Below are positions 1 to 64,000 of a DNA stretch of 64,000 nucleotides, piece by piece. Numbering within the stretch: position 1 is the stretch's first letter; every line of letters starts with the position of its first letter. The DNA is taken from assembly GCF_017357405.1 (NCBI RefSeq), contig NZ_CP071598.1, positions 186,001-250,000 of the forward strand, in the 5' to 3' direction. The notes under the pieces are model-generated. The model had not been told where the DNA came from. It saw only the letters and a list, made by a program, of their open reading frames with translations, and did no database searches. The DNA comes from Halomontanus rarus (GTDB lineage: Archaea; Halobacteriota; Halobacteria; Halobacteriales; Natrialbaceae). The position numbers and the translations under genes were made by a program.

Positions 1-1
1 T

Positions 2-931
2 TCTGCCGACGAGCTTCGGACCATGGAGGTCGGCGATTATACCACTTCGTCGACGGACGTCTCACAGGACGGAGTCGCCCGTCGAGTTCGAGCCGCAGCC
101 GATGGAGAGTCACAATCTGTCGAGTGGCAGATCCAACGTTCGAACGGCGAGTTCCGATGGATCAGCGCCACCTTCACAGCGACGACCGTCGGCGGAACGA
201 AACGTGTCGTCGCTGAAATCAACGATATAACCGAATACAAGGCGCGTGAACACCTTCTCCAACTTCTCACTCGTGTCGTTCGACACAATCTCCGAAACGA
301 GATGTCCGTGCTTATCGGGTACGCCGAACGGCTGAAAAACGCGATCGAAGACGATCGCCTCGAGGAAGAGATCGAGACGATTTTGGACGTTGCAACCGAA
401 GTCGGAAATCTCAGTGATTCGATCGACGAGATCGAGCAGATCACGAACCCCGACGTCACACGGCGTTCACCGAAGAATCTTCGCGACGTTATCCGAAATC
501 GTCTCGAGATGCTCCGATCGCACTATCCCGAGTGCGAGCTGTCCGTCGGAGAGTCGACGGATGTGTGGGTCACCGCTGATAAGGGGCTCGATTACGCCAT
601 CGACCACGCGATCAGAAACGCAGTCGAGCACAACGATCACGAGACGCCAGCGGTAACCGTGGCTATCGGCGAGGATGCGGAGAAGGAGATGGGAACGGTT
701 CGAATCATCGATAACGGACCGCCGATTCCGGACATGGAAATCGATGCGCTCGACGACCGAACGGAGACGTCCAGTACCTATCACGGCTCGGGTGTCGGTC
801 TGTGGGTGATGAAGTGGTGCGTCGACTCCCTGGGCGGCGATCTCACGTTCGAAGAGAACTCACCGCGGGGGAATGTCGTCTGCCTCTCGCTCCCCAAAAC
901 GAACCCATCGACGAGCGATCGACACGAGTAA
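2..931 (+). CDS. Sensor histidine kinase, PAS plus HATPase (5' partial)
   Basis: The reading frame is open to the window edge, so the gene starts upstream; the first ATG at 23 is probably internal. The visible part begins with the end of a PAS/PAC sensor domain (WISATFTATTVGG, then an EINDITEYK exit helix), followed by the haloarchaeal phospho-acceptor helix LLTRVVRHNLRNEM, in which the His is the predicted phosphorylation site, and a HATPase_c domain with an N-box (DHAIRNAVEHN) and G-boxes (IIDNGPPIP, GSGVGLWVMK). No membrane segment is visible in this fragment. It would autophosphorylate and signal to a response regulator that is not in the window. The stop at 931 is followed by a long gene-free stretch. 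The family is certain; the signal is unknown. Confidence 0.9.
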   Translation, partial: SADELRTMEVGDYTTSSTDVSQDGVARRVRAAADGESQSVEWQIQRSNGEFRWISATFTATTVGGTKRVVAEINDITEYKAREHLLQLLTRVVRHNLRNEMSVLIGYAERLKNAIEDDRLEEEIETILDVATEVGNLSDSIDEIEQITNPDVTRRSPKNLRDVIRNRLEMLRSHYPECELSVGESTDVWVTADKGLDYAIDHAIRNAVEHNDHETPAVTVAIGEDAEKEMGTVRIIDNGPPIPDMEIDALDDRTETSSTYHGSGVGLWVMKWCVDSLGGDLTFEENSPRGNVVCLSLPKTNPSTSDRHE

Positions 932-2393
932 CGCGATCGAAACACCCGTTCTTTCCTCCGAACTACCGACCTCGAAGGCCGTCCGGACGCTCGTGTCCAA
1001 TTGAATCCTCCGCTGGTGAACGCGGCGGAATCTCGAGTCGATCGAACGTTCGATTCGCCCGGCGGTGGGAGTTTCAGCTTCACAGTCCACGCGGCGGCTT
1101 CCCGTCCCGTTCGAGCAGCGGTCGACACGTCGGCACACCCCTCGAGGACGGAGCGTCACCGGACGTCGTTTCGGACGCTGTCGTCCGAGGGGTGAGTTCC
1201 TCCCGTCTCGGCTTCACCCTCCCTCCGAAGGTGGCGGTAATTCCCCTCGCAGTCGCTGGAAGCGGACACCGCCGAACGCAACCCGTCTGGGCCACCGATC
1301 AATGGGTGTCGATTTCGCTCCTTCAAACCATCTTCGATCTGGTATTTTTGTTATTTTACCTTTTGACAAATATTATAAAATGGATGTTAATTCTTGCATC
1401 GCCTGTTTCCGAAATCGGGGTTGCGTCGGTCGCGGTCGTCGGTTCGTGGCTGATCGATTCCGGTGAGGAACACGGCACCGCAGGAGCCGTATTCCTCTCG
1501 ACCACTCGAATAAACGAATCCGACACGGACTCGTTTGTAACGGTTTCGTGTCTCGTATGAACCGATTCGTTTGGTTCTGGTCGGCAGGGGCGTACGGTCA
1601 GTACCGTTCACACCGAGTTGGCTCGTGAGCTCGCCGTCTGCAACGTGATCGGTTACGATCGGTACGGGTCACAGACCGGCGTCGTATACCCGGTTACAGT
1701 AACGACAGATACTCCTCACACGTTGATCACACAACCCTCGTTCGACCGGGTATGCACCGCCGTTCGGTAACTCCCAGCTGTACAGTCGACCGAATCGGCC
1801 GATTCCGAATATCTCGAGAATAATAACTGTATTCGAAATCGAGGGTTTGGCAAAACACAACTACTCTTCGGGACGTCACTGACGGTGTCAACTTTTCAAA
1901 TTCAGAGCGACCTCGAGAGGAGACCTAAAACTCTCCTAGAGAAGTGACAACGACGAATAATACGAGCCGGTACCGGGAGAGCGTGAGCGGTCCAGTACGG
2001 GGAAAATCAGCGCAACGAATCGGCAACGGGACGTCGACGGATACTGACTCGAAATCTGATGCGAACGCTAACGCGAAGCGGTACCCATATTTCGGTCGCC
2101 GACCCAGATCTCCGTCTCGAGGTGTGCGTCCGGGAGAACGTCCACGAACGAGAACCGGACTTTCGAAGCGAACCCGCCGGGAAATTCGACGCCAATGCCG
2201 TCTCGAGAACGGACTCGAGAGGGTCCGAAACGATATCCGTATCGAAAACTCGGCGGATAATTACACTCGCACGAGACGAAGCGGTAGCGTCCTCGATCGA
2301 GGGGAGCAACGGACGATTCCCGGTATCGACTTCCCTACAGCACTCGAGCGACCGACGTCTCCGGTTTCGAGCCGTCGATTCCGAGCGCCGGTC
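932..2393. other. Gene-free stretch, about 1.46 kb
   Basis: No open frame here resembles a known family. The first 350 bases are GC-rich with no convincing coding pattern. Around 1326-1390 there is a markedly AT-rich patch that could hold a promoter, but no plausible gene follows. Bases 2068-2309 on the minus strand contain two overlapping frames that look protein-like with GC-rich third positions; this might be the end of a decayed gene (see findings). The rest shows nothing. Confidence 0.5.
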
Positions 2394-3440
2394 TCAGAAC
2401 TCCCCGTCCCGGACGTGGAACTTCGTCGGCTTCCCCAGCGTCGGGCCGTCCTGTTCGATCCACGACGCGACGCGCTCGACGATCTCGTCGATCGGTACTC
2501 GCGGTTCCTCGAAGATGTCGTGACACTTGCTCGCGTCGTTGAGCAACGCCGTCTCCTTCTCCTCCCCCTGGAAGCTCACCTCACATCCGAACTCGTCGGC
2601 GAACTGTTCGGCGAGGTCGCGAACGGAGAGGACGTTCGGTCCGGTCATGTTCAGTATCTCGGCGGGGGAATCCGCCAACTCGAGCGACCGGAAACAGACC
2701 GAGTTGGCGTCGCCCTGCCAGATCACGTTGACGTACCCCATCTCGAGGGGAACCGGCTCCTCGGCGTACACTCGCTTCGCGAGGTCGACCAGCACGCCGT
2801 AGCGCAACTCGACGGCGTAGTTCAACCGTAGCAGGCACGTGGGAGTGTCGTTGTCTTTCGAGAAGTGCTGGAACACCCGCTCTCGGCCCAGACACGATTG
2901 CGCGTACTCCCCTACCGGCCCGGTCTCGTCCGTTTCCACGGACCCGCCCGAGTCGACGGACACCGGCGGGTAGACGTTCCCGGTCGACAGCGCCGTAATC
3001 CGCGAGTCGCTGTACCGGCTAGCCACGCGACCGGGGAGATAGGAGTTGATCGCCCACGTCAACGGCTCCTGGCCGGTCGTCCCGAACTTCATCCCGACTA
3101 GGTAGATGACGTTCTCGCAATCCGGGAGCGACTCGAGTGCGCCCTCCTCGAGGAGATCCGCTCGGATCGTTTCGGCACCCCACGACTGGAGCTTCTCCTC
3201 CAGATCGGAATCCGAGTACCGCGAGACCGCGTACACCGTCGTGTCGGCGTCCGCTTCCTCGTTTGCTCGAAGGATCCGCTTGATCAACGTGGGCCCCATC
3301 TTGCCCCCCGCGCCGAGAACCATAACGTCGCCCTCGAGTTGGCGTGCGAATTCGACGTCTTCGGGGTACGGTTCCGAGAGGAGATCCTCTAGCTGTTCTT
3401 CGGTCGATACTGCTGAAGAGAGTGTGTTGCCTTCGCTCAT
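2394..3440 (-). CDS. NAD-dependent epimerase/dehydratase family protein
   Basis: A 348-residue protein with a Rossmann fold. The dinucleotide-binding glycine motif VLGAGGKMGPTL lies at about residues 41-52, followed by extended-SDR features (ADLLEEGALESLPDCENVIYLVGMKFG and ALSTGNVYPP). The usual SDR Tyr-x-x-x-Lys is not obvious near residue 180, where EYAQSCLGRERVF places Arg where Lys is expected, so the catalytic chemistry is uncertain. It lies 129 bases downstream of the DegT-family aminotransferase on the same strand, and the two are probably co-transcribed. Such pairs usually make or modify nucleotide-linked or free keto/amino sugars. The substrate is not known. Confidence 0.8.
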   Translation of the reverse strand: MSEGNTLSSAVSTEEQLEDLLSEPYPEDVEFARQLEGDVMVLGAGGKMGPTLIKRILRANEEADADTTVYAVSRYSDSDLEEKLQSWGAETIRADLLEEGALESLPDCENVIYLVGMKFGTTGQEPLTWAINSYLPGRVASRYSDSRITALSTGNVYPPVSVDSGGSVETDETGPVGEYAQSCLGRERVFQHFSKDNDTPTCLLRLNYAVELRYGVLVDLAKRVYAEEPVPLEMGYVNVIWQGDANSVCFRSLELADSPAEILNMTGPNVLSVRDLAEQFADEFGCEVSFQGEEKETALLNDASKCHDIFEEPRVPIDEIVERVASWIEQDGPTLGKPTKFHVRDGEF

Positions 3441-3568
3441 AGTGGAGTCCGCGTCTGTTTGACTTCCTTGGAAAATAGAGTGAGTCCCGGTATAAAGCTA
3501 CCGACCACGTCCGTCTTCGGGTTCGCCAGCACCCGGGCATCGGCTACCGGCTCGAGACGAGACTGTCG

Positions 3569-4858
3569 TTAGTCGTCGGCGCTGGTCGTCGTTTCCAGGA
3601 GCTCTTCGTAGTTTTCCGCCACCTTGCGGAAGGCGTTCGCGTGCTGTTCGATGAGCTCCGGTCGGTACTGTTTGAACCACGGAACGGCAAAGCAGTGTTC
3701 CTGGATTCCTTCGGCGACCGGCAGGTCTCCTTCCTCCTCACGGACGTCACGGTGAGCGTTCGCGATGCGAGTCGGCTTCCCGTGACCGTAGACGTCGGCC
3801 TCCTGGAGGAGCGGATGCGTGTGGAGCGCGAAGTTACACCCTTTCCTGCACGTCGTTCCCTCGGCTTTCACCGCTTCGACGAAGCGATCCACGGGCAGGC
3901 CGTCCAACGCGTCGGCATCGTAGAGCCCTTTCGGCGCGTACCAACCGCCCATGGTACTGTCCTCGTCACCGGGACGATGGGCTCGGATGCCGGGGACGTC
4001 CTCGAGGAGGTCCCAGAAGTAGTTCATCGCCTCCTGAATCTCTTCCATGCGCTCGTCGTAGGACTTCAGCTGGACGCGACCGACGGCGGCGCTGATCTGG
4101 TGCATGCGGTGTTTGTGGCCGCCGAACGGCAGGCCGGAGAACTCCGCCAGTTCTTCTCGCTCGAGCGTGTCCGAGTGACGCGAGTAGTGGCTGAACGCGA
4201 CCGCTCGTTCGTAGATCTCCCGATCGTCGGTGACGAGCATTCCGCCTTCGCCGATGGCGAAGGACTTGCGGGCCATCATCGACATCGCACCGACGTCGCC
4301 GATGGATCCGAGCATCTCGCCCTTGTACAGTCCGCCGTGGGCGTGGGAAACGTCCTCGATCACGGCGATATCGTGCTCGCGGGCGATCTCCATGATCCGG
4401 TCCATGTCGGCCGGATGGCCGTAATTGTGAACGACGACGATGGCTTTGGTGTGTTCGCTGATCCGCTCTTCGACGCTCTCGGGGTCGATACACAGGGTGT
4501 CCGGTTCGACGTCCGCGAACACCGGCGTCGCACCCAGTTCCATGCACGGTAAGACGGCGGCCCAGTAGGTGATGCTGGGTCCGATAACCTCGTCGCCGAC
4601 ACCGACACCGACTCCGTACATCGCCCCGGACAGCGACGCCGTCCCGGAACTGTATCCCAATCCGTACTCCGTGCCCTGCCAGTCGGCGTACTCCGCTTCG
4701 AACTGTTTCGTAATTCCGGTGTCGGACATGGTCCCCTGGCGCAGGACCTCGAGGGCGGCTTCCTCGTCTTCCTCCGTGATGACCGGCCACGAGAACAGTT
4801 CGTCGTCCTCGTCGGTGACCGCTTTCGGTCCGCCGGTTATCGCAAGCGTGCCAGTCAT
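3569..4858 (-). CDS. DegT/DnrJ/EryC1/StrS family PLP aminotransferase
   Basis: A 429-residue fold-type I PLP enzyme. Substrate-loop and cofactor residues are present: SSGTASLSGA near residues 70-79, the aspartate that pairs with the pyridine nitrogen in VIEDVSHAHGG (D169), and the Schiff-base lysine in ARKSFAIGEGG (K198) with the family hallmark GEGG after it. Members of this family transaminate keto sugars or cyclitol ketones, with glutamate or glutamine as donor. The start at 4858 fits the long acidic N-terminus. The NAD-dependent epimerase homologue downstream could supply or consume the keto sugar. The two genes may serve amino-sugar metabolism like the rest of the window, but nothing here fixes the substrate. 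Confidence 0.88.
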   Translation of the reverse strand: MTGTLAITGGPKAVTDEDDELFSWPVITEEDEEAALEVLRQGTMSDTGITKQFEAEYADWQGTEYGLGYSSGTASLSGAMYGVGVGVGDEVIGPSITYWAAVLPCMELGATPVFADVEPDTLCIDPESVEERISEHTKAIVVVHNYGHPADMDRIMEIAREHDIAVIEDVSHAHGGLYKGEMLGSIGDVGAMSMMARKSFAIGEGGMLVTDDREIYERAVAFSHYSRHSDTLEREELAEFSGLPFGGHKHRMHQISAAVGRVQLKSYDERMEEIQEAMNYFWDLLEDVPGIRAHRPGDEDSTMGGWYAPKGLYDADALDGLPVDRFVEAVKAEGTTCRKGCNFALHTHPLLQEADVYGHGKPTRIANAHRDVREEEGDLPVAEGIQEHCFAVPWFKQYRPELIEQHANAFRKVAENYEELLETTTSADD

Positions 4859-5120
4859 TGGCCTGCTATCATCTCCTCAAACGAGTGTGTCATACTGATC
4901 CACGTTCGACTACGGAGTTTGACCGCAATATAGATACCGGTCACTACACATCCTCGCGGGTCGAGGTATCCGTCTCGACCGCCTGTACTCGACACTCGAG
5001 TGTGAGTGGGTCGACACGCGACCGGCACGTTCGAGGGACGGTCCCGACGCGGTTCGGGCCACCAGAATTCGATCGTTAACCTACAAAAGTGATAAATATG
5101 AGTTCTTCGATGTGTCCGGT

Positions 5121-5579
5121 ATGGAACGACCACTCGTGGTAACAGACTCGAGCGAGAACGTCGTCGAGATCATCCGCGAGGCCGGCGAACTCGCGGCCGA
5201 CACGGATTCCCCGCTGACCGTCCTGACGGTCGTCACGGAGTCGGAGTACGAGAAGGACGCCGAGGTACTGGGAACGATAGAAGCGGTCGAGGGATCGTCG
5301 TACGATCTCGGACCGGTCGCGTACGCAAAAGAAGTCGCACAGACCGCCATCGCGGACCTGCTCTCGGACCTCGATATCGAGATCGAGGCGATCGGGAAGT
5401 TCGTCGATGACGATTCCGATCGGGCCGACGCGATTCTCGAGGTCGCAGCGGAGAACGACTGCGATTACGTCTTCCTGATGGGACGTCGACGGAGCCCGAC
5501 CGGGAAGGCGATATTCGGCGACACTGCCCAATCCGTCATCCTCAACTTCGACGGGTACGTCGTCACGATGTCGGAGTGA
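5121..5579 (+). CDS. Universal stress protein (UspA family)
   Basis: A small alpha/beta protein (152 residues from the ATG at 5121; a GTG at 5112 is possible but less likely). It begins PLVVTDSSENVVEIIREAGELA, as UspA proteins do, and ends with a nucleotide-loop-like segment GRRRSPTGKAIFGDTAQSVI, close to the ATP-binding G-x2-G-x9-G-S/T signature. Such proteins are cytoplasmic dimers linked to stress. It is a single-gene unit, divergent from the aminotransferase, with an AT-rich stretch (aaaagtgataaatatg) just upstream that could act as the promoter. Confidence 0.88.
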   Translation: MERPLVVTDSSENVVEIIREAGELAADTDSPLTVLTVVTESEYEKDAEVLGTIEAVEGSSYDLGPVAYAKEVAQTAIADLLSDLDIEIEAIGKFVDDDSDRADAILEVAAENDCDYVFLMGRRRSPTGKAIFGDTAQSVILNFDGYVVTMSE

Positions 5580-5658
5580 CCGTTCTATCCGTCGACGATC
5601 GCCCGACTGGGTATCGAGGATTCGGTCGCGGTACGTGTGGCCATAGTCGGTGACCCGT

Positions 5659-6747
5659 TCAGGGTTCTGCAGGCTCGACCGCGTGTCGAAACACGGCTTC
5701 GTAGAGTGCCAGCTGCGCGTCCAGAATGCCCTCGTGGGAGATGTCACACATGTCTTCGTCGGTCAACCCGTGCGGGCACTCGTGGAGGATGCCGGTGGTA
5801 CCGCTCACGTGGTAGGCGGCGCTCACGAGGTTGAAGTACGGCGGCGGACGGCCGCTCTCCGCGGCGACGTCGTGCAGGTTCAGCCGGGGAACGTCGAGTT
5901 TCGCGAGCAGCGTATTGTACTCCCGGTGAACCGCTCGCGAATCCGCCTGGACGTCCGTCGGGACGTACTTCGATCGGTGAAACGTCGGCGGATAGCCGTG
6001 ACTGTGGAGCGAGACGGTCACGTCGGGTGCTTCCTGACGGACCGTCTCGAGGATCGCCGGCGCTTCGGGCCCCATCGGGTCGAAGAACTCGTCGTGCATC
6101 GGGTTGACGCCGTCGTCGTTGAAGTAACAGCCGAGGAATCCGACGTCGTCGCCGGTCATCGGGTGTCGTTGCTTGGCGTCGGGCCACCCGATGAGTCCGT
6201 CGTCCGCCCACGTCCCCTGTCCCCAGAACTCGAGGTCGGCCAGGGTCATCTCGCGCAACGAGTCCGGTTCGAACCGAGCGAGTCCGTCGGGGTTTCCACA
6301 CGGAAGGATCACGACGCGACACTCGTCCGCGAGTTCGCGGAGGGTCGACTGCTCTCGCCCTCGTAGATCGTGTCCCGTCTCCATAATCGACAGCAGGTTA
6401 CAGAGCCCGGTCAATCCCTCGACCTCGTGGCCGTGAACGGGTCCGACGAAGAAGACGACCGGTTTCTCCCGCTCGGACCGGTCCGCGTACTTCGTCGGAT
6501 CTCGAGCGGCGACGGCGGAATTGAAGTTCGCTCGTGACTCGAATTCCTCGGGGTCACCGTACGTGACGAGACGAACGGATCGGCCGCCGGGCGAGGTAGC
6601 CAGTTCGTCCACCTCACCACGGTCGAGTTCGGTCAGTCGATCGTCGAGTTCCTCGAGACTCCCGACCCAGAACTCCGGTGGACGTTCGTCGGGGATGCGT
6701 TCGACGGCCTCCTCGTAGGTCATCGTATCGACGGTAGCCTCGGTCAT
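5659..6747 (-). CDS. M14-like zinc carboxypeptidase family protein
   Basis: A 362-residue cytoplasmic protein (no signal peptide). It carries the M14 metal-binding elements in order: HGHEVEG (His-x-x-Glu), a later SLHSHG supplying the third zinc ligand, and a candidate catalytic glutamate in LHECPHG. The strand-loop VILPCGNPDGLARF also fits this family. M14 enzymes cleave C-terminal residues or deacylate amino acids. The spread of the motifs suggests an AstE- or DUF2817-like member rather than a digestive carboxypeptidase. It stands alone between convergent and same-strand neighbours. The substrate is unknown. Confidence 0.78.
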   Translation of the reverse strand: MTEATVDTMTYEEAVERIPDERPPEFWVGSLEELDDRLTELDRGEVDELATSPGGRSVRLVTYGDPEEFESRANFNSAVAARDPTKYADRSEREKPVVFFVGPVHGHEVEGLTGLCNLLSIMETGHDLRGREQSTLRELADECRVVILPCGNPDGLARFEPDSLREMTLADLEFWGQGTWADDGLIGWPDAKQRHPMTGDDVGFLGCYFNDDGVNPMHDEFFDPMGPEAPAILETVRQEAPDVTVSLHSHGYPPTFHRSKYVPTDVQADSRAVHREYNTLLAKLDVPRLNLHDVAAESGRPPPYFNLVSAAYHVSGTTGILHECPHGLTDEDMCDISHEGILDAQLALYEAVFRHAVEPAEP

Positions 6748-6927
6748 CTTTTTTGCCCGACGTATCGATCGGGCTTAACTCTTCGGCCCTCGGTACATGA
6801 GAGGCGTCGAAACCACCTCCATCCCGGAGGGGACGAGTGCGGGAGCTCGTCCAACTCGGCCGCGACCGGCGCTCCTCGAGTACGGTCCGAACTCGAGTGG
6901 AAGCTCCCCGCCGTCCCGGATCGTCGA

Positions 6928-8247
6928 TCACTCGGTCAGTGCGGTGATACCGTCGTCGGACCCGTAGTAGTAGCGGCCGTGGGCGACCGCCGGATCGAGT
7001 GCGTTTCCGTTCAGGTCTCCGTCGGTGAGCTCCGTCCCGTCTTCGGCGTCGTGAGCGGTGACCGTGTTCTCTCGGACGGAGTCCCGAACGTAGACGACAC
7101 CGTCGGCGACGACCGGACTCGGATCGATCGACGGAACGTCTACCGTCCATTGCACGGACCCGCCGGCCTCGAGCGCGAAGAGCCGAAACTCGCCGTCGGC
7201 GTGTCCGGTGATGTACAGCGTCTCGCCGTCCCAGGCTGGACTTCCGAAGACGCCGCTCGAGTCGCCGTCGGGCGCGAACTTCCACTGCTCGTTCCCGTCC
7301 TCCGGATCGAGTGCGCTGAGCGTTCCACCGCGTAATTCGGAGAGGTCACCGGCCGAGACGTAGACGGAGTCGTCGCCGACGACGGGTGAGAAGAGGACGC
7401 CGTCCAGTTCGTCGTCGAGTCGCTGCTGCCACTGCTGTGTGCCGTCGTCGACGTCGACCGCGTACAGATCCGTTCTCGAGGGGACGTAGACCGTCTCGTC
7501 GTCGGCGGCCGCCGAAACGTTCGGCTCCATGATATCGTTGGACTCGTCGAGTACGAACTCCCACTCGATGTCCCCGTCGGCCCCGATCGCGAGCAACCCC
7601 CAGTGGGTTTCGTCGTCGTCGCTCGGTTCCCAGCGAACCGACGGTGCGAACAGGAGGTCACCCGTGGCCGTCGGTGCGACCATCTCTATGGGGACCATCT
7701 CGTCTCGTCCGTTCTGGTTCTCGTGACGGGCGCGTTCGTCGCCCTCGAGGTCGAACGAGAGGTGTACCCACGGATCGATCACGTGGACGACGTCGTCGAC
7801 GACGATCGGAGTCGGCGAGAACGGCGGACTATCCCGTCGAGACTCGGTCTCGACACCGGCGGCGAGCCAGCGTTCCTCGCCCGTGTCGGCCTCGAGCGCG
7901 ACGAGATGGCTGGAGCGCTCGAGCTCGGTTCCGGTACCGGTCACGACGTTGCAGGTCGCCAGAACGGTATCCTCGACGACGACGGGGGTGGAGTACGTGG
8001 CGTTTCGAACCTCCTCGTCCTCCGGATCGAACGACCACTCCCAGTCCGCTTCGAGCGCATCGACCGGACCGGACGCCGACGTGTACCCGGTGTTGGCAGC
8101 GGTCGCTCGAGACATCGGCCAGTCGTCACCTTCGTTGTCACCACTGGTAAGACAGCCGGCGAGAGCGGTTACACCGATACCGCCGACGCCGAGGAGGACG
8201 GCTCGGCGCGAGTAGCTCCGAACGTCGGACCGATAGTTAGTTTCCAT
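6928..8247 (-). CDS. Tat lipoprotein with PQQ-type beta-propeller repeats
   Basis: A 439-residue protein. The N-terminus has a twin-arginine motif (SRRAVLLG, R14-R15) and an archaeal lipobox ending LAGC (Cys32), so it is exported folded and anchored by a lipid. The rest is a series of PQQ/BamB-like blades with the typical pattern of a variable strand, then LEADTGEERW, VDVDDGTQQWQ, LDPEDGNEQWKF or AHDAEDGTELT. These repeats form an eight-bladed propeller in the family; no PQQ-dependent enzyme active site is evident, so a scaffold or binding role is more likely. A TATA-like box (8271-8280) lies 28 bases before the start. Confidence 0.88.
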   Translation of the reverse strand: METNYRSDVRSYSRRAVLLGVGGIGVTALAGCLTSGDNEGDDWPMSRATAANTGYTSASGPVDALEADWEWSFDPEDEEVRNATYSTPVVVEDTVLATCNVVTGTGTELERSSHLVALEADTGEERWLAAGVETESRRDSPPFSPTPIVVDDVVHVIDPWVHLSFDLEGDERARHENQNGRDEMVPIEMVAPTATGDLLFAPSVRWEPSDDDETHWGLLAIGADGDIEWEFVLDESNDIMEPNVSAAADDETVYVPSRTDLYAVDVDDGTQQWQQRLDDELDGVLFSPVVGDDSVYVSAGDLSELRGGTLSALDPEDGNEQWKFAPDGDSSGVFGSPAWDGETLYITGHADGEFRLFALEAGGSVQWTVDVPSIDPSPVVADGVVYVRDSVRENTVTAHDAEDGTELTDGDLNGNALDPAVAHGRYYYGSDDGITALTE

Positions 8248-8508
8248 ACGAACACGTTTGTCCTCTTACCATAAATAGTTATTTGTTGTATGCCCAGTTA
8301 TGGGGGGTATAATTGATCGAGAGTATAAATAGGTGCTTGTTTATAGGGATTTTTCTGGTTATCTGTGATAGAACGCGACGAATACTGGATCGCTGAAGAA
8401 CACATCCCACCGGATTCGCCGGTCTCGACCCGCTCGGATGCCCCACGGGCCAAGTCCGCGAGCGACCGTCGTCGGGACTCGAGTCTAACCGACCGTCGAA
8501 GAGGTGGA

Positions 8509-8514
8509 TTTATA
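8509..8514 (+). promoter_or_regulatory. TATA box of the ridA-like gene
   Basis: TTTATA lies about 29 bases before the ATG at 8541, the spacing of a leaderless haloarchaeal promoter. Confidence 0.6.
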
Positions 8515-8540
8515 CGACGAGTCTCCGTCGGCCCAGATGC

Positions 8541-8915
8541 ATGGAGGAAATCAGTACCGACGATGCACCCGCCAGTATCGGTCCGTACTCGCAAGCGATT
8601 CGATACGGAGACACGATTTACGTCTCCGGTCAGGGACCTGCGAACCCTGAAACGAGAGAGGTCGAAGTCGAGGACATCCAAGAGCAGACGGCCCAGACGC
8701 TCGACAACATCTCTGCCATCCTCGAGGCCGCCGGCACGTCGCTGGACAACGTCGTGAAAGCGAACGTCTACGTCACGGATATGGACAACTACGACGCGGT
8801 GAACGAGGTGTACGCCGAATATATGTCCGAACCGTTCCCGGCGCGATGTGCGGTCGAAGTGTCGGAACTCCCGATCGACATCGGCGTCGAAATCGAAGTC
8901 GTCGCGGCACAGTAA
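8541..8915 (+). CDS. ridA: RidA/YjgF family reactive-intermediate deaminase
   Basis: A 124-residue protein matching the full length of RidA. Diagnostic segments are APASIGPYSQAIRYGDTIYVSGQ at the start, VKANVYVTDMDNYDAVNEVY in the middle, and PFPARCAVEVSELP, which contains the conserved arginine that binds the carboxylate of the imine substrate, near the end. RidA hydrolyses reactive 2-aminoacrylate and other imines released by PLP enzymes and forms trimers in the cytoplasm. It is a single-gene leaderless unit. PLP-dependent ammonia-lyases elsewhere in the window could make such imines, but a direct link is only a suggestion. Confidence 0.95.
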   Translation: MEEISTDDAPASIGPYSQAIRYGDTIYVSGQGPANPETREVEVEDIQEQTAQTLDNISAILEAAGTSLDNVVKANVYVTDMDNYDAVNEVYAEYMSEPFPARCAVEVSELPIDIGVEIEVVAAQ

Positions 8916-9001
8916 CGCGTTACTGCCGGTGCTGTTCGCGTTCTTCTTTATCGGGAGGGTGGTCTGCAGAGGTACTCGCGACCGATTCGTTCGAGTGGCC
9001 T

Positions 9002-9862
9002 CTATCCGAACGCGAAGTCGACGAACGCCCGAACGGAGTCGGTAAGCAACGCGGGCTCTGGCTCGGGATAGGTCATGCGGACGAGCTCTCGCTCCCGCGA
9101 AAGACCGATCGCGTCGAGCGACGAGGAGACTGCATCCCGGTCTGGTGCATCGACGATGACGTCGCGCCCGTCGAACGATGTCGAAATATTCCGAAGTAGT
9201 GATTCGGTCGCACTCGGGTCGGCCGTTACGACCGGTCCGATTTGCCAGTTCCTTCGACCTGGACGAACGATCGCGTAGCCGTCGATTCCGTTCGATCCAC
9301 GCGAGTAGAATCCGCGAACGTCCGATTCGGCGACGAGCGTTCGGAGGAGGTCGCTTCGGTCCGTCTCGACGTGGCTCTGGTCGAATTCACAGACGGCGTC
9401 GAGGTCCTGCGCGGTGAGGGGCTCTACTCGTCCGTCCCGTTCCCGGTCGTCAGTATCGGTGGGTTCATCGACCGATCCTTGCCACCGGTAAACTGTCGTC
9501 ACACCCTCGAATCCGTACTTCTGATAGATCGGCTCTCCGAGGTGCGTTGCATCGAGCCCGACGATGTCCCCGCCGTGTTCTCGTGCGTATTCGAGGCCGC
9601 GTTCGAACATCCGACTACCGTAGCCCTGGCTTCGATGGGCTTCGTCGACGAGCACCATCCCGATCCAACTGACGTCGTCGCCGTACGTACTCACCGTCGT
9701 CGTCGCGACGAGGTCTCCGTCGACCGTTCCCGCAAAACAGCCCTCTGGGCAGCGGGCGAGGAATCGTTCCCAGTCCGCGTCGATCTGATTCCACCCGGCT
9801 TGCGTGGACAGCTCCATCGCGTCCTTGAGGTCGTCGGCCGTCAGCGATCGTAACTCGAACAT
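9002..9862 (-). CDS. GNAT N-acetyltransferase with two GNAT-type domains
   Basis: The frame is open up to a GTG at 10075, but the extra 71 residues are basic and unlike the rest; the ATG at 9862 (MFELRSLTADDL) is the likely start, giving 286 residues. The N-terminal half is a GNAT domain with the acetyl-CoA loop VDEAHRSQGYGSRMFERGL and the strand GLDATHLGEPIYQKYGF. The C-terminal half resembles the Acetyltransf_18 module (YAIVRPGRRNWQIGPVVTAD). The acceptor is unknown. It converges with ridA and is transcribed away from the IclR pair. Confidence 0.85.
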   Translation of the reverse strand: MFELRSLTADDLKDAMELSTQAGWNQIDADWERFLARCPEGCFAGTVDGDLVATTTVSTYGDDVSWIGMVLVDEAHRSQGYGSRMFERGLEYAREHGGDIVGLDATHLGEPIYQKYGFEGVTTVYRWQGSVDEPTDTDDRERDGRVEPLTAQDLDAVCEFDQSHVETDRSDLLRTLVAESDVRGFYSRGSNGIDGYAIVRPGRRNWQIGPVVTADPSATESLLRNISTSFDGRDVIVDAPDRDAVSSSLDAIGLSRERELVRMTYPEPEPALLTDSVRAFVDFAFG

Positions 9863-10145
9863 TCGATAGACACGTTGTTCGTGGGATGAATAATAGAGTT
9901 GGTGGTCACCCCCACGGACGATCGGTCGTCGTCGCCGCTCGCGACGAGTTTCACAGTGTAAAACAGTCTGGCATCGTCTCTGTGGCCAGCCCGGTAGCGA
10001 ATCGACGAACTGAGATCTGGCGAGGAGAAACGACGCGTTTCGACACGCCAAACAGACACCTCTCGCCGCCGTCACCAGTCCGTTTATGGGGTCACAGCGG
10101 ACGAGAATTCGTCGAAACCGAGGATTTCTCGAGCAGACGAACCGA

Positions 10146-10907
10146 TTAGAGTGACGTGATATTGATTTCGACGATGTTGACTGCTCGTCGAATCATCTCC
10201 GGAATGTCGTTCTCGAGTCGCTCGTCGTCCATTCGTCTGGCGGGACCGATAACGCTGATCGCCCCGTACACAGTCCCGTCCTGATCGCGGATCGGTGCGC
10301 CGGCACCGACCAGTCCGTGGATGGATTCGCTGTAGTTGTACGCGATCCCCTCCTCGCGAATCGACTCGAGTTCCTCGCGCAACTCTACTTCGTCGATGAT
10401 CGTATTCGGCGTGATCGCTTCGAACGCGGTTTCCTCGATGATACGGTCACGCCGTTCGGCCGGCATGAACGCGAGCATCGCCTTCCCGACGGCTGTGTAA
10501 TAGAGGTCGTTACGATAGCCGACGTACACTTCGGTCTTGACGGCCGCTTCTCCGGTGGCCATATAGAGACAGACCCCTTCTCCACCTTCCTCGACGGTAA
10601 ACAGCGCCAGTTCGCCGGATTCCTCGGCGAGCGAATCGACCTGTTCCGTTACGAGGTCGTAGATATCGATGCGATTCTTCGCGTGGTGTGCGAGATCGAT
10701 AACCCGCAATCCGAGTTTGTACTCGTTCCCGTCCTTGACGACGTATCCGCCCTCCTCGAGGGTCGCCAGATGACAGTGTACCGTTCCCTTGGACATCCCG
10801 ACTCGTTCAGCGATTTCGACGACACGGGCTCCATCGGTGTCGCGAAGGACGTCGACGATCTCGAGCGTTCGTTGCACTGCCTGAACCGGGTTCTTTGCCT
10901 CGGCCAT
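10146..10907 (-). CDS. IclR family transcriptional regulator (first of a divergent pair)
   Basis: A 253-residue regulator. Residues about 10-65 form the winged helix-turn-helix (VVEIAERVGMSKGTVHCHLATLEEGGYV), and the rest is the IclR effector domain (YYTAVGKAMLAFMP, GLVGAGAPIRDQDGTVYGAISVIGPARRM). Proteins of this family in haloarchaea control sugar and polysaccharide catabolism. It is divergent from a second IclR gene with a 337-base gap, and the polysaccharide cluster lies a few kilobases downstream, so a role in controlling it is plausible. The ligand cannot be read from sequence. Confidence 0.93.
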   Translation of the reverse strand: MAEAKNPVQAVQRTLEIVDVLRDTDGARVVEIAERVGMSKGTVHCHLATLEEGGYVVKDGNEYKLGLRVIDLAHHAKNRIDIYDLVTEQVDSLAEESGELALFTVEEGGEGVCLYMATGEAAVKTEVYVGYRNDLYYTAVGKAMLAFMPAERRDRIIEETAFEAITPNTIIDEVELREELESIREEGIAYNYSESIHGLVGAGAPIRDQDGTVYGAISVIGPARRMDDERLENDIPEMIRRAVNIVEINITSL

Positions 10908-11244
10908 TCCGGTTAGTAATGAGAGTACCGGACGGATAAGTATTTGGTATAGCTAAACACCACTCGCTACGCTGGTCGGCCGAAAACTCGATAGCAGTAC
11001 AAGCGTCGCCACCGAGTCGATTCGATCGTACGGCGAGTGGAGACGTAAATCAATTCCATATTCCAGTGACGGCCGGGTGGTCGAGGAGGAAATACTCGAG
11101 ATGTCCGGTATCAGTCTACCCGAGTGCTGTTTCCGATGGGGATATCGAACACGAATTGACGATCGGCACGTCGAGTTCGCGATGGCCGGTTAGCCGTTCG
11201 TCTAGAAGGAACGTTTATTAGGGTGTGCAGACACAGACAACTGT
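10908..11244. promoter_or_regulatory. Divergent promoter region between two IclR genes
   Basis: 337 bases with no gene. On the right, TTTATTA at 11214-11220 lies 28 bases before the ATG at 11245. On the left, an AT-rich element at about 10938-10947 could serve the leftward gene. One TGACGG element occurs near 11067, resembling the repeats found after the second IclR gene. No strong palindrome was seen. Confidence 0.5.
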
Positions 11245-12015
11245 ATGAACAGGAACGAGGGCGCGTCGAACGGTCAGGTGAAAGCCACACGACTCTCGTT
11301 AGCTATTCTGGACGAGATTCGCCGGCGAGATGGCGCAGGCGTCACGGAGTTGGCAACCCACTTCGACTGTTCGAAGAGTACGATTCACAGCCACCTGCGG
11401 ACGCTATCGGACGAGGGGTACCTGGTCAACGGCGGCGGGCACTACTCGATCGGTCTCAAACCACTCCAGTTGGGCGGTCACGCCAGGGTCAAGCACCAAC
11501 TGTACCAGGTCGCGAAGGACGAAGTAGACGAACTCGCTGAAGAAACGGGGGAGTCTTCCAAGATCATCGTCGAGGAGGATGGGAGAGGCGTCTACCTCTA
11601 TCAGGCGCGAGCGAAGCAAGCGGTAACGACCGATTCTCACGTGGGCACTCACGTGTATCTCCACTCGACTGCGGTCGGGAAGTGCATCCTCGCACACCTC
11701 GACGAGTCACGACGGAACGAAATCCTCGACGAACACGGACTCCCGCAGGTTACGGCGAACACGGTCACCGACCGCGCGACGCTCGACTCTCGTCTCGACC
11801 GCATTCGAGACCGCGGCGTCGCGTTCGACGATGGGGAACGCATCGAGGGACTTCGGTGCGTCGCCGCTCCGATAACAGCTGGCGACGAGGTTCTGGGTGC
11901 TATCAGCGTCTCCGGACCGAAAAAGCGAATCGACGACGAGACCTTCCGAACGACGCTTCCGGAACTCGTCCGTGACACCGCTCGAATCATCGAAATCAAC
12001 GTGACGTACTCCTAG
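11245..12015 (+). CDS. IclR family transcriptional regulator (second of a divergent pair)
   Basis: A 256-residue IclR protein, similar in plan to its divergent neighbour but clearly a different paralogue. The helix-turn-helix is at about 15-70 (VTELATHFDCSKSTIHSHLRTLSDEGYLV). The effector domain carries LHSTAVGKCILAHLDE and GLRCVAAPITAGDEVLGAISVSGPKKRI. A leaderless promoter (TTTATTA, 11214-11220) precedes it. Two divergent IclR paralogues suggest responses to two ligands or cross-regulation; which targets they control is not shown by the sequence. Confidence 0.93.
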   Translation: MNRNEGASNGQVKATRLSLAILDEIRRRDGAGVTELATHFDCSKSTIHSHLRTLSDEGYLVNGGGHYSIGLKPLQLGGHARVKHQLYQVAKDEVDELAEETGESSKIIVEEDGRGVYLYQARAKQAVTTDSHVGTHVYLHSTAVGKCILAHLDESRRNEILDEHGLPQVTANTVTDRATLDSRLDRIRDRGVAFDDGERIEGLRCVAAPITAGDEVLGAISVSGPKKRIDDETFRTTLPELVRDTARIIEINVTYS

Positions 12016-12091
12016 TCGCGGTTTTTCGTCTCGAGCAATACGAAGGAGTCGACGGTCCAGTTACCGACCCCGGGCGTTCCACGCCAGAGTA

Positions 12092-12111
12092 TTACATTCA
12101 TACGATTGTAA
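12092..12111. promoter_or_regulatory. 20-base near-palindrome, copy 1 (candidate operator)
   Basis: TTACATTCATACGATTGTAA: the arms TTACA and TGTAA are exact and the centre is nearly symmetric. It differs from the copy at 12319 at one base only. Confidence 0.55.
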
Positions 12112-12318
12112 TTCTATTGGTTAATTGTCACCTCTGGCCGCTATCGTCTGCTCGTTCCGAATGGTCCACTCATCTAGCGGAAATGCGTTCCTTATTAGTA
12201 TAGAGGCGTTCGGCACACAGGAACCTCCGCCGAAATATACCGATACTCGATAGTTCCGTCGCGAGAGACAGATTGCGGAGTTCGAGTTTCTGGTTCTGAC
12301 GCAGTTGGAAACTCATAA

Positions 12319-12338
12319 TTACATTCGTACGATTGTAA
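12319..12338. promoter_or_regulatory. 20-base near-palindrome, copy 2 (candidate operator)
   Basis: TTACATTCGTACGATTGTAA, 227 bases from copy 1, same orientation. The size and symmetry fit a dimeric regulator site. Confidence 0.55.
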
Positions 12339-12733
12339 GGAAACGAGGAGACCGGAACCGTTGCTTCGATGACTTCGGGTGAGATCGGCGAAAACGACCG
12401 TTTCCGACACCCGTTCCTTTTAGGTTTATTAATGTTCGGTATTGGAGAACGGATCCTTCAGAGCCAACCGTCACTGACGGCTATCGTAGCCACTGACGGT
12501 CACTACACACCCACACTAGTCCCATAGCGGTCGTACGAGCAGGTGTACACAACGGTCGATTTCGACAAGTGTGGCCAGTATTCGACTGACGGCCAGAAGA
12601 CGGCGACTGACGGCGACGAGAACGCACGCCGTGTGCGTTCAGTACGAACCTACCGTCGTCGACGGTAGTGGTACAGAAGAAAAACGCTCGTCACTGCTTT
12701 CGATCGACAGACTCGTCCGACGTGATCGCGTCG

Positions 12734-13681
12734 TTACGCGCTCGGTGAAACTGCGTAGTCTGCGTGCCGGATTCGGTCGAGATACTGCTCGACGCGCTCT
12801 CGATCGTCGGCGGAGAGGTCGACGAGCGGCTCGCGGACCGGACCGCCGGCCATCCCCTGCAGATCCAGTCCGTGCTTGACGACTGGAACGTTCTTCGCGG
12901 CAGCGAACGCGACGCCGCCACCCTGCTCTTCGCGGAAGTCCTCGAACGGGCGGAGTGCGTCCTTTATCTCCTTCGCACGATCCCACTCGCCGGCCGAGAG
13001 CGCACTCTCGAGGGCGAGAACCGGCTGCGGAACGAAGTTCCCGATCCCGGTCGTGAACCCGTCTGCGCCCTCGATCGCGTACGACAGCGCGTACCGCTCT
13101 GCGACGCCGTTGAGCCACTCGACGTCTCCGGAGACGGTTTCGACCAGTCGCGAGAACTGTTTGACGTCGTTGACGGCGTACTTCACGGCGACGACGCTCT
13201 CGAGTTGGGAGAGGTCGTCGAGGACCGCCTCGCTGAGCAGTTCCCCGCGTTTGTAGAGGATGAGGCCCATGTCCGTCGCGTCAGCGAGCGTCCGGTAGTA
13301 CTCGATCAACCCCTGTTCGTGTACGTACGTGTGTCTCGGGTACATGATCATCGCGGCGTCCGCTCCGGCGGCTTCGTACGCCTCGAGCAGTTCGACCGCG
13401 TTCTTGACGCTCCCGCCGGCCCCGCCGACGACCGTCGCGTCCTCGGGCAAGGCATCGATCGTCGAGCGAACGACGTCGATGCGCTCGTCTTGGGACAGCG
13501 AGTAGTACTCGCCCGTATTGCCGCAGGGAATGAATACCCGCGCCCCTTCGTCGTAGAGCGTTCGTGCGTTCTCTTCGAGCTGCTCGTAGAGGACTCGTTC
13601 GCAATCGCTGCTGAACGGTGTCGGTAGCGTGAAAGAGACGCTTTGCAGACTCTCGCGTAGACCGCTGTATGCGTTAGTCAT
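12734..13681 (-). CDS. Dihydrodipicolinate synthase (DapA)/N-acetylneuraminate lyase family protein
   Basis: A 315-residue TIM-barrel class I lyase. The carboxylate-binding loop is IPCGNTGEYYSL (residues 51-62), the catalytic tyrosine is in ILYKRG (Y143) and the Schiff-base lysine is in VVAVKYAVND (K167). Family members add pyruvate to aldehydes or cleave 2-keto-3-deoxy acids. Real DapA belongs with lysine genes, which are absent here; the nearby IclR genes and polysaccharide locus favour a 2-keto-3-deoxy sugar acid aldolase or dehydratase. A TATA-like box at 13706-13714 lies 28 bases before the start, so it is probably transcribed alone. Confidence 0.87.
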   Translation of the reverse strand: MTNAYSGLRESLQSVSFTLPTPFSSDCERVLYEQLEENARTLYDEGARVFIPCGNTGEYYSLSQDERIDVVRSTIDALPEDATVVGGAGGSVKNAVELLEAYEAAGADAAMIMYPRHTYVHEQGLIEYYRTLADATDMGLILYKRGELLSEAVLDDLSQLESVVAVKYAVNDVKQFSRLVETVSGDVEWLNGVAERYALSYAIEGADGFTTGIGNFVPQPVLALESALSAGEWDRAKEIKDALRPFEDFREEQGGGVAFAAAKNVPVVKHGLDLQGMAGGPVREPLVDLSADDRERVEQYLDRIRHADYAVSPSA

Positions 13682-13802
13682 CGGGAATGTATTAGGAATA
13701 CCCCACTATTATAGTTCCGGTTAATCGCATTTTCGAGCCGAGGGGACCTTCGAATCGATTCGCTTCGAGAATACGGAAATACCGCCGGTTCAGTACAGGT
13801 GA

Positions 13803-13810
13803 AATTATAA
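13803..13810 (+). promoter_or_regulatory. TATA box of the HEAT-repeat gene
   Basis: AATTATAA centred 30 bases before the ATG at 13837; consistent with a leaderless transcript. Confidence 0.55.
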
Positions 13811-13836
13811 ACCGGGCCAGTCGCATATCGCATATC

Positions 13837-14994
13837 ATGACCACGGAAGACGGGATAGATCGTGCCACGGCGCTCCGGGAAGCCGCCCGAACGGAACCGG
13901 AAACGATCGACGTCGACGACGTCGTCGACCTCCTCGTTCGCGGAGACCGGGAGACGCGTCGGACTGCATTCGACGCCTACGAAACCCTCAGGACGGTCCG
14001 GCCGGCGGCTGTCGACTCCGCCGTGGCTCGCCTCGAGAGACTCCTCGTGGACGACGACGCCGACGTTCGTCGACGAGCGGCGTTGACGACCGGAGCGCTC
14101 GTCGAAACTGATCCCGATTCGTTCGCCCGTCTCGTCCCCGAACTTCGAACCGTCGGTGCCGATTCGACCGAACCCGGTCGCGAACCGGCCATCGCCGCCC
14201 TGTCGAAACTCGCGTTCGAACGACCGACCGCGGTGGTTCCCGCGGTCGACACCCTGCTCGAGATCTGTGACGAGTCGGTCACCCTGCCCGACGATCCATC
14301 GATCGAACGTGGTGTGCCAGCCGTCGAATCCGACAGCGAGGCTTCCCTGAAACAGGAACGAGAACTGCGAGATCAGTTACGAGTGCACGCGATCGCGGCA
14401 CTCACACTGGTCGCAGCCGAAGACGCGGCCGCGCTCCGAGGTTCCGTCTCGAGCGTTTCGGACCTGCTCGAGGACGACCACACCCACGTTCGAGCGGCGG
14501 CCTGTGAGGTGCTCGAGGCCGTCGCGATCGAGTTCCCCGGAGACGTCGTCCCGTTCGCGCCGGAACTCGCCGAACGGGCCGTCTCGGACGGAAAGCATCC
14601 GGTTCCGTGGCGGGCGGCGGACGCACTCGTCGCGCTCGAGGTCGAGTTTCCGGAGAAAGTCGGCGATGCAGTCGCACCGGTCGTCGGTGGCCTGTCACGG
14701 TTTCTCGACTCGAAGGACGCCGACCGCCGACGGATCGGCGCCACGTTAGCCGTTGACGCCGCGGTCGCGCAACCGGAGACGATCGAACCGGTCGTCCCCA
14801 CGCTCCGGGAGTTGCTCGCGGACGACGACGCGACCGTCCGAACGAAGGCGGCGCTCGCCCTCGGATTCGCAGACGTCGGAAGCGCCCGCCCAGCGCTGGC
14901 CGAACTCGCCGAGACTGATCCGGACGAACCCGTCCGAAACGCCGCAGACCGCGCGCTCGAGCGACTCGAACGAACGGAGGACGACGCCGAGTAG
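13837..14994 (+). CDS. HEAT-repeat domain protein
   Basis: A 385-residue acidic, soluble protein built of tandem alpha-helical HEAT units. They recur with patterns such as LLVDDDADVRRRAALTTGAL, LLEDDHTHVRAAACEVLEAV and LLADDDATVRTKAALALGFA; each has the D-x-x-V-R turn typical of HEAT and PBS-lyase repeats. Such proteins are protein-protein interaction scaffolds. There is no catalytic domain or signal peptide. The next gene, for the ABC ATPase, has its own promoter 160 bases downstream, so the two are probably separate units. Confidence 0.88.
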   Translation: MTTEDGIDRATALREAARTEPETIDVDDVVDLLVRGDRETRRTAFDAYETLRTVRPAAVDSAVARLERLLVDDDADVRRRAALTTGALVETDPDSFARLVPELRTVGADSTEPGREPAIAALSKLAFERPTAVVPAVDTLLEICDESVTLPDDPSIERGVPAVESDSEASLKQERELRDQLRVHAIAALTLVAAEDAAALRGSVSSVSDLLEDDHTHVRAAACEVLEAVAIEFPGDVVPFAPELAERAVSDGKHPVPWRAADALVALEVEFPEKVGDAVAPVVGGLSRFLDSKDADRRRIGATLAVDAAVAQPETIEPVVPTLRELLADDDATVRTKAALALGFADVGSARPALAELAETDPDEPVRNAADRALERLERTEDDAE

Positions 14995-15165
14995 GTGTCC
15001 GCTCACCAGGCTAGACTGCCCGGACGAGGAGTCGTTCCCGAACCGACGGTCCCGTATCGGTCGCGGCGAGGTCGGATCCCCCTCGTAGTCCGGTCGGGAC
15101 GGCCTCCGAGAGCGTCGCGAATTCCGAAATCGAACGCACGCCGGCTCCGAACTTCGCAGAAAAGG

Positions 15166-15173
15166 TTTATATA
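15166..15173 (+). promoter_or_regulatory. TATA box of the ABC-importer ATPase gene
   Basis: TTTATATA lies about 95 bases before the start codon at 15265, implying a leader of about 70 bases, unlike the leaderless genes around it. Confidence 0.6.
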
Positions 15174-15226
15174 CTACATCTGCAAACACATATCACACGA
15201 AGACGGCCGCAGGATACTTCGACGGC

Positions 15227-15268
15227 ATGCGACTCATCAACAACACAAGATCGATGGAAACGCAATGA
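15227..15268 (+). CDS. Possible 13-codon leader ORF
   Basis: ATG at 15227 opens the frame MRLINNTRSMETQ; its TGA (15266-15268) overlaps the ATG of the ABC ATPase (ATGA). It sits wholly within the predicted leader. This could couple translation of the importer ATPase to the leader, or be chance; no ribosome-binding site was seen. Confidence 0.25.
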   Translation: MRLINNTRSMETQ

Positions 15269-17445
15269 CACAGGCTAAATCCGAATACGAGCTTCAAAGC
15301 AACGACCCGAAACCGATCCTCGAGGCGCGCGACGTTTCCGTGACCTTCGACATGGATCGAGGGACCTCACGCGTCCTCGACAACGTGAGTTTCGACGTGC
15401 AGCGAGACGAGATGCTCGGGATCGTCGGCGAGAGTGGGAGCGGAAAGTCGATGTTCGCGTCGTCGTTGCTCAACGCGGTCGTCGACCCGGGTATCGCGAC
15501 GGGAGAGATCATCTATCAGCCTCCGGGCGAAGAGCCGGTCGACATTCTCTCACTGAACGACAATCAACTCGAAAAGTTCCGCTGGGAGGAGGTCTCGATG
15601 GTGTTCCAGGGGGCGATGAGCTCGTTCAACCCGACGATGAAGATCGGGGAACACTTCGAGGAGACGATTCACGCCCACAGAAAAGACATGGACGAGCGGA
15701 TGGATCACGCCCGCCAACTCCTCGCCGATCTGTACCTCGATCCGGAGCGCGTCCTCGCTTCGTACCCGCACGAACTCTCCGGCGGGATGAAACAGCGAGC
15801 GCTCATCGCGCTGAGTCTCGTCCTCGAGCCGCAGGTGCTGGTGATGGACGAGCCAACCGCTGCACTCGACTTGCTCATGCAGCGCTCGATCATGAATCTC
15901 CTCGATAATCTTCAGGAGGAGTACGATCTGACGATCGTCTTCATCACCCACGACCTGCCGCTCGTGGCGGGGTTGGCCGACCGCCTCGCGGTGATGTACG
16001 CCTTCGAGTTCGTCGAGTACGGTCCTAGCGAACAGATCATTCGAGACGCGGCCCACCCGTACACCCGATCGCTGTTGAAGTCCGTCCCGAGTGTCGACGC
16101 CGCACTGGACAACATGAATCCGATCGAGGGCGAGAGTCCGGACCCCGTCAACACGCCGTCGGGCTGTTCGTATCACCCGCGATGTCCGATCGCGACCGAA
16201 CAGTGCGTTAATGAGGACCCCCACTATCACGACGTCACCGCCGATCAGAAGGCCACGTGTTTCCACTGGGACCGGTCGGCGGATGCGATCCAGTACGAGC
16301 TAGGTGTCGAGGGACTCGACTCGGCTCCGGAGACTCGCACCGCTTCGTCCGACGACGAGACGGTCGTCTCGCTGAACGACGTCGAGGTACACTTCGACCA
16401 GTCCGGCGTCATCGACAGGCTCTTCGACAAAGATATGACGGTCCGAGCAGTCGACGACGTTTCGCTCGAGTTCAAAGAGAACGAAGTCATCGCGCTCGTC
16501 GGCGAGTCGGGCTGTGGAAAGACGACGCTCGGAAAGACCGTGATCGGTCTTCAGGAACCGACCGGCGGGTCGGTCGAGTACCGCGGTCAGGATATCTGGG
16601 AAGCGAAGCGCGGAGAGGGAGACATCGACCACGACGAGATCCGTCGAGCCCTGCAGATCATCCACCAGGATCCGGGGAGTTCGCTCAACCCGACCCGTAC
16701 CGTGCGGACGAGCCTCGCGGCCCCGCTAAAACGGTGGCGGCCCGACCTGAACACCACCGATCGCGAGACGGTAGTCTACAACCTCCTCGAGCGGGTCGGG
16801 ATGAAGCCCGCCGAGGACTACGCGCTCCGATACCCACACCAGCTCTCGGGCGGCGAGAAGCAACGCGTCGTCCTCTTGCGAGCACTGTTGATGAGTCCGG
16901 ATCTCATCCTCGCCGACGAGGCGGTCAGTGCGCTCGACGTCTCCTTGCGCGTGGAGATGATGGACCTGATGCTCAACCTGCAGGAGATGTTCGACACGTC
17001 GTATCTGTTCATCTCCCACGACTTCGCGAACGCGCGGTATCTCGCCGAGAAGTCCGGAGGTCGCATCGGGATCATGTATCTGGGGAATCTCGTCGAGATT
17101 GGCCCTGCCGAGGAGATCATCCACGATCCGAAACACCCGTACACGAAGGTGTTGCGCTGGGCCACGCCGCCGCTCGATCCGGACGCGGCGAAGGAAGCGC
17201 AGGCGACGAAACCGCCGGTTCGAGAGATCGACATTCCCGATCCCACGGATCCGCCGTCGGGCTGTCCGTTTCACACGCGGTGTCCGGAAGCTCGAGAGGT
17301 CTGCCAACGCGAGACGCCCGAGCTACTCGAGGCGGACGACGGCTCGCTCGTCGCCTGTTTCCGGGAGGACGACTCACACGAGTACTGGGAGAGCGACCCG
17401 CTCTACGACGACGACGAAGCGACGTCCGTCGACCGACTGAACTGA
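15265..17445 (+). CDS. Opp/Dpp ABC importer, fused double ATPase (DppD-DppF type)
   Basis: The frame stays open upstream, but the ATG at 15265 (MTQAKSEYELQSN) is the natural start, giving 726 residues. Two complete ATPases are joined. The first has Walker A GIVGESGSGKS, signature LSGGMKQR, Walker B VLVMDEPTAALD and the H-loop TIVFITHDL. The second has Walker A ALVGESGCGKT, signature LSGGEKQR, Walker B LILADEAVSALD (Ala in place of Pro) and its H-loop LFISHDF. Each half ends with the oligopeptide-type Cys cluster (PSGCSYHPRCPIATEQC and PSGCPFHTRCPEAREVC). In bacteria these are normally two proteins, OppD and OppF. They energise uptake through the two permeases downstream. The substrate could be peptides or oligosaccharides. 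Confidence 0.93.
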   Translation: MTQAKSEYELQSNDPKPILEARDVSVTFDMDRGTSRVLDNVSFDVQRDEMLGIVGESGSGKSMFASSLLNAVVDPGIATGEIIYQPPGEEPVDILSLNDNQLEKFRWEEVSMVFQGAMSSFNPTMKIGEHFEETIHAHRKDMDERMDHARQLLADLYLDPERVLASYPHELSGGMKQRALIALSLVLEPQVLVMDEPTAALDLLMQRSIMNLLDNLQEEYDLTIVFITHDLPLVAGLADRLAVMYAFEFVEYGPSEQIIRDAAHPYTRSLLKSVPSVDAALDNMNPIEGESPDPVNTPSGCSYHPRCPIATEQCVNEDPHYHDVTADQKATCFHWDRSADAIQYELGVEGLDSAPETRTASSDDETVVSLNDVEVHFDQSGVIDRLFDKDMTVRAVDDVSLEFKENEVIALVGESGCGKTTLGKTVIGLQEPTGGSVEYRGQDIWEAKRGEGDIDHDEIRRALQIIHQDPGSSLNPTRTVRTSLAAPLKRWRPDLNTTDRETVVYNLLERVGMKPAEDYALRYPHQLSGGEKQRVVLLRALLMSPDLILADEAVSALDVSLRVEMMDLMLNLQEMFDTSYLFISHDFANARYLAEKSGGRIGIMYLGNLVEIGPAEEIIHDPKHPYTKVLRWATPPLDPDAAKEAQATKPPVREIDIPDPTDPPSGCPFHTRCPEAREVCQRETPELLEADDGSLVACFREDDSHEYWESDPLYDDDEATSVDRLN

Positions 17446-17605
17446 GTGAATTTCGGTCGAACTCTGTGGCCGTTGCCGGTCTCGGTGTCGATGTCGAGGG
17501 ACCACTGTTCGGCGTCGCGGCCCCTTCAGACCACCGTGTCGCCCCCGTTCGCCGGACCGAGACCGGTGGCAAAAGCTTTTGACGACGGAGCGAACCGTGG
17601 TATGC

Positions 17606-17827
17606 ATGGCCAGCAAATACGACAAAAGCTACCTCGAGCACCTCTGTGACTACGAGCAAGGATGGCGGCTGCTGTTCACGTTTTCCGCGGGGTTTCTCGG
17701 GATCATGTTGATCTGGCTCTTCTCTATTGACTCCGGTTCCCCGACGTACGTGGTCACGGTGATGAACGTCGTCGGTCTCTCGGTTCTCGCCGTGCTCAGC
17801 GGATTCGTTCTCTCGCGATGCGAATAA
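17606..17827 (+). CDS. Small membrane protein inside the ABC-importer locus
   Basis: The start is taken at the ATG at 17606 (MASKYDKSYLEH, 73 residues); a TTG at 17579 would add nine residues. There are two hydrophobic segments: LLFTFSAGFLGIMLIWLF and YVVTVMNVVGLSVLAVLSGF. The first is preceded by the short soluble stretch LEHLCDYEQGW. An AT-rich element at 17570-17580 could be its own promoter. It has no recognised family. It lies between the ATPase and permease genes on the same strand, so it may be an importer accessory subunit, or be unrelated. Confidence 0.65.
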   Translation: MASKYDKSYLEHLCDYEQGWRLLFTFSAGFLGIMLIWLFSIDSGSPTYVVTVMNVVGLSVLAVLSGFVLSRCE

Positions 17828-18129
17828 CCGCACGGACCAGCGGTATCGAGTTGCGGTTCTCTTGTCTGGTGAGACGACCGAGACCGATTTCGGTCGGCCG
17901 TTCCACGAGCGACCGAGAGTGCCCGTTCGACAGCCGGTAGTCAGCGACCCCGATCGGCGGATTCTCTCTCGACCCCGCGGGGGTTCGTCCTCGAGAAACC
18001 GATTTTAGGGCCCCGGTTCGGACGAACGGGGTCGTGTGGCCGTGGGTATGATACGGCGCGTCGATTCGAAGGGGTTCACGTCCGTGGGATAAACTATATT
18101 AGGGCCGAGGCTGCATTCGATACCAGCCA
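17828..18129. other. Promoter region of the permease genes
   Basis: 302 bases with no gene. The TATA-like AAACTATATTA at 18091-18101 lies about 33 bases before the ATG at 18130. GC-rich inverted sequence earlier in the gap was not convincing as a terminator. Confidence 0.45.
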
Positions 18130-19215
18130 ATGAGTTTGGATACAGAACGAGCCCGCAATGTGATAGTATATCTCATCGGTATACTCGCCGGGTTCAGATA
18201 CTACTGGGAACGGATCGGTCACGCGTTTATAACGCTCGTCGCGGTGACGACGATCACGTTCGCCCTGTTTCGATTGATGCCCGGAAATCCGGCACAAGCG
18301 ATGCGCGCAGAGTTCGAACGAAAACTCGGCGGGTCAGGTCAGGCCGCCGATCCCGAAATCATCGATCAGATGGTCCGTACGCACACGGGGTTCGATCCGA
18401 ATCAACCGATGCACATCCAGTACGTCGAGTACCTGCGAGACATCATCATCTACCAGGATTTCGGGCAGTCGATACAGTACGGCGATCCGGTATTCGATAT
18501 CCTCTTCGCAGCGATGCCGTGGTCTGTCTTCATCAGCGTCTACGGCCTTGCGTTCGGATACACGGCGAACATCCTCCTCGGTGCGGCGATGGCGTACAAG
18601 GAAGGATCGCGGTTCGACAGCTACTCGACCGTGCTCGCGACGTTCCTGAACTCGGTCCCCTACTACGTCGGCGCCATCCTCTTTCTCGCCTTCTTCGCGT
18701 ACAAACTCGGGTGGTTCCCCGGTAGCGGCCGATACAACACGAGGATCGATGCGGGGCTCAACGTCGACTTCATGTGGAGTATCGTTCACCACGGGACGTT
18801 GCCGATCATGTCGAGTTTCATCGTCGGATTCGGCGGCGGCGCACTCGCGATGCGCGGAAACTCCGTCCGAATCCTGGGTGAAGACTACCTCCGCGTCGCT
18901 CGACTCCGGGGAATTAGCTCGTCTCGAATCGCGACGCGATACGTCGCTCGGAACGCAATTTTGCCGCTGTACACGCAGATGATGATCGGCATCGCCGCAG
19001 TGTTCTCGAGCAGCGTCGTGCTCGAGTACATCTTCACCTATCCGGGGGTCGGCTGGTACACCTTCGATGCGATCCAGATGCGCGATTATCCGTTGTTGAT
19101 GGGATCGTTCCTGTTTTTCACGATCATCACGCTCGTCGGCATCCTCATCGCGGAATTCACGTACGGAATCGTCGACCCACGAGCGGGGTCGGGAGGTCAG
19201 AATGAGTCCTACTGA
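18130..19215 (+). CDS. Opp/Dpp ABC importer permease, OppB/DppB type
   Basis: A 361-residue inner-membrane subunit. One N-terminal helix (GHAFITLVAVTTITFALFRL) is followed by MPGNPAQAM and, after a long extracytoplasmic loop, about five more helices. The EAA loop that contacts the ATPases is present as EDYLRVARLRGISSSRIATRYVARNAILP. The start codon has its own promoter. The stop overlaps the start of the next permease by 14 bases, so the two are translated together and form the heterodimeric channel. This is a typical length for OppB. Confidence 0.93.
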   Translation: MSLDTERARNVIVYLIGILAGFRYYWERIGHAFITLVAVTTITFALFRLMPGNPAQAMRAEFERKLGGSGQAADPEIIDQMVRTHTGFDPNQPMHIQYVEYLRDIIIYQDFGQSIQYGDPVFDILFAAMPWSVFISVYGLAFGYTANILLGAAMAYKEGSRFDSYSTVLATFLNSVPYYVGAILFLAFFAYKLGWFPGSGRYNTRIDAGLNVDFMWSIVHHGTLPIMSSFIVGFGGGALAMRGNSVRILGEDYLRVARLRGISSSRIATRYVARNAILPLYTQMMIGIAAVFSSSVVLEYIFTYPGVGWYTFDAIQMRDYPLLMGSFLFFTIITLVGILIAEFTYGIVDPRAGSGGQNESY

Positions 19216-20314
19216 CGAAACTTCCACGGACGGCGGTGCACAGCTCAGCGACGATCAGTTGTTCGGCCAACTCGCCGAGACTGACAGCGTTCAGCTCTCG
19301 AACAGGGAGCGAGTCGACATCTTCCTGGATGCGTACGTGTTCACGCCCGGGCGGGTCGCCTGGAGCGACTGGCGAACGCGGTTGGGAATCATCATCATGG
19401 CGCTGTTCGTTCTGACGGGAACGGTCGGAACGCGGCTCGTCAACAGTCCGGGGACGAATCAGGCACCGGTAAATCACAAGCCGTTCGACGGCGGGCTCTC
19501 CGCGATTACCGAGGACGGCGGGTGGATCGATATCACGCAGACGTCGATCGGTTCCGTGTCGATCCCGTGGGTCGAGTTCTTCGCCCCGCTCGGGGCCAGC
19601 AACTTCGGGGAACCGATCGGTCGACAACTCGTCCACTCGACGCCGGACATGCTTCAGATGGTCATCGCCGGTTCGATCGTCTCCGTGGGGCTCGCGGCGA
19701 TCATCGGAATCACGGCCGGATACAAGGGTGGCAGAACCGACTCGGTTCTCATGTCCCTCACCGACATCGTGATGACGATGCCCGGCCTCCCGTTGATCAT
19801 CGTCATCGCGGCGATCTACCCGCCTCGACAGGCGTGGCTGGTCGGCGTCATCCTCGCGATCGATTCGTGGCCGGGGCTGGCACGCGCGCTCCGGTCACAG
19901 GTGCTGACGCTTCGCGAGGAATCGTACGTCGAAGCCTCGCGGACGATGGGGCTCTCTTCCAGAACGATCCTCTCGCGGGACATCACGCCGCAGTTGATGC
20001 CGTACATCCTCATCAACGCGGCACAGGCCGGACGCAGTGTCATCTTCCAATCGGTCGCGCTGTACTTCCTCGGGGTGCTTCCGTTCACCACCGCGAACTG
20101 GGGGATCATGATGGACACCGCATACACGGATGGATACGCGCTCGTCAACCTGAGTAACTTCTACCAGATCTTCTGGCCGATGATGGCGGTCATCATCATC
20201 TCGTTCGGGTTCATCCTGTTCTCGCAGGGGATGGACCGCGTGTTCAATCCCCGGATCAGAGCACGACACGCGAAGAAAGTCGGTGCCGACGAAGAGGACG
20301 CACCGACTCGCTGA
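19202..20314 (+). CDS. Opp/Dpp ABC importer permease, OppC/DppC type
   Basis: A 370-residue permease with the extended cytoplasmic N-terminus typical of OppC (TDSVQLSNRERVDIFLDAYV, then DWRTRLGIIIMALFVLTG). About six membrane segments follow. The EAA loop is REESYVEASRTMGLSSRTILSRDITPQLMP. It partners the OppB-like protein encoded immediately upstream, with an overlap of 14 bases. The residues between helix 1 and 2 are longer than in peptide transporters described in bacteria, but this is common in archaeal members. Confidence 0.93.
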   Translation: MSPTDETSTDGGAQLSDDQLFGQLAETDSVQLSNRERVDIFLDAYVFTPGRVAWSDWRTRLGIIIMALFVLTGTVGTRLVNSPGTNQAPVNHKPFDGGLSAITEDGGWIDITQTSIGSVSIPWVEFFAPLGASNFGEPIGRQLVHSTPDMLQMVIAGSIVSVGLAAIIGITAGYKGGRTDSVLMSLTDIVMTMPGLPLIIVIAAIYPPRQAWLVGVILAIDSWPGLARALRSQVLTLREESYVEASRTMGLSSRTILSRDITPQLMPYILINAAQAGRSVIFQSVALYFLGVLPFTTANWGIMMDTAYTDGYALVNLSNFYQIFWPMMAVIIISFGFILFSQGMDRVFNPRIRARHAKKVGADEEDAPTR

Positions 20315-20656
20315 CTCCCACCGACTCGTCTGTACTCGCTCTCGACGTTCGACGAGAGCCGGTGTAGATCCCGTTTTCGAGGTTGACTCCGATACCCGTT
20401 CGTTCACTCGTATCGCTCGAGTAACCGACAGCGCCCGTCGGAAGTCGATGATCACCCGATCGAACGTCGCCAGTGCGACCGGAGCGGAGAAGGGGTCGGT
20501 GCCATCGAAGGACCACAGCCGGCGTCGCTCCATCGAACTCTCGGGCGTACGGTGATTCGCTGGCCGTCACTCGTCTCGCCGACGTAGTGTGGTCCCCGTC
20601 GACGGTTGGGGGAGGCAAGGTTTATATCGATTTGTCGTGAATACGTCGAATACGTG
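20315..20656. other. Intergenic region with small-protein promoter
   Basis: 342 bases with no gene. TTTATATC at 20621-20628 lies about 33 bases before the ATG at 20657. Nothing else was recognised. Confidence 0.45.
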
Positions 20657-20917
20657 ATGTCCACAGCAGCTAATACGGATTCGAATTCGAGGAACGAGCT
20701 CCTCTACCGCCTCCTCAAGGAACTCCGGGGGTCGCTCCTGTTGTCGATGGTGGCGATCGGCTTCGTATTGATCTTCGTCGGAGTGATCTTCGAGAGCAGT
20801 ATTACCGTCTCCCAGCAAGACGATGTTCTCGCCGGGATGTTCGGCGTGTTCGGTGTCTCGGCGATCATCGGCGGTGGAGTGTGCTACATCGCGCTGAAGA
20901 TCCTCCACAGACGCTGA
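20657..20917 (+). CDS. Small membrane protein between permease and binding-protein genes
   Basis: An 86-residue protein starting MSTAANTDSNSR; an earlier in-frame ATG at 20606 lies upstream of the TATA box and is unlikely. A hydrophilic N-terminus with a basic stretch (LLYRLLKELRG) precedes two predicted membrane helices, LLLSMVAIGFVLIFVGVIF and GMFGVFGVSAIIGGGVCYIA. Its own promoter is visible. There is no known family. Together with the protein at 17606, it punctuates the ABC-importer cluster, which makes accessory roles possible but not demonstrated. Confidence 0.65.
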   Translation: MSTAANTDSNSRNELLYRLLKELRGSLLLSMVAIGFVLIFVGVIFESSITVSQQDDVLAGMFGVFGVSAIIGGGVCYIALKILHRR

Positions 20918-21273
20918 GTAGATCAATAGCGAAATTCGGACGCGATGAAGTAACCGTCGAACGTTCTATCACGGTCGAAGGGGAGACCGAGAGAATCGCT
21001 CTCCGTCGGCAGCTGGCGATCTCGATTCGACTGTCCCCGTGCGCTCGAATCTTCCGAATCGACCGGTAACACCAGTACGGGATTCGACGAGTCGACCGGA
21101 AATCGTGTCCGATTCGTTTTCGGTGCACAGCGTTTTGTTCGTCGACCTCGGCGTACCGTCGCCGTGCGGTGATTCAGCTTTCATCCCGAGCGAAACGGGT
21201 TGGTCAAGTCGCTTCAATGGTATAACTTAACACAGAAAGATATTTAGTGGGTTATTTGTAATATGAGTAGCGT
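20918..21273. other. Promoter region of the binding protein gene
   Basis: 356 bases with no gene. GATATTTAG at 21239-21247, about 30 bases before the ATG at 21274, is the likely TATA box. The abundant product expected of a binding-protein gene fits its separate promoter. Confidence 0.45.
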
Positions 21274-23181
21274 ATGCCGAATCCTGACAGAGATGATACC
21301 ATCACGTCCGCCCAAGAGTTCATCAACCGGCGGCAGATGATGGCTGCGACTACCGCAATGGTCACTGGTGGAGTAGCTGGTTGCCTCGGTGGTGACGACG
21401 GTAACGGTGGTAACGGTGGTAATGGTGGAAACGGTGGTAACGGCGGTAACGGCGGTAACGGCGGAAACGGCAGCGGCGGAGACCACACGATCACGACGTT
21501 CATGCAGTCCATTCCGGGAGAGATGAACTGGAACACGTGGGCTCCGAGTTACCCGTGGACGCCCTCCTGGATGCTACTCGAGCCGGTTCTTCGGTACTAC
21601 GCCGACGGTTCGATTTCTCTCGAGTTGATCGAGGACTGGGAATACGACCCGGACACCCAGGAATTGACGGTTCACCACAACGACGACTACCACTGGTGGA
21701 ACGGTGACGTGGCAAACGCCGCGGACAAGTACTGGTACGGCGAGGTGGCCCGTCTCCTCAGTCCGGAAGCCAGCAATTACGAGGCGCTCCACCTCGAGAA
21801 CGACGGCCAGACGATCGTTCGAGAGTACAAAGAGCCACAGAACCCGGAACTGGTCCAGTACGGCCTCGGCGGGTATCTCGGCGCCATGCATCGGGGCCAC
21901 CGCGACAAGTTCCGCCCGTGGGCCGAGGAACTTGCGGACGCCTCGACCGACGAGGAACGTCTCGACATCGAGGAGCGAATGGCAGAAGAGATGCCGCTGG
22001 ACATGGACACGTTCATCGACGAAGGCCTCGGATTGGGTCCGTTCAGGGCGGTCGAGTACGACGAACAGGGGATCTATTGCGAACTGTTCGACCAGCATCC
22101 CCACGCAGACCAGATCGAGATCGACAACCTCGACTACGTCCTCGCGTCCGGCGACGCGGTCGCCCAGCAGATGATCGGTGGCGACCTCGACTTCGGGTTC
22201 GGTCGCCTGTCGAACTGGATCGGCGACCAGAATCCGGATCACCTGGATACGATCGCTCCGTACGACGACACCTTCATGCGCAAACTCGAGTTCATGATGG
22301 ACGGACCTGGCTCGAAACACACGCGCACGCTGGAGTTCCGTCGGGCAGTTATCCACCTGCTCAACCTCGACTTCGTCTCTCAGAACTACGCTCCGCCGAG
22401 TAGACCTCGGACGCTACAGACGGGGATGCCGGAGGCAGTCACCGAGGAGTGGCTCGGCGATTACGTCGACGACTTCATCGAATACCCCGTGGAATCGGAC
22501 GAAGAAGGCGCGACCGAACTGCTAGAATCGGCCGGATACGAACAGAGCGGCGACGGCTGGGTGGACAGTGAGGGAGAGAGCGTCTCGCTTTCACTGGTCG
22601 TTCCCAGCTGGGCCGACAATCCCGCCCGAACCGTTACGGACCAGCTCTCGAACTTCGGGTTCGAAGTCGATCTGACCGCCCTGGAGGGGGCGGCGTACAA
22701 CGACCGCACGGAAGATCACGTCGACTTCGACCTGACGATGGCCAGCCACGGGGCGCTCGTCGCGCACCCGTCGTATTACTTCCGTCCCACTCACTCCGCC
22801 GGAAACGACCTGGGAGATGGCAACGTCATCGAAGGTGCGCTCGAAGACGGAGAAGAGTATTCGCCGTACAACGGCAAGGAGCTAATCGTCGAGGTCCCTG
22901 AAGAGGTCGGTCAGGAAGACCTCTCCGGATCGACCCAAGAGGTCAACCTCTACGAACTCTATCAAGACTGGCTGACCGTCCAGACCGAGGAAGAATCTCG
23001 AGAAATCGCCGAGACCTTCTCGTGGGTCTGGAACTTCTACCTGCCGGGCATCGACCAGTTCGAACCGGAGAGCGGCTCGTGGGGTAACGTCGAAAACTGG
23101 GACTACGACGTCAACAGCGACTGGGAAGCGTACCGCGGTGCGTTCCGCGCCCTGAAGCGCGGTCACATCTCCCCCAAGTAA
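21274..23181 (+). CDS. ABC importer substrate-binding lipoprotein, solute-binding family 5
   Basis: A 635-residue exported protein. The Tat motif is NRRQMMAA (R19-R20) and the lipobox is VAGC (C37), then a flexible linker of about nine Gly-Asn-Gly units (residues 43-70) tethers it away from the membrane. The remainder has family-5 features: NTWAPSYPWTPSWMLLEPVLRYY, an aromatic-rich YHWWNGD, and a C-terminal lobe ending GHISPK. It would deliver oligopeptides or oligosaccharides to the permeases upstream. Archaeal and Thermotoga members of this family often bind oligosaccharides, which fits the nearby polysaccharide genes. Confidence 0.93.
   Translation: MPNPDRDDTITSAQEFINRRQMMAATTAMVTGGVAGCLGGDDGNGGNGGNGGNGGNGGNGGNGGNGSGGDHTITTFMQSIPGEMNWNTWAPSYPWTPSWMLLEPVLRYYADGSISLELIEDWEYDPDTQELTVHHNDDYHWWNGDVANAADKYWYGEVARLLSPEASNYEALHLENDGQTIVREYKEPQNPELVQYGLGGYLGAMHRGHRDKFRPWAEELADASTDEERLDIEERMAEEMPLDMDTFIDEGLGLGPFRAVEYDEQGIYCELFDQHPHADQIEIDNLDYVLASGDAVAQQMIGGDLDFGFGRLSNWIGDQNPDHLDTIAPYDDTFMRKLEFMMDGPGSKHTRTLEFRRAVIHLLNLDFVSQNYAPPSRPRTLQTGMPEAVTEEWLGDYVDDFIEYPVESDEEGATELLESAGYEQSGDGWVDSEGESVSLSLVVPSWADNPARTVTDQLSNFGFEVDLTALEGAAYNDRTEDHVDFDLTMASHGALVAHPSYYFRPTHSAGNDLGDGNVIEGALEDGEEYSPYNGKELIVEVPEEVGQEDLSGSTQEVNLYELYQDWLTVQTEEESREIAETFSWVWNFYLPGIDQFEPESGSWGNVENWDYDVNSDWEAYRGAFRALKRGHISPK
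21400..21475 (+). repeat. In-frame Gly/Asn microsatellite
   Basis: A run of GGTAACGGT-type nonamers encodes the Gly-Asn linker of the binding protein. Its length is likely to vary between strains. Confidence 0.7.
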
Positions 23182-23252
23182 CGCGTCGACTCTCTCAACT
23201 CGCGCTTTCGACCGGGTGGTTCGAAATCTGTCGCTTCGATTTCCGTTGACCG

Positions 23253-23280
23253 TGTTTTTTGTGATCGGCACCGCCGATCA
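23253..23280 (+). terminator. T-tract plus inverted repeat after the binding protein gene
   Basis: Six Ts at 23255-23260 are followed by a perfect 8-base inverted repeat (TGATCGGC 23262-23269 and GCCGATCA 23273-23280, three-base loop). The T-tract is the typical archaeal termination signal; the hairpin could add to it. It is 70-100 bases after the stop codon. Confidence 0.45.
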
Positions 23281-23430
23281 GCCACGACGTGTGAACTGAT
23301 ACAGTCTCTCGTGCCCTCGAACGACCGGTCGCGACAGTCCCGACGACGAACGCGCTCGCGTCCGAACGTGAGATTCCTGTACCTCCGAAAGATCACTGCT
23401 ACTATATTTACCGATAGTCTTTCGCTCGTG

Positions 23431-23470
23431 AAAATCTTTATATCCTATGGTAATGGATTGATACGTGATG
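23431..23470 (+). promoter_or_regulatory. Conserved promoter/start block of lyase-like gene A
   Basis: The 40 bases ending at the start codon match those before paralogue C (48827-48866) at 35 positions, while the DNA further upstream is unrelated. It holds TTTATATC at 23437-23444 as TATA box. The conserved CCTATGGTAATGGATTGATAC after it covers the transcription start and is a good place for a repressor. Confidence 0.6.
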
Positions 23471-26400
23471 GCACAGCGCAATCAGCGCAGTAGTGACGAG
23501 ACTGACAGACGCCTCGACGGTGACCAAAACTGGTGCGGCGACGAGTTGTGTGACGTACGCGACCTCACGACGAATTTCGACGTTTCACGCCGCTCGATGT
23601 TGGCGGCGACGGGGGCGGGAATCCTCGGTGGGCTGGTGTCGGGAAGCGGGACCGTCGCGGCCCAGGACGACGACCGCTACCACCGCAAGACCCGACCGAC
23701 GATCTACACGGAGGCTATGCGCGAGAACGCTCGGCAGAACGTCGACAGGTACGACTGGGCGGCCAGTCAGCGCGACGCGGCCGTCGAGGGAGCCGACGAG
23801 CTGTTGGATCGATACGCGGGCGACGCGGCCGATCCCGACCTCGACGCCCTGTGGAGTCTGGTGACGTCCCAGAAGATCCCGCGCGGCGGCGGCCTCGCGT
23901 ACGAACGCGACATTCTCGGCGGGTACTCTGATCCGGGGACCGACCGACTGTGGAAGATCGAGACGACGGTCGACGACCCCCACGGTGACGGGAACCTGGT
24001 CGTGCCGACCAACGACTTCGCGGCCTACCGGGAGAGCGGGCTAGACGACCGCGGGATGTTCGACCCGGACCTCGCCGACGATCAGTACCTGGTCAACGAG
24101 GAGCACCCCGAGATGGGCGAGGGCTGGGGCGTCGACGACGGCTGGGGTTGGATCGACGAAAACGACGACCTCGGTGGTGGGGCGGGCAACCGGTGGAACT
24201 TCGTCGCCTACTACAACCACTGGTTCATCTGGCGGCCCGGCGGCGTCCGTCGAATTCTGGAAGCGCTGGCAGAGGCGTATCTGTTGAGCGGTGAGACGAC
24301 GTACGCCGTGGCCGGACTGACTATGCTCGACCGGATCGCCGACATCTACCCCGAGATGTCGACTCATCCCTACCGGCAGCCGGCGTTCTTCAACAACCAC
24401 GGCGGTCGACAGACCGGTCGCATCATCGGGAGCGGCTGGGAGGGGAACCTCGTCCGGTCTCTCTTGCCCACCTACGACGCGTTCTTCCCCGCGCTGGACG
24501 ATCGGGAGGTCGCCGACGAGGTGACGGCTTTCCTCGACGGGAAGACCGACGAGTACCCCGATCTCTCCGGGAAAGGGTCGGTCGTGGCGCTCCGCGAGAA
24601 CGTCGAGGAGAACTACGTCCAAGAGATCCTGACCGCTGCGAAGAACTCGGATATCTCCCCGGACAGGGGTCAGCGCCCCGCCGTCGCCGTCTCGGCGCGA
24701 GTCCAGGACGACACTCGCGACGGGGGCTACACCCGCGAAGCGCTCGAGTGGCTCTTCCAGCCCGGTGGCGAACGATTTACCGGCGATCAGTGGGACGAAG
24801 AGCCCGAGAACTGGAACACGACCGGCGGCGAGGTCCTCAAGCAGGTGGTCGACAACTGCGACCGCGACGGCTACTGGCACGAATCCGCGCAGCTGTACAA
24901 CCGAATCCAGATGAGTTCGATTCGGCAGGTTGCCGAGACGTTGAAGGGCTACGACGCGTTCGACGGCGCGGACCTCTACCAGCATCCGAAGATGCAGCAG
25001 GCACTCGCCATCAACTCGGATCTCGTCTTACTCGACACGCTGGCCCCGCAGATCGGCGACACCCACGCGTACAGCGGCGACCTCTGGTTGAGCGCGAGCG
25101 GAATCAGCGACGGGTACGAAGTGACCGGTTCCGACGAGTTCGCCCAGCTGTGGCACTTCGTGAACGGCTACTCCACGGCGGGGATCCGCGGTTCGATATT
25201 CGACACCGATCCGGACGATCTCGGCGACGAGATACAGGCGGTCATCGACGCCGAAGGACCCCTCGACCTGCCGAGCCAGAACCTCGCGGGTTACGGATTC
25301 GCTGCGCTTCGCGACGGCGAGAACTACCTGAACCGGTCGTTCGGGACGACCTACGACACCTCCGAGCTGTTCGTCGACGCCTCCGCGGGTGTCGACGACA
25401 GCTTCGACGAAGCCATCCAGTTCGAAGCGACCGGGGAGGGCGAGTGGTGGACGTTCGAGTTCGACGCCGAGGAGGCCGGCGAGTACGAACTGGAGATCGA
25501 AACGCTGTTCGTCTCGAGTTACGGCACCTACGAACTCTTCATCAACGGCGAATCGATCGATACCGTCGACTTCTACGCCGAGAGCTTCACCCGCGATACC
25601 GTCTCGTTCGTGGCGGACCTGCAGGCGGGGACCAACGAGATGCGCTGGGAGGTCGTCGGCGCGAACGACGACTCGAGCAACTACAAAATGGCCCTGTACA
25701 ACCTCACGCTGTTCGACGAGGAAGACAGGGAGATCCGCGACGGGATCGCCGAACAGGGCAACAGCAAGCGGGCGTTCTGGCTGTACTACGGCCGCACCGG
25801 ATTCGGCGGCGGCGGTACCGCCCACGGTCACCTCGACACGCTGAACCTCGGCGTGGCGGCCCACGGCATGGAACTCGCGCGCGATCTGGGCTATCCCGAT
25901 CAGACGGGAACTTACCCGCCGCGACAGTTCTTCACGGAGAACACGATCAGCCACAACACCGTCACGGTCGACGAGCGGGGACAGATAGAGCGGTGGGTCG
26001 GAACACCGCGACACTTCGACGGCAGTAGCGACCGCGTGAACCTGATCGACGTCGAGGCGTCCGACAGTTACGAGGTCACCGACGAGTACCGCCGGACGAC
26101 GGCGATGATCACCGTCGACGAGGAACACTCCTACGCGGTCGACTTCTTCCGCGTCGCGGGCGGCGACGATCACCGCTTCAGCTTCCACGGGACGAAAGCG
26201 ACCGTCGCGACGGAGGGGCTCGACCTCGAGGCCCAGGAGTCGGGGACCCTCGCCGGTCCGGACGTCGCTTTCGGCGACGACGACTACGACGACGCGATGT
26301 ACGACGACTCGATCGAACGCACCCCAGGGTCGGGTCTGAACTACTTCGACAACGTCGAGCGCGACGACGATCCCGCCGAGAAAGTCGTGATCGACTGGGA

Positions 26401-27265
26401 CGTCGAGGACCAGTTCGACGTCCGCGACGACGACGCCGAGGGGGTCCACATGCGACTGACCTCGTTCGGGGACTTCGACGAAGTCGAACTGGCGGACGGA
26501 TATCCGCCCAAGAGTTCCAGTAGCGCCCCGACCGAACCGTCGATCCGGTACGCGTTCCTCAACCGGAGCGGATCGGATCTCGACAGTACGTTCGTCTCGA
26601 CGATCGAACACTACGAGGACGAGCGCGCCGTCGAGTCGGTCGAAGAGGTCCACGTCGAGGGCGGCGACGGCCACGCGCTCAGGGTGGAACTCGCGACCGG
26701 CCGTACGGATTACGTCGTCTGCGCCTTCGACGACGGCGGAACGCTGACCGTCGACGATCGGTTCCAGATCCAGGGCTTCGTCGGCGTCGTCTCCTACGAG
26801 GACGGGAGCGACGACCCGACGTTCGCCTACCTCAACGACGGAACACTGGTGCGACCGTTGAACGGGGCGCCGCTCATCCAGCGCCCGTACGGCCACCTCA
26901 CGGGAACCGTGCGGGACTTCACGAGAGAGATGTCGCTCGAAAACGACCTCGACGTCCGGCTGCACGGTCACCAGCACGACGCCGTCGACCTCGACGATCA
27001 GGGGGCCACTAGCGCCGAATTCGTCTACGTCGACGCCGACGGCCCGGCGGGCGAGCGAAGCCAGCGGGCCAACGGTAACGGCGCCTACCCGATCGAGGGC
27101 ATCGACCTCGTACAGGGCAACCGGGTGCGAATCGACGTCGGCGAGAAGACGTTCACGCGGGACTTCGTCGACCCCGACCAGCTCGAAGCGGGCGGGTACA
27201 ACTACATCATCGACGAAGACGACGAAGTACAGATCCCGGTCGCCGAGACCTGGTCGGCCGAGTAA
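23468..27265 (+). CDS. Giant Tat-exported heparinase II/III-like protein A
   Basis: A 1265-residue protein. After an unusually long n-region comes a Tat signal (FDVSRRSML, R41-R42; cleavage after about GTVAAQ). There is then a helical domain of about 550 residues, a beta-sandwich module near 630-748 (DDSFDEAIQF to YNLTLFDEE), and the heparinase II/III-type C-terminal region with AHGHLDTLNLGVAAHGMEL (about 781) and ISHNTVTVDERGQ (about 828). The rest, to the end, is beta-rich. Family enzymes eliminate uronic acid-containing polysaccharides such as heparin-like glycosaminoglycans or alginate. A substrate cannot be read. It is leaderless with a strong promoter. Paralogues lie at 38269 and 48864. 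Confidence 0.85.
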   Translation: MAQRNQRSSDETDRRLDGDQNWCGDELCDVRDLTTNFDVSRRSMLAATGAGILGGLVSGSGTVAAQDDDRYHRKTRPTIYTEAMRENARQNVDRYDWAASQRDAAVEGADELLDRYAGDAADPDLDALWSLVTSQKIPRGGGLAYERDILGGYSDPGTDRLWKIETTVDDPHGDGNLVVPTNDFAAYRESGLDDRGMFDPDLADDQYLVNEEHPEMGEGWGVDDGWGWIDENDDLGGGAGNRWNFVAYYNHWFIWRPGGVRRILEALAEAYLLSGETTYAVAGLTMLDRIADIYPEMSTHPYRQPAFFNNHGGRQTGRIIGSGWEGNLVRSLLPTYDAFFPALDDREVADEVTAFLDGKTDEYPDLSGKGSVVALRENVEENYVQEILTAAKNSDISPDRGQRPAVAVSARVQDDTRDGGYTREALEWLFQPGGERFTGDQWDEEPENWNTTGGEVLKQVVDNCDRDGYWHESAQLYNRIQMSSIRQVAETLKGYDAFDGADLYQHPKMQQALAINSDLVLLDTLAPQIGDTHAYSGDLWLSASGISDGYEVTGSDEFAQLWHFVNGYSTAGIRGSIFDTDPDDLGDEIQAVIDAEGPLDLPSQNLAGYGFAALRDGENYLNRSFGTTYDTSELFVDASAGVDDSFDEAIQFEATGEGEWWTFEFDAEEAGEYELEIETLFVSSYGTYELFINGESIDTVDFYAESFTRDTVSFVADLQAGTNEMRWEVVGANDDSSNYKMALYNLTLFDEEDREIRDGIAEQGNSKRAFWLYYGRTGFGGGGTAHGHLDTLNLGVAAHGMELARDLGYPDQTGTYPPRQFFTENTISHNTVTVDERGQIERWVGTPRHFDGSSDRVNLIDVEASDSYEVTDEYRRTTAMITVDEEHSYAVDFFRVAGGDDHRFSFHGTKATVATEGLDLEAQESGTLAGPDVAFGDDDYDDAMYDDSIERTPGSGLNYFDNVERDDDPAEKVVIDWDVEDQFDVRDDDAEGVHMRLTSFGDFDEVELADGYPPKSSSSAPTEPSIRYAFLNRSGSDLDSTFVSTIEHYEDERAVESVEEVHVEGGDGHALRVELATGRTDYVVCAFDDGGTLTVDDRFQIQGFVGVVSYEDGSDDPTFAYLNDGTLVRPLNGAPLIQRPYGHLTGTVRDFTREMSLENDLDVRLHGHQHDAVDLDDQGATSAEFVYVDADGPAGERSQRANGNGAYPIEGIDLVQGNRVRIDVGEKTFTRDFVDPDQLEAGGYNYIIDEDDEVQIPVAETWSAE

Positions 27266-27462
27266 CTCGTCGCCGCCTCTCCCTTCGCGGGTCTCGTGTG
27301 ATGGAGATCTGCGTCCGCACGTATTCGCGGACGGATCGACCCGTTCGTTTTCGCGGCTGACGATGACGAGGAATAGAATCACGCGCCCACTGCAGATACC
27401 CGCTCCGGCGTCGTTCGCGGGAAAACGGTGAAGATGATCGCCCACCACGACACGTTCTAGGT

Positions 27463-29242
27463 ATGACATCGACCGGGTTACACGTCGTTCCTCGACCGCG
27501 CAGGGTCGATACGGGATCGGGAGCCGTCCGGTTCGACGCTCCGATCGTGATCGGTATGACCGAGGCGGACGCGCCAGCAGTCGTCTCCCTGTTCGAAACG
27601 CATCTCGAGCGAGAGACGAACGAACGGATCGTTCGAGGCGACGATGACGGCGATTCCGACGTGCGGTTGGTACTCGAGGATCGTCCCGCCGAGGAGTTCG
27701 ACGGTCGGGAGGGATACGTACTCGAAGCGGACGGCGACGCCGATACGGTCACGATTCGCGCGGAGACCGCCGACGGCCTGCGATACGGCTGTCAGACGTT
27801 CGTCACCGGGCTCGCGTTTCGGACCTGGAACGGCCGCGACGGCGACGGTATCGGTGACGGTGACCGCGACCGGTGGGCGTTCCCGGACTGTACGATCCAC
27901 GACTGGTCGGAGACGAGCTGGCGCGGGTTCTTGCTCGACCCGGCGTGGGGATTCCTGTCGATCGATCGCGTAAAGCGACGGATCGATCAGGCCGCTCGAG
28001 CGAAGCTGAACCGACTCCGACTCCGTCTGCTCGACGACGAGGGGTACGCCCTCGAGTCCGAGGCGTTTCCCGAGCTGACCCGTGGTTCCGACGGGTCGAC
28101 ACGTCCGGCGTACTCGCCCGACGACGTGGCGGAACTGGTCGACTACGCGGCCCGGCGCGGGATCGAGATTGTCCCCCGAAATCAACGTCCCCTCCCACGC
28201 CGAACACGTCCTCGAGACGTATCCGGAGCTCCGGTGTACCGTCGAGAACGGTGACGCCAGCGAGCGGACGCTGTGCATCGGCTCGGACGAGACGCTCGAG
28301 TTCGTCGAGACGCTGTTCGACGAAGTCGTCGATCGCTTCCCGTTCTCGTTCGATGTCGTCCACGTCGGCGGCGACGATTGGGAGATGCACGGCCACTCGT
28401 GGGACGAGTGCGCCGACTGTCGAGAGAAGATGGCCGAGGACGGCTCGGAGACGGTCACCGAGCACTTCTACGCGTTCGTCCGTCACCTCCATCGGTTTCT
28501 CGACGAACGCGATCGGCGGACGATGATGTGGAACGACCAGATCGACATCTCCGAGTCGCCGGACCTCCCCAGGGACGTGCTGATCCAGTTCTGGCGCGTC
28601 GCCGCGCCGGGTCGCGGACCGGTGGAGGGGTGTAGCTTAGAGCGGTTCCTCGAGGAGGGATTCGACGTCGTCAACTCGTCCGTCCGCGCCGCTTTCGTCA
28701 GGGGGTGGATCTCCGAGGAGTACCTGCACGGCTGGGCGCCGAGACGGCGCCCGACGGTTCCCGAGGGCCGCGAGTCGCAGGTGCGGGGCGGCGAACTCCT
28801 CGCTTTCGAGCCCTCGAACGAGAGGCGACGCGATTACTTCGAACGGGCGCTTCCGTCCGCGATTCCGATCTTCGCCGATCGGCTCTGGAATCCGGAGCCG
28901 ATCGACGGCGGGCCCGCGTTCGGCCGAACGCTGACCAGACACGCGCTCGGACCGTACGTCCCGAACGGATTCGACGCGTACCGCGAACTCGGGGGGACGA
29001 TCCTCCCGACGAACTGGAAACGATCCGGACAGGGTCCGCCGGCCCACGCGAACAACTCGTTGGGCGATCGAACGCCGCGAGAGGCGTCGGCCGCGTATCG
29101 GGCTGCGATCGAATCGATTTCGACGCTGCGCGACTCGGACGAAACGGTCTACCCCGAAACGGCGACGGCGTACGTCGACTGTCTCGAGTGGCTCCTCGAA
29201 GTCGCCGACCGTGAGCGGCGAGGCGTCCTCGATCGGCCCTGA
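27463..29242 (+). pseudogene. Decayed GH20 beta-N-acetylhexosaminidase (frameshifted)
   Basis: Two overlapping frames (27463-28254 and 28082-29242) together match the whole of the intact GH20 at 36272. They are broken by one extra C: a run of five C at 28173-28177 where the intact copy has four (GIEIVPE). Independently, conserved GH20 residues have changed: the substrate-binding Arg of LDPARGF is Trp (27946-27948), both His of RLHLHLLDD are Arg, and the catalytic Asp-Glu of HVGGDEW is Asp-Asp (GAT at 28376-28378). A simple sequencing error would not explain the substitutions. It lies between lyase-like gene A and the sulfatase. Confidence 0.85.
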
Positions 29243-29341
29243 GCGAGACGAAAGCGTCGGCCGTCTCCGAAACCTGTCTGCGAACGAAGGACCGCGCGAA
29301 CCGGTGACGAGCGATCGGATCAGTAGACACTTGGTGATCGT

Positions 29342-29359
29342 TCCGGTATGTCTACCGGA
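29342..29359. promoter_or_regulatory. Inverted repeat at the sulfatase start codon
   Basis: TCCGGTA (29342-29348) and TACCGGA (29353-29359) form a perfect 7-base inverted repeat that abuts and includes the A of the ATG. It could be an operator or a start-occluding hairpin. Confidence 0.35.
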
Positions 29360-30792
29360 TGACGGAACGACCGAACGTACTACTGATCACGACGGACCAG
29401 CACCGCGGCGACTCGATCGGCGCCGATCCGGCCTGTCCGTCGGATCGCCACGGCGATCCGCTCGTTCACACGCCGAATCTCAACGCGCTCGTCCGAGACG
29501 GCGCGATCTTCACTCGGGCGTACACCCCGGCACCATCGTCGATTCCCGCACGCCGGTGTCTCTGGACGGGGAAACGACCTGCGAGCGTCGATGCGACGAC
29601 GTACCACGGCCGAGAGTGGGAGTTCGAGTCGACGCTTCCGGGGCTTCTCCGGGAGGCAGGTTACCAGACCCGCCTCACCGGAAAGACCCACTCGATTCCG
29701 GCGGGAAATCACTTCGGCTTCGAAGAGACGGTATTACACAGCGGCCTGTCCGGCCTCGAGGACGATTACTCGAGGTGGCTCGCGCGCGAGCGCGACGGGG
29801 CCGACGAGATCGGTCACGGCGTCGGTCGAAACTCGTGGGACGCGCGGCCGTGGCACCTCTCCGAACGGGACCACCCGACGAATTGGACGACCGACCGGGC
29901 GATCGAGTTCTTCGAGAACCGCGATCCGACGAGGCCCTTCTTCCACTACGTGTCGTACGTCCGGCCCCACCAGCCGTACGATCCGCCGCAGGTGTACTGG
30001 GACATGTACGCCGACCGCGACATCGCCGATCCACCCGTCGGCGAGTGGGCGAAGGAGGTGTACGGCGATCGCGTCCCGGACCACCCCGGGCTGAACGCGT
30101 GGCTCGCGGACCTGCCGACCGAGGTCGTTCGCCGCGCTCGCATCGGCTACTACGGCTCGGTCACGCACGTCGATCACCAGCTCAACCGGTTGCTCCGAGC
30201 GCTCGGTCGAACCGACGGCGGCGAGAACACGCTGGTGATCTTCGCCTCCGATCACGGAGACATGCTCGGCGATCACAACCTGTGGCGAAAGACGTTCGCG
30301 TACGAAGGATCCGCGAGAGTACCGCTGCTGGTGCGGTTCGCACCCGACATGGAGTACGAGAGCGGGCGCGTAATCGATCGTCCGGTCGGCCTCGAGGACG
30401 TCCTACCGACGGTTCTCGACGCGACCGGCGTCGACGTGCCGACGTCGGTCGAGGGCACCTCCCTGATCGACCTCCTGTCCGACGACCGGCGGACCGACTG
30501 GCGCTCGACGTACCACGGTGAACACGGCCCGTGTTACGACCCCGAGACGGGCACACAGTTTCTCGTGGACGAGACGACGAAGTACGTCTGGCACCCGACG
30601 ACCGGCAAGGAACTCCTCTTCGACCTCGAGGCCGATCCGTACGAGACGCGGAACCTCGCTGCCGAGGACGCCCGAGCCGACGAACTCGAGCGATGGCGCG
30701 ACGACCTGATCGATCGGCTCGAGGGACGGCCCGAAGGGTTCAGCGACGGCGAGCGACTCCGAACGGTGACGGCGGAAGAGGGGTGGGGATAG
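29359..30792 (+). CDS. Sulfatase with serine-type formylglycine motif
   Basis: A 477-residue alkaline-phosphatase-superfamily sulfatase without a signal peptide, so probably cytoplasmic. Metal ligands are in LLITTDQHRGD near the N-terminus and FASDHGDMLGDH in the middle. The residue converted to formylglycine is in S-I-P-A-R (S61 to R65), continuing to a T-G at 70-71. It is therefore the serine type, with Ala instead of the usual Ser at the fourth position. Serine-type enzymes need a radical-SAM maturase (anSME), which is not in the window. A downstream FTRAY... fold and YHGEHGP near the C-terminus complete the domain. The context suggests desulfation of oligosaccharides. An overlapping 4-codon frame (ATG at 29348) ends in ATGA. 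Confidence 0.9.
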   Translation: MTERPNVLLITTDQHRGDSIGADPACPSDRHGDPLVHTPNLNALVRDGAIFTRAYTPAPSSIPARRCLWTGKRPASVDATTYHGREWEFESTLPGLLREAGYQTRLTGKTHSIPAGNHFGFEETVLHSGLSGLEDDYSRWLARERDGADEIGHGVGRNSWDARPWHLSERDHPTNWTTDRAIEFFENRDPTRPFFHYVSYVRPHQPYDPPQVYWDMYADRDIADPPVGEWAKEVYGDRVPDHPGLNAWLADLPTEVVRRARIGYYGSVTHVDHQLNRLLRALGRTDGGENTLVIFASDHGDMLGDHNLWRKTFAYEGSARVPLLVRFAPDMEYESGRVIDRPVGLEDVLPTVLDATGVDVPTSVEGTSLIDLLSDDRRTDWRSTYHGEHGPCYDPETGTQFLVDETTKYVWHPTTGKELLFDLEADPYETRNLAAEDARADELERWRDDLIDRLEGRPEGFSDGERLRTVTAEEGWG

Positions 30793-30937
30793 ACGCGCAC
30801 GGCGTCGTGTGGGTCGGTCGCCACCCGCGATCGAGTCGACGGCGAAGCGAATCGGGGAGCGTCGAATTTCCCTCGCACGGAACCGGCGGATCGTTTCTTC
30901 CGCCGACGGTCCGACCGGGTGACGTCGCCCCCTCGAA

Positions 30938-32587
30938 TCACTCGACCGGCAGCGACTCGCGCGCGTTCGCCTCGCGCCCGAGCAACTCGACCAGCGCCTC
31001 TCCGGCCGTCTCCGGGAACGGCGCGGGCAAGCCGAGACGGTCCTGTGCATATGTCGCGACGTACGCGACGTCGTCGGGGAGTTGCTCGAACTCGTTCGGG
31101 AGTCCGAGCGACACAACGACGACCGGCAACTCCCCCGAGAGGGTTTCGACGACTCGTCGCTGTCCGTCCGGAAACGCCTCTCGAGCGTACGTCGTGACGA
31201 CGGCGACGTCGACGTCGTCGGCGACGGACCGGAGCGTCTCGAGGGAGGTGTCGATCGATTCCGGCTCCATCGCGGGTTTCGGATCGGCGAGCGTTCTGAC
31301 GTCGCCCGGCGCGAGCGAACAACTGACCACGTCGCCGAACGCCGCGTCGAAGTGCGGTTCGAGCGCGTGAACGCCCCTGATCCCGGTCAGGAGGACGGAC
31401 GTCTCCGACTCCAGCGGGAAGACGTCGTCGTTGCCGAGGACGGTGAACGACCGTTCGTACGCGTCCCTCGCGATCGATTCGTTCCCGTCGCTCGCGAACG
31501 TTTCGAGCGTCTCGAGGGGCTCTACGTACCGGCGTTCGGTCAGGTCGTATTCGTCTTTCAGCGCCAGAACCCGTTCGACGGAGTCGTCGATCCGCGACTC
31601 CGACAGCTCTCCGGACTCGACCGCGTCGACGATCGCGTCCCGCGTCTCGAGGAGGTCCTCGCCGGGAACGTACCCGGTGAGAACGAGGTCGGCACCGGCG
31701 TCGACGGCCCGAACCGCGGCCTCGCCGACGCCGTAGTTGTCGGCGATGGCGTCCATCATCATCGCGTCGGTGACGACGACGCCCTCGAAGCCGAGTTCGT
31801 CCCGGAGCAGATCCGTGAGGATCGTCGGGGAGAGGGTCGCCGGCCGGTCCGGATCGAGACAGTCGACGACGATGTGAGAGGTCATGATGCAGTCGACGCC
31901 CCGCTCGATCATCGCCTCGAACGGCGGCAGGTGAACGCGCTCGAGGGTTTCCCGGTCGTACGTGACGTGCGGTAGCTCAAGGTGAGAGTCGAGTTCGGTG
32001 TCGCCGTGCCCGGGGAAGTGCTTCGCGACTGCGACTTGCTCTTCCGCGTGGATCCCCTCGAGCGCCGCCGTCGCGTACTCGGTGACCGTCTCCGGATCGC
32101 CGCCCGGCGAGCGGACGCCGATCACCGGATTGTCGGGGTTGGTGTTGACGTCGACGACGGGCTGGTGGTTCATGTCGAGTCCCATCGCCACCATCTCCCG
32201 CGCGACGGCCGCCGAGACGACCCTGGCGAGGTCGATATCGCCGGCCGCCGTTCGACCCATGAGCGCCGGGTACGCACGGGCTCCGTGCCCGACGATGTCG
32301 ACGGCACCGTACTCGCAGTCACAGGAGAGTAACAGCGGAATTCCGTGAGCGGTTGCTTCGGCCCACCGTTGAAGCTGATTCGCGTACTGCGCCATGAAGT
32401 GCGGGGTCGCCGCGTGGTTGCCGTACACGCGGACCGCTCCCGGTCGGATTTCCTCGAGCACCGTTCGCATCTCCTCGTCGGGCCACCCGGTCTCGGTCTC
32501 GAAGTTGCCGAGCCCGATTCCCACGTGCAGCAACTGTCCGACCTTCTCTTCTACGGACAACTCTTTGAGTATCGTCGGATCTTCCAT
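30938..32587 (-). CDS. GH3 beta-N-acetylhexosaminidase (NagZ-like)
   Basis: The ATG at 32587 (MEDPTILKEL) is chosen over an upstream start at 32704; a TATA-like element (32612-32618) sits 28 bases before it. The protein has 549 residues. The signature KHFPGHGDTELDSH (residues 189-202) includes the Asp/His pair that acts as acid-base in the NagZ group, and the nucleophile is D274 in VVTDAM. A second domain follows (LLTGIRGVHALEPHFDAAFG). NagZ-type GH3 release N-acetylhexosamines from oligosaccharides inside the cell. It converges with the sulfatase. Confidence 0.92.
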   Translation of the reverse strand: MEDPTILKELSVEEKVGQLLHVGIGLGNFETETGWPDEEMRTVLEEIRPGAVRVYGNHAATPHFMAQYANQLQRWAEATAHGIPLLLSCDCEYGAVDIVGHGARAYPALMGRTAAGDIDLARVVSAAVAREMVAMGLDMNHQPVVDVNTNPDNPVIGVRSPGGDPETVTEYATAALEGIHAEEQVAVAKHFPGHGDTELDSHLELPHVTYDRETLERVHLPPFEAMIERGVDCIMTSHIVVDCLDPDRPATLSPTILTDLLRDELGFEGVVVTDAMMMDAIADNYGVGEAAVRAVDAGADLVLTGYVPGEDLLETRDAIVDAVESGELSESRIDDSVERVLALKDEYDLTERRYVEPLETLETFASDGNESIARDAYERSFTVLGNDDVFPLESETSVLLTGIRGVHALEPHFDAAFGDVVSCSLAPGDVRTLADPKPAMEPESIDTSLETLRSVADDVDVAVVTTYAREAFPDGQRRVVETLSGELPVVVVSLGLPNEFEQLPDDVAYVATYAQDRLGLPAPFPETAGEALVELLGREANARESLPVE

Positions 32588-32938
32588 ACACCCCCTCTCG
32601 TGGGAGGGACCAATATTTGTTCCGACACTCTTCGCACGGGACGCCACTGGCCGGGCTTCGAGAACGATTCGATCCGCGATCGACGGGCCCCACGAGGTCA
32701 CCACGATCTACTTGTTCGGCGTCGACGACGACCCCCCCTGGTCGCGATGGTCGAGAGCGGCGATCTCACGCCGGTTCCGGCGGATTCCGACGACTGATCT
32801 CGGTCGAAGTAGACGGTTCGTCGAGGGCTCGAGTCGTCGGACCGGATCGATCGGGAGGACGGTTCGTCGCCGTCGAGTCCGACCGTCGATCGCAAGACCC
32901 AATCGATTAAGACGGTGCCATCGCATACGTGACGTACG
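32588..32938. other. Divergent promoter region, GH3 and SDR genes
   Basis: 351 bases with no gene. The GH3 promoter is at 32612-32618; on the right, GATTAAGA near 32904-32911 lies about 30 bases before the SDR start. No palindromes were found. Confidence 0.45.
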
Positions 32939-33820
32939 ATGTCCGAATCAGGATCCGGAACGGGAGTACTCGCAGACGAGACCGTAATCGTCACCGGTGG
33001 CACTCGCGGAATCGGCCGTGCGATCGTCGACCGCTTCGCGGCTGAAGGCGCGAATCTGGTCGTCTCGTCGCGAAGCGACGACGACGTGACGACCGTCGCC
33101 GACGAGTTGCGCACCGAGTACGACGTCGACGCCGTCGGCGTCCCCTGTGACGTCACGAACGCCGACGAGATCGAAGCGATGGTCGACGCGACGCTCGAGC
33201 GCTTCGGCGGTATCGACGCCCTCGTCAGCAACGCCGGCGGCTCGATCGCCGACGACAACCTCCACCGGATCGACGAGGAGGCGTGGGATCGAACCGTCGA
33301 CCTCAACCTCAAATCGCTCTTTCTCGTCTCTCGAGAGGTCCTCCCGCCGATGGTCGAGAGCGGCGGCGGCTCGATCGTCCACATGTCCTCGGTCAACGGC
33401 CTCGACGGCATCGGGCAGATCGCCTACTCGTCCGCCCGAAGCGGCGTCCTCGGGCTCTCTCGACTTATCGCGACCCAGTACGGCCGTCACGGCATTCGGT
33501 CGAACGTTCTCTGTCCGGGAACCATCGAGACCGATCGACGTAACGAGCGGATGGACGACACCGGCGAGAGCCGCGAGGTCGCCGAACACGACGGGGAGTG
33601 GACCCAGCACGACCAGTGGATCGATCAGTATCCGGCCGGTCGATTCGGGAGACCCGAGGAAGTCGCCGACGCAGCGCTCTTTCTCGCCTCGAGCATGTCG
33701 TCGTTCGTCAACGGGACCAGTCTGGTCGTCGACGGCGGGCTCACCGCCGGCCTCGACTGGAGCTTCCAACAGCAAATCTTCCAGAGCGACGAACCGCCGA
33801 CTCGTCCGAGCAAGCGGTAA
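32939..33820 (+). CDS. Short-chain dehydrogenase/reductase with an unusual active site
   Basis: A 293-residue classical SDR: the nucleotide-binding motif is VTGGTRGIGRAI, then SRSDDD, CDVTNADE, the NAG motif SNAGGSI, and the Ser of the active site in VHMSSVNGLDG. The catalytic Tyr-x-x-x-Lys is instead Y163-S-S-A-R167, so Lys is replaced by Arg (CGA at 33437-33439). The downstream features (GPRPxN loop as CPGTIETD, then SSFVNGTSLVVDGG) are normal. An oxidoreductase on a sugar or sugar acid is the likely role. Divergent from the GH3. Confidence 0.85.
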   Translation: MSESGSGTGVLADETVIVTGGTRGIGRAIVDRFAAEGANLVVSSRSDDDVTTVADELRTEYDVDAVGVPCDVTNADEIEAMVDATLERFGGIDALVSNAGGSIADDNLHRIDEEAWDRTVDLNLKSLFLVSREVLPPMVESGGGSIVHMSSVNGLDGIGQIAYSSARSGVLGLSRLIATQYGRHGIRSNVLCPGTIETDRRNERMDDTGESREVAEHDGEWTQHDQWIDQYPAGRFGRPEEVADAALFLASSMSSFVNGTSLVVDGGLTAGLDWSFQQQIFQSDEPPTRPSKR

Positions 33821-33886
33821 CCGGACGGTCGGACGTCTCTCCTCACTCGAGCCAGACGCCGGCAAAAGCGGAACCGAAGCCGAACC

Positions 33887-35056
33887 TCACACGTGCTCGC
33901 TCGCCCACACGAAGAATCGAAGCGGAAGGGCCGTCTCGAGGAACGGATCGCCCGTCCGCAGGTCGGCGGTTCGATCCGGCATACCGAACAGCAGCGACGT
34001 CATCGCCCGCCGCTCGAGTTCGACGTCCGGTCGTTCGGTCCCCGGTTCGACCGACACCGAATCGGGTCCGTACGCGATCCGAACCGACTCGGTACTCCCG
34101 TCGCTCTCTCCCCCGATGCCGAGCCCGATCGATCCGCGCTCGGTTCGCCCGCTCTCGAGCCAGCGCGCCTCGAGTTGTCCGGCGAACGCCTCGAGGAGGG
34201 TCGGGAGATCGCAGATGCGGAACTTTCGGTGCGGGCGAGCCGTCCAGAACCTGCTGTGGCGGGCGAAGACGGGTTCCAGCGGGTGCCACGGCGGAACGCG
34301 CGCCGTCAGTTCGTTCAGATCGAGAATCGCGAGCAGGTGCGAGAGGAGCGTCTCGAGACCCGCCTCGGAACCGCCGAACTCCTCGATCGTTCGGCTGCGG
34401 CTCGTTCGAGAGAGGCTCACGTACGCCGGATCGTTCGCGCGGCTCTCACCGCCGTAGACGAACGTCTCCAGATCTCGCTGCCCGAAGACGGTCCGACTCC
34501 CCGCGAGGTCGCGGACGACGCGGTGCGGTTCGGCCTCGTGAATCCGGTGGAGCGTCTCGAGGTGCTCGGCCGAGTCGTAGCCGACGACGGCCGTCGAAGC
34601 GCTCGGCTCGCCGTCGAACGACCGTTCGGTGAGGATGTGCTGATACTCGCTCCCGGCGTTTTCGTAGCCGAAGTGGGCGTACCGCTGGCGGTTCCCGCTG
34701 AGGTCCGAGAGCGGGACGTCGCGGTCGTCCATTCGATCGAGCCAGAACTCGAGCAACTGGCTCATGTAGCCGTTCCCCCGGTAGCGGCGGTCGGTCGCGA
34801 CGCCGCCGATTCCCCAGCACTCGACCGTTTCGCCCTCGATTCCGGTCGAGAGCGTCTGCGGAATCGCCGCGATGTGGCTCACAATCCGTCCGTCCTCGAC
34901 AATGACCGCGTGGTGGTCGCTGTGCTCCGGATCGTACGCGAACGGGAGGTTCGCTCGCATGCCGCCGTCCTCGTACGCGAAGTACCGGTCCAGGAGTTCC
35001 ATCATCTCCGGGAACTCTTCGGACGTCGCGAGGCGAGGGCCGTCGACGTCCGTCAT
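33887..35056 (-). CDS. GNAT acetyltransferase, Eis-like
   Basis: A 389-residue protein. An N-terminal GNAT domain with the acetyl-CoA pyrophosphate loop VATDRRYRGNGYMSQLLEF and the strand LSGNRQRYAHFGYENAG is followed by a second GNAT-like domain and a C-terminal sterol-carrier-like region, as in Eis (enhanced intracellular survival) proteins. These acetylate amines, including aminoglycosides, in bacteria. Here it is 81 bases downstream of a TIM-barrel isomerase on the same strand, and within an amino-sugar locus; an amino-sugar acceptor is plausible. Confidence 0.82.
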   Translation of the reverse strand: MTDVDGPRLATSEEFPEMMELLDRYFAYEDGGMRANLPFAYDPEHSDHHAVIVEDGRIVSHIAAIPQTLSTGIEGETVECWGIGGVATDRRYRGNGYMSQLLEFWLDRMDDRDVPLSDLSGNRQRYAHFGYENAGSEYQHILTERSFDGEPSASTAVVGYDSAEHLETLHRIHEAEPHRVVRDLAGSRTVFGQRDLETFVYGGESRANDPAYVSLSRTSRSRTIEEFGGSEAGLETLLSHLLAILDLNELTARVPPWHPLEPVFARHSRFWTARPHRKFRICDLPTLLEAFAGQLEARWLESGRTERGSIGLGIGGESDGSTESVRIAYGPDSVSVEPGTERPDVELERRAMTSLLFGMPDRTADLRTGDPFLETALPLRFFVWASEHV

Positions 35057-35137
35057 CGGTCGACCCCCTCGTCGGTACGTTCGGTCCGCTCGCTCTCGTT
35101 GGATCGGTCGTCAGTGCGCGCGTCGGTGGGACTGTCG

Positions 35138-36010
35138 TCAGTTCGCATCGGTGATGAGTTGCGTGAGTTGCTCGAGTTCGTGCGCGGCGACCGCGACGTC
35201 GTCGCCGGGTTCGTTCTGCGGGACGTGACACTCGGCGGTGACGGAGCCGTCGTATCCGCTCTCGGCCAGCGCGTCGAACAGGGGTGCGTGATCGACCGCG
35301 CCCTCGCCGAGTCGCCGGGGTTGGAACGTCTCGAGGCCGTCGTCGGTCTCGAGTTGGAACGCTCCTGCCGCGTCGGGATCGTCGACCCGCCGTTCGTCTT
35401 TGACGTGGACGTGAACCAGGTCGTCGCCGAGACGGCGAACGGAGTCGGCGCCGAAGTCCTCGCCGACGAGGAACATGTTCCCGGCGTCGTGGATCACGCC
35501 GACGTTCTCCCGATCGATCGCCTCGAGCACTCGCTCCGTCGACGCGACCGTCTCGCAGAGCCGCCGGGCGTGGATTTCGATCACGAGCGTGAGACCGTAC
35601 TCCGCGGCCCGGTCTGCCGCCCGCGCGTACCAGGCGGAAGCGCGTTCGATGTCGTCGTCGGTCGCCGTCCGGATGGACGGTCCGCCGGGGTCGTGACGGA
35701 CCACGTCGCAGTCGAGAATCCGGGCGAACTCGAAGAACGTCTCGAGCTCCTCGAGTTCCGCCTCGCACTCGGACTCGGATTTCTCGGCGTAGTTCCCCGT
35801 GTACGTCGCGAGACACGGAACCTCGAGGCCGAGGTCGTCGAGGCGTTCCCCGAGCGCGGTCACCTCGTCGGTCGTCCGGTCGACGTCGAGGTGGGGTTCC
35901 CGACACATCGGTTCGAACCCGTCGTAGCCGATTTCTGCCGTCAACTCGGCGGCTTCCTCGAGGCTCCGATCGCGCAGAACCTTACTGAACAGTGCTGGTT
36001 GGATCGTCAT
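35138..36010 (-). CDS. Sugar-phosphate isomerase/epimerase (xylose isomerase-like TIM barrel)
   Basis: A 290-residue AP endonuclease 2-type TIM barrel. Candidate metal ligands are the Glu in LVIEIHARRL, the Asp/His pair in GVIHDAGNMF, the His of VHVHVKDERR and the Glu in VTAECHVPQN. Such proteins isomerise or epimerise free or acid sugars, or dehydrate keto-inositols. It is the first gene of a likely two-gene unit with the Eis-like acetyltransferase. The exact reaction is unknown. Confidence 0.87.
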   Translation of the reverse strand: MTIQPALFSKVLRDRSLEEAAELTAEIGYDGFEPMCREPHLDVDRTTDEVTALGERLDDLGLEVPCLATYTGNYAEKSESECEAELEELETFFEFARILDCDVVRHDPGGPSIRTATDDDIERASAWYARAADRAAEYGLTLVIEIHARRLCETVASTERVLEAIDRENVGVIHDAGNMFLVGEDFGADSVRRLGDDLVHVHVKDERRVDDPDAAGAFQLETDDGLETFQPRRLGEGAVDHAPLFDALAESGYDGSVTAECHVPQNEPGDDVAVAAHELEQLTQLITDAN

Positions 36011-36271
36011 CTGGTGTACGGTATCTCTCGGCCATCATAAATACTGGTGAGTGTCTGCCACGTTCGAACGTATCCGTACGGTTTGGATCGGCGATTAGGA
36101 CGGGAGTCACGTGTTCAGGTCACTCGAGAATTCGTCGACCGGCGAGAGCCCGACGAGCCGAGCGACTGCAAACAGTCCTCGAATAAAACGATCGGTCGCC
36201 CGTATCGACGTCTCGAACGGTGGACGGTGAAAAACTGTTAAGACGGTCGCCTTCCTCGGACCGGGTAGCAC

Positions 36272-38044
36272 ATGACAACGACCGAGCTACGCGTCGTTCC
36301 CCGCCCGCGTCAAGTCGACCAGACCGGGGAATCCGTCCCGTTCGATGCCCCTCTCGTGATCAATTCGACCGGAGCGGTCCCGGCGGCAGTCGTCTCCCTG
36401 TTCGACGAACTCCTCGAGCGAGAGACGAACGAACCGCCCGTTCGGGCGGGTGACGAGGGGACGGAGGGTGTGAGTGAGAGTCCGGACGTCCGACTGGCAC
36501 TCGAGGACCGTCCCTCCGACGCGTTCGACGATCCGGAGGGATACGTGATCGAAACGGACGGCGAGACAGGCACCGTCACGATCCGCGCGGAGACGGCCGA
36601 CGGCCTCCGGCACGGCTGCCAGACGTTCGTCACCGGGATCGCAGTTCGGGACCGCGACGGCGACGAGGAGGATCGATGGGCGTTCCCGGCCTGCGAGATC
36701 CACGACTGGCCGGAGACGAGCTGGCGGGGCTTCATGCTGGACCCGGCCCGCGGCTTCCTGTCGGTCGAGCACGTGAAACGACGCATCGATCAGGCTGCCC
36801 GGGCGAAGCTCAACCGGCTCCACCTGCACCTGCTCGACGACGAGGGGTACGCCCTCGAGTCCGAGGCGTACCCCGAACTGAACCGGGATTCGGACGGCAC
36901 CGCTCTCCCGGCGTACTCGCCCGACGACGTCGCGGAACTGGTCGAGTACGCGGGCGACCGCGGCATCGAAATTGTCCCCGAAGTCGACGTCCCGGCCCAC
37001 GCGACCCACGTCCTCGAGACGTATCCGGAGCTCCGGTGTACCGTCGAGGACGGGGAACCGGCGGACCGGACGATGTGTATCGGCTCGAGCGAGACCGTCG
37101 AGTTCGTCGAGACGCTGCTCGAGGAGGTCGTCGAGGTGTTCCCGTTCTCGTTCGACGTCGTCCACGTCGGCGGCGACGAGTGGGAGATGCACGGCCACTC
37201 GTGGGACGAGTGCGTCGACTGCCGAGAGAAGATGGCCGATGACGGCTCGGAGACGGTCACCGAGCACTTCTACGCGTTCGTTCGTCACCTGCACGGATTC
37301 CTCGACGAACGCGGTCGGCGGACGATGATGTGGAACGACCAGATCGACATCTCCGAGTCGCCGGACCTGCCCAGAGACGTGCTGATCCAGTTCTGGCGCG
37401 TCGCCGCACCGGGTCGCGGGCCGATCGAGGGGTGTAGTCTGGAGCGATTCCTCGAAGAGGGGTTCGACGTCGTCAATTCGTACGTCCACGCGGCCTACGT
37501 CAGAGGATGGATCTCCGAGGAGTACATGCTCGGCTGGGCGCCGAGACGGCGGCCGTCGGTTTCCGAGGAGCGCGAGTCGCAGGTGCGGGGCGGCGAACTC
37601 CTGGCGTGGGAGCCCTCGGACGAGGAGACCCGGCGGTACTTCGAACGGGCGCTCCCGTCGGCGATCCCGATCTTCGCCGACCGGCTCTGGAACCCGACGG
37701 TGATCGACGACCGAGAGACGTTCTCGCGAACCGTGGCGCGACACGCGCTCGGGCCGTACGTTCCGGCCGAGTTCGACGTCTACGGGGAACTCGGCGGCCT
37801 GATCCTCCCGACGAACTGGAAACGGTCCGGTCAGGGTCCGCCGGCCCACGCGAACCGGGCGCTCGCCGACCGGTCCCCGAGAGAAGCGGCCGCCGACTAC
37901 GAGTCGGCGATCGAGACGCTGTCGACCCTGCGCGAATCGAACGAGACAGTCTATCCCGAAACCGCGACGGCGTACGTCGACTCCCTCGAGTGGCTCCGGG
38001 AGGTCGCCGACCGCGAGGGGCGGGGGATACTCGACCGACCCTGA
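36272..38044 (+). CDS. GH20 beta-N-acetylhexosaminidase (intact copy)
   Basis: A 590-residue protein without a signal peptide. An N-terminal GH20b alpha/beta domain (about 1-150) precedes the TIM barrel. Key residues are all present: R160 in LDPARGFLS, the HLHL motif in LHLHLLDDEG, the catalytic pair D302-E303 in HVGGDEWEMHGH, and downstream tryptophans and a Tyr (MMWNDQ, NSYVHAAY, LLAWEPSD). It uses substrate-assisted catalysis to release N-acetylglucosamine or N-acetylgalactosamine. Its decayed twin lies at 27463. The TATA-like element TGTTAAGA precedes it. Cytoplasmic, so it acts on imported fragments. Confidence 0.93.
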   Translation: MTTTELRVVPRPRQVDQTGESVPFDAPLVINSTGAVPAAVVSLFDELLERETNEPPVRAGDEGTEGVSESPDVRLALEDRPSDAFDDPEGYVIETDGETGTVTIRAETADGLRHGCQTFVTGIAVRDRDGDEEDRWAFPACEIHDWPETSWRGFMLDPARGFLSVEHVKRRIDQAARAKLNRLHLHLLDDEGYALESEAYPELNRDSDGTALPAYSPDDVAELVEYAGDRGIEIVPEVDVPAHATHVLETYPELRCTVEDGEPADRTMCIGSSETVEFVETLLEEVVEVFPFSFDVVHVGGDEWEMHGHSWDECVDCREKMADDGSETVTEHFYAFVRHLHGFLDERGRRTMMWNDQIDISESPDLPRDVLIQFWRVAAPGRGPIEGCSLERFLEEGFDVVNSYVHAAYVRGWISEEYMLGWAPRRRPSVSEERESQVRGGELLAWEPSDEETRRYFERALPSAIPIFADRLWNPTVIDDRETFSRTVARHALGPYVPAEFDVYGELGGLILPTNWKRSGQGPPAHANRALADRSPREAAADYESAIETLSTLRESNETVYPETATAYVDSLEWLREVADREGRGILDRP

Positions 38045-38235
38045 CGAGCGTCGCGTTCGAACCGCGTTTTTCCGTTTCGGTTGCTGATCAGACCCTGTGG
38101 TTGGTCACGCGCTCGACCGCGAACGATCCGTGCTCGACTTCGACTTCGAGTTCGCGTTCCGCGGCACGGTTTCGCATCCAACCGTTTCTCTCGCGGAGTT
38201 CGTACACGACAGGAAGACAGTGGTTATATCCAGAA

Positions 38236-38243
38236 GTTATAAT
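38236..38243 (+). promoter_or_regulatory. TATA box of lyase-like gene B
   Basis: AAGTTATAATATG, with TTATAATA centred about 30 bases before the ATG at 38269. The conserved block shared by paralogues A and C is absent here. Confidence 0.5.
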
Positions 38244-38268
38244 ATGTTAGGCGGTGTCGTGGGGAACG

Positions 38269-41200
38269 ATGACAAGAAACAGTCCTCGCGGGAGCGACAG
38301 CGAGTGGTCTCGAGACGATCTGTGTGTGGGACTCGATCGGACGACCGATTTCGACGTGTCGCGCCGATCGATGCTGGCGACGACGGGTGCGGGAATTCTC
38401 GGCAGCCTGTTTTCGGGTACCGGAACGGTCGCGGCTCAGGACTCGGACGCGCTCAACGCGAAGACCCGGACGACGATCTGGACCGAAGAGATGCGAGCGA
38501 ACGCCCGACGAAACGTCGAGCGGTACGACTGGGCGGAAAATCAGCGCGACAGCGCCGTCGCCGAGGCCGACGCCCGTCTGGAACGGCTGGGACCCGACCT
38601 CGACGGCCTGTGGAACCTGGTCACCTCCCAGAAGATCCCCCGCGGCGGCGGACTGGTGAACCAGCGCGAGATCCTGGGCGGGTACCACGATTCCGGCGAC
38701 GAACGTCCCTGGAAGATGGAGACGGAGGTCGAGAACCCCCACGGCGACGGGAACCTGGTCGTCCCGACGAACGACTTCGCGGCCTATCGGGAGAGCGGGT
38801 TAGACGACCGCGGGGTGTTCGATCCCGAGCTCGCGGACGACTCGCTGCTGGTCAACGAGGAGCACCCCGAGATGGGCGAGGGCTGGGGTGTCGACGACGG
38901 CTGGGGTTGGATCGACGAGAACGACGACCTCGGTGGTGGGGCGGGCACTCGATGGAACTTCGTCGCCTACTACAACCACTGGCACGTCTGGCGTCCGGGC
39001 GGCATCCTCGGAACCATCTCCCGGCTGACCGACGCGTACCTGCTCACCGGCGACCGGAAGTACTCTCGAGCGGGAATCGTGCTGCTCGATCGGATCGCCG
39101 ACGTGTACCCCGAGATGGACCTCACTGAGTACACGTATACACTCGACGGGTTCTGGAACAGCCACGGCGGGCGCCAGACCGGGAAGGTCGTCGGCGCGTT
39201 CTGGGAATCGAACCTCATGCGCCCCATCGTTCGATCCTACGACGCCTTCTTCCCCGGGATGGACGGCGACGACGAACTCGTCACGTTCCTCGAGGGCAAG
39301 ACCGAGGAGTTCCCCGGACTCGAGGGAAAGGACTCGGTGGAGAAGATCCGCAAGAACATCGAAGACGGCATCCACCGCGAGATCCTGCCGGCGAACCGGA
39401 ACTCGAACATGATCGTCGAGAGCGGCGGGGGGAGCGCGCTCGTCCAGGCCGCTCGAACGCTCGACGAACCCGACGGTTACACGAGGGAGGCGATCGAGTG
39501 GGTCTTCCAGCCCGGCGACGAGTACTTCGATGGCGACACGTGGAACGAAGAACCCGAGAACTGGTACACGACCGGCGGGAACATCCTCACCCCGCTCGTC
39601 GACCGGGCCGACCGCGACGGGTACTTCGAGATCACGGCGCCCCACTACAACCGTATCCCCCACAGCTCGGTTCGACAGGTGGCCGACTATCTCCGGGGGT
39701 ACGACGCGTTCGACGGCGCGGACCTCTACCAGCACCCCAAACTCCAGCAGTCGCTCCTCCAGAACGCGCACCTGCTGTTGATCGACGAGTTCACGCCGCA
39801 ACTCGGCGACGCGCACGGCCCGGCCGGCGCCGAGTGGAGCCAGACCTCGATCGAGGAAGGGTTCAAACTGACGGGTGACCCGCTCTTCGCGCAGCTGTGG
39901 CACTACCAGAACGGCTACTCGACGGCGGGGATCACCGGCTCCATCTACGACGCCGAACCCGAGGACCTCGGCGACGAGATCCAGGCGATCATCGACGCCG
40001 AGGGGCCGCTCGACCTGTCGAGCCAGAACCTCGCGGGTTACGGCTTCGCCGCGCTTCGCGACGGCGAGAACTACCTGAACCGGTCGTTCGGGACGACCTA
40101 CGACACGTCGACCCTGTTCGCCGAGGCCTCGACCGAGGTCGACGACAGCTTCGACGAAGCCATCCAGTTCCAGTGCTACGAACCCGGCGAGTGGTGGACC
40201 TTCGAGTTCGACGCCGAGGAGGCCGGCGAGTACGACCTCGAGATCGAGACGCTGTTCGTCTCGAGTTACGGTACCTACGAGCTGTCCGTCAACGGCGAGC
40301 GGGTCGACACCGTCGACTTCTACGCGTCGTCCTTCACCCGCGACACCGTCACGTACACGGTCGACCTCGAAGCGGGAACGAACGAACTCCGCTGGGAGTG
40401 CGTCGGCAAGAACGACGACTCGAGCAACTACCTGATGGCCCTCTACTCCCTCACGGTCGTCGGCGAGGACGAGCGCGAGGACTGGGAGAACGCCGCCGAA
40501 CTCGGTAACGCCAAGCGAGCGTTCTGGCTGTACTACGGCCGAACCGGCATCGACGCGGGCGGCAGTACCCACAACCACGGCGACGCGCTGAACCTCGGCG
40601 TGGCGGCCCACGGCCTCGAGCTCTCGCCCGATCTGGGGTATCCCGAACGGACCGGAAACTGGCCGAAACACGACTTCACGAAGGGGACGATCAGCCACAA
40701 CACCGTCACGGTCGACCGGTCACGCCAGGACCAGCAGTGGGTCGCGACCCCCCGCCACTTCGACGGCGAGGACGAACGGGTGAACCTGATCGACGTCGAC
40801 GCGTATCGCGCCTACGAACAGTGTGACACCTACCGGCGGACGACCGCCGCGATCACCGTCGACGACGAACACTCCTACGCGGTCGACTTCTTCCGGGTCG
40901 CGGGCGGCGACGATCACGTCTTCAGCTTCCACGGGCAGGTCGGCGATGCGACGGCCGAGGACGTCGACCTCGTCGCCCAGAACGGCGGCACCTACGCCGG
41001 CGAGGACGTCCGAAAACCGGACTACGGCGAGGAGACCGCGTACAACCGAGAGGTCGGCAGCGGGTTCAACTACCTCACCGACGTCGAACGCGACGCCGAA
41101 CCCGGCGACAGGGTCGCCGTCGACTGGGACGTCGAGGACTACTGGGACCACCGCGACGACGACGCCGAGGGCGTCCACCTGCGACTGACCTCCTTCGGCG

Positions 41201-41997
41201 ACTTTGACGAGGTCGCGCTCGCCGACGGTCACCCGCCCGATCGGAGCGGAAACCCGGAGACGCTTCGGTACGCCCTCCTTCGGCGGCGAGGGAGCGACCT
41301 CGAGAGCGACTTCGTCTCGACGATCGAGCACTACGAGGGCGAGCGCGCCGTCGACTCGGTCGAGACGGTTCCGGTCGAGGGTGGCGACGGAAACGCCGTC
41401 AAGGTCGAGCTCGCGACCGGGCGGACCGACTACGTGGTCTGTGCGTTCGACGAGGACGACACGCTCGTCGTAGACGACACCTTCGAGTTCAAGGGCTTCT
41501 TCGGCGTCTACTCGATCGAGGACGGCGAGCCCGAGTACGCCTACGTCCACGACGGGAGACGACTGGCCCCCCTCGACCGCGGACCGCTGGTGCAGGAGGC
41601 CTACAGCGAAATCCGGTCCGTCGTCGACGACTTCACCCGCGAGATGAGCCTCGAGAACGAGCTCGCGATTCGGATCGGTAGCGGTCACCCGCCGGAACTC
41701 GAGCGCCACGCCGGGTTCGTCTACGTCGACAACGACGACTCCGATCCGTGGCGCGGCGAACCCGATCCGACGAACCCGATCGAGGGACGCGGCCAGCGCG
41801 GGCAGGGCAACGGCGCCTACCCGATCGAGGGTATCTCCACCGGTCGTGGAAATCGGGTGACTATCGACGTTGGCCCGCATACGTTCACTCGGGACTTCGT
41901 CGATCCCGACCGGCTCGAGGAGGGCGGCTACAACTACATCATCGCCGAGGAAGACGACGTCCGCATCCCGTTGACGTCGGTCTGGTCGTCCGAATAA
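38269..41997 (+). CDS. Giant Tat-exported heparinase II/III-like protein B
   Basis: A 1242-residue paralogue of A; the ATG at 38269 (MTRNSPRGSD) is preferred over a GTG at 38254 because of the leaderless promoter. The Tat motif FDVSRRSML is at 30-38. The helical domain, beta-sandwich module (about 624-734) and heparinase region (THNHGDALNLGVAAHGLEL) follow in the same order. The C-terminal quarter is nearly identical in DNA to C: a 120-base stretch at 41701-41820 differs by one base. The same module is almost identical over 62 bases to that in the beta-helix protein at 58301. Exported. Confidence 0.85.
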   Translation: MTRNSPRGSDSEWSRDDLCVGLDRTTDFDVSRRSMLATTGAGILGSLFSGTGTVAAQDSDALNAKTRTTIWTEEMRANARRNVERYDWAENQRDSAVAEADARLERLGPDLDGLWNLVTSQKIPRGGGLVNQREILGGYHDSGDERPWKMETEVENPHGDGNLVVPTNDFAAYRESGLDDRGVFDPELADDSLLVNEEHPEMGEGWGVDDGWGWIDENDDLGGGAGTRWNFVAYYNHWHVWRPGGILGTISRLTDAYLLTGDRKYSRAGIVLLDRIADVYPEMDLTEYTYTLDGFWNSHGGRQTGKVVGAFWESNLMRPIVRSYDAFFPGMDGDDELVTFLEGKTEEFPGLEGKDSVEKIRKNIEDGIHREILPANRNSNMIVESGGGSALVQAARTLDEPDGYTREAIEWVFQPGDEYFDGDTWNEEPENWYTTGGNILTPLVDRADRDGYFEITAPHYNRIPHSSVRQVADYLRGYDAFDGADLYQHPKLQQSLLQNAHLLLIDEFTPQLGDAHGPAGAEWSQTSIEEGFKLTGDPLFAQLWHYQNGYSTAGITGSIYDAEPEDLGDEIQAIIDAEGPLDLSSQNLAGYGFAALRDGENYLNRSFGTTYDTSTLFAEASTEVDDSFDEAIQFQCYEPGEWWTFEFDAEEAGEYDLEIETLFVSSYGTYELSVNGERVDTVDFYASSFTRDTVTYTVDLEAGTNELRWECVGKNDDSSNYLMALYSLTVVGEDEREDWENAAELGNAKRAFWLYYGRTGIDAGGSTHNHGDALNLGVAAHGLELSPDLGYPERTGNWPKHDFTKGTISHNTVTVDRSRQDQQWVATPRHFDGEDERVNLIDVDAYRAYEQCDTYRRTTAAITVDDEHSYAVDFFRVAGGDDHVFSFHGQVGDATAEDVDLVAQNGGTYAGEDVRKPDYGEETAYNREVGSGFNYLTDVERDAEPGDRVAVDWDVEDYWDHRDDDAEGVHLRLTSFGDFDEVALADGHPPDRSGNPETLRYALLRRRGSDLESDFVSTIEHYEGERAVDSVETVPVEGGDGNAVKVELATGRTDYVVCAFDEDDTLVVDDTFEFKGFFGVYSIEDGEPEYAYVHDGRRLAPLDRGPLVQEAYSEIRSVVDDFTREMSLENELAIRIGSGHPPELERHAGFVYVDNDDSDPWRGEPDPTNPIEGRGQRGQGNGAYPIEGISTGRGNRVTIDVGPHTFTRDFVDPDRLEEGGYNYIIAEEDDVRIPLTSVWSSE

Positions 41998-42191
41998 CGC
42001 TCTCTATCCGATTTTCGTTCGCTCTTTCTCGTGCTCTACGCTCTCACGCTCTCACGTTCTCTCGCTCTCGAGGAGCCGACTGTCACCACCCGTACCGATC
42101 CGAACGTACACTGTCCGCCGAGGCGTGAGGAGCGGTTCGTTCCGACTCGCGGGACGGAACGCTTTTAGCGCTCGTCTCTGATTGTGGTCGT

Positions 42192-43379
42192 ATGACCGCA
42201 GTAGCGCTGTGGACGTATCCGTGGACGCTCCATCGCGAAGGAATCGACGACGCGTGCGAGCGACTCGAGGAGTGCGGCGTCGACGCCGTAAACGTTGCCA
42301 GTCACTACCACTCCGTTCGGTCGATGCAGGCCCGGTTTCCCGACGAACTGTTCCGCACCTACGCGGGCGGCTGTTACTTCGAACCGGACTCGGACGACCG
42401 GTTCGAGGACGTTCCGATCGAACCGCCGGTCAACCGCGTCGGTTCGTGGGACGATCCGCTCGCCGAAATCGTCGACGGCGTACACGATAACGGACTGGCC
42501 GTCAACGCGTGGACGGTCTGTTTGCACAACACTCGGCTGGGGGCGACGAACCCCGACTACCGGATCGAGAGCGCGTTCGGCGACGCCCACGACCACTCGC
42601 TGTGCCCCTCACACCCCGACGTCAGAGACTACTTCGCTGCGGTCGTCGGCTCGGTCCGGGACCGAGGCGTCGACGAGATCCAACTCGAGTCGATCGGGTT
42701 CCCGAGCGCGTTTCACGACCACGGATCGCAGTACGGCCACGACAAGCGCCAGACGGTGACGACCGACACGGAGGAGTTCCTCCTTTCGCAGTGTTTCTGC
42801 GACGGCTGTCGGGCGGCGGCGGAGTCGCATTCGGTCGACTTCGATCGAGCGCGCGAGCGCGTTCGGGAACTCCTCGAGCGATCGCTCGCCGATCCCGCGC
42901 ACTCGCCGCCGTCGGTGGACGACCTCGCCGACCGCGAACCGGTCGTGGCGGATCTCCTCGAGTTCCGGGCGTCCATGATAGAGGCGCTGCTCGAGCGACT
43001 CGCGGACGCGTCAGGGTCGACGCCGCTGAACTACTACGTGATGGAGGCGTACGGCTTCGAGCCGTCGACGCTCCCGTACGCGGGCGTCCGATTCGAGACG
43101 CTCGAGGCGCACCTCGACAGGGTGACGGCGCTGTGCTACGTCTCCGAGAGTGAGGTCGCTCGGGATCGGATCACGGCGCTCGAGCGTCGCGTCGACCTCC
43201 CGATCGACGCGGGGATCACGCTCGATCCGGACGTCGTCGACCGGCCCGAACAGGTGGGCGACCTCCTCGACGCCATCCGAACGGTCACCGACGGGACCGT
43301 TTCGATCTACCACCACTCGCTGGCGACCGAAACGCACCTCGAGTGGATCGCCGAGGCCCTCGAGTCCGAGGTCGAGTGA
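42192..43379 (+). CDS. Uncharacterised TIM-barrel protein, glycosidase-like
   Basis: A 395-residue protein I do not recognise as a named family. It begins ALWTYPWTLHREGIDDAC, as a beta-alpha barrel would, with LAVNAWTVCLHNTRLG and IQLESIGFPSAF marking barrel strands. A cysteine cluster (SQCFCDGCR, about residue 200) could bind a metal. Glu and Asp at strand ends are candidates for glycosidase catalysis, but no family signature is certain. It has no signal peptide. It follows lyase-like gene B by 194 bases and precedes a PIG-L deacetylase. Probably acts on sugars. Confidence 0.7.
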   Translation: MTAVALWTYPWTLHREGIDDACERLEECGVDAVNVASHYHSVRSMQARFPDELFRTYAGGCYFEPDSDDRFEDVPIEPPVNRVGSWDDPLAEIVDGVHDNGLAVNAWTVCLHNTRLGATNPDYRIESAFGDAHDHSLCPSHPDVRDYFAAVVGSVRDRGVDEIQLESIGFPSAFHDHGSQYGHDKRQTVTTDTEEFLLSQCFCDGCRAAAESHSVDFDRARERVRELLERSLADPAHSPPSVDDLADREPVVADLLEFRASMIEALLERLADASGSTPLNYYVMEAYGFEPSTLPYAGVRFETLEAHLDRVTALCYVSESEVARDRITALERRVDLPIDAGITLDPDVVDRPEQVGDLLDAIRTVTDGTVSIYHHSLATETHLEWIAEALESEVE

Positions 43380-43511
43380 TCGGCGCGGTCGGTCGTCGTC
43401 GGCACTCGAAACGACTCCGACGACGGACGGTGACGGTGCCAACCGTCGTTTCCGGGCGCGGACGTCCGATCGATCGGAAGCTTTTCGCCGGCCGCCGGAC
43501 CTACTGTATCC

Positions 43512-44339
43512 ATGTCCAGACGACTACTCGTAATCGGTGCCCACCCCGACGACCCCGACATTCGCGCCGGCGGTCTGGCGTGTGCGTGTGCGGAGGCCGG
43601 CCACGACGTTCGCTTCGTCTCGATGACCGACGGCCGCGGCGGCCACCACGAACAGAGCGGAACGGAACTCGTCGAGCGCCGTCGACGGGAGGCGGCCGCA
43701 GCCGCGGAGACGGCCGGAATCGAGTACCGCATCCTCGAGAACGAGGACGGCCGACTCGAGCCGACGCTGGAGAACCGCGAGGCGGTCATCCGGATGATCC
43801 GCGAGTACGATCCTGACGTCGTCCTAACCCACCGGACGAACGACTACCACCCCGACCACCGTTACACATCTCAGCTCGTCCGGGACGCGGCGTACATGGT
43901 GACCGTCCCGAACGTCTGTCCGGACGTCCCGGCACTCGAGTCCAATCCCGTCTTCGCGTACCTGCTGGACACGTTCGAGCGCCCCTACCCCTTCACCCCC
44001 GACGTCGTCGTCCCGATCGCCGACGAGCTGGTCGACCGAAAGTACGACATGCTCGATTGCCACGAGTCACAGATGTACGAGTGGCTCCCGCACAACAAGG
44101 GCGAACTCGAGTCGGTACCGAACGATCCCGACGAACGACGCGAGTGGCTGGAGTCGGACCCGATTCCGGGACTCGAGGAGATGCGGGAGACGGCCGATCG
44201 CTTCCGCGACGAACTGATCGGGCAGTACGGCGCCGAACGCGGGCGGGAGATCGAGTACGCCGAGGCGTTCGAAGTCTCCGAGTACGGCGGCCCGCTCACC
44301 CCGGAGCTGTCCGACGACCTGTTTTCGGTCTCGTTCTGA
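43512..44339 (+). CDS. PIG-L/LmbE family deacetylase
   Basis: A 275-residue zinc-dependent deacetylase. The metal motif AHPDD is at residues 10-14, followed by P-D where most members have x-E (AHPDDPDIRAGG), and a third ligand is in YHPDHRYTS. The family removes N-acetyl from N-acetylglucosamine-linked or related substrates. It is on the same strand as the TIM-barrel protein, 132 bases downstream. Within this cluster it could deacetylate imported N-acetylhexosamine oligosaccharides. Confidence 0.9.
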   Translation: MSRRLLVIGAHPDDPDIRAGGLACACAEAGHDVRFVSMTDGRGGHHEQSGTELVERRRREAAAAAETAGIEYRILENEDGRLEPTLENREAVIRMIREYDPDVVLTHRTNDYHPDHRYTSQLVRDAAYMVTVPNVCPDVPALESNPVFAYLLDTFERPYPFTPDVVVPIADELVDRKYDMLDCHESQMYEWLPHNKGELESVPNDPDERREWLESDPIPGLEEMRETADRFRDELIGQYGAERGREIEYAEAFEVSEYGGPLTPELSDDLFSVSF

Positions 44340-44785
44340 TCTGGCGTCCCGGTCTCGTTTCGGACACCGGGTCCGGGGGCTCGCGAGTTCTGACGAGGAG
44401 GTGAACTGTGCGGACTGCGTGAAAGCCTAGTATTAATACCCGTGCGAACAAACGACATACTGTCCCCATCAGTGTACTGTTATCAGCGAAAACCGTGGAA
44501 AAACGATGGGGACATCAAACCACCAGTCCCGAACCGTTCGCTCACCAACCACCTGCCGAAACGGTAGCGCTATCGACTACCGTTTTCGTATACTCCTGTC
44601 CCAGCACGCCGTCTCGTACGCCGAGTGACGTCGATTCGAGCGAGTCGAACGGGTCCGAAACCGGTGCTGGGTTACGGTGAACGAGAGAGGAATCCCACGA
44701 CGAACGCGCGATTCCGAGGGCGATTTCGCGAACGCGGATCTCCGGGTTCCAAACACTCTTAAGAGCTATTACTGTATATTTTTCT
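44340..44785. other. Intergenic region with a candidate RNA element
   Basis: 446 bases with no protein gene. GTATTAATAC at 44430-44439 could be a promoter. A perfect 10-base inverted repeat (44461-44470 and 44505-44514) begins about 26 bases after it. The remainder up to the microprotein gene shows nothing else. Confidence 0.4.
44461..44514 (+). ncRNA. Candidate structured RNA or hairpin
   Basis: TGTCCCCATC (44461-44470) and GATGGGGACA (44505-44514) are exact inverted copies 34 bases apart. The TATA-like TATTAATA is placed where transcription would begin at about the first repeat base. This may instead be a pair of regulator half-sites; no homologous RNA was recognised. Confidence 0.3.
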
Positions 44786-44893
44786 GTGACGAATTCCGAT
44801 ACCCGCACGCTCTGGCGATGTCCTAACTGCGAATTCGTTCATCATTCGAGCGTCAGACCACCCGAATGTGACATCTGCGGCGAACAGTTCTGA
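44786..44893 (+). CDS. Zinc-ribbon microprotein, 35 residues
   Basis: From a GTG the frame reads TNSDTRTLWRCPNCEFVH, then a second knuckle ECDICGEQF and stop. Two CxxC pairs 20 residues apart form a rubredoxin/rubrerythrin-like zinc ribbon of the kind common in haloarchaea as tiny free-standing proteins. CTTAAG at 44758-44763 may be the TATA box of a leaderless transcript. The gene is too short for most callers. The function is unknown; such ribbons bind zinc and may contact nucleic acids or partners. Confidence 0.6.
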   Translation: MTNSDTRTLWRCPNCEFVHHSSVRPPECDICGEQF

Positions 44894-44971
44894 GAGAACA
44901 CTCGATCGCCGGCGACCGAAGTCGATCGACGAACGCGTCTCGGTTTCGGAAACCGAGAGCCAGCCGAACCG

Positions 44972-46192
44972 CTACTCGGCCTCGAGGTTCGCCGCGATCC
45001 GATCGACGACGTAGTCGACCTCCGAATCCGCGAGACACCGCGGATTGATCGTGAACTGCGAGCGGTGGACGTCGTCGCCGCCGACGAATATCCGCGGATT
45101 CTCCGCGCGGAGGTTCGACACCAGCGTCTCGGTATCGACCGGCGACCGCTCCTCGTCGACCGTCACGACGACCGTCGAGACGGCGTCGGTCTTGCCGGCG
45201 TTCGCGAGTTCGATGTCGAGGTCGTCGATCGACTCGAGTTCGCCCGCGATTCGTTCGGAGCGGTCGTGCCACTCCGACAGGACGGCATCGTCGTCCTCCG
45301 CGACGAACGCGTCGAGTGCGGCGATGAGCCCGGCGATCTCCTCTTTGCCGACCTTCATCGAGCGGCCGAGTCCCTGCAGGGGGACGCCGGGGAGTTCCTC
45401 GAGGTCGACGAGCCGCTCGGGCGGGTCGTACACCGGTTCGGAGGCGTGCATGTCGAGGTGCTGGCGCGCGACGGATTTGATCAGGTCCTCCCGTCCCGCG
45501 AGGATTCCGGAGGACTGCGGGCCGCGGATCGCCTTCCCGCCGCTGAACGCGACGAGGTCGACGCCCTGATCGACGTACTTCGAGAGGTTCTCGGTCGGCG
45601 GCAACTCCGCCGCGGCGTCGACGATGACCGGGACGTCGTTGTCGTGGGCGATCTCGACGACCGTCTCCAGGGGCGGTCGCGTGAACGGTTTCTCCATGTA
45701 CGCAACTGCCACTGTCTCCTCCGTGATCGCGGCGTCGATCTGCCAGGGCTGGGTGTTCTCCGACCCGGTCCCGAGGTGGTAGTCGTTCGCGCCGACGTCG
45801 ACGATGTCGGCGCCGGCGGCCCGCAGCGCATGATCGTAGCCGTTCCGGTGAGTTCGCGGCATGACGATCTCGCTCGGAACATCGTCGGTATCGGGGAGAT
45901 TCGCCATGAGCTCGAGGTCGTCGCCGGCGATACAGGCCGCCGCGCCGAGCGTGAGCGCGGAACTCGCGCCGTTGGTGACGTATCCCGCGTCGGCGCCGGT
46001 CACCTCGGCGATCCGTTCCGAGGCGGCCGCCTGCAGGTCCGAGATGCGGACGAACGCCTCGGCGGCGCGGTTCATCGCCTCGAGGGCTTCCTCGCGGATC
46101 AACGTGCCGCCGATCCGGGTCTTCGTTCCGGTCGCGTTGATCACCGGCGGCACGCCGAGGTCGTCGTAGATCGTGTCCCCGCCGGTCGTCAT
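44972..46192 (-). CDS. SelA-like PLP enzyme, candidate D-glucosaminate ammonia-lyase
   Basis: A 406-residue fold-type I PLP enzyme; the ATG at 46192 (MTTGGDTIYDDLG) is the true start, overlapping the upstream gene by four bases (ATGA). The N-terminal GVPPVINATGTKTRIGGT and the lysine in FSGGKAIRGPQSSG (K220) are those of the SelA/DgaE group. These include D-glucosaminate-6-phosphate ammonia-lyase, which makes 2-keto-3-deoxy acid and ammonia, and selenocysteine synthase; no selenium machinery is nearby. The context favours an ammonia-lyase on an amino sugar acid. Lies last in an operon with a FAH enzyme and a D-aminoacylase. Confidence 0.87.
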   Translation of the reverse strand: MTTGGDTIYDDLGVPPVINATGTKTRIGGTLIREEALEAMNRAAEAFVRISDLQAAASERIAEVTGADAGYVTNGASSALTLGAAACIAGDDLELMANLPDTDDVPSEIVMPRTHRNGYDHALRAAGADIVDVGANDYHLGTGSENTQPWQIDAAITEETVAVAYMEKPFTRPPLETVVEIAHDNDVPVIVDAAAELPPTENLSKYVDQGVDLVAFSGGKAIRGPQSSGILAGREDLIKSVARQHLDMHASEPVYDPPERLVDLEELPGVPLQGLGRSMKVGKEEIAGLIAALDAFVAEDDDAVLSEWHDRSERIAGELESIDDLDIELANAGKTDAVSTVVVTVDEERSPVDTETLVSNLRAENPRIFVGGDDVHRSQFTINPRCLADSEVDYVVDRIAANLEAE

Positions 46193-46929
46193 CGCTCGAT
46201 CACTCGGTTCTCGAGAACGCCGACGCCCTCGAACTCGACTTCCACGACGTCGCCCGCCGAGAGCTCGTCGGGACCGTAGGGCGTGCCCGTCGCGATGACG
46301 TCGCCGGGCTCCAGGGTGATGAGTTCGGAGACGTCCGCGACGAGTTCTGGCACCGAGAAGATCATGTGTTCGGTGGTGGTCTCTTGCTTCGTCTCGCCGT
46401 TGAGTCGAAGCTCGAGCGCGGCGTCGTCGGGAATCTCGTCCGGGGTCGCGAGGACGGGGCCCATCGGGAGCGAGGCGTCGAAGGCCTTCCCGCGCACCCA
46501 GTTGCGCTCGTCCTGCTGGTCGTCGCGGTTCGAGATGTCGTTGACGCAGGTGAAGCCGGCGACGTACTCCATCGCGTCGTCTTCGGACACCGCGCGACAC
46601 TGTTCGTCGATAACGATACCGAACTCGGCTTCGAACTCGACGCTGTCGCGTCCCGGCGGCAGTTCGATCGCATCGCCGTGGGCGACGACGCAGTTGGGCG
46701 TCTTCAGGAACAGTTCCGGTCGCTCGGGGCGGTCGTCGAACCCGGACTCCTCGCGGTGGTCCATGTAGCCGCCGGCCTGACAGACGATCTTGGTCGGCTC
46801 CGACGGCGGCAAGACGTCCACCTCCTCGTTCTCGGGATCGTAGGTCTTCCCGTCGGCGACGATGCCGTCGTCTGTCCACTCGCCGGTTCGTGCGTAGCCT
46901 GTCGAATCGTTGAATCGGACGGTTCGCAT
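46189..46929 (-). CDS. Fumarylacetoacetate hydrolase (FAH) family protein
   Basis: A 246-residue protein starting at the ATG at 46929 (MRTVRFNDSTG); an upstream ATG at 46956 is possible. The FAH metal site is seen in VEFEAEFGIVIDE (Glu-x-Glu) with a later Asp/Lys (DISNRDDQQDERNWVRGKAFD), then GDVIATGTPYG. Family members hydrolyse or dehydrate 2-keto acids, including 2-keto-3-deoxy pentonate in haloarchaea and related organisms. Overlap with the SelA-like gene by four bases makes translational coupling clear. It would process the 2-keto-3-deoxy acid from the lyase. Confidence 0.88.
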   Translation of the reverse strand: MRTVRFNDSTGYARTGEWTDDGIVADGKTYDPENEEVDVLPPSEPTKIVCQAGGYMDHREESGFDDRPERPELFLKTPNCVVAHGDAIELPPGRDSVEFEAEFGIVIDEQCRAVSEDDAMEYVAGFTCVNDISNRDDQQDERNWVRGKAFDASLPMGPVLATPDEIPDDAALELRLNGETKQETTTEHMIFSVPELVADVSELITLEPGDVIATGTPYGPDELSAGDVVEVEFEGVGVLENRVIER

Positions 46930-47003
46930 TGTGACTCGAGGATTGGCGCGATACACTAACCTTCTTTCGGTCGGTTCGAGGGCCAGGCGTCGGAAGCGAA
47001 ATC

Positions 47004-48602
47004 TCAGGCGCGAATCGCACCGCCCGGACGGGCGCCGGTATCCGCTCCGTCGCGAACGATGGCCGTCCCGTCGACGAACACGTGTTCGATACCGATCGGA
47101 TACTGCTCCGGATCGTCGAACGTCGCCCGGTCGTCGACGATCGCGGGATCGAAGACGACGAGATCCGCGTCGAGTCCCGGTCGAAGCACGCCCTTCGAGT
47201 CCAGCCCCATCGCACGGGCGGGCAACGACGTCATCTTTCGAATCGCCTCCTCGAGCGAGAGCACGTTCTCTTCGCGGACGTACCGGGAGAGGACGCGTGG
47301 GAACGAGCCGTAGACGCGAGGGTGCGGACGCGCGCCGAACAGGCCGTCGGTCCCGACCGCGACGCGGTCGCTTTGCATGATGGTCCGGACGTCCGACTCG
47401 ATCAACCCGTGGGCGATCATCGACGCCTCGAGGTCCTCCGCCAGCAACACGTCACAGAGGACGTCGACGGGCGTGCTGTCCCGGTCGGTCGCGATCGACG
47501 CGACGTCCCGGCCGCTCTCCTCGCGGAACGCCTCGGAGGTGAGGTTCGTCACCTCGACCCGGTCCCAGCCGGTCTTTCCGCCGACGTTCTGCCAGCCGTC
47601 GATCCGCCACTCCTCGATGTCCCTGCGGATCTCCTCGCGCTGTTCGGGGTCGGCGAGCGTCTCCCGCACCGCGTCGGCGTCCGCCGACTGGACCCACGGC
47701 GGCAACAGCGCGGTCAACATGGTGCTCCCGGCCGTGTACGGGTACTGATCGGCAGTCACGTCGATCCCGCGCTCGCGGGCGATCTCGACCTGTTCGAGCA
47801 GACGGTCCGCCTTCCCGCGCTGTCCGCTTCCGGTGAGCTTGAAGTGCGAAATGTGCAGCGGAATCCCGTGCTCGGCCCCGATGTCGACGAACTCGTCGAG
47901 CGCCTCCCAGATCCACCGGCCCTCGCTGCGAATGTGAGCGACGAACGGCCGCCCGTACGGCTCGAGTTCGGCCGCGAGCCGAGAGACTTCTGCGGTGCTC
48001 GAGTACACCTGCGGCGTGTAGACCAGCCCCGTCGAGAAGCCGACCGCCCCGTCTGCGAGCCCCTCTCGGACGAGGCTCGCCATCTCCTCGAGTTCGGCCT
48101 CGGTCGGTTCGATATCCTCCATCCCGAGGACTTCACACCGAGCGGTCCCGTGGCCGACGAGCGTCGCGACGTTCGGCGCGATCTCTCGGGCGTCGATCTC
48201 GTCGAGGTACTCCGCGAGGGAGTTCCACGACCACTCGCGTTCGAGTCGCCCCGCGAGGCCGCTGAGGTACTCCTGAAAGTCGTCGATGCCCTCTGCATCG
48301 TACAGCGGCGCCATCGAGAACCCGTCCTGGCCGAGGATTTCGGTGGTGATCCCCTGACGGGTCTTCGGCGCGAGCGAGGGATCGGAGAATAGCTCGAGGT
48401 CCGAGTGCGAGTGCGCGTCGATGAACCCGGGGCAGACGACGCTCCCGTCGGCGTCGATTCGGGTCTCCGCGTCGAGGCCGTGATCCGGCGCTCTACTGAC
48501 GTGATCGATCTGTCCGTCGGCGACGCCAACCGCACCCCGGAACCAGGGTGCGCCCGTTCCGTCGACGATCCGGCCGTTCTCGATGAGTACGTCGAGAGTC
48601 AT
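47004..48602 (-). CDS. D-aminoacylase (N-acyl-D-amino-acid deacylase) family amidohydrolase
   Basis: A 532-residue amidohydrolase. The zinc HxH is HSH at 64-66 (GFIDAHSHSD), followed by GHGTARCEVLG with the bridging Cys, HIRSEG, HISHFKLTG and the Asp in VAVGTDGLFG. It deacylates N-acyl-D-amino acids. D-glucosaminate is itself a D-configured alpha-amino acid, so N-acetylglucosaminate is a rational substrate. It is transcribed first, ahead of the FAH and SelA-like genes, 74 bases upstream. Cytoplasmic. Confidence 0.92.
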   Translation of the reverse strand: MTLDVLIENGRIVDGTGAPWFRGAVGVADGQIDHVSRAPDHGLDAETRIDADGSVVCPGFIDAHSHSDLELFSDPSLAPKTRQGITTEILGQDGFSMAPLYDAEGIDDFQEYLSGLAGRLEREWSWNSLAEYLDEIDAREIAPNVATLVGHGTARCEVLGMEDIEPTEAELEEMASLVREGLADGAVGFSTGLVYTPQVYSSTAEVSRLAAELEPYGRPFVAHIRSEGRWIWEALDEFVDIGAEHGIPLHISHFKLTGSGQRGKADRLLEQVEIARERGIDVTADQYPYTAGSTMLTALLPPWVQSADADAVRETLADPEQREEIRRDIEEWRIDGWQNVGGKTGWDRVEVTNLTSEAFREESGRDVASIATDRDSTPVDVLCDVLLAEDLEASMIAHGLIESDVRTIMQSDRVAVGTDGLFGARPHPRVYGSFPRVLSRYVREENVLSLEEAIRKMTSLPARAMGLDSKGVLRPGLDADLVVFDPAIVDDRATFDDPEQYPIGIEHVFVDGTAIVRDGADTGARPGGAIRA

Positions 48603-48745
48603 GGGTCACCCGTTCGCGGCCGTCACCCTAAATCCACCGCTCGAATCCTGCGATGCAAGTGTCGTCGGTCAAGGGAAGTGGAATCGCCCTCTCGAGAATG
48701 GGAATTCGGTTCGACGGGAGGGTGTGGCCAATGTTAGTAACTGAC

Positions 48746-48773
48746 GTAATCTAGTAGGTGACGCCTAGATTAC
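48746..48773. promoter_or_regulatory. Perfect 9-base inverted repeat before lyase-like gene C
   Basis: GTAATCTAG (48746-48754) and CTAGATTAC (48765-48773) with a 10-base spacer. It lies about 60 bases upstream of the TATA box of gene C, between it and the divergent D-aminoacylase gene. A candidate regulator site for either direction. Confidence 0.45.
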
Positions 48774-48826
48774 CTAGAGTATCGAACGCCGAGATTACTT
48801 TCGAGTCTAATAGTCATTAAATATTA

Positions 48827-48866
48827 AAAATCTTTATCTCCTGTGGTAATGGGTTGATACACGATG
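48827..48866 (+). promoter_or_regulatory. Conserved promoter/start block of lyase-like gene C
   Basis: Matches the same block of paralogue A at 35 of 40 positions, including TTTATCTC as TATA box at 48833-48840 and TGGTAATGGGTTGATAC before the ATG. Confidence 0.6.
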
Positions 48867-51800
48867 GCACAGCGCAACCGACGCAGTAGTGACGAGGCTA
48901 CGAAGCGGATCGACGAGGGCCGGAACTGGTACGGCGACGAACTGTGTGCTGTACGCAATCTCGCGACGGATTTCGACGTTTCACGCCGCTCGATGTTGGC
49001 GGCGACCGGAGCCGGGATCCTCGGTGGGCTGGCGGCGAGTAGCGAAGCCGTCGCGGCCCAAGACGACGACCGCTACCACCGCAAGACCCGACCGACGATC
49101 TGGACGGAGGAAATGCGCGAGAACGCCCGGCAGAACGTCGACAGGTACGACTGGGCGGAGAGTCAACGCGACAACGCTATCGAACAGGCCGACGGGTTTC
49201 TGGAACGGTACGGACCGGACCTCGAGAGCCTGTGGAGCTTGATCACCTCGCAGAAACTCCCCCGTGGCGGCGGGCTATCGAGCGAGCGCGGGATTCTGGG
49301 CGGGTTCAGCGATCCGGGGACCGACCGACTGTGGAAGATCGAGACGACGGTCGACGACCCCCACGGCGACGGGAAGCTGACCGTCCCGACGAACGACTTC
49401 GCGGCCTACCGGGAGAGCGGGCTAGACGACCGCGGGATGTTCGATCCCGAGCTCGCGGACGATCAGTACCTGGTCAACGAGGAACATCCAGAGATGGGCG
49501 AGGGCTGGGGCGTCGACGACGGCTGGGGCTGGATCGACGAGAACGACGACCTCGGTGGCGGGGCGGGCAACCGGTGGAACTTCGTCGCCTACTACAACCA
49601 CTGGTTCATCTGGCGACCCGGCGGCGTCCGCCGGATCCTCGACGCGGTGAGCGAGGCGTATCTGCTGACCGGCGACTCGACGTACGCCGTGGCCGGACTG
49701 ACCATGCTCGACCGGATCGCCGACGTCTACCCCGAGATGTCGATCTGGGACTACCAGCAGGGAGACGGCTTCTGGAACAACCACGGCGGCCGGCAGACCG
49801 GGCGGATTCTCGGCGGCTCGTGGGAGACGAACCTCGTTCGGAATCTCATGCACGCCTACGACAGGCTGTTTCCCGCGCTGGACGACGACGAAGTCGCGAA
49901 CGACGTCCTCTCTTTCCTCGACGGCAAAACCGAGGAGTTCCCCGGCCTGGAAGGTAAAGACTCGGTCGCGCAAATACGCGAGAACGTCGAGGAGAACTTC
50001 CTCCAGGAGATGCTCCCGGCGGCGAAGAACTCCGATCTCGTGCCGTCCAGAGGACAGCTCTCGACGGTGGCTATCTCGGCGCGCGTACAGGACGACACGC
50101 GCGAGGGCGGCTACACCCGCGAAGCGCTCGAGTGGGTCTTCCAGCCCGGCGGCGAGCGGTTCGTCGGCGACGTCTGGAACGAAGAACCGGAAAACTGGAT
50201 CACCACCGGCGGCGATATTCTCACGCCCGTCGTCGATCGATGTGACCGCGACGGATACTGGCACGAAGGTGCGCAATTGTACAACCGCATCCAGATGTCC
50301 TCGATCCGTCAGGTGGCCGAGGTCCTGAAAGGATACGACGGATTCGAGGGGGCGGACCTCTACCAGCACCCCAAGATGCAACAGGCTCTCGGGATCAATT
50401 CACACCTGATCTTGCTCGATACCCTCGCCCCGGAACTCGGCGATACGCACGCCTACTCCGGAGATCTCTGGGTGAGTCAGTCGGGAGTCGAAGACGGCTA
50501 CGAGGTGACCGGCGACCCCTACTTCGCGCAGCTGTGGCACTTCAACAACGGCTACTCCACGGCGGGGATCAGCGGCTCCATCTTCGACGCCGATCCCGAG
50601 GGACTGGCCGACGAGATCCAGGCGATCATCGACGCCGAAGGACCGTTCGATCTGCCGAGCCAGAACCTCGCAGGCTTCGGCTTCGCCGCGCTTCGCGACG
50701 GCGAGAACTACACGAACCAACCGTTCGGAACGAGATTCGACACCTCGCGGTTGTTCGCCGACGCGTCGACCGGGATCAACGATAGCTTCGACGAAGCCAT
50801 TCAGCTCGAGGCCGGAGAGGAGGGCGAGTGGTGGACGTTCGAGTTCGACGTCGAGGAGGCCGGCGAGTACGCCCTCGATATCGAAGCGTTGTTCGGCCCC
50901 AGTTCGTACGGTATCTATGAACTGTCCCTCAACGGCGAGCACGTCGACACCGTCGACTTCATGGTCGACGGGAGCGGCCGCGACGTGCTGACGTACGTCG
51001 AAGAGCTCCCGGAAGGAACCAACACGATTCGGTGGGAGAACGTCGGCAACAACGACGACTCGAGTGGCTACAAGATGGCTCTGTACTACCTCACGTTGCT
51101 CGACGAGGACGACCGGGAAATCCGAGACGGGCTCGAAGAGCTGGGTAACGCAAAGCGCGCCATCTGGATGTACTACGGCCGCAACGGTGTCGAGGGCGGC
51201 GGTACCAGTCACGCTCACCGCGATACGCTGAACCTCGGCGTCGCGGCCAACGAGATGGAACTCGCACGCGATCTCGGGTACCCCGAGGAGACCGGAGCGT
51301 ACCCGCCGGGGAGGTTCTTCACCGATAACACGATCAGCCACAATACGGTCGTGGTCGACGAGCGGGGTCAGAAGCACCACTGGGTCGGCACCCCGCGACA
51401 CTTCGAGGGCGAGGACGAGCGGGTGAACCTGATCGACGTCGAGGCACCCCGCACTTACGACGTAGCCGACGAGTACCGCCGGACGACGGCGATGATCACC
51501 GTCGACGAGGAACACTCCTACGCGGTCGACTTCTTCCGCGTCGTGGGCGGCGACGATCACCGCTTTAGCTTCCACGCGACGAAGGCCGACGTCTCCACCG
51601 ACGGCCTCGACCTCGTCTCTCAGGACGGCGGGACCCTCGCCGGCGAGGACGTCCCCTATGCCGACGACGAGTACGACCAGAAAATGATGGCTCAGGACTC
51701 CTCGTGGGGTCGTGCGAAAGGCGGCGGCCTCAACTACTTCGACAACGTCGAGCGCGATCGCGATCCCGGCGAGACGGTCGCGATCGACTGGGACGTCGAG

Positions 51801-52673
51801 GACCACTTCGGCGTTCGCGACGACGACGCCGAGGACGTTCACCTGCGCCTGACCTCCTTCGGCGACTTCGACGAGGTCGAACTCGCCGACGGATATCCGC
51901 CGAACAGCTCCAGCGGCGCCGAACCGGAGCCGAGCATCCGGTACGCGTTCCTCAATCGGAGCGGGACGGACCTCGAGAGCGACTTCGTCTCGACGATCGA
52001 GCACTACGAGGGCGAGCGCGCCGTCGACTCGGTCGAGACGGTTCCAGTCGAGGGTGGCGACGGGAACGCCGTCAAGGTCGAACTCGCGACCGGACGGACC
52101 GACTACGTGGTCTGCGCGTTCGACGAGGGCGATACCCTCACCGTCGACGACACCTTCGAGTTCAAGGGCTTCTTCGGCGTCTACTCGATCGAGGACGGCG
52201 AGCCCGAGTACGCCTACGTCCACGACGGCACGCGGCTCAAACCCCTCGACGGCCCGGCGCTCGTTACGGAGCCGACCGGCCACGTCCGCGGCTTCGTCGA
52301 GGACTTTACCCGCGGGATGAGCCTCGAGAACGAGGTGTCGATCCGAACCGCTGCCGACCGCGATCAGCTCGAGCGCCACGCCGGGTTCGTCTACGTCGAC
52401 AACGACGACTCCGATCCGTGGCGCGGCGAACCCGATCCGACGAACCCGATCGAGGGACGCGGCCGGCGCGGGCAGGGCAACGGCGCCTACCCTATCGATG
52501 CGATCTCCGTCAGTAGCGGGAATACGATCACGGTCGACGTCGGCGACAAGACGTTCACTCGAGACTTCGTCGATCCCGACCGGCTCGAGGAGGGCGGCTA
52601 CAACTACATCATCGCCGAGGAAGACGACGTCCGCATCCCGTTGACGTCGACCTGGTCTCGGTCTGCGAACTAA
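48864..52673 (+). CDS. Giant Tat-exported heparinase II/III-like protein C
   Basis: A 1269-residue paralogue. Its promoter and N-terminal region (MAQRNRRSSDE, DELCAVRNL, FDVSRRSML at 38-46, DDDRYHRKTRPTI) follow protein A, while the C-terminal quarter (HAGFVYVDNDDSDPWRG, EGGYNYIIAEEDD) follows protein B: a natural mosaic. The helical domain, beta-sandwich module (about 639-749) and heparinase region (TSHAHRDTLNLGVAANEMEL) are intact. Exported. It is probably active on the same polymer family as A and B; differences in the helical domain may change specificity. Confidence 0.85.
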   Translation: MAQRNRRSSDEATKRIDEGRNWYGDELCAVRNLATDFDVSRRSMLAATGAGILGGLAASSEAVAAQDDDRYHRKTRPTIWTEEMRENARQNVDRYDWAESQRDNAIEQADGFLERYGPDLESLWSLITSQKLPRGGGLSSERGILGGFSDPGTDRLWKIETTVDDPHGDGKLTVPTNDFAAYRESGLDDRGMFDPELADDQYLVNEEHPEMGEGWGVDDGWGWIDENDDLGGGAGNRWNFVAYYNHWFIWRPGGVRRILDAVSEAYLLTGDSTYAVAGLTMLDRIADVYPEMSIWDYQQGDGFWNNHGGRQTGRILGGSWETNLVRNLMHAYDRLFPALDDDEVANDVLSFLDGKTEEFPGLEGKDSVAQIRENVEENFLQEMLPAAKNSDLVPSRGQLSTVAISARVQDDTREGGYTREALEWVFQPGGERFVGDVWNEEPENWITTGGDILTPVVDRCDRDGYWHEGAQLYNRIQMSSIRQVAEVLKGYDGFEGADLYQHPKMQQALGINSHLILLDTLAPELGDTHAYSGDLWVSQSGVEDGYEVTGDPYFAQLWHFNNGYSTAGISGSIFDADPEGLADEIQAIIDAEGPFDLPSQNLAGFGFAALRDGENYTNQPFGTRFDTSRLFADASTGINDSFDEAIQLEAGEEGEWWTFEFDVEEAGEYALDIEALFGPSSYGIYELSLNGEHVDTVDFMVDGSGRDVLTYVEELPEGTNTIRWENVGNNDDSSGYKMALYYLTLLDEDDREIRDGLEELGNAKRAIWMYYGRNGVEGGGTSHAHRDTLNLGVAANEMELARDLGYPEETGAYPPGRFFTDNTISHNTVVVDERGQKHHWVGTPRHFEGEDERVNLIDVEAPRTYDVADEYRRTTAMITVDEEHSYAVDFFRVVGGDDHRFSFHATKADVSTDGLDLVSQDGGTLAGEDVPYADDEYDQKMMAQDSSWGRAKGGGLNYFDNVERDRDPGETVAIDWDVEDHFGVRDDDAEDVHLRLTSFGDFDEVELADGYPPNSSSGAEPEPSIRYAFLNRSGTDLESDFVSTIEHYEGERAVDSVETVPVEGGDGNAVKVELATGRTDYVVCAFDEGDTLTVDDTFEFKGFFGVYSIEDGEPEYAYVHDGTRLKPLDGPALVTEPTGHVRGFVEDFTRGMSLENEVSIRTAADRDQLERHAGFVYVDNDDSDPWRGEPDPTNPIEGRGRRGQGNGAYPIDAISVSSGNTITVDVGDKTFTRDFVDPDRLEEGGYNYIIAEEDDVRIPLTSTWSRSAN

Positions 52674-52719
52674 CTCCCGTCGCCTCCCGTTTCTGATTCC
52701 GTCTCGCGTGAAGAGCACC

Positions 52720-52750
52720 GATTTCGATTTCGATTTCGGTTTCGGTTTCG
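52720..52750. repeat. Hexanucleotide microsatellite
   Basis: Six-base units of GATTTC and GGTTTC type in the gap after lyase-like gene C. No function is suggested. Confidence 0.5.
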
Positions 52751-52787
52751 GGTCCGTACGCTACTCGCGTCCGACGACGCCGCTCGA

Positions 52788-53525
52788 TCACCGAACCGTC
52801 GACCCCCGCTCGCGCTCGCGCTCGCTCTCGCCGCGCTCGCTCTCGCCGCGCTCGCACCTGACTGCGAACTCGAGGAAGTTGTCGAACAGTCCCTTTGCGT
52901 CCATCGCGAGGTCGACGTTCGCCGCCGTAATTCCGTCGAGCACGGCGCGAATCCGCTCCTCGGGCAGGTCCTTTCCCCGCGTCACCAGTTCCGCGGTGTC
53001 CCGGTCGTACTCGGGGTGAAACTGAACGCCGAAGACCCGCCCCGCGCGAAAGCCCTGGATCGAGTAGTCGTTCTCGGCGATCGACTCGGCGCCGGGCGGG
53101 AGTCGGACCACCTCGTCGGAGTGGGTCGTGAACGCCAGAAATCGCTCGGAGAGTCCCGACAGTAATTCCGAGTCGCCGACGCGCTCGATCTCCCGGTACC
53201 CGAGTTCGTACTCGCCCATGTCCCGGACCTCGCCGCCGAGGGCGTGCGCCAGCAACTGGTGGCCGAAACAGACGCCGAGCACCGGCAGGTCCCGGTCGAC
53301 CGCACCGTCGACCCACTCGAGCAGCGGCGGGATCCACGGTTCGTCGCCGTAGACCGACGCGCCGGAGCCGCTGACGATCGCGGCGTCGTACTCGTATCCG
53401 TCGGGGAGGTCCCCCTCGTTCGCGGCGAACGATCGGACGTCGGCATCTACGTCTCGCTCGAAATTCCGTCTCGTCGCGTCGTCGTTGTAGGAGGCGTTCA
53501 GCAACGCCACTCGTAGCTCCTGCAT
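52788..53525 (-). CDS. Class I glutamine amidotransferase
   Basis: A 245-residue GATase-1 protein. The nucleophile elbow is VLGVCFGHQ (C86) and the His/Glu of the triad are in FGVQFHPEYD (H170, E172). Such free-standing enzymes release ammonia from glutamine or hydrolyse gamma-glutamyl groups. The last 20 residues are a tail of Glu, Arg and Ser repeats produced by a 15-base tandem repeat in the DNA, which is probably a strain-specific expansion and not essential. It stands alone. Confidence 0.9.
   Translation of the reverse strand: MQELRVALLNASYNDDATRRNFERDVDADVRSFAANEGDLPDGYEYDAAIVSGSGASVYGDEPWIPPLLEWVDGAVDRDLPVLGVCFGHQLLAHALGGEVRDMGEYELGYREIERVGDSELLSGLSERFLAFTTHSDEVVRLPPGAESIAENDYSIQGFRAGRVFGVQFHPEYDRDTAELVTRGKDLPEERIRAVLDGITAANVDLAMDAKGLFDNFLEFAVRCERGESERGESERERERGSTVR
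52806..52856 (-). repeat. 15-base tandem repeat at the amidotransferase C-terminus
   Basis: Copies of GCGCTCGCTCTCGCC within the coding frame give the repeated residues GESER. Confidence 0.6.
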
Positions 53526-53596
53526 GTTCGGTGGTCGGTCTCACTCACCGAATTGTAAAGTAGTTTTCCTGATCGATCGACTCGACTCTCTCCGAC

Positions 53597-54364
53597 TTAC
53601 TCGAGGAACGATCGAACGTATCGTAGATCGGCCTCGATCGCCTCTCGATAGGGTCGTTCGTCGGTCACGAACTCGACGTTCGCGTAGCCGTCGAACCCCC
53701 GTCCGAAGGGCTCGAGGATCGCCTCGAGATCGTAGTACGACTCCGAGAGCGGCGCCCGCTCCCGCGCGGTTCGTTCGCGCGTCGTCTGCAGGTGAAGCTG
53801 GTTCGAAAGCGGTGCGAGCGCCTCGGCTTCACGCTCGAGTTCGTCCGCCGGGATCGAGAACCCCGGCTGGTAGTTGAGACGACAGCGCTCGTCGTCGATC
53901 GTCTCGATCAGTTTCTTCGCGCCTTCCAGAGTGTGCGTCAGCGTGTTGTTGTGCTTCTCGACGGTCACCTCGAGCCCGTCGTCGGCCGCCCGCTCGGTCA
54001 CCCGCTCGAGGTCGGCGACGACCCGGTCCCAGTGGTCCTGCTCGTGATCGCCGTATTCCTGGCTCCCGGCCCAGATACGAACGATCTCCGTTCCGAGCCG
54101 ATCCGCGATCGCGAGTTCGTGCTCGAGGTCGTCGTCGAACGCGTCGGAGCCACACCGGAGGTAGGAGCCGTACGAGGCGATCTCGAGGCCCTGTTCGTCG
54201 GCCGCCTCGGCGATCCGCTCGCAGGTCATCTCGGAGCCGTCGCCGACGTGATCCTGCCCCCAGATCTCGACGCCGTCGTAGCCGACCGCACCCGCCAGCT
54301 CGAGCACCTCCTCGACGGACCGATCCTTGGCGGAGATGGTACAGAGGCCGACGTCTATCGTCAT
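53597..54364 (-). CDS. Sugar-phosphate isomerase/epimerase (TIM barrel), second copy
   Basis: A 255-residue AP endonuclease 2-type barrel with candidate metal residues in GLEVTVEKHNNTL (Glu), GYDGVEIWGQDHVGD, LHLQTTRERT and VEFVTDERPY. Its start overlaps the stop of the aldo/keto reductase gene by four bases (ATGA), so the two are coupled. This is the second such isomerase in the window. The substrate is unknown. Confidence 0.85.
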   Translation of the reverse strand: MTIDVGLCTISAKDRSVEEVLELAGAVGYDGVEIWGQDHVGDGSEMTCERIAEAADEQGLEIASYGSYLRCGSDAFDDDLEHELAIADRLGTEIVRIWAGSQEYGDHEQDHWDRVVADLERVTERAADDGLEVTVEKHNNTLTHTLEGAKKLIETIDDERCRLNYQPGFSIPADELEREAEALAPLSNQLHLQTTRERTARERAPLSESYYDLEAILEPFGRGFDGYANVEFVTDERPYREAIEADLRYVRSFLE

Positions 54365-55332
54365 CGGTCACCCTCCGTCTCTTCGGCGTACGCGTCGGTG
54401 ATTCGCCCCAGCTGTTCGTCGGTCAACGAGAGCTCCATCGCACCGGCGTTCTCCTCGAGTTGCTCGACCGAGCGAGCGCCGACGATCGGCACGCACGTGA
54501 ACCGCTCGCGATCGATACACCAGCGCAGGGCGACCTGTGCGGGCGTCGCGCCCGCTTCCCGCGCGACCGATTGCACCGCTTCGAGGACGCGCCACTGGCG
54601 CTCGTCGAACCGCCCGTTCCAGTCGTTCAAGTCTCCCCGGGAGCCCTTCGGCGGGTCGCCGTCGCGTTCGTACTTCCCGGTGAGGAAGCCACCTTCCAGC
54701 GGCGAGTACGGACAGACCGCGAGGTTCTGGTCGGCACAGACGTCCAGATAGTCTTCGACCTCCTCGCGGTAGGCGGCGTTGAACCGTGGCTGGGTAATCT
54801 CGAAGCGCTCGAGGTTCTCGAGATCGCTCCGCCACAGGGCCTTCGTCAGCTTCCAGGCGGCACCCGACGACGCCGCGAGGTACCGGACGGTCCCCTCCCG
54901 GACGAGGTCGTCGAGCGTCCGAAGCGTCTCCCGGATCGGCGTCTCGTCGTCGAAGCGGTGGATGTAGTAGACGTCGAGGTAGTCCGTGTCGAGGCGCTCG
55001 AGCGTGTCCTGAATTTCCGATCGAATCGCCTTCCGCGAGAGGGTTCGCTCCGGAACGCCCCGACTGCGCCACCAGACCTTGCTCGCGATCACGACGTCCT
55101 CGCGGTCGTGATCGGCGAGCCACTCGCCGATCCACTCCTCGCTCTTCCCGCCGCCGTAGCTGTTCGCCGTGTCGACGAAGTTGATCCCCCGATCCCACGC
55201 CGCGTCCAGCAGTTCGTGTGCGGTCTCGCGGTCCGTCTCGAGCGTGCCGTTTGACTCCTTGCCGAACCGCCAGGTGCCGAAACACAGCGGCGACACCGTC
55301 AGTCCGGTAGAGCCGAGTCGTCGATACTCCAT
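54361..55332 (-). CDS. Aldo/keto reductase
   Basis: A 323-residue TIM-barrel NADPH-dependent reductase. The tetrad is present: Asp and Tyr in FVDTANSYGGGKSEEW, Lys in VVIASKVWWRS, and His in VYYIHRFDDE. It begins MEYRRLGSTGLTVSPLCFG, as in the oxidoreductase group that acts on sugars and keto compounds. The C-terminal IVGARSVEQLEENAGAM binds the cofactor phosphate. Co-translated with the isomerase downstream. Could oxidise or reduce sugars of the cluster. Confidence 0.93.
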   Translation of the reverse strand: MEYRRLGSTGLTVSPLCFGTWRFGKESNGTLETDRETAHELLDAAWDRGINFVDTANSYGGGKSEEWIGEWLADHDREDVVIASKVWWRSRGVPERTLSRKAIRSEIQDTLERLDTDYLDVYYIHRFDDETPIRETLRTLDDLVREGTVRYLAASSGAAWKLTKALWRSDLENLERFEITQPRFNAAYREEVEDYLDVCADQNLAVCPYSPLEGGFLTGKYERDGDPPKGSRGDLNDWNGRFDERQWRVLEAVQSVAREAGATPAQVALRWCIDRERFTCVPIVGARSVEQLEENAGAMELSLTDEQLGRITDAYAEETEGDR

Positions 55333-55452
55333 GTACGCGTAGTACGCCTTCGCGACTAAATGAATGTGGGAGTCGGCAGGATCGGTCGGGTCGACCGCTC
55401 TTCGCGGAATTCGACCGCCTTTGCCTCGACCTCAATCCGACCGGTCGTCGTC

Positions 55453-56454
55453 TCAGTCGAGACTCACCGCCCGCCCTCGCTCGCTCGACTCGTAGATCGC
55501 GTCGATCACGCGTTGCACGACGAGCGCTTCCTCGACCGTCTCACTCGGCGGGTCGCGCGTCCCGGCGACGGCCTCGAGGAACGCCCGGTCCTCGGCGAGG
55601 TGCATGTCCTCGGCCTCGACGGCGATCGCGTCGACGTCCTCGTCGGCGTCCGCGCTGACGTACGTCACTTCGGAGTCGGTGACCTCGAACGCGAGCCCGC
55701 CCTCCGTGCCGCGGACGACGCACTCTCTCGAGGGTGCAGCCGTGCCGTGCCAGGACGTCTCCACGGAGATCGTCCGGCCGTCCGCACAGCGGAGCAGGGC
55801 CGTCGCGGAGTCGTCGACGTCGTACTCGCCGAACTCCGAGCGCGTCCTGCCGCTGACTTCGACCACGGTCGGGTAGTCGAGCACGTGCAAGGCGAGGTCG
55901 ATGATGTGGACGCCGAGATCCATCAGGACGCCGCCGCCGGCGAGCGATTCGTCGGTGAACCAGCCGCGGCCGCCGCCGGGGACGCCGCCGCGTCGGAGAT
56001 AGTCGACGCTCACGTGCGAGAGCGAGCCGAGGCGCCCCTCCTCTCGAAGGTCGATCGCCCGCTCCGTCGCGTTCGAGTAGCGCATCGTGAAGCCGACCGT
56101 ACAGAACCCCTCGGCGTCGCGGGCGGCCGCGGCGATCCGCTCTGCGCTCTCGACCGAGTGCGCCAGGGGCTTCTCGAGGAGGACGTCCACGCCCGCCTCG
56201 AGCGCGTCGATCGCGATCTCCTCGTGGATTCGATTCGGGACGCCGACGATCACCGCGTCGACGCCGGACTCGAGTAGTTCGCGGTGGTCGGGATAGGCCT
56301 CCGCGTCGAACTCCTCGATGAACGCCTCGCGTGCGTCCTCGTCCAGATCCGCGCCGGCGAGCGTCGCACCGAGTTCGTCGAGTCGCGTCGCGTGTATTCT
56401 GCCGATCGTTCCGAGTCCGACGATGCCGATACGGATGCCTGTCTCCTGACTCAT
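55453..56454 (-). CDS. Gfo/Idh/MocA family oxidoreductase
   Basis: A 333-residue dehydrogenase; the start is the ATG at 56454 (MSQETGIRIGIVG), and an open frame further upstream is non-coding. The Rossmann motif GIVGLGTIGRIHATRL and the hallmark LLEKPLAHS are clear, followed by the C-terminal Gfo fold (GGVLMDLGVHIIDLALHVLD). Such enzymes oxidise sugars and inositols with NAD(P), or hydrolyse glycosidic bonds by transient oxidation (GH109). It is one of three of this family here. Confidence 0.9.
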   Translation of the reverse strand: MSQETGIRIGIVGLGTIGRIHATRLDELGATLAGADLDEDAREAFIEEFDAEAYPDHRELLESGVDAVIVGVPNRIHEEIAIDALEAGVDVLLEKPLAHSVESAERIAAAARDAEGFCTVGFTMRYSNATERAIDLREEGRLGSLSHVSVDYLRRGGVPGGGRGWFTDESLAGGGVLMDLGVHIIDLALHVLDYPTVVEVSGRTRSEFGEYDVDDSATALLRCADGRTISVETSWHGTAAPSRECVVRGTEGGLAFEVTDSEVTYVSADADEDVDAIAVEAEDMHLAEDRAFLEAVAGTRDPPSETVEEALVVQRVIDAIYESSERGRAVSLD

Positions 56455-56512
56455 TACCGTCCAATCATACTGTGAGTACAAAAACGTACGTCCTCCAGAA
56501 CGGCTCACCGGC

Positions 56513-58153
56513 TCACTGACTCGTCGGTATCTCGGACTCCGATCGGGTCTCGAGGAACTCCCGAGCACCTTCGCGGATGACCTCCTCGGGTCCGACGACG
56601 CAGTCGTGGCGGATGTCGGGGAAGGTCTCCTCGAGGAGGTCGGCGACGACGCCGTCGAGTTCCGCGGCCGCCGACAGCGGCTTCCCCTCGAGGTACTCGG
56701 TGAGCACGCTCGCGACCGCGGTGCTGACCGCACAGCTCTCGCTCTCGAACGCGAGGCGCTCGATGGTTCCGTCGGGGGCGACCGCGACGTGGAACTCCCC
56801 GTCGTCGCCGCAGGAGGTCTCCTCGGAGGATTTCGTGAACGTCGGCTCCGCGAGTCCGCCGGCGTTGTGCGGGTGCTCGTGGTGCTCGGCGATCGCGTCG
56901 TGGTAGCGATCGGACGCGAGGTAGTCCTCGAGCTCGTCGGGGGCGGCGTCGATGGCATCCAGCAGCAGATCGATCTCGTCGGTCGTGTTGTAGACGTAAA
57001 ACGATGCCCGCGCCGAACCCGGAATCGCGAGGATATCGTGGAGCGGTTGCGTGCAGTGGTCGCCGGCGCGGATGGCGATCCCGCGGTCGTTGAACAGCGA
57101 CGAGAGGTCGTGTCCGTGGACGCCGTCGACGTTGAACGCGACGACGCCGGTCCGCTCCTCGCCCGCGGGGGGTCCGTACGTCTCGACGCCCTCTCGGTCG
57201 GCGAGGCGTTCGAGGGCGTACTGGGCGAGGGCGTTCTCGTGGTCGCGAATCGCGTCCATCCCGATCTCCTCGAGGTAGTCAGCGGCCGCCGCGAGCGCGA
57301 TCCCTTCCGCGATCGGCGGCGTCCCCGCCTCGAACTTCCAGGGGAGGCCGTTCCAGGAGGATTCCGTCAGCGTGACGTTCCGGATCATCTCGCCGCCGTA
57401 GAGGAACGGGTCCATCTCCTCGAGAAGGTCGCGCTTGCCGTAGAGGCCGCCGATACCGGTCGGTCCGGCCATCTTGTGGCCGGAGAACGTGAAGAAGTCG
57501 GCGTCCATCGCCTCGACGTCGACCGGTCGGTTCGGGATCGACTGGGCGCCGTCGACGAGGATGTGCGCGTCGTGTTCGTGCGCCAGATCGGCGAGCGTTT
57601 CGACCGGGTTGACGGTCCCGAGGACGTTCGAGACGTGGACGACGGAGACGATCGCGGTGTCCGGCCCGATGAGCTCGGCGGCGTGATCCATATCGAGGTG
57701 GCCGTCGTCGGTCACGCGGACGTAGCGCACGTCCGCGCCGGTCTTCTTGGCGACCTGCTGCCACGTCACCAGCGACGCGTGGTGTTCCATCTCGGTCGTC
57801 ACGATCTCGTCGTCGGGTCCGAGTTCGTTCAATCCGAGGCCGTACGCGACGAGGTTGATGCTCTCGGTCGCGTTCTTCGTGAACACCAACTCCTCGCGAC
57901 CGCCGCTCGCGCCGACGAACTCGGCGAGGCGGTCGTGGGCCTCCTCGTAAGCGACCGACGCCTCGTGGCTCAGCGCGTGGATGCCGCGGTGGACGTTCGC
58001 GTTGTACGTACTGTAGTACTCCTCGTAGATCTCGTAGACCTGCGTTGGAGTCTGCGTCGTCGCCGCGTTGTCGAGGTACACCAGCGGGTGGTCGCCGATA
58101 CGTCGCTCGAGTACGGGAAAGTCCGCTCTGATCGAGGATGGATCTCGCGCCAT
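56513..58153 (-). CDS. sufS: SufS cysteine desulfurase fused to a SufU/IscU scaffold domain
   Basis: A 546-residue fusion. The first part, to about residue 413, is a SufS-type cysteine desulfurase with PLP lysine K227 in FSGHKMAGPTG and the persulfide cysteine C367 in RAGDHCTQPLH (Thr where Ala is common). The second, from about 420, is an intact SufU/IscU domain: C448-G-D450, C474 in ESESCAVS and C518 in HDCVVGPEE reproduce the three Cys and Asp of zinc-binding SufU. SufU is the usual sulfur acceptor of SufS, so enzyme and partner are on one chain. It lies outside the sugar pathway and converges with nothing related. Confidence 0.9.
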   Translation of the reverse strand: MARDPSSIRADFPVLERRIGDHPLVYLDNAATTQTPTQVYEIYEEYYSTYNANVHRGIHALSHEASVAYEEAHDRLAEFVGASGGREELVFTKNATESINLVAYGLGLNELGPDDEIVTTEMEHHASLVTWQQVAKKTGADVRYVRVTDDGHLDMDHAAELIGPDTAIVSVVHVSNVLGTVNPVETLADLAHEHDAHILVDGAQSIPNRPVDVEAMDADFFTFSGHKMAGPTGIGGLYGKRDLLEEMDPFLYGGEMIRNVTLTESSWNGLPWKFEAGTPPIAEGIALAAAADYLEEIGMDAIRDHENALAQYALERLADREGVETYGPPAGEERTGVVAFNVDGVHGHDLSSLFNDRGIAIRAGDHCTQPLHDILAIPGSARASFYVYNTTDEIDLLLDAIDAAPDELEDYLASDRYHDAIAEHHEHPHNAGGLAEPTFTKSSEETSCGDDGEFHVAVAPDGTIERLAFESESCAVSTAVASVLTEYLEGKPLSAAAELDGVVADLLEETFPDIRHDCVVGPEEVIREGAREFLETRSESEIPTSQ

Positions 58154-58300
58154 GCCGGTATTGTCGACTCGCGTACTATAAATCCAGTTGCTTCCGCGAG
58201 GTCGCGGGTCGCCGGGGTCAGGTCCGCGATCGAACCGGCACGAGCGGACGAATCGAACGCGTCGTCCGGACGGGAAGAACGCGACCCTCGTACGTGACGG

Positions 58301-60409
58301 TCACAGCCTCATCCAGTCTCCGTCGACCGCGCGGTACCAGTCGTCGGTCGTCGTGTCGCGGACGAGGGCGTTCGACTGTTCGGCGAAGGGAGCGTACCCG
58401 TGCCACTCCCCCTCGTCCGACGGATCGCCCTCGTTCGTACCGCGCCCGTTGTTCAGCAGCCGAGGGACGGAACGACTGGAAATTGCGGGCCCGGAGACGG
58501 GTGCGTCCGGAACGTTCAGGTAGTACAGCGCCATGTTGTAGTCACTGGACTCCTCGTTCTTCCCGACGGCCTCGAAGCGCACCGTGTTCGTCCCCTCCGC
58601 CAACTCGAGGACGTACGTGACGGTGTCGCGGGTGAAGCTTTCGGCGTAGAAGTCGATCGTATCGACCCGCTCGCCGTTGACGGACAGCTCGTAAGTACCG
58701 TAACTCGAGACGAACAGCGTCTCGAGTTCGACCTCGTACTCGCCGGCCTCGTCGATATCGAACTCGAACGTCCACCACTCGTCGGGGCCGTCCGGTTCGA
58801 ACTGGATCGCCTCGGGGAAGCTGTCGTCGACCGGCGCCGTCGCCTCGACGAACAGGTCGCTGGTGTCGTACCTGAGTCCGGGCGGGTCGTTCGCGCCCAC
58901 CAGCGTATTGTCTCGAAGCCGGGCGGTATCGACGCCCTCGTTGATGACGGTCGCGTCGTGGATCGTGTTGGCCACGATATCGACTCCCTGCAGATCGCTC
59001 TCGGCGCCGTCCCCGCCGAAGTGCGGCTCGATCGCTCCGTCGACGAACGTCGCGTCGTCGTGAGCGGGGTCGAAGACGTTGTTGAGCAACCTGACGTCGG
59101 AGACCGACGTCAGTTCGTGGAGCTCGTTCTGGAGGAACGTGCGATCGCGACTGAAGCAATCGGCGATGGTCAGCCGATCGACGACGCCCGGTGTTCCGTA
59201 CCCGATCAGCCTGATCGAACCGTCCTGGCGTCCGTCTCGGTTCTGCTGGCCCCGAATCGTCAGGTTGGTTATCCGGTCGCGGATCGCGACGAGCAGTTGG
59301 CTGACGACGTTGTTTCGGATCGTCACGTTGTCGAACGGCCCGTCCGCGATCAGCGAGATCATCCGCGCGTCGTTGTCCTCGATGAGACCGTCCGACGCCC
59401 CGTCGCCACCCGAGTGAACGGTGATGTACGCGTCAGTTTTGCACTCGCGAATGACGTACTCGTCGAGGTAGGGTGCGTCGGAGGGAGTCGACTGATTTCG
59501 AACGTCGCCGGCGATCTGGATCCCCGTCCCCGGGATATCGTAGGCCTCGCAGCCGATGATCTTGGGGTTTCGAGTCGAACCGTAGCCGCGGTTGGCGATC
59601 CCGTCGTAGCCGACGCGGCGGGCGACACAGCGTCGCTGTATCCCGCCTTCGGATTCCGTGATGTAGACGCCGAACTGGCGGGTGCCGTCCGCGCTCCCGT
59701 AGTCGTACATGACGTCCTCGACGGTGACCCCCTCCTGTCGGGGCGAAACGCAGTTGTGAAACCACACGGGTGCGTGGCTCAGTTCATCCCAGTCGACGTT
59801 CTCGAACGAGACGTACCCGCCTTCCACGGCGACGGCCTCGTTGCCGCCGTCGTGATCGGCGTTCGTGATCAGCGTCCGGTACGTTCTGTTGCCCGTCTCG
59901 ATTTCGGCGAGTTCGTGATCCGACGGCGGAACGAGCCGGACCCCCTCGTCGATTGTGAGCGTCAGGTCGTCGGGGAGGAAGACGGTCGTCGTCGGTTCGA
60001 AGACCCCGTTCCCGTGAACGACGACCTCGCGTTCGGCCTCGTCTGCGGCGGCATCGATCTCCTCCTGGAGCCGATCGTCCCAGTCGCCGGCGTGGACGTG
60101 GCGAACGTCGTTCACATTCTCGGCGGTGATCGTTCGAGCGGTGATCGATTCGACGGGTGCAGCGTCTCCCAGTCGGGCCGTCGACCCCCGCTCGCCGCTA
60201 TGGTCGTGGTCTCCGGGGGCGAACGGTGGCCCGTTCCCGTCGCCGTCCTCTTCGTCACCGTCCTCCTCGCCGCCGTCCGTTCGTGCGGTCGCGCTCCCGG
60301 AGGCGAGTACGCCCACCGCCCCGGCGGCGAGCACGCCGCGCCGTGTGAGCGGCAGTGTGCGGTCCCCAGAACTGTCTCCGAAGCCGTGCGTTCGGCTGTC
60401 TTCGGTCAT
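58301..60409 (-). CDS. Tat-exported beta-helix protein with the shared beta-sandwich module
   Basis: A 702-residue exported protein. The Tat motif is TRRGVLAAG (R23-R24), followed by a Gly/Asp-rich linker. Residues 110-520 are right-handed parallel beta-helix repeats (IRECKTDAYITVHSGG, VTIRNNVVSQLLVAI, VDIVANTIHDATVI), the fold of many polysaccharide lyases and glycosidases. Residues 526-635 are the beta-sandwich module also found in all three heparinase-like proteins (DDSFPEAIQFE to YYLNVPDAP). A short tail ends DWYRAVDGDWMRL. It probably binds and cuts the same polymer; the catalytic residues were not identified. Confidence 0.85.
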   Translation of the reverse strand: MTEDSRTHGFGDSSGDRTLPLTRRGVLAAGAVGVLASGSATARTDGGEEDGDEEDGDGNGPPFAPGDHDHSGERGSTARLGDAAPVESITARTITAENVNDVRHVHAGDWDDRLQEEIDAAADEAEREVVVHGNGVFEPTTTVFLPDDLTLTIDEGVRLVPPSDHELAEIETGNRTYRTLITNADHDGGNEAVAVEGGYVSFENVDWDELSHAPVWFHNCVSPRQEGVTVEDVMYDYGSADGTRQFGVYITESEGGIQRRCVARRVGYDGIANRGYGSTRNPKIIGCEAYDIPGTGIQIAGDVRNQSTPSDAPYLDEYVIRECKTDAYITVHSGGDGASDGLIEDNDARMISLIADGPFDNVTIRNNVVSQLLVAIRDRITNLTIRGQQNRDGRQDGSIRLIGYGTPGVVDRLTIADCFSRDRTFLQNELHELTSVSDVRLLNNVFDPAHDDATFVDGAIEPHFGGDGAESDLQGVDIVANTIHDATVINEGVDTARLRDNTLVGANDPPGLRYDTSDLFVEATAPVDDSFPEAIQFEPDGPDEWWTFEFDIDEAGEYEVELETLFVSSYGTYELSVNGERVDTIDFYAESFTRDTVTYVLELAEGTNTVRFEAVGKNEESSDYNMALYYLNVPDAPVSGPAISSRSVPRLLNNGRGTNEGDPSDEGEWHGYAPFAEQSNALVRDTTTDDWYRAVDGDWMRL

Positions 60410-60883
60410 CGTGATAAACCCGAGTTAGATACCATTTCCGATGGTAATAAATAATGTTGAAAGTATCGGACAGTATCGATGGTCAAAAATATCATCTCCA
60501 GTGAGATTGTGTGAAACTGTCACCCTCGCCGCCGAACCGTCCGACGCGTAACACTCCGAGAACGACTACTCGAGGAGTTCTCCGCCGGCGATCCCCCGTT
60601 CGCCTGCGACCGCGGAAAACAGGTGCGTTCGGTCGTCCTCCTCGAAGATGGCCGGGGCGCGGAGCGCTCGAACGGGCTCGTCGACACTGCCGCCCGCGGA
60701 GGTCTCGAGCGGACGGTCTCCACCTTCGTACGGGCGGTCGACCCAGAGCACCGTCTCGGGCGGAGACAGACCAGGACGCCGCGTTTCGTCCAGTCGGGAA
60801 AGATACATCACCGTCGTCATCACGCGCTCGGGTCGATCGCCCCGTCGCGTCGGTCGACGTTCATAGCGAACCCAGTCTCTCCG
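60410..60883. other. Intergenic region with a gene remnant
   Basis: Contains the upstream region of the beta-helix gene (TTTATTACC on the minus strand near 60446-60454 as TATA-like element, then CCATCGGAAATGG) and the remnant at 60566-60823. Confidence 0.4.
60566..60823 (-). pseudogene. Remnant of a glycoside hydrolase C-terminus
   Basis: An 85-residue frame that reads like the end of a five-bladed-propeller glycosidase: VLWVDRPYEGGDRPLE, VRALRAPAIFEEDDRTHLF and SAVAGERGIAGGELLE. Comparable proteins, from memory, carry RDPAIFEEDGRTYLLYSVAGE here; the altered residues and lost length suggest decay. It has no start region and no promoter. The attribution rests on resemblance only. Confidence 0.4.
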
Positions 60884-61933
60884 TTAGGCGTCCGGCGGCA
60901 GGTCTCCCGACTCGATCATCGCCTCGAGCGGATTGTCGTCGATCTCGAGCGGAAGCGACACGCGGCCGCGACGGCGGGCCGACTCCCAGACGCCGAAGAC
61001 GACCTCGGTGGCCCCGAGCGCCCGCTCGCCGCTGACGATCGGCTCCTCGTTGTTCGCGAGCGCGTCGACGACGACCGCTATCGCCTCGTCCTGAGCGGGG
61101 TCACCGCCGACCTCGACGGTCACCCACTCGCCCGATTCGTCCGTCTTGATTCGGTAGCTGTCACCGAGCTGGAACTCGATCGCACCCTCGGTGCCGACGA
61201 ATCGGTTCGTCTGAGCGCCGACCGCGTCCATCCCAGCCCCGGTCGAACAGACCGCGTGTACGCCGGACTCGTACTCCCACATGCCGAGGCTCTGGACCTC
61301 GGCTGGCATGTTCGTGTACCAGACGTGCTCCTCGGGGTAGTCGATCTGTCCGAGGACCCACTCGACGGGTTCGTCGTCCATCACGTAGTTCGCGAGGTCG
61401 ATGTGGTGCAGCCCCGTCTGGAGCAAGTCCTGACGGCCGATCTCGATCCGCTCGAGATCGCCGATCGCACCGTCCTCGATAATCGCCTTGATCTCGGCTG
61501 CGGCGTCGCTACAGCGGTTCTGAAGGTTGATCGTCAACTGGACGTCCGCGGCGTCGCACACCTCGACGAGTCGCCGACTCCCCTCGAACGTCGGCGCCAT
61601 CGGCTTCTCGCAGTGAACCGCCTGGACGCCATCGTGGGTCGCACAGGTTTCGACCAGGTCGACGTGGGTCGACGGCGGCGTGCAGATGCTGACGATATCG
61701 GGTGTGGCGGTGTCGAGCATCTCCTCGAGGTCGGTGAAGACGCGGTCGCCGAGGTCGAACCCCTCGCCGAAGGCCTCGGCGTGCTCGGAGACGACGTCCG
61801 CACACGCGTCGACCCGACAGCCCTCGACAGCGCGATAACTTCGGGCGTGACGGTATCCCATCGAGTAGCCGTCGTGGTCCGACGCGTCGGGGTGGGGTCC
61901 CGTCCCGACGATTCCGACAGTGTAGTCGCTCAT
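60884..61933 (-). CDS. Gfo/Idh/MocA family oxidoreductase, second copy
   Basis: A 349-residue protein from the ATG at 61933 (MSDYTVGIVGTG). The nucleotide-binding GIVGTGPHPDAS has an unusual insertion, HCEKPMAPTFEGS is the conserved EKP motif, and TGLHHIDLANYV has the likely catalytic His residues. The C-terminal half is a Gfo beta-sheet domain. The reaction is oxidation of a sugar or cyclitol. It is 107 bases upstream of the transporter gene's end, on the same strand. Confidence 0.9.
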   Translation of the reverse strand: MSDYTVGIVGTGPHPDASDHDGYSMGYRHARSYRAVEGCRVDACADVVSEHAEAFGEGFDLGDRVFTDLEEMLDTATPDIVSICTPPSTHVDLVETCATHDGVQAVHCEKPMAPTFEGSRRLVEVCDAADVQLTINLQNRCSDAAAEIKAIIEDGAIGDLERIEIGRQDLLQTGLHHIDLANYVMDDEPVEWVLGQIDYPEEHVWYTNMPAEVQSLGMWEYESGVHAVCSTGAGMDAVGAQTNRFVGTEGAIEFQLGDSYRIKTDESGEWVTVEVGGDPAQDEAIAVVVDALANNEEPIVSGERALGATEVVFGVWESARRRGRVSLPLEIDDNPLEAMIESGDLPPDA

Positions 61934-62041
61934 CGTATGACGGATCGTCATTGACGAGAATCCACTATAATACTGCCGGTGACCCGCGTGACCGATCGTG
62001 TGGAATCCGTATCGTCGGAACGTATCGAAGCGCCCCGGGGC

Positions 62042-63286
62042 TCAGACGAACTGGACGACCTCCCACAGATAGTTGAGGACGATTCCGACGACGACGAGGT
62101 AGCCGACCGCGGCGAACGCGTTCACGGCAGTTCCGTTCGCGTGCTCCCCCATGACGTCCTCGCTGGCCGAAAGCGCGACCACGAGAAACGCCAGCAGCGG
62201 AAACGCGACGACGGCCAGCGCCTGTGCGACGCGGAGCAGTTCGATCGGATCCTCCTGGAATATCAGGACCACGAGGAGGCCGAACACCATCGCGATCGTC
62301 GACCAGACCTTCACCGGCCGCCCGTCCATCGACGGCTCGCGGTCGAATCCGTCCACGAGCAGCGTCGAGCCGATCAGCGCGTTCACGACGAGCGACGAGA
62401 GACTCGCGAAGAAGAAGCCGATCGTGAAGAGGTAGAACGCTCCGGGACCGGCGAGGGGCTCGAGTTGCTGGGCCATCCCCGCCGCGGAGAAGACGGGGTC
62501 GGTCTGTCCGTAGATCACGCTCGCGCTGGTGAGCATGATCGCGACCGCGAGCAGGCCGAGCACTCCGATGCCGAGGAACGTATCGATCGCGCCCTGCTCG
62601 AGCCGTTCGACTCCCCACTCCTTCTCCTTCATCAGATGCGTCTGGTACACCGCCGCCGCGATCGAAAACGTTGTGGCCGCGATGCCCAGCGAGAGAAGGA
62701 GGCCGTCGACGTCCGGAACACCGGGGACGAGTCCCGACGCGGCCGCGCCGGGATCGAAGCCGACGATCGCCAGCGTTCCGATGAAGGCGACGATCATGAC
62801 GCCGACCACCAGCCGGACGAGGACCTCTATCTTGTCGTAGAGGTCGGGGAGCCAGACGAACCCGATCGCGAGTAGCGTGAAGATGCCGGCCCACAGTCGG
62901 ACGTCACCGCCGAACAACGCGTTCGACGCGAAGCCGATGCCCGCGTTGTTTCCCGCCTGAAACGCCAGGATCGTGAGAAACCCGAACACGCCGCCGAGCC
63001 GTGCGATCGTCGGGCCGTACGTTTCGCGGGTGACGTCGAAGAGTGTGTCTCCCGTCACGAGTCCGATCCGGGCCGCCAGCCACGCGTACAGGATCATGAA
63101 CGTGGTCGCGACGACCGGCACCCACAGTAACGAGTAGCCGTACAGGCTTCCGGCGATCGTATTGAGCGCGATGCTCCCGGGTCCGACCACGACCGCCGCG
63201 AGTAACAGCGCGGGCCCGATCGCTTTCAGTTTCCCCAAGACGTCTCCACCGGTCGTCGCCGTCGTCCGCGTCGTATCCGTTCCCAT
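62042..63286 (-). CDS. Nramp-fold transporter lacking the canonical metal site
   Basis: A 414-residue membrane protein with about eleven helices; the ATG at 63286 is chosen over 63313 because the TATA box (63313-63323) lies on the latter. Helix 1 has GPGSIALNT (residues 35-43) where Nramp proteins have DPGN, and helix 6 has AAVYQTHLMKEKEW where they have M-P-H. Both are the metal-binding motifs, so transport of iron or manganese is unlikely. Related Nramp homologues move magnesium or other substrates. It is in line with oxidoreductase genes. Confidence 0.82.
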   Translation of the reverse strand: MGTDTTRTTATTGGDVLGKLKAIGPALLLAAVVVGPGSIALNTIAGSLYGYSLLWVPVVATTFMILYAWLAARIGLVTGDTLFDVTRETYGPTIARLGGVFGFLTILAFQAGNNAGIGFASNALFGGDVRLWAGIFTLLAIGFVWLPDLYDKIEVLVRLVVGVMIVAFIGTLAIVGFDPGAAASGLVPGVPDVDGLLLSLGIAATTFSIAAAVYQTHLMKEKEWGVERLEQGAIDTFLGIGVLGLLAVAIMLTSASVIYGQTDPVFSAAGMAQQLEPLAGPGAFYLFTIGFFFASLSSLVVNALIGSTLLVDGFDREPSMDGRPVKVWSTIAMVFGLLVVLIFQEDPIELLRVAQALAVVAFPLLAFLVVALSASEDVMGEHANGTAVNAFAAVGYLVVVGIVLNYLWEVVQFV

Positions 63287-63504
63287 GCGTCGTCCTCTCA
63301 CACTCACGTTCATTATAAATATACATTGATAGCGGAAAATCACCGTGGACGACCGTCGTTTCGACCGATCGGTCTCGTCTCGCAGCCACTACTTCCGCTC
63401 GTTCGAGCGACGGTGATCTCGGGACACCACTCGAGTCTCGTTTTCGGCCCCTAGAATCGTCGTTTCGTTCGAACGTCGAGCGAACGAGTCGCGAACGAGA
63501 GCGG

Positions 63505-64000
63505 TCACGTCCCGTCGAACGCGACGTCGACCCACTCCCCCGTCTCGGCCGATTCGTAGGCGGCGTCGAGAATACGAAGTACCTCGAGGGCGTCCTCGAG
63601 CGTGACTGGCGGCTCGCTCGCGCCGTCGCAGGCGTCGAAGAACGCCTCGACGAACTCCTTGCCCCAGGATCCGCCGTACCCGGGTGCCGGCTCGTACTCG
63701 TGGGTCATCGTCCGGTGGGGCGTACAGGCCCAGTCACCGCTCACGTCGTCGAGTTCGAGCGTCGTCTCGCCGTCGAAGCCGAACTTCCGGCCCATCGGGT
63801 CCCAGCTGCTCCGCCCGTCGCTTCCGTAGAGGTCGAGTTGCGTGTCGTAGACGCCCTCGCCGAGGTGATAGCCACAGTGGAGCGTCCCGAGCGCGCCGTC
63901 GGCGGTCTCGAGCTGGAGCGTCGCGACGTCCTCGACGTCGACGCCGTCGGTGCCCGCGACCGTGCTCGCGTTGACGCTCACGATCGGGTCCTCGAGGAGT
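63505..64000 (-). CDS. Gfo/Idh/MocA family oxidoreductase, third copy (5' partial)
   Basis: The C-terminal part of a sugar dehydrogenase; the frame is open to the window end, so the N-terminal Rossmann domain lies beyond. The visible piece is the Gfo C-terminal sheet: VATLQLETADGALGTLHCGYH, YDTQLDLYGSDGRSSWD, and the final helix LEDALEVLRILDAAYESAETG. The last feature is typical of this family. Adjacent to the transporter, on the same strand. Confidence 0.85.
   Translation of the reverse strand, partial: LLEDPIVSVNASTVAGTDGVDVEDVATLQLETADGALGTLHCGYHLGEGVYDTQLDLYGSDGRSSWDPMGRKFGFDGETTLELDDVSGDWACTPHRTMTHEYEPAPGYGGSWGKEFVEAFFDACDGASEPPVTLEDALEVLRILDAAYESAETGEWVDVAFDGT

Follow-up and report, generated by a model that had tools for sequence, protein, structure and literature searches.

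The gene cluster described here is probably a conserved haloarchaeal locus for the extracellular degradation of an acidic amino-sugar polysaccharide, the amino sugar being burned oxidatively. It lies in a stretch of 64,000 nucleotides (the window) from a member of the Natrialbaceae, close to plasmid NZ_CP119797.1 of Halomontanus rarus. From the gene families, their linkage and certain absences we infer the reactions, the substrate and the order of the steps; a conserved polysaccharide-utilisation locus involving extracellular cutting, import, release of N-acetylhexosamine (HexNAc) and oxidative deamination appears, on sequence grounds, rather likely. Relative to published haloarchaeal systems, which were reported only recently, the locus is a new variant, because a CE14-GDH-DgaE route was published in 2025 and haloarchaeal glycosaminoglycan (GAG) use based on PL8 lyases in 2026. 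The preliminary description knew of no such complete set in haloarchaea, but strains with PL8 loci have been shown to use hyaluronan and chondroitin sulfate for growth (PMC13260240). The locus offers a testable, conserved archaeal system for amino-sugar polymers, unlike the PL8 type, and bears on which polymers haloarchaea recycle in brines.

Gene content

The PIG-L protein, isomerases and sugar oxidoreductases named in the preliminary description were all recovered by Pfam, as PIG-L, two xylose-isomerase-like barrels, a short-chain dehydrogenase (SDR), an aldo/keto reductase and GFO/IDH/MocA oxidoreductases, and the adjoining Opp-type importer is borne out by SBP_bac_5 and Opp genes next door. 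The genes are as follows.

8541..8915, +, RidA-type protein, 100% identical to H. rarus "Rid family detoxifying hydrolase"
12734..13681, -, DHDPS family, nearest 5-dehydro-4-deoxyglucarate dehydratase models but under their cut-offs (PRK03620, 162 vs 278 bits)
14995..17445, +, fused Opp-type ATPase, DppD-DppF-like by reading (sequence; kept near H in relatives)
18130..20314 (18130-19215, 19202-20314), +, Opp-type permeases B and C (sequence; relatives' loci)
21274..23181, +, solute-binding protein, SBP_bac_5 (PF00496, 71.7 bits)
23465..27265, +, H1, Tat-exported heparinase-superfamily protein, R-type (Pfam, motif, tree)
27463..29242, +, GH20a, disrupted: frameshift, GGDD for GGDE (reading frames, motif)
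29359..30792, +, sulfatase-family protein, Ser-type SIPAR (PF00884, 154 bits; NCBIfam PRK13759, 501 > 481)
30938..32587, -, GH3, NagZ-type (PF00933, 270 bits; motif)
32939..33820, +, SDR, glucose 1-dehydrogenase-like (NCBIfam PRK07231, 222 > 215 bits)
33887..35056, -, GNAT acetyltransferase (Pfam; relatives' loci)
35138..36010, -, xylose-isomerase-like TIM barrel 1 (Pfam)
36272..38044, +, GH20b, intact (PF00728, 210 bits; GGDE)
38254..41997, +, H2, Tat-exported heparinase-superfamily protein, S-type (Pfam, motif, tree)
42192..43379, +, putative glycoside-hydrolase-like barrel, DUF4015 (PF13200, 23.3 bits, below the cut-off of 27)
43512..44339, +, PIG-L/CE14-like deacetylase (PF02585, 104 bits)
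44972..46192, -, DgaE-like PLP-dependent ammonia lyase, SelA family (TIGR01437, 214.7 bits, below the cut-off of 385.3; PDB 7lc0, 6e-41)
46189..46956, -, fumarylacetoacetate-hydrolase-family protein, FAH (PF01557, 215 bits)
47004..48602, -, D-aminoacylase/OngB-like amidohydrolase (PDB 1m7j, 2e-81; PpOngB 9kb1, 2e-63)
48864..52673, +, H3, Tat-exported heparinase-superfamily protein, R-type (Pfam, motif, tree)
52788..53525, -, class I glutamine-amidotransferase-like protein (PF00117, 79.6 bits)
53597..54364, -, xylose-isomerase-like TIM barrel 2 (Pfam)
54361..55332, -, aldo/keto reductase (Pfam)
55453..56478, -, GFO/IDH/MocA oxidoreductase 1 (Pfam)
58301..60409, -, Tat-exported beta-helix protein (Pfam below cut-off, module, motif)
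60884..61951, -, GFO/IDH/MocA oxidoreductase 2 (Pfam)

The true start of the fused ATPase likely lies 3' of the open-frame start at 14995.

Heparinase-superfamily and beta-helix proteins

H1-H3 had been described as three exported heparinase II/III-like proteins, and indeed each bears an SRRSML twin-arginine motif and a Hepar_II_III_C domain above the curated cut-off (PF07940: 35.2, 31.3 and 31.7 bits against 24). Pairwise they are 65-75% identical, and at about 1,250 aa they contain an inserted 117-aa CBM35-like module (40114-40464 in H2). The same module, 60-72% identical, occupies residues 515-639 of the beta-helix protein, whose Tat export stands, its beta-helix match (20 bits) falling under the Pfam cut-off of 25.9. 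Together the H proteins (R-type and usually S-type at each locus) and the beta-helix protein would cut an acidic HexNAc polysaccharide, the shared carbohydrate-binding-like module holding them on the same polymer; beta-elimination adjacent to a uronic acid would be the most likely mode of cleavage.

By profile, H comes closest to PL17 alginate and PL40 ulvan lyases (PL17 AlgL17, 2e-20). With the heparinase-superfamily lyases of PL17, PL15, PL12 and PL40 H1-H3 have detectable profile similarity and Tyr, His and metal motifs in common; they differ in their length, the CBM35-like insert and the replacement of the neutralising Asn. Among the 39 sequences compared the Tyr is found in 39, the first His in 38, the second His in 36 and the Asp in 33, the catalytic Tyr/His and HxHxD metal site being assigned by analogy with PMC12088678. 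The H tree omits L115-L118, for which no frame passed the motif filter, although L117 (an own-genome copy at C2:288 kb) re-entered via L010.

The column of the presumed neutraliser, a role assigned to Asn or else to Glu, Asp or Arg, was identified by motif and spacing upstream of the Tyr and not by structure; it holds Asp in H1, Glu in H2 and Ser in H3, with an adjacent Arg in the R-type proteins (H1, H3) only. Because the presumed neutralising Asn is missing from the locus clade, lyase activity of H1-H3 is not assured; they form a natural collection of superfamily members with a presumed-essential residue replaced. They might have become binding or otherwise repurposed proteins, inactive as lyases throughout the locus clade, while cleavage of the polymer would fall to the beta-helix protein or take place elsewhere. 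Retention of the Asn in two other genomic paralogues and 7/8 reference proteins speaks for this, as does the loss of activity upon the N207L change in a PL17 enzyme (a passage of PMC4765187), but the conserved Tyr, His and metal-site residues remain, and Arg, adjacent in the R-type, is listed as neutraliser for a PL15 alginate lyase in Table 4 of PMC12088678. We regard such repurposing as unlikely.

Glycoside hydrolases and sulfatase

Of two GH20 genes proposed earlier only GH20b combines the family domain with the D-E pair, which we take to be catalytic. Compared with the uninterrupted H. rarus copy, GH20a has a C run (about 28167-28182) lengthened by one C; it is split over two overlapping frames (27463-28254 and 28082-29242) and reads GGDD where GH20b and that copy read GGDE. 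A homopolymer sequencing error may be the source of the frameshift. The GH3 contains KHFPGHG....DSH, a motif that presumably marks the NagZ type, in keeping with its first assignment. A motif search of GH20b found no twin-arginine motif. Oligosaccharides may be taken up by the linked Opp-type ABC system, and intracellular GH20 and NagZ-type GH3 would then free HexNAc.

The sulfatase gene is a member of its family, but sulfation of the substrate, as first proposed, is weakly indicated here. The signature at the locus is of the Ser type, and a profile search of the same genome gave no match to anSME (TIGR03942; 0/1); it does encode the maturase FGE (PF03781; 1/1 genome), which needs a Cys-type sulfatase. 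The case is better in relatives, where a Cys-type sulfatase occurs in the fetched stretches of 7/12 genomes with H. The signature search turned up none in three sulfatase copies: the one of G111 on L120, a partial one of G114 and that of G355.

Proposed amino-sugar catabolism

An operon overlooked in the preliminary description runs in the order OngB-like amidohydrolase, FAH, DgaE-like lyase, the DgaE-like gene being last. Its composition would imply amino-sugar oxidation and ammonia elimination, and in archaea would connect glycan use with a DgaE-like lyase and an enzyme resembling D-aminoacylases. By the NCBIfam cut-offs (that of TIGR01437 and NF047797, 191.6 vs 600) the DgaE-like protein is a relative, not a member, of its namesake family. 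The PIG-L (43512), sugar dehydrogenase (32939) and DgaE homologue (44972) are clustered, as in the CE14-GDH-DGA gene set. At 20 other DgaE loci, hand-picked and mostly top-ranked rather than random from 99 DgaE-positive genomes, a PIG-L-type gene accompanies DgaE in 16, RidA in 11 and a relative of the zinc-type glucose dehydrogenase in 7. In one of these genomes (G283) the same contig bears an H homologue some 170 kb off.

The operon might instead act on N-acyl-D-amino acids, not sugars, as a separate system linked by chance. The amidohydrolase scores higher with D-aminoacylases (277 bits) than with PpOngB (218), and it has GQDG for the D-aminoacylase GNCG, its Asp aligned to the Cys. This we hold to be quite improbable: DgaE-like genes recur with PIG-L, RidA and sugar dehydrogenases, in some loci with GH20 and sulfatases, and keep the same company in chitin clusters described in passages of PMC12343721.

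Returning to a sugar substrate, the NagB family (PF01182 only) was found in 0/12 H genomes, its control being detected in 9/14 genomes, and the amino sugar would bypass NagB. Deacetylation could be by PIG-L, or by the OngB-like amidohydrolase after oxidation; C1 oxidation by MocA or the SDR (32939..33820), a candidate C1 oxidase. The DgaE-like lyase with RidA would remove ammonia to give a 2-keto-3-deoxy sugar acid, and acetate may enter via a nearby acetyl-CoA synthetase. A bolder version, which we advance with considerable doubt, has a new Asn-lacking lyase subfamily and an amino sugar burned without phosphorylated intermediates, through oxidation, deacetylation and loss of ammonia, an FAH-family enzyme in the end splitting a diketo acid to yield pyruvate. 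Elimination from a 3-keto-glycoside by MocA and the TIM barrels, and heparan-type re-acetylation by the GNAT, were also considered.

Chitin clusters of Natrarchaeobius (PMC12343721) likewise have PIG-L/CE14, glucose dehydrogenase, a DgaE homologue, RutC (RidA-type), IclR, and GH3 and/or GH20. Their substrate is chitin, with GH18 and an assumed phosphorylation step, and the pertinent passages name neither heparinase-type proteins nor an OngB-like-FAH pair, both present here. The ong chitin pathway of Pseudoalteromonas, in passages of PMC9537276 and PMC12017989, would share with our locus a deacetylase of D-aminoacylase fold, PLP-dependent ammonia elimination to KDG and a RidA-family protein (OngD). 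Its OngC deaminase is of PLP fold type III, whereas the PLP enzyme at our locus belongs to the SelA/DgaE family; our amidohydrolase, moreover, has its better scores with D-aminoacylases.

Uronic acid and the glycosaminoglycan question

GH88/GH105 is, as first noted, lacking from the window, and a Pfam scan of 27 window proteins found no PL8; the PL8 with co-located GH88 of GAG loci is thus not present. The suggestion of a uronyl hydrolase outside the window, or a new enzyme, holds insofar as GH88 (PF07470, cut-off 26.6) exists at C1:3653174 (196 bits) and C2:146090 (37 bits), but it is unlinked to H. Copies above cut-off occur in 4/12 H genomes vs 19/113 others; two of the remaining eight (G089, G093) have matches of about 21 bits. 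Those eight having no copy above cut-off, GH88 does not belong to the system. As a missing partner it was rejected, also because G007, of the same genus, has it but no H. Genes for UxuA, a glucuronoyl-esterase-like protein and acetyl-CoA synthetase lie 1.6-28 kb beyond the window and, together with the presumed lyase fold, a toroid plus beta-sandwich in this superfamily, point indirectly to uronic acid in the substrate.

These uronate genes, the HexNAc enzymes and the sulfatase-family gene would also suit degradation of a GAG of chondroitin, hyaluronan or heparan type, with heparinase-type lyases replacing PL8. In Haloarcula marina a DgaE homologue and a PL8 gene are less than 4 kb apart, with a sulfatase, and haloarchaeal growth on chondroitin sulfate A and on hyaluronan is documented (PMC13260240). 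Against it, GH88 is not linked to H and the H profile is closest to PL17/PL40; moreover, in PMC13260240 heparin was not among the substrates used by the isolates, and its authors question whether PL8 of H. marina acts as a hyaluronate lyase. A GAG substrate seems to us improbable, and for this locus the terms glycosaminoglycan, sulfated and active lyase are all three interpretation.

The PL8-based loci of Natronoarchaeum and Haloarcula H-hyl strains (PMC13260240) resemble ours as plasmid-borne haloarchaeal loci for an amino-sugar polymer with a Tat-exported lyase (a candidate one here), ABC importer and sulfatase. As described there they carry PL8, GH88 and GH154 and are proposed to convert phosphorylated amino sugars to fructose 6-phosphate; here we find heparinase-superfamily proteins, GH20, NagZ-type GH3, no linked GH88, and putative DgaE/OngB-like catabolism.

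Distribution

H (E <= 1e-20) occurs in 12/125 family genomes and 7/29 genera, with up to five candidates scored per genome (up to two in one order-level search). GH20 lies beside H (same contig, <=10 kb) in 12/12 of these, vs GH20 in 6/113 other genomes (Fisher 1e-12, uncorrected for kinship). Among fetched H loci, the window included, the DgaE-like gene is present in 11/12 (missing in G120) in differing gene order, Opp ATPase/permease genes in 11/12 (G099 has binding proteins only) and GNAT in 11/12 (the G089 stretch was short). A DHDPS-family gene occurs in the stretches of G078, G099, G111, G112, G114 and G120. OngB-like, FAH and DgaE are together in 6/12 H genomes, and also in G161 and G176. 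The fetched loci of G041, G047, G089, G093 and G094 yielded neither an OngB-like nor a PIG-L gene, and that of G120 neither an OngB-like nor a DgaE gene; the absences in G089 (fetched to contig position 175000) and G041 (5001 to 25000) are weak because the stretches were fetched only in part. In an order-level sample of 392 genomes, taken from equal size and shared handles to be the same for both searches and with nine of the family's 12 H genomes represented in its matches, DgaE accompanies H in 17/18 (not G412) vs 82/374 others. Homologues hence co-occur across haloarchaea rather than being scattered, and the linkage kept across genera, with the DgaE/D-aminoacylase/PIG-L set, agrees with the single HexNAc-polymer utilisation locus first proposed.

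The recurrence of GNAT and of an Opp-type (oligopeptide-family) importer could also indicate scavenging of a haloarchaeal or bacterial wall or capsule heteropolysaccharide from dead cells. Haloarchaeal walls contain sulfated HexNAc/uronic acid glycans, and the Natronococcus CG52 locus also has a gamma-glutamyltransferase and a prolyl oligopeptidase-type gene. We think this source unlikely too.

Bacterial loci with H homologues (66, many on short contigs) were uninformative as a substrate guide, as were a 72-protein Pfam census and two Paenibacillus loci. DgaE, OngB, FAH and PIG-L were found in 0/66, GH20 in 2, sulfatase in 2 and MocA in 4. In the census (72 hand-chosen of 204 listed frames; best 25 of 78 families) MATE and MocA were commonest, with four each, and amidohydrolase, D-serine-dehydratase and GlcNAc-epimerase families had two each.

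Conservation of the locus

The window covers positions 186001–250000 of a contig that measures 1.14 Mb, in a genome of 5.17 Mb on two contigs. It matches plasmid NZ_CP119797.1 of Halomontanus rarus TS33 at 93% over 12 kb, which points to a close relative within the Natrialbaceae, and one of its three predicted Tat-exported heparinase-superfamily proteins (heparinase II/III-like, PF07940; H1, H2 and H3), namely H2, shares 98.5% protein identity with its counterpart there.

H homologs occur in 12 of the 125 Natrialbaceae genomes, representing 7 of 29 genera. GH20 was found in 18 of the 125, that is, in all 12 H genomes and in 6 of the 113 others; every H genome has it on the contig of an H gene, at most 10 kb away from that gene (Fisher p ~1e-12, kinship uncorrected). 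Thirty window proteins were searched against the fetched stretches of the remaining 11 H genomes; counting the window, 11/12 loci carry Opp ATPase/permease genes (G099 has binding proteins only), 11/12 a GNAT gene, and 11/12 a DgaE-like gene, which is missing at G120. Gene order varies between genera, so the linkage has persisted through rearrangement. The preliminary description had proposed a single polysaccharide utilisation locus, and this neighborhood comparison across the family supports it: the locus is real and conserved, of an ordinary kind with unusual parts.

All of the enzyme families named in that description were found in the window, while its calls for the first GH20 gene and the sulfatase had to be corrected. 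The former lies in two frames and has one surplus C in a C run, relative to an uninterrupted H. rarus copy; both copies read GGDD where GGDE is expected. The sulfatase signature is of the Ser type (SIPAR), as in the fetched stretch of G120; Cys-type sulfatases are present in those of G111, G112, G094, G093, G099, G047 and G041. The genome encodes an FGE homolog (266 bits) and gave no match to the anSME model TIGR03942.

The heparinase-superfamily proteins

In the PDB a profile of 39 H homologs matches PL17 AlgL17 [2e-20], Uly1040 [1e-15; PL40 according to a paper title], PL15 and heparinase III chains. Because these are its matches, the H sequence in itself gives no pointer to glycosaminoglycans.

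Catalytic residues were assigned with the scheme of PMC12088678 (Table 4) as a guide. The Tyr is present in 39/39 aligned sequences and the His in 38; at the metal site, 36 keep the His and 33 the Asp. The Asn of a GN.G motif lies 60–86 residues upstream of the Tyr and is likely the neutralizer; for the enzymes tabulated there, the distance from neutralizer to Tyr is 51–63. It is retained in own-genome paralogs at 280 and 288 kb of the window's contig (C2) and in 7/8 reference proteins. Three bacterial rows (L027, L028, L030) have Asp at this position, and every locus-clade sequence examined has lost the Asn. There the motif reads either [DSGAT]RG (R-type; H1 and H3), seen in 12/12 H genomes among the matches listed, or [EDAKG]SG (S-type; H2), seen in 9/12 among the same matches. 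In the R-type the Arg may stand in for Asn; S-type proteins could be altered or inactive. Changes of the corresponding Asn and Tyr abolished activity in a PL17 enzyme (PMC4765187).

A CBM35-like module, 60–72% identical, is common to H1–H3 and the beta-helix protein, which suggests that all four bind one ligand. It occurs in 11 of the 39 aligned homologs (8 haloarchaeal and 3 bacterial rows).

Many H homologs were also seen in ruminant-gut Oscillospiraceae MAGs (L031–L088), often in open frames of 2,000–3,600 residues.

A proposed amino-sugar route

The preliminary description overlooked a minus-strand operon for an OngB-like (D-aminoacylase-like) amidohydrolase, a fumarylacetoacetate-hydrolase (FAH) family protein and a DgaE-like PLP enzyme. 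In the PDB the first matches D-aminoacylase [2e-81, 1m7j] and PpOngB [2e-63, 9kb1]. The DgaE-like gene overlaps the FAH gene by 4 bases, and its product scores 215 bits with TIGR01437, below the family cut-off [PDB 7lc0, 6e-41]. A window SDR exceeds the PRK07231 glucose 1-dehydrogenase cut-off. One further gene is:

window 8541, RidA

The three operon genes occur together in 6/12 H genomes (G000, the own genome, G078, G099, G111, G112 and G114), and also in G161 and, with a gap of >1 kb, G176, both outside the 18 H genomes of the order-level search. Among 392 genomes of the order, DgaE-like genes are found in 99, including 17 of the 18 H genomes (the exception is G412), and OngB-like genes (E <= 1e-100) in 54, mostly without an adjacent DgaE. 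NagB, the only family of GlcN-6-P deaminases searched, was found in 0/12 H genomes (control positive in 9/14).

Fetched stretches around 20 hand-picked DgaE loci contained a PIG-L-type gene in 16 and RidA in 11. By annotation, the loci of Halorussus aquaticus and Haladaptatus caseinilyticus also carry glucose 1-dehydrogenase, a mandelate-racemase-type enzyme and an Opp-type importer; that of Haloarcula marina, PL8 and a sulfatase; and that of Haladaptatus QDMS2, mannonate dehydratase, PIG-L and FAH, with a heparinase-type gene ~10 kb off. A second H. rarus locus combines DgaE-like, D-aminoacylase, GH20, sulfatase and PIG-L genes; the annotation of the fetched stretch lists no heparinase.

Enzymes of the published ong pathway are OngB, fold-type III OngC and RidA-family OngD (PMC9537276, PMC12017989), and a CE14-GDH-DGA route has been predicted in Natrarchaeobius (PMC12343721). 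Haloarchaea whose plasmids carry PL8-GH88-GH154 loci are reported to grow on hyaluronan and chondroitin sulfate A (PMC13260240). We found no description of a heparinase-type haloarchaeal locus among the open-licence papers listed.

GH88 and genes beyond the window

The preliminary description found no GH88 in the window and took uronic acids to be processed by a gene elsewhere or by a new enzyme. The genome does have GH88, but PF07470 exceeds its cut-off in 4/12 H genomes vs 19/113 others (p = 0.23), so GH88 is not part of the H system. Genes beyond the window code for acetyl-CoA synthetase, UxuA and a protein resembling glucuronoyl esterases. PF07940 is matched again on C2 at 280 kb, at 288 kb (under its cut-off) and at 674 kb.

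The two heparinase-superfamily genes at 280 and 288 kb (C2:279130–291264), ~30–40 kb past the window, have the ancestral Asn; their region also contains UxuA and MocA genes, and a second Opp-like importer lies farther on. Three IclR-like regulators with near-identical NPVQAVQRTLEIVDVL-type starts (C2:261902, C2:273825 and window 10146) are spaced through this larger catabolic region.

One side gene lies inside the locus:

window 56513–58153, SufS-SufU-like fusion (Aminotran_5 + NifU_N)

Both H. rarus and the locus of Natrononativus amylolyticus have the fusion as well. In H. rarus an Amidohydro_2 gene (L157:39301–40194) stands between SufS and the beta-helix gene; tblastn gave no match for it in the window or its flanks (L007–L011). 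The homologous locus on a plasmid of Natronococcus sp. CG52 (L228) includes gamma-glutamyltransferase and prolyl-oligopeptidase-type genes, a hint that the substrate may contain amino acids.
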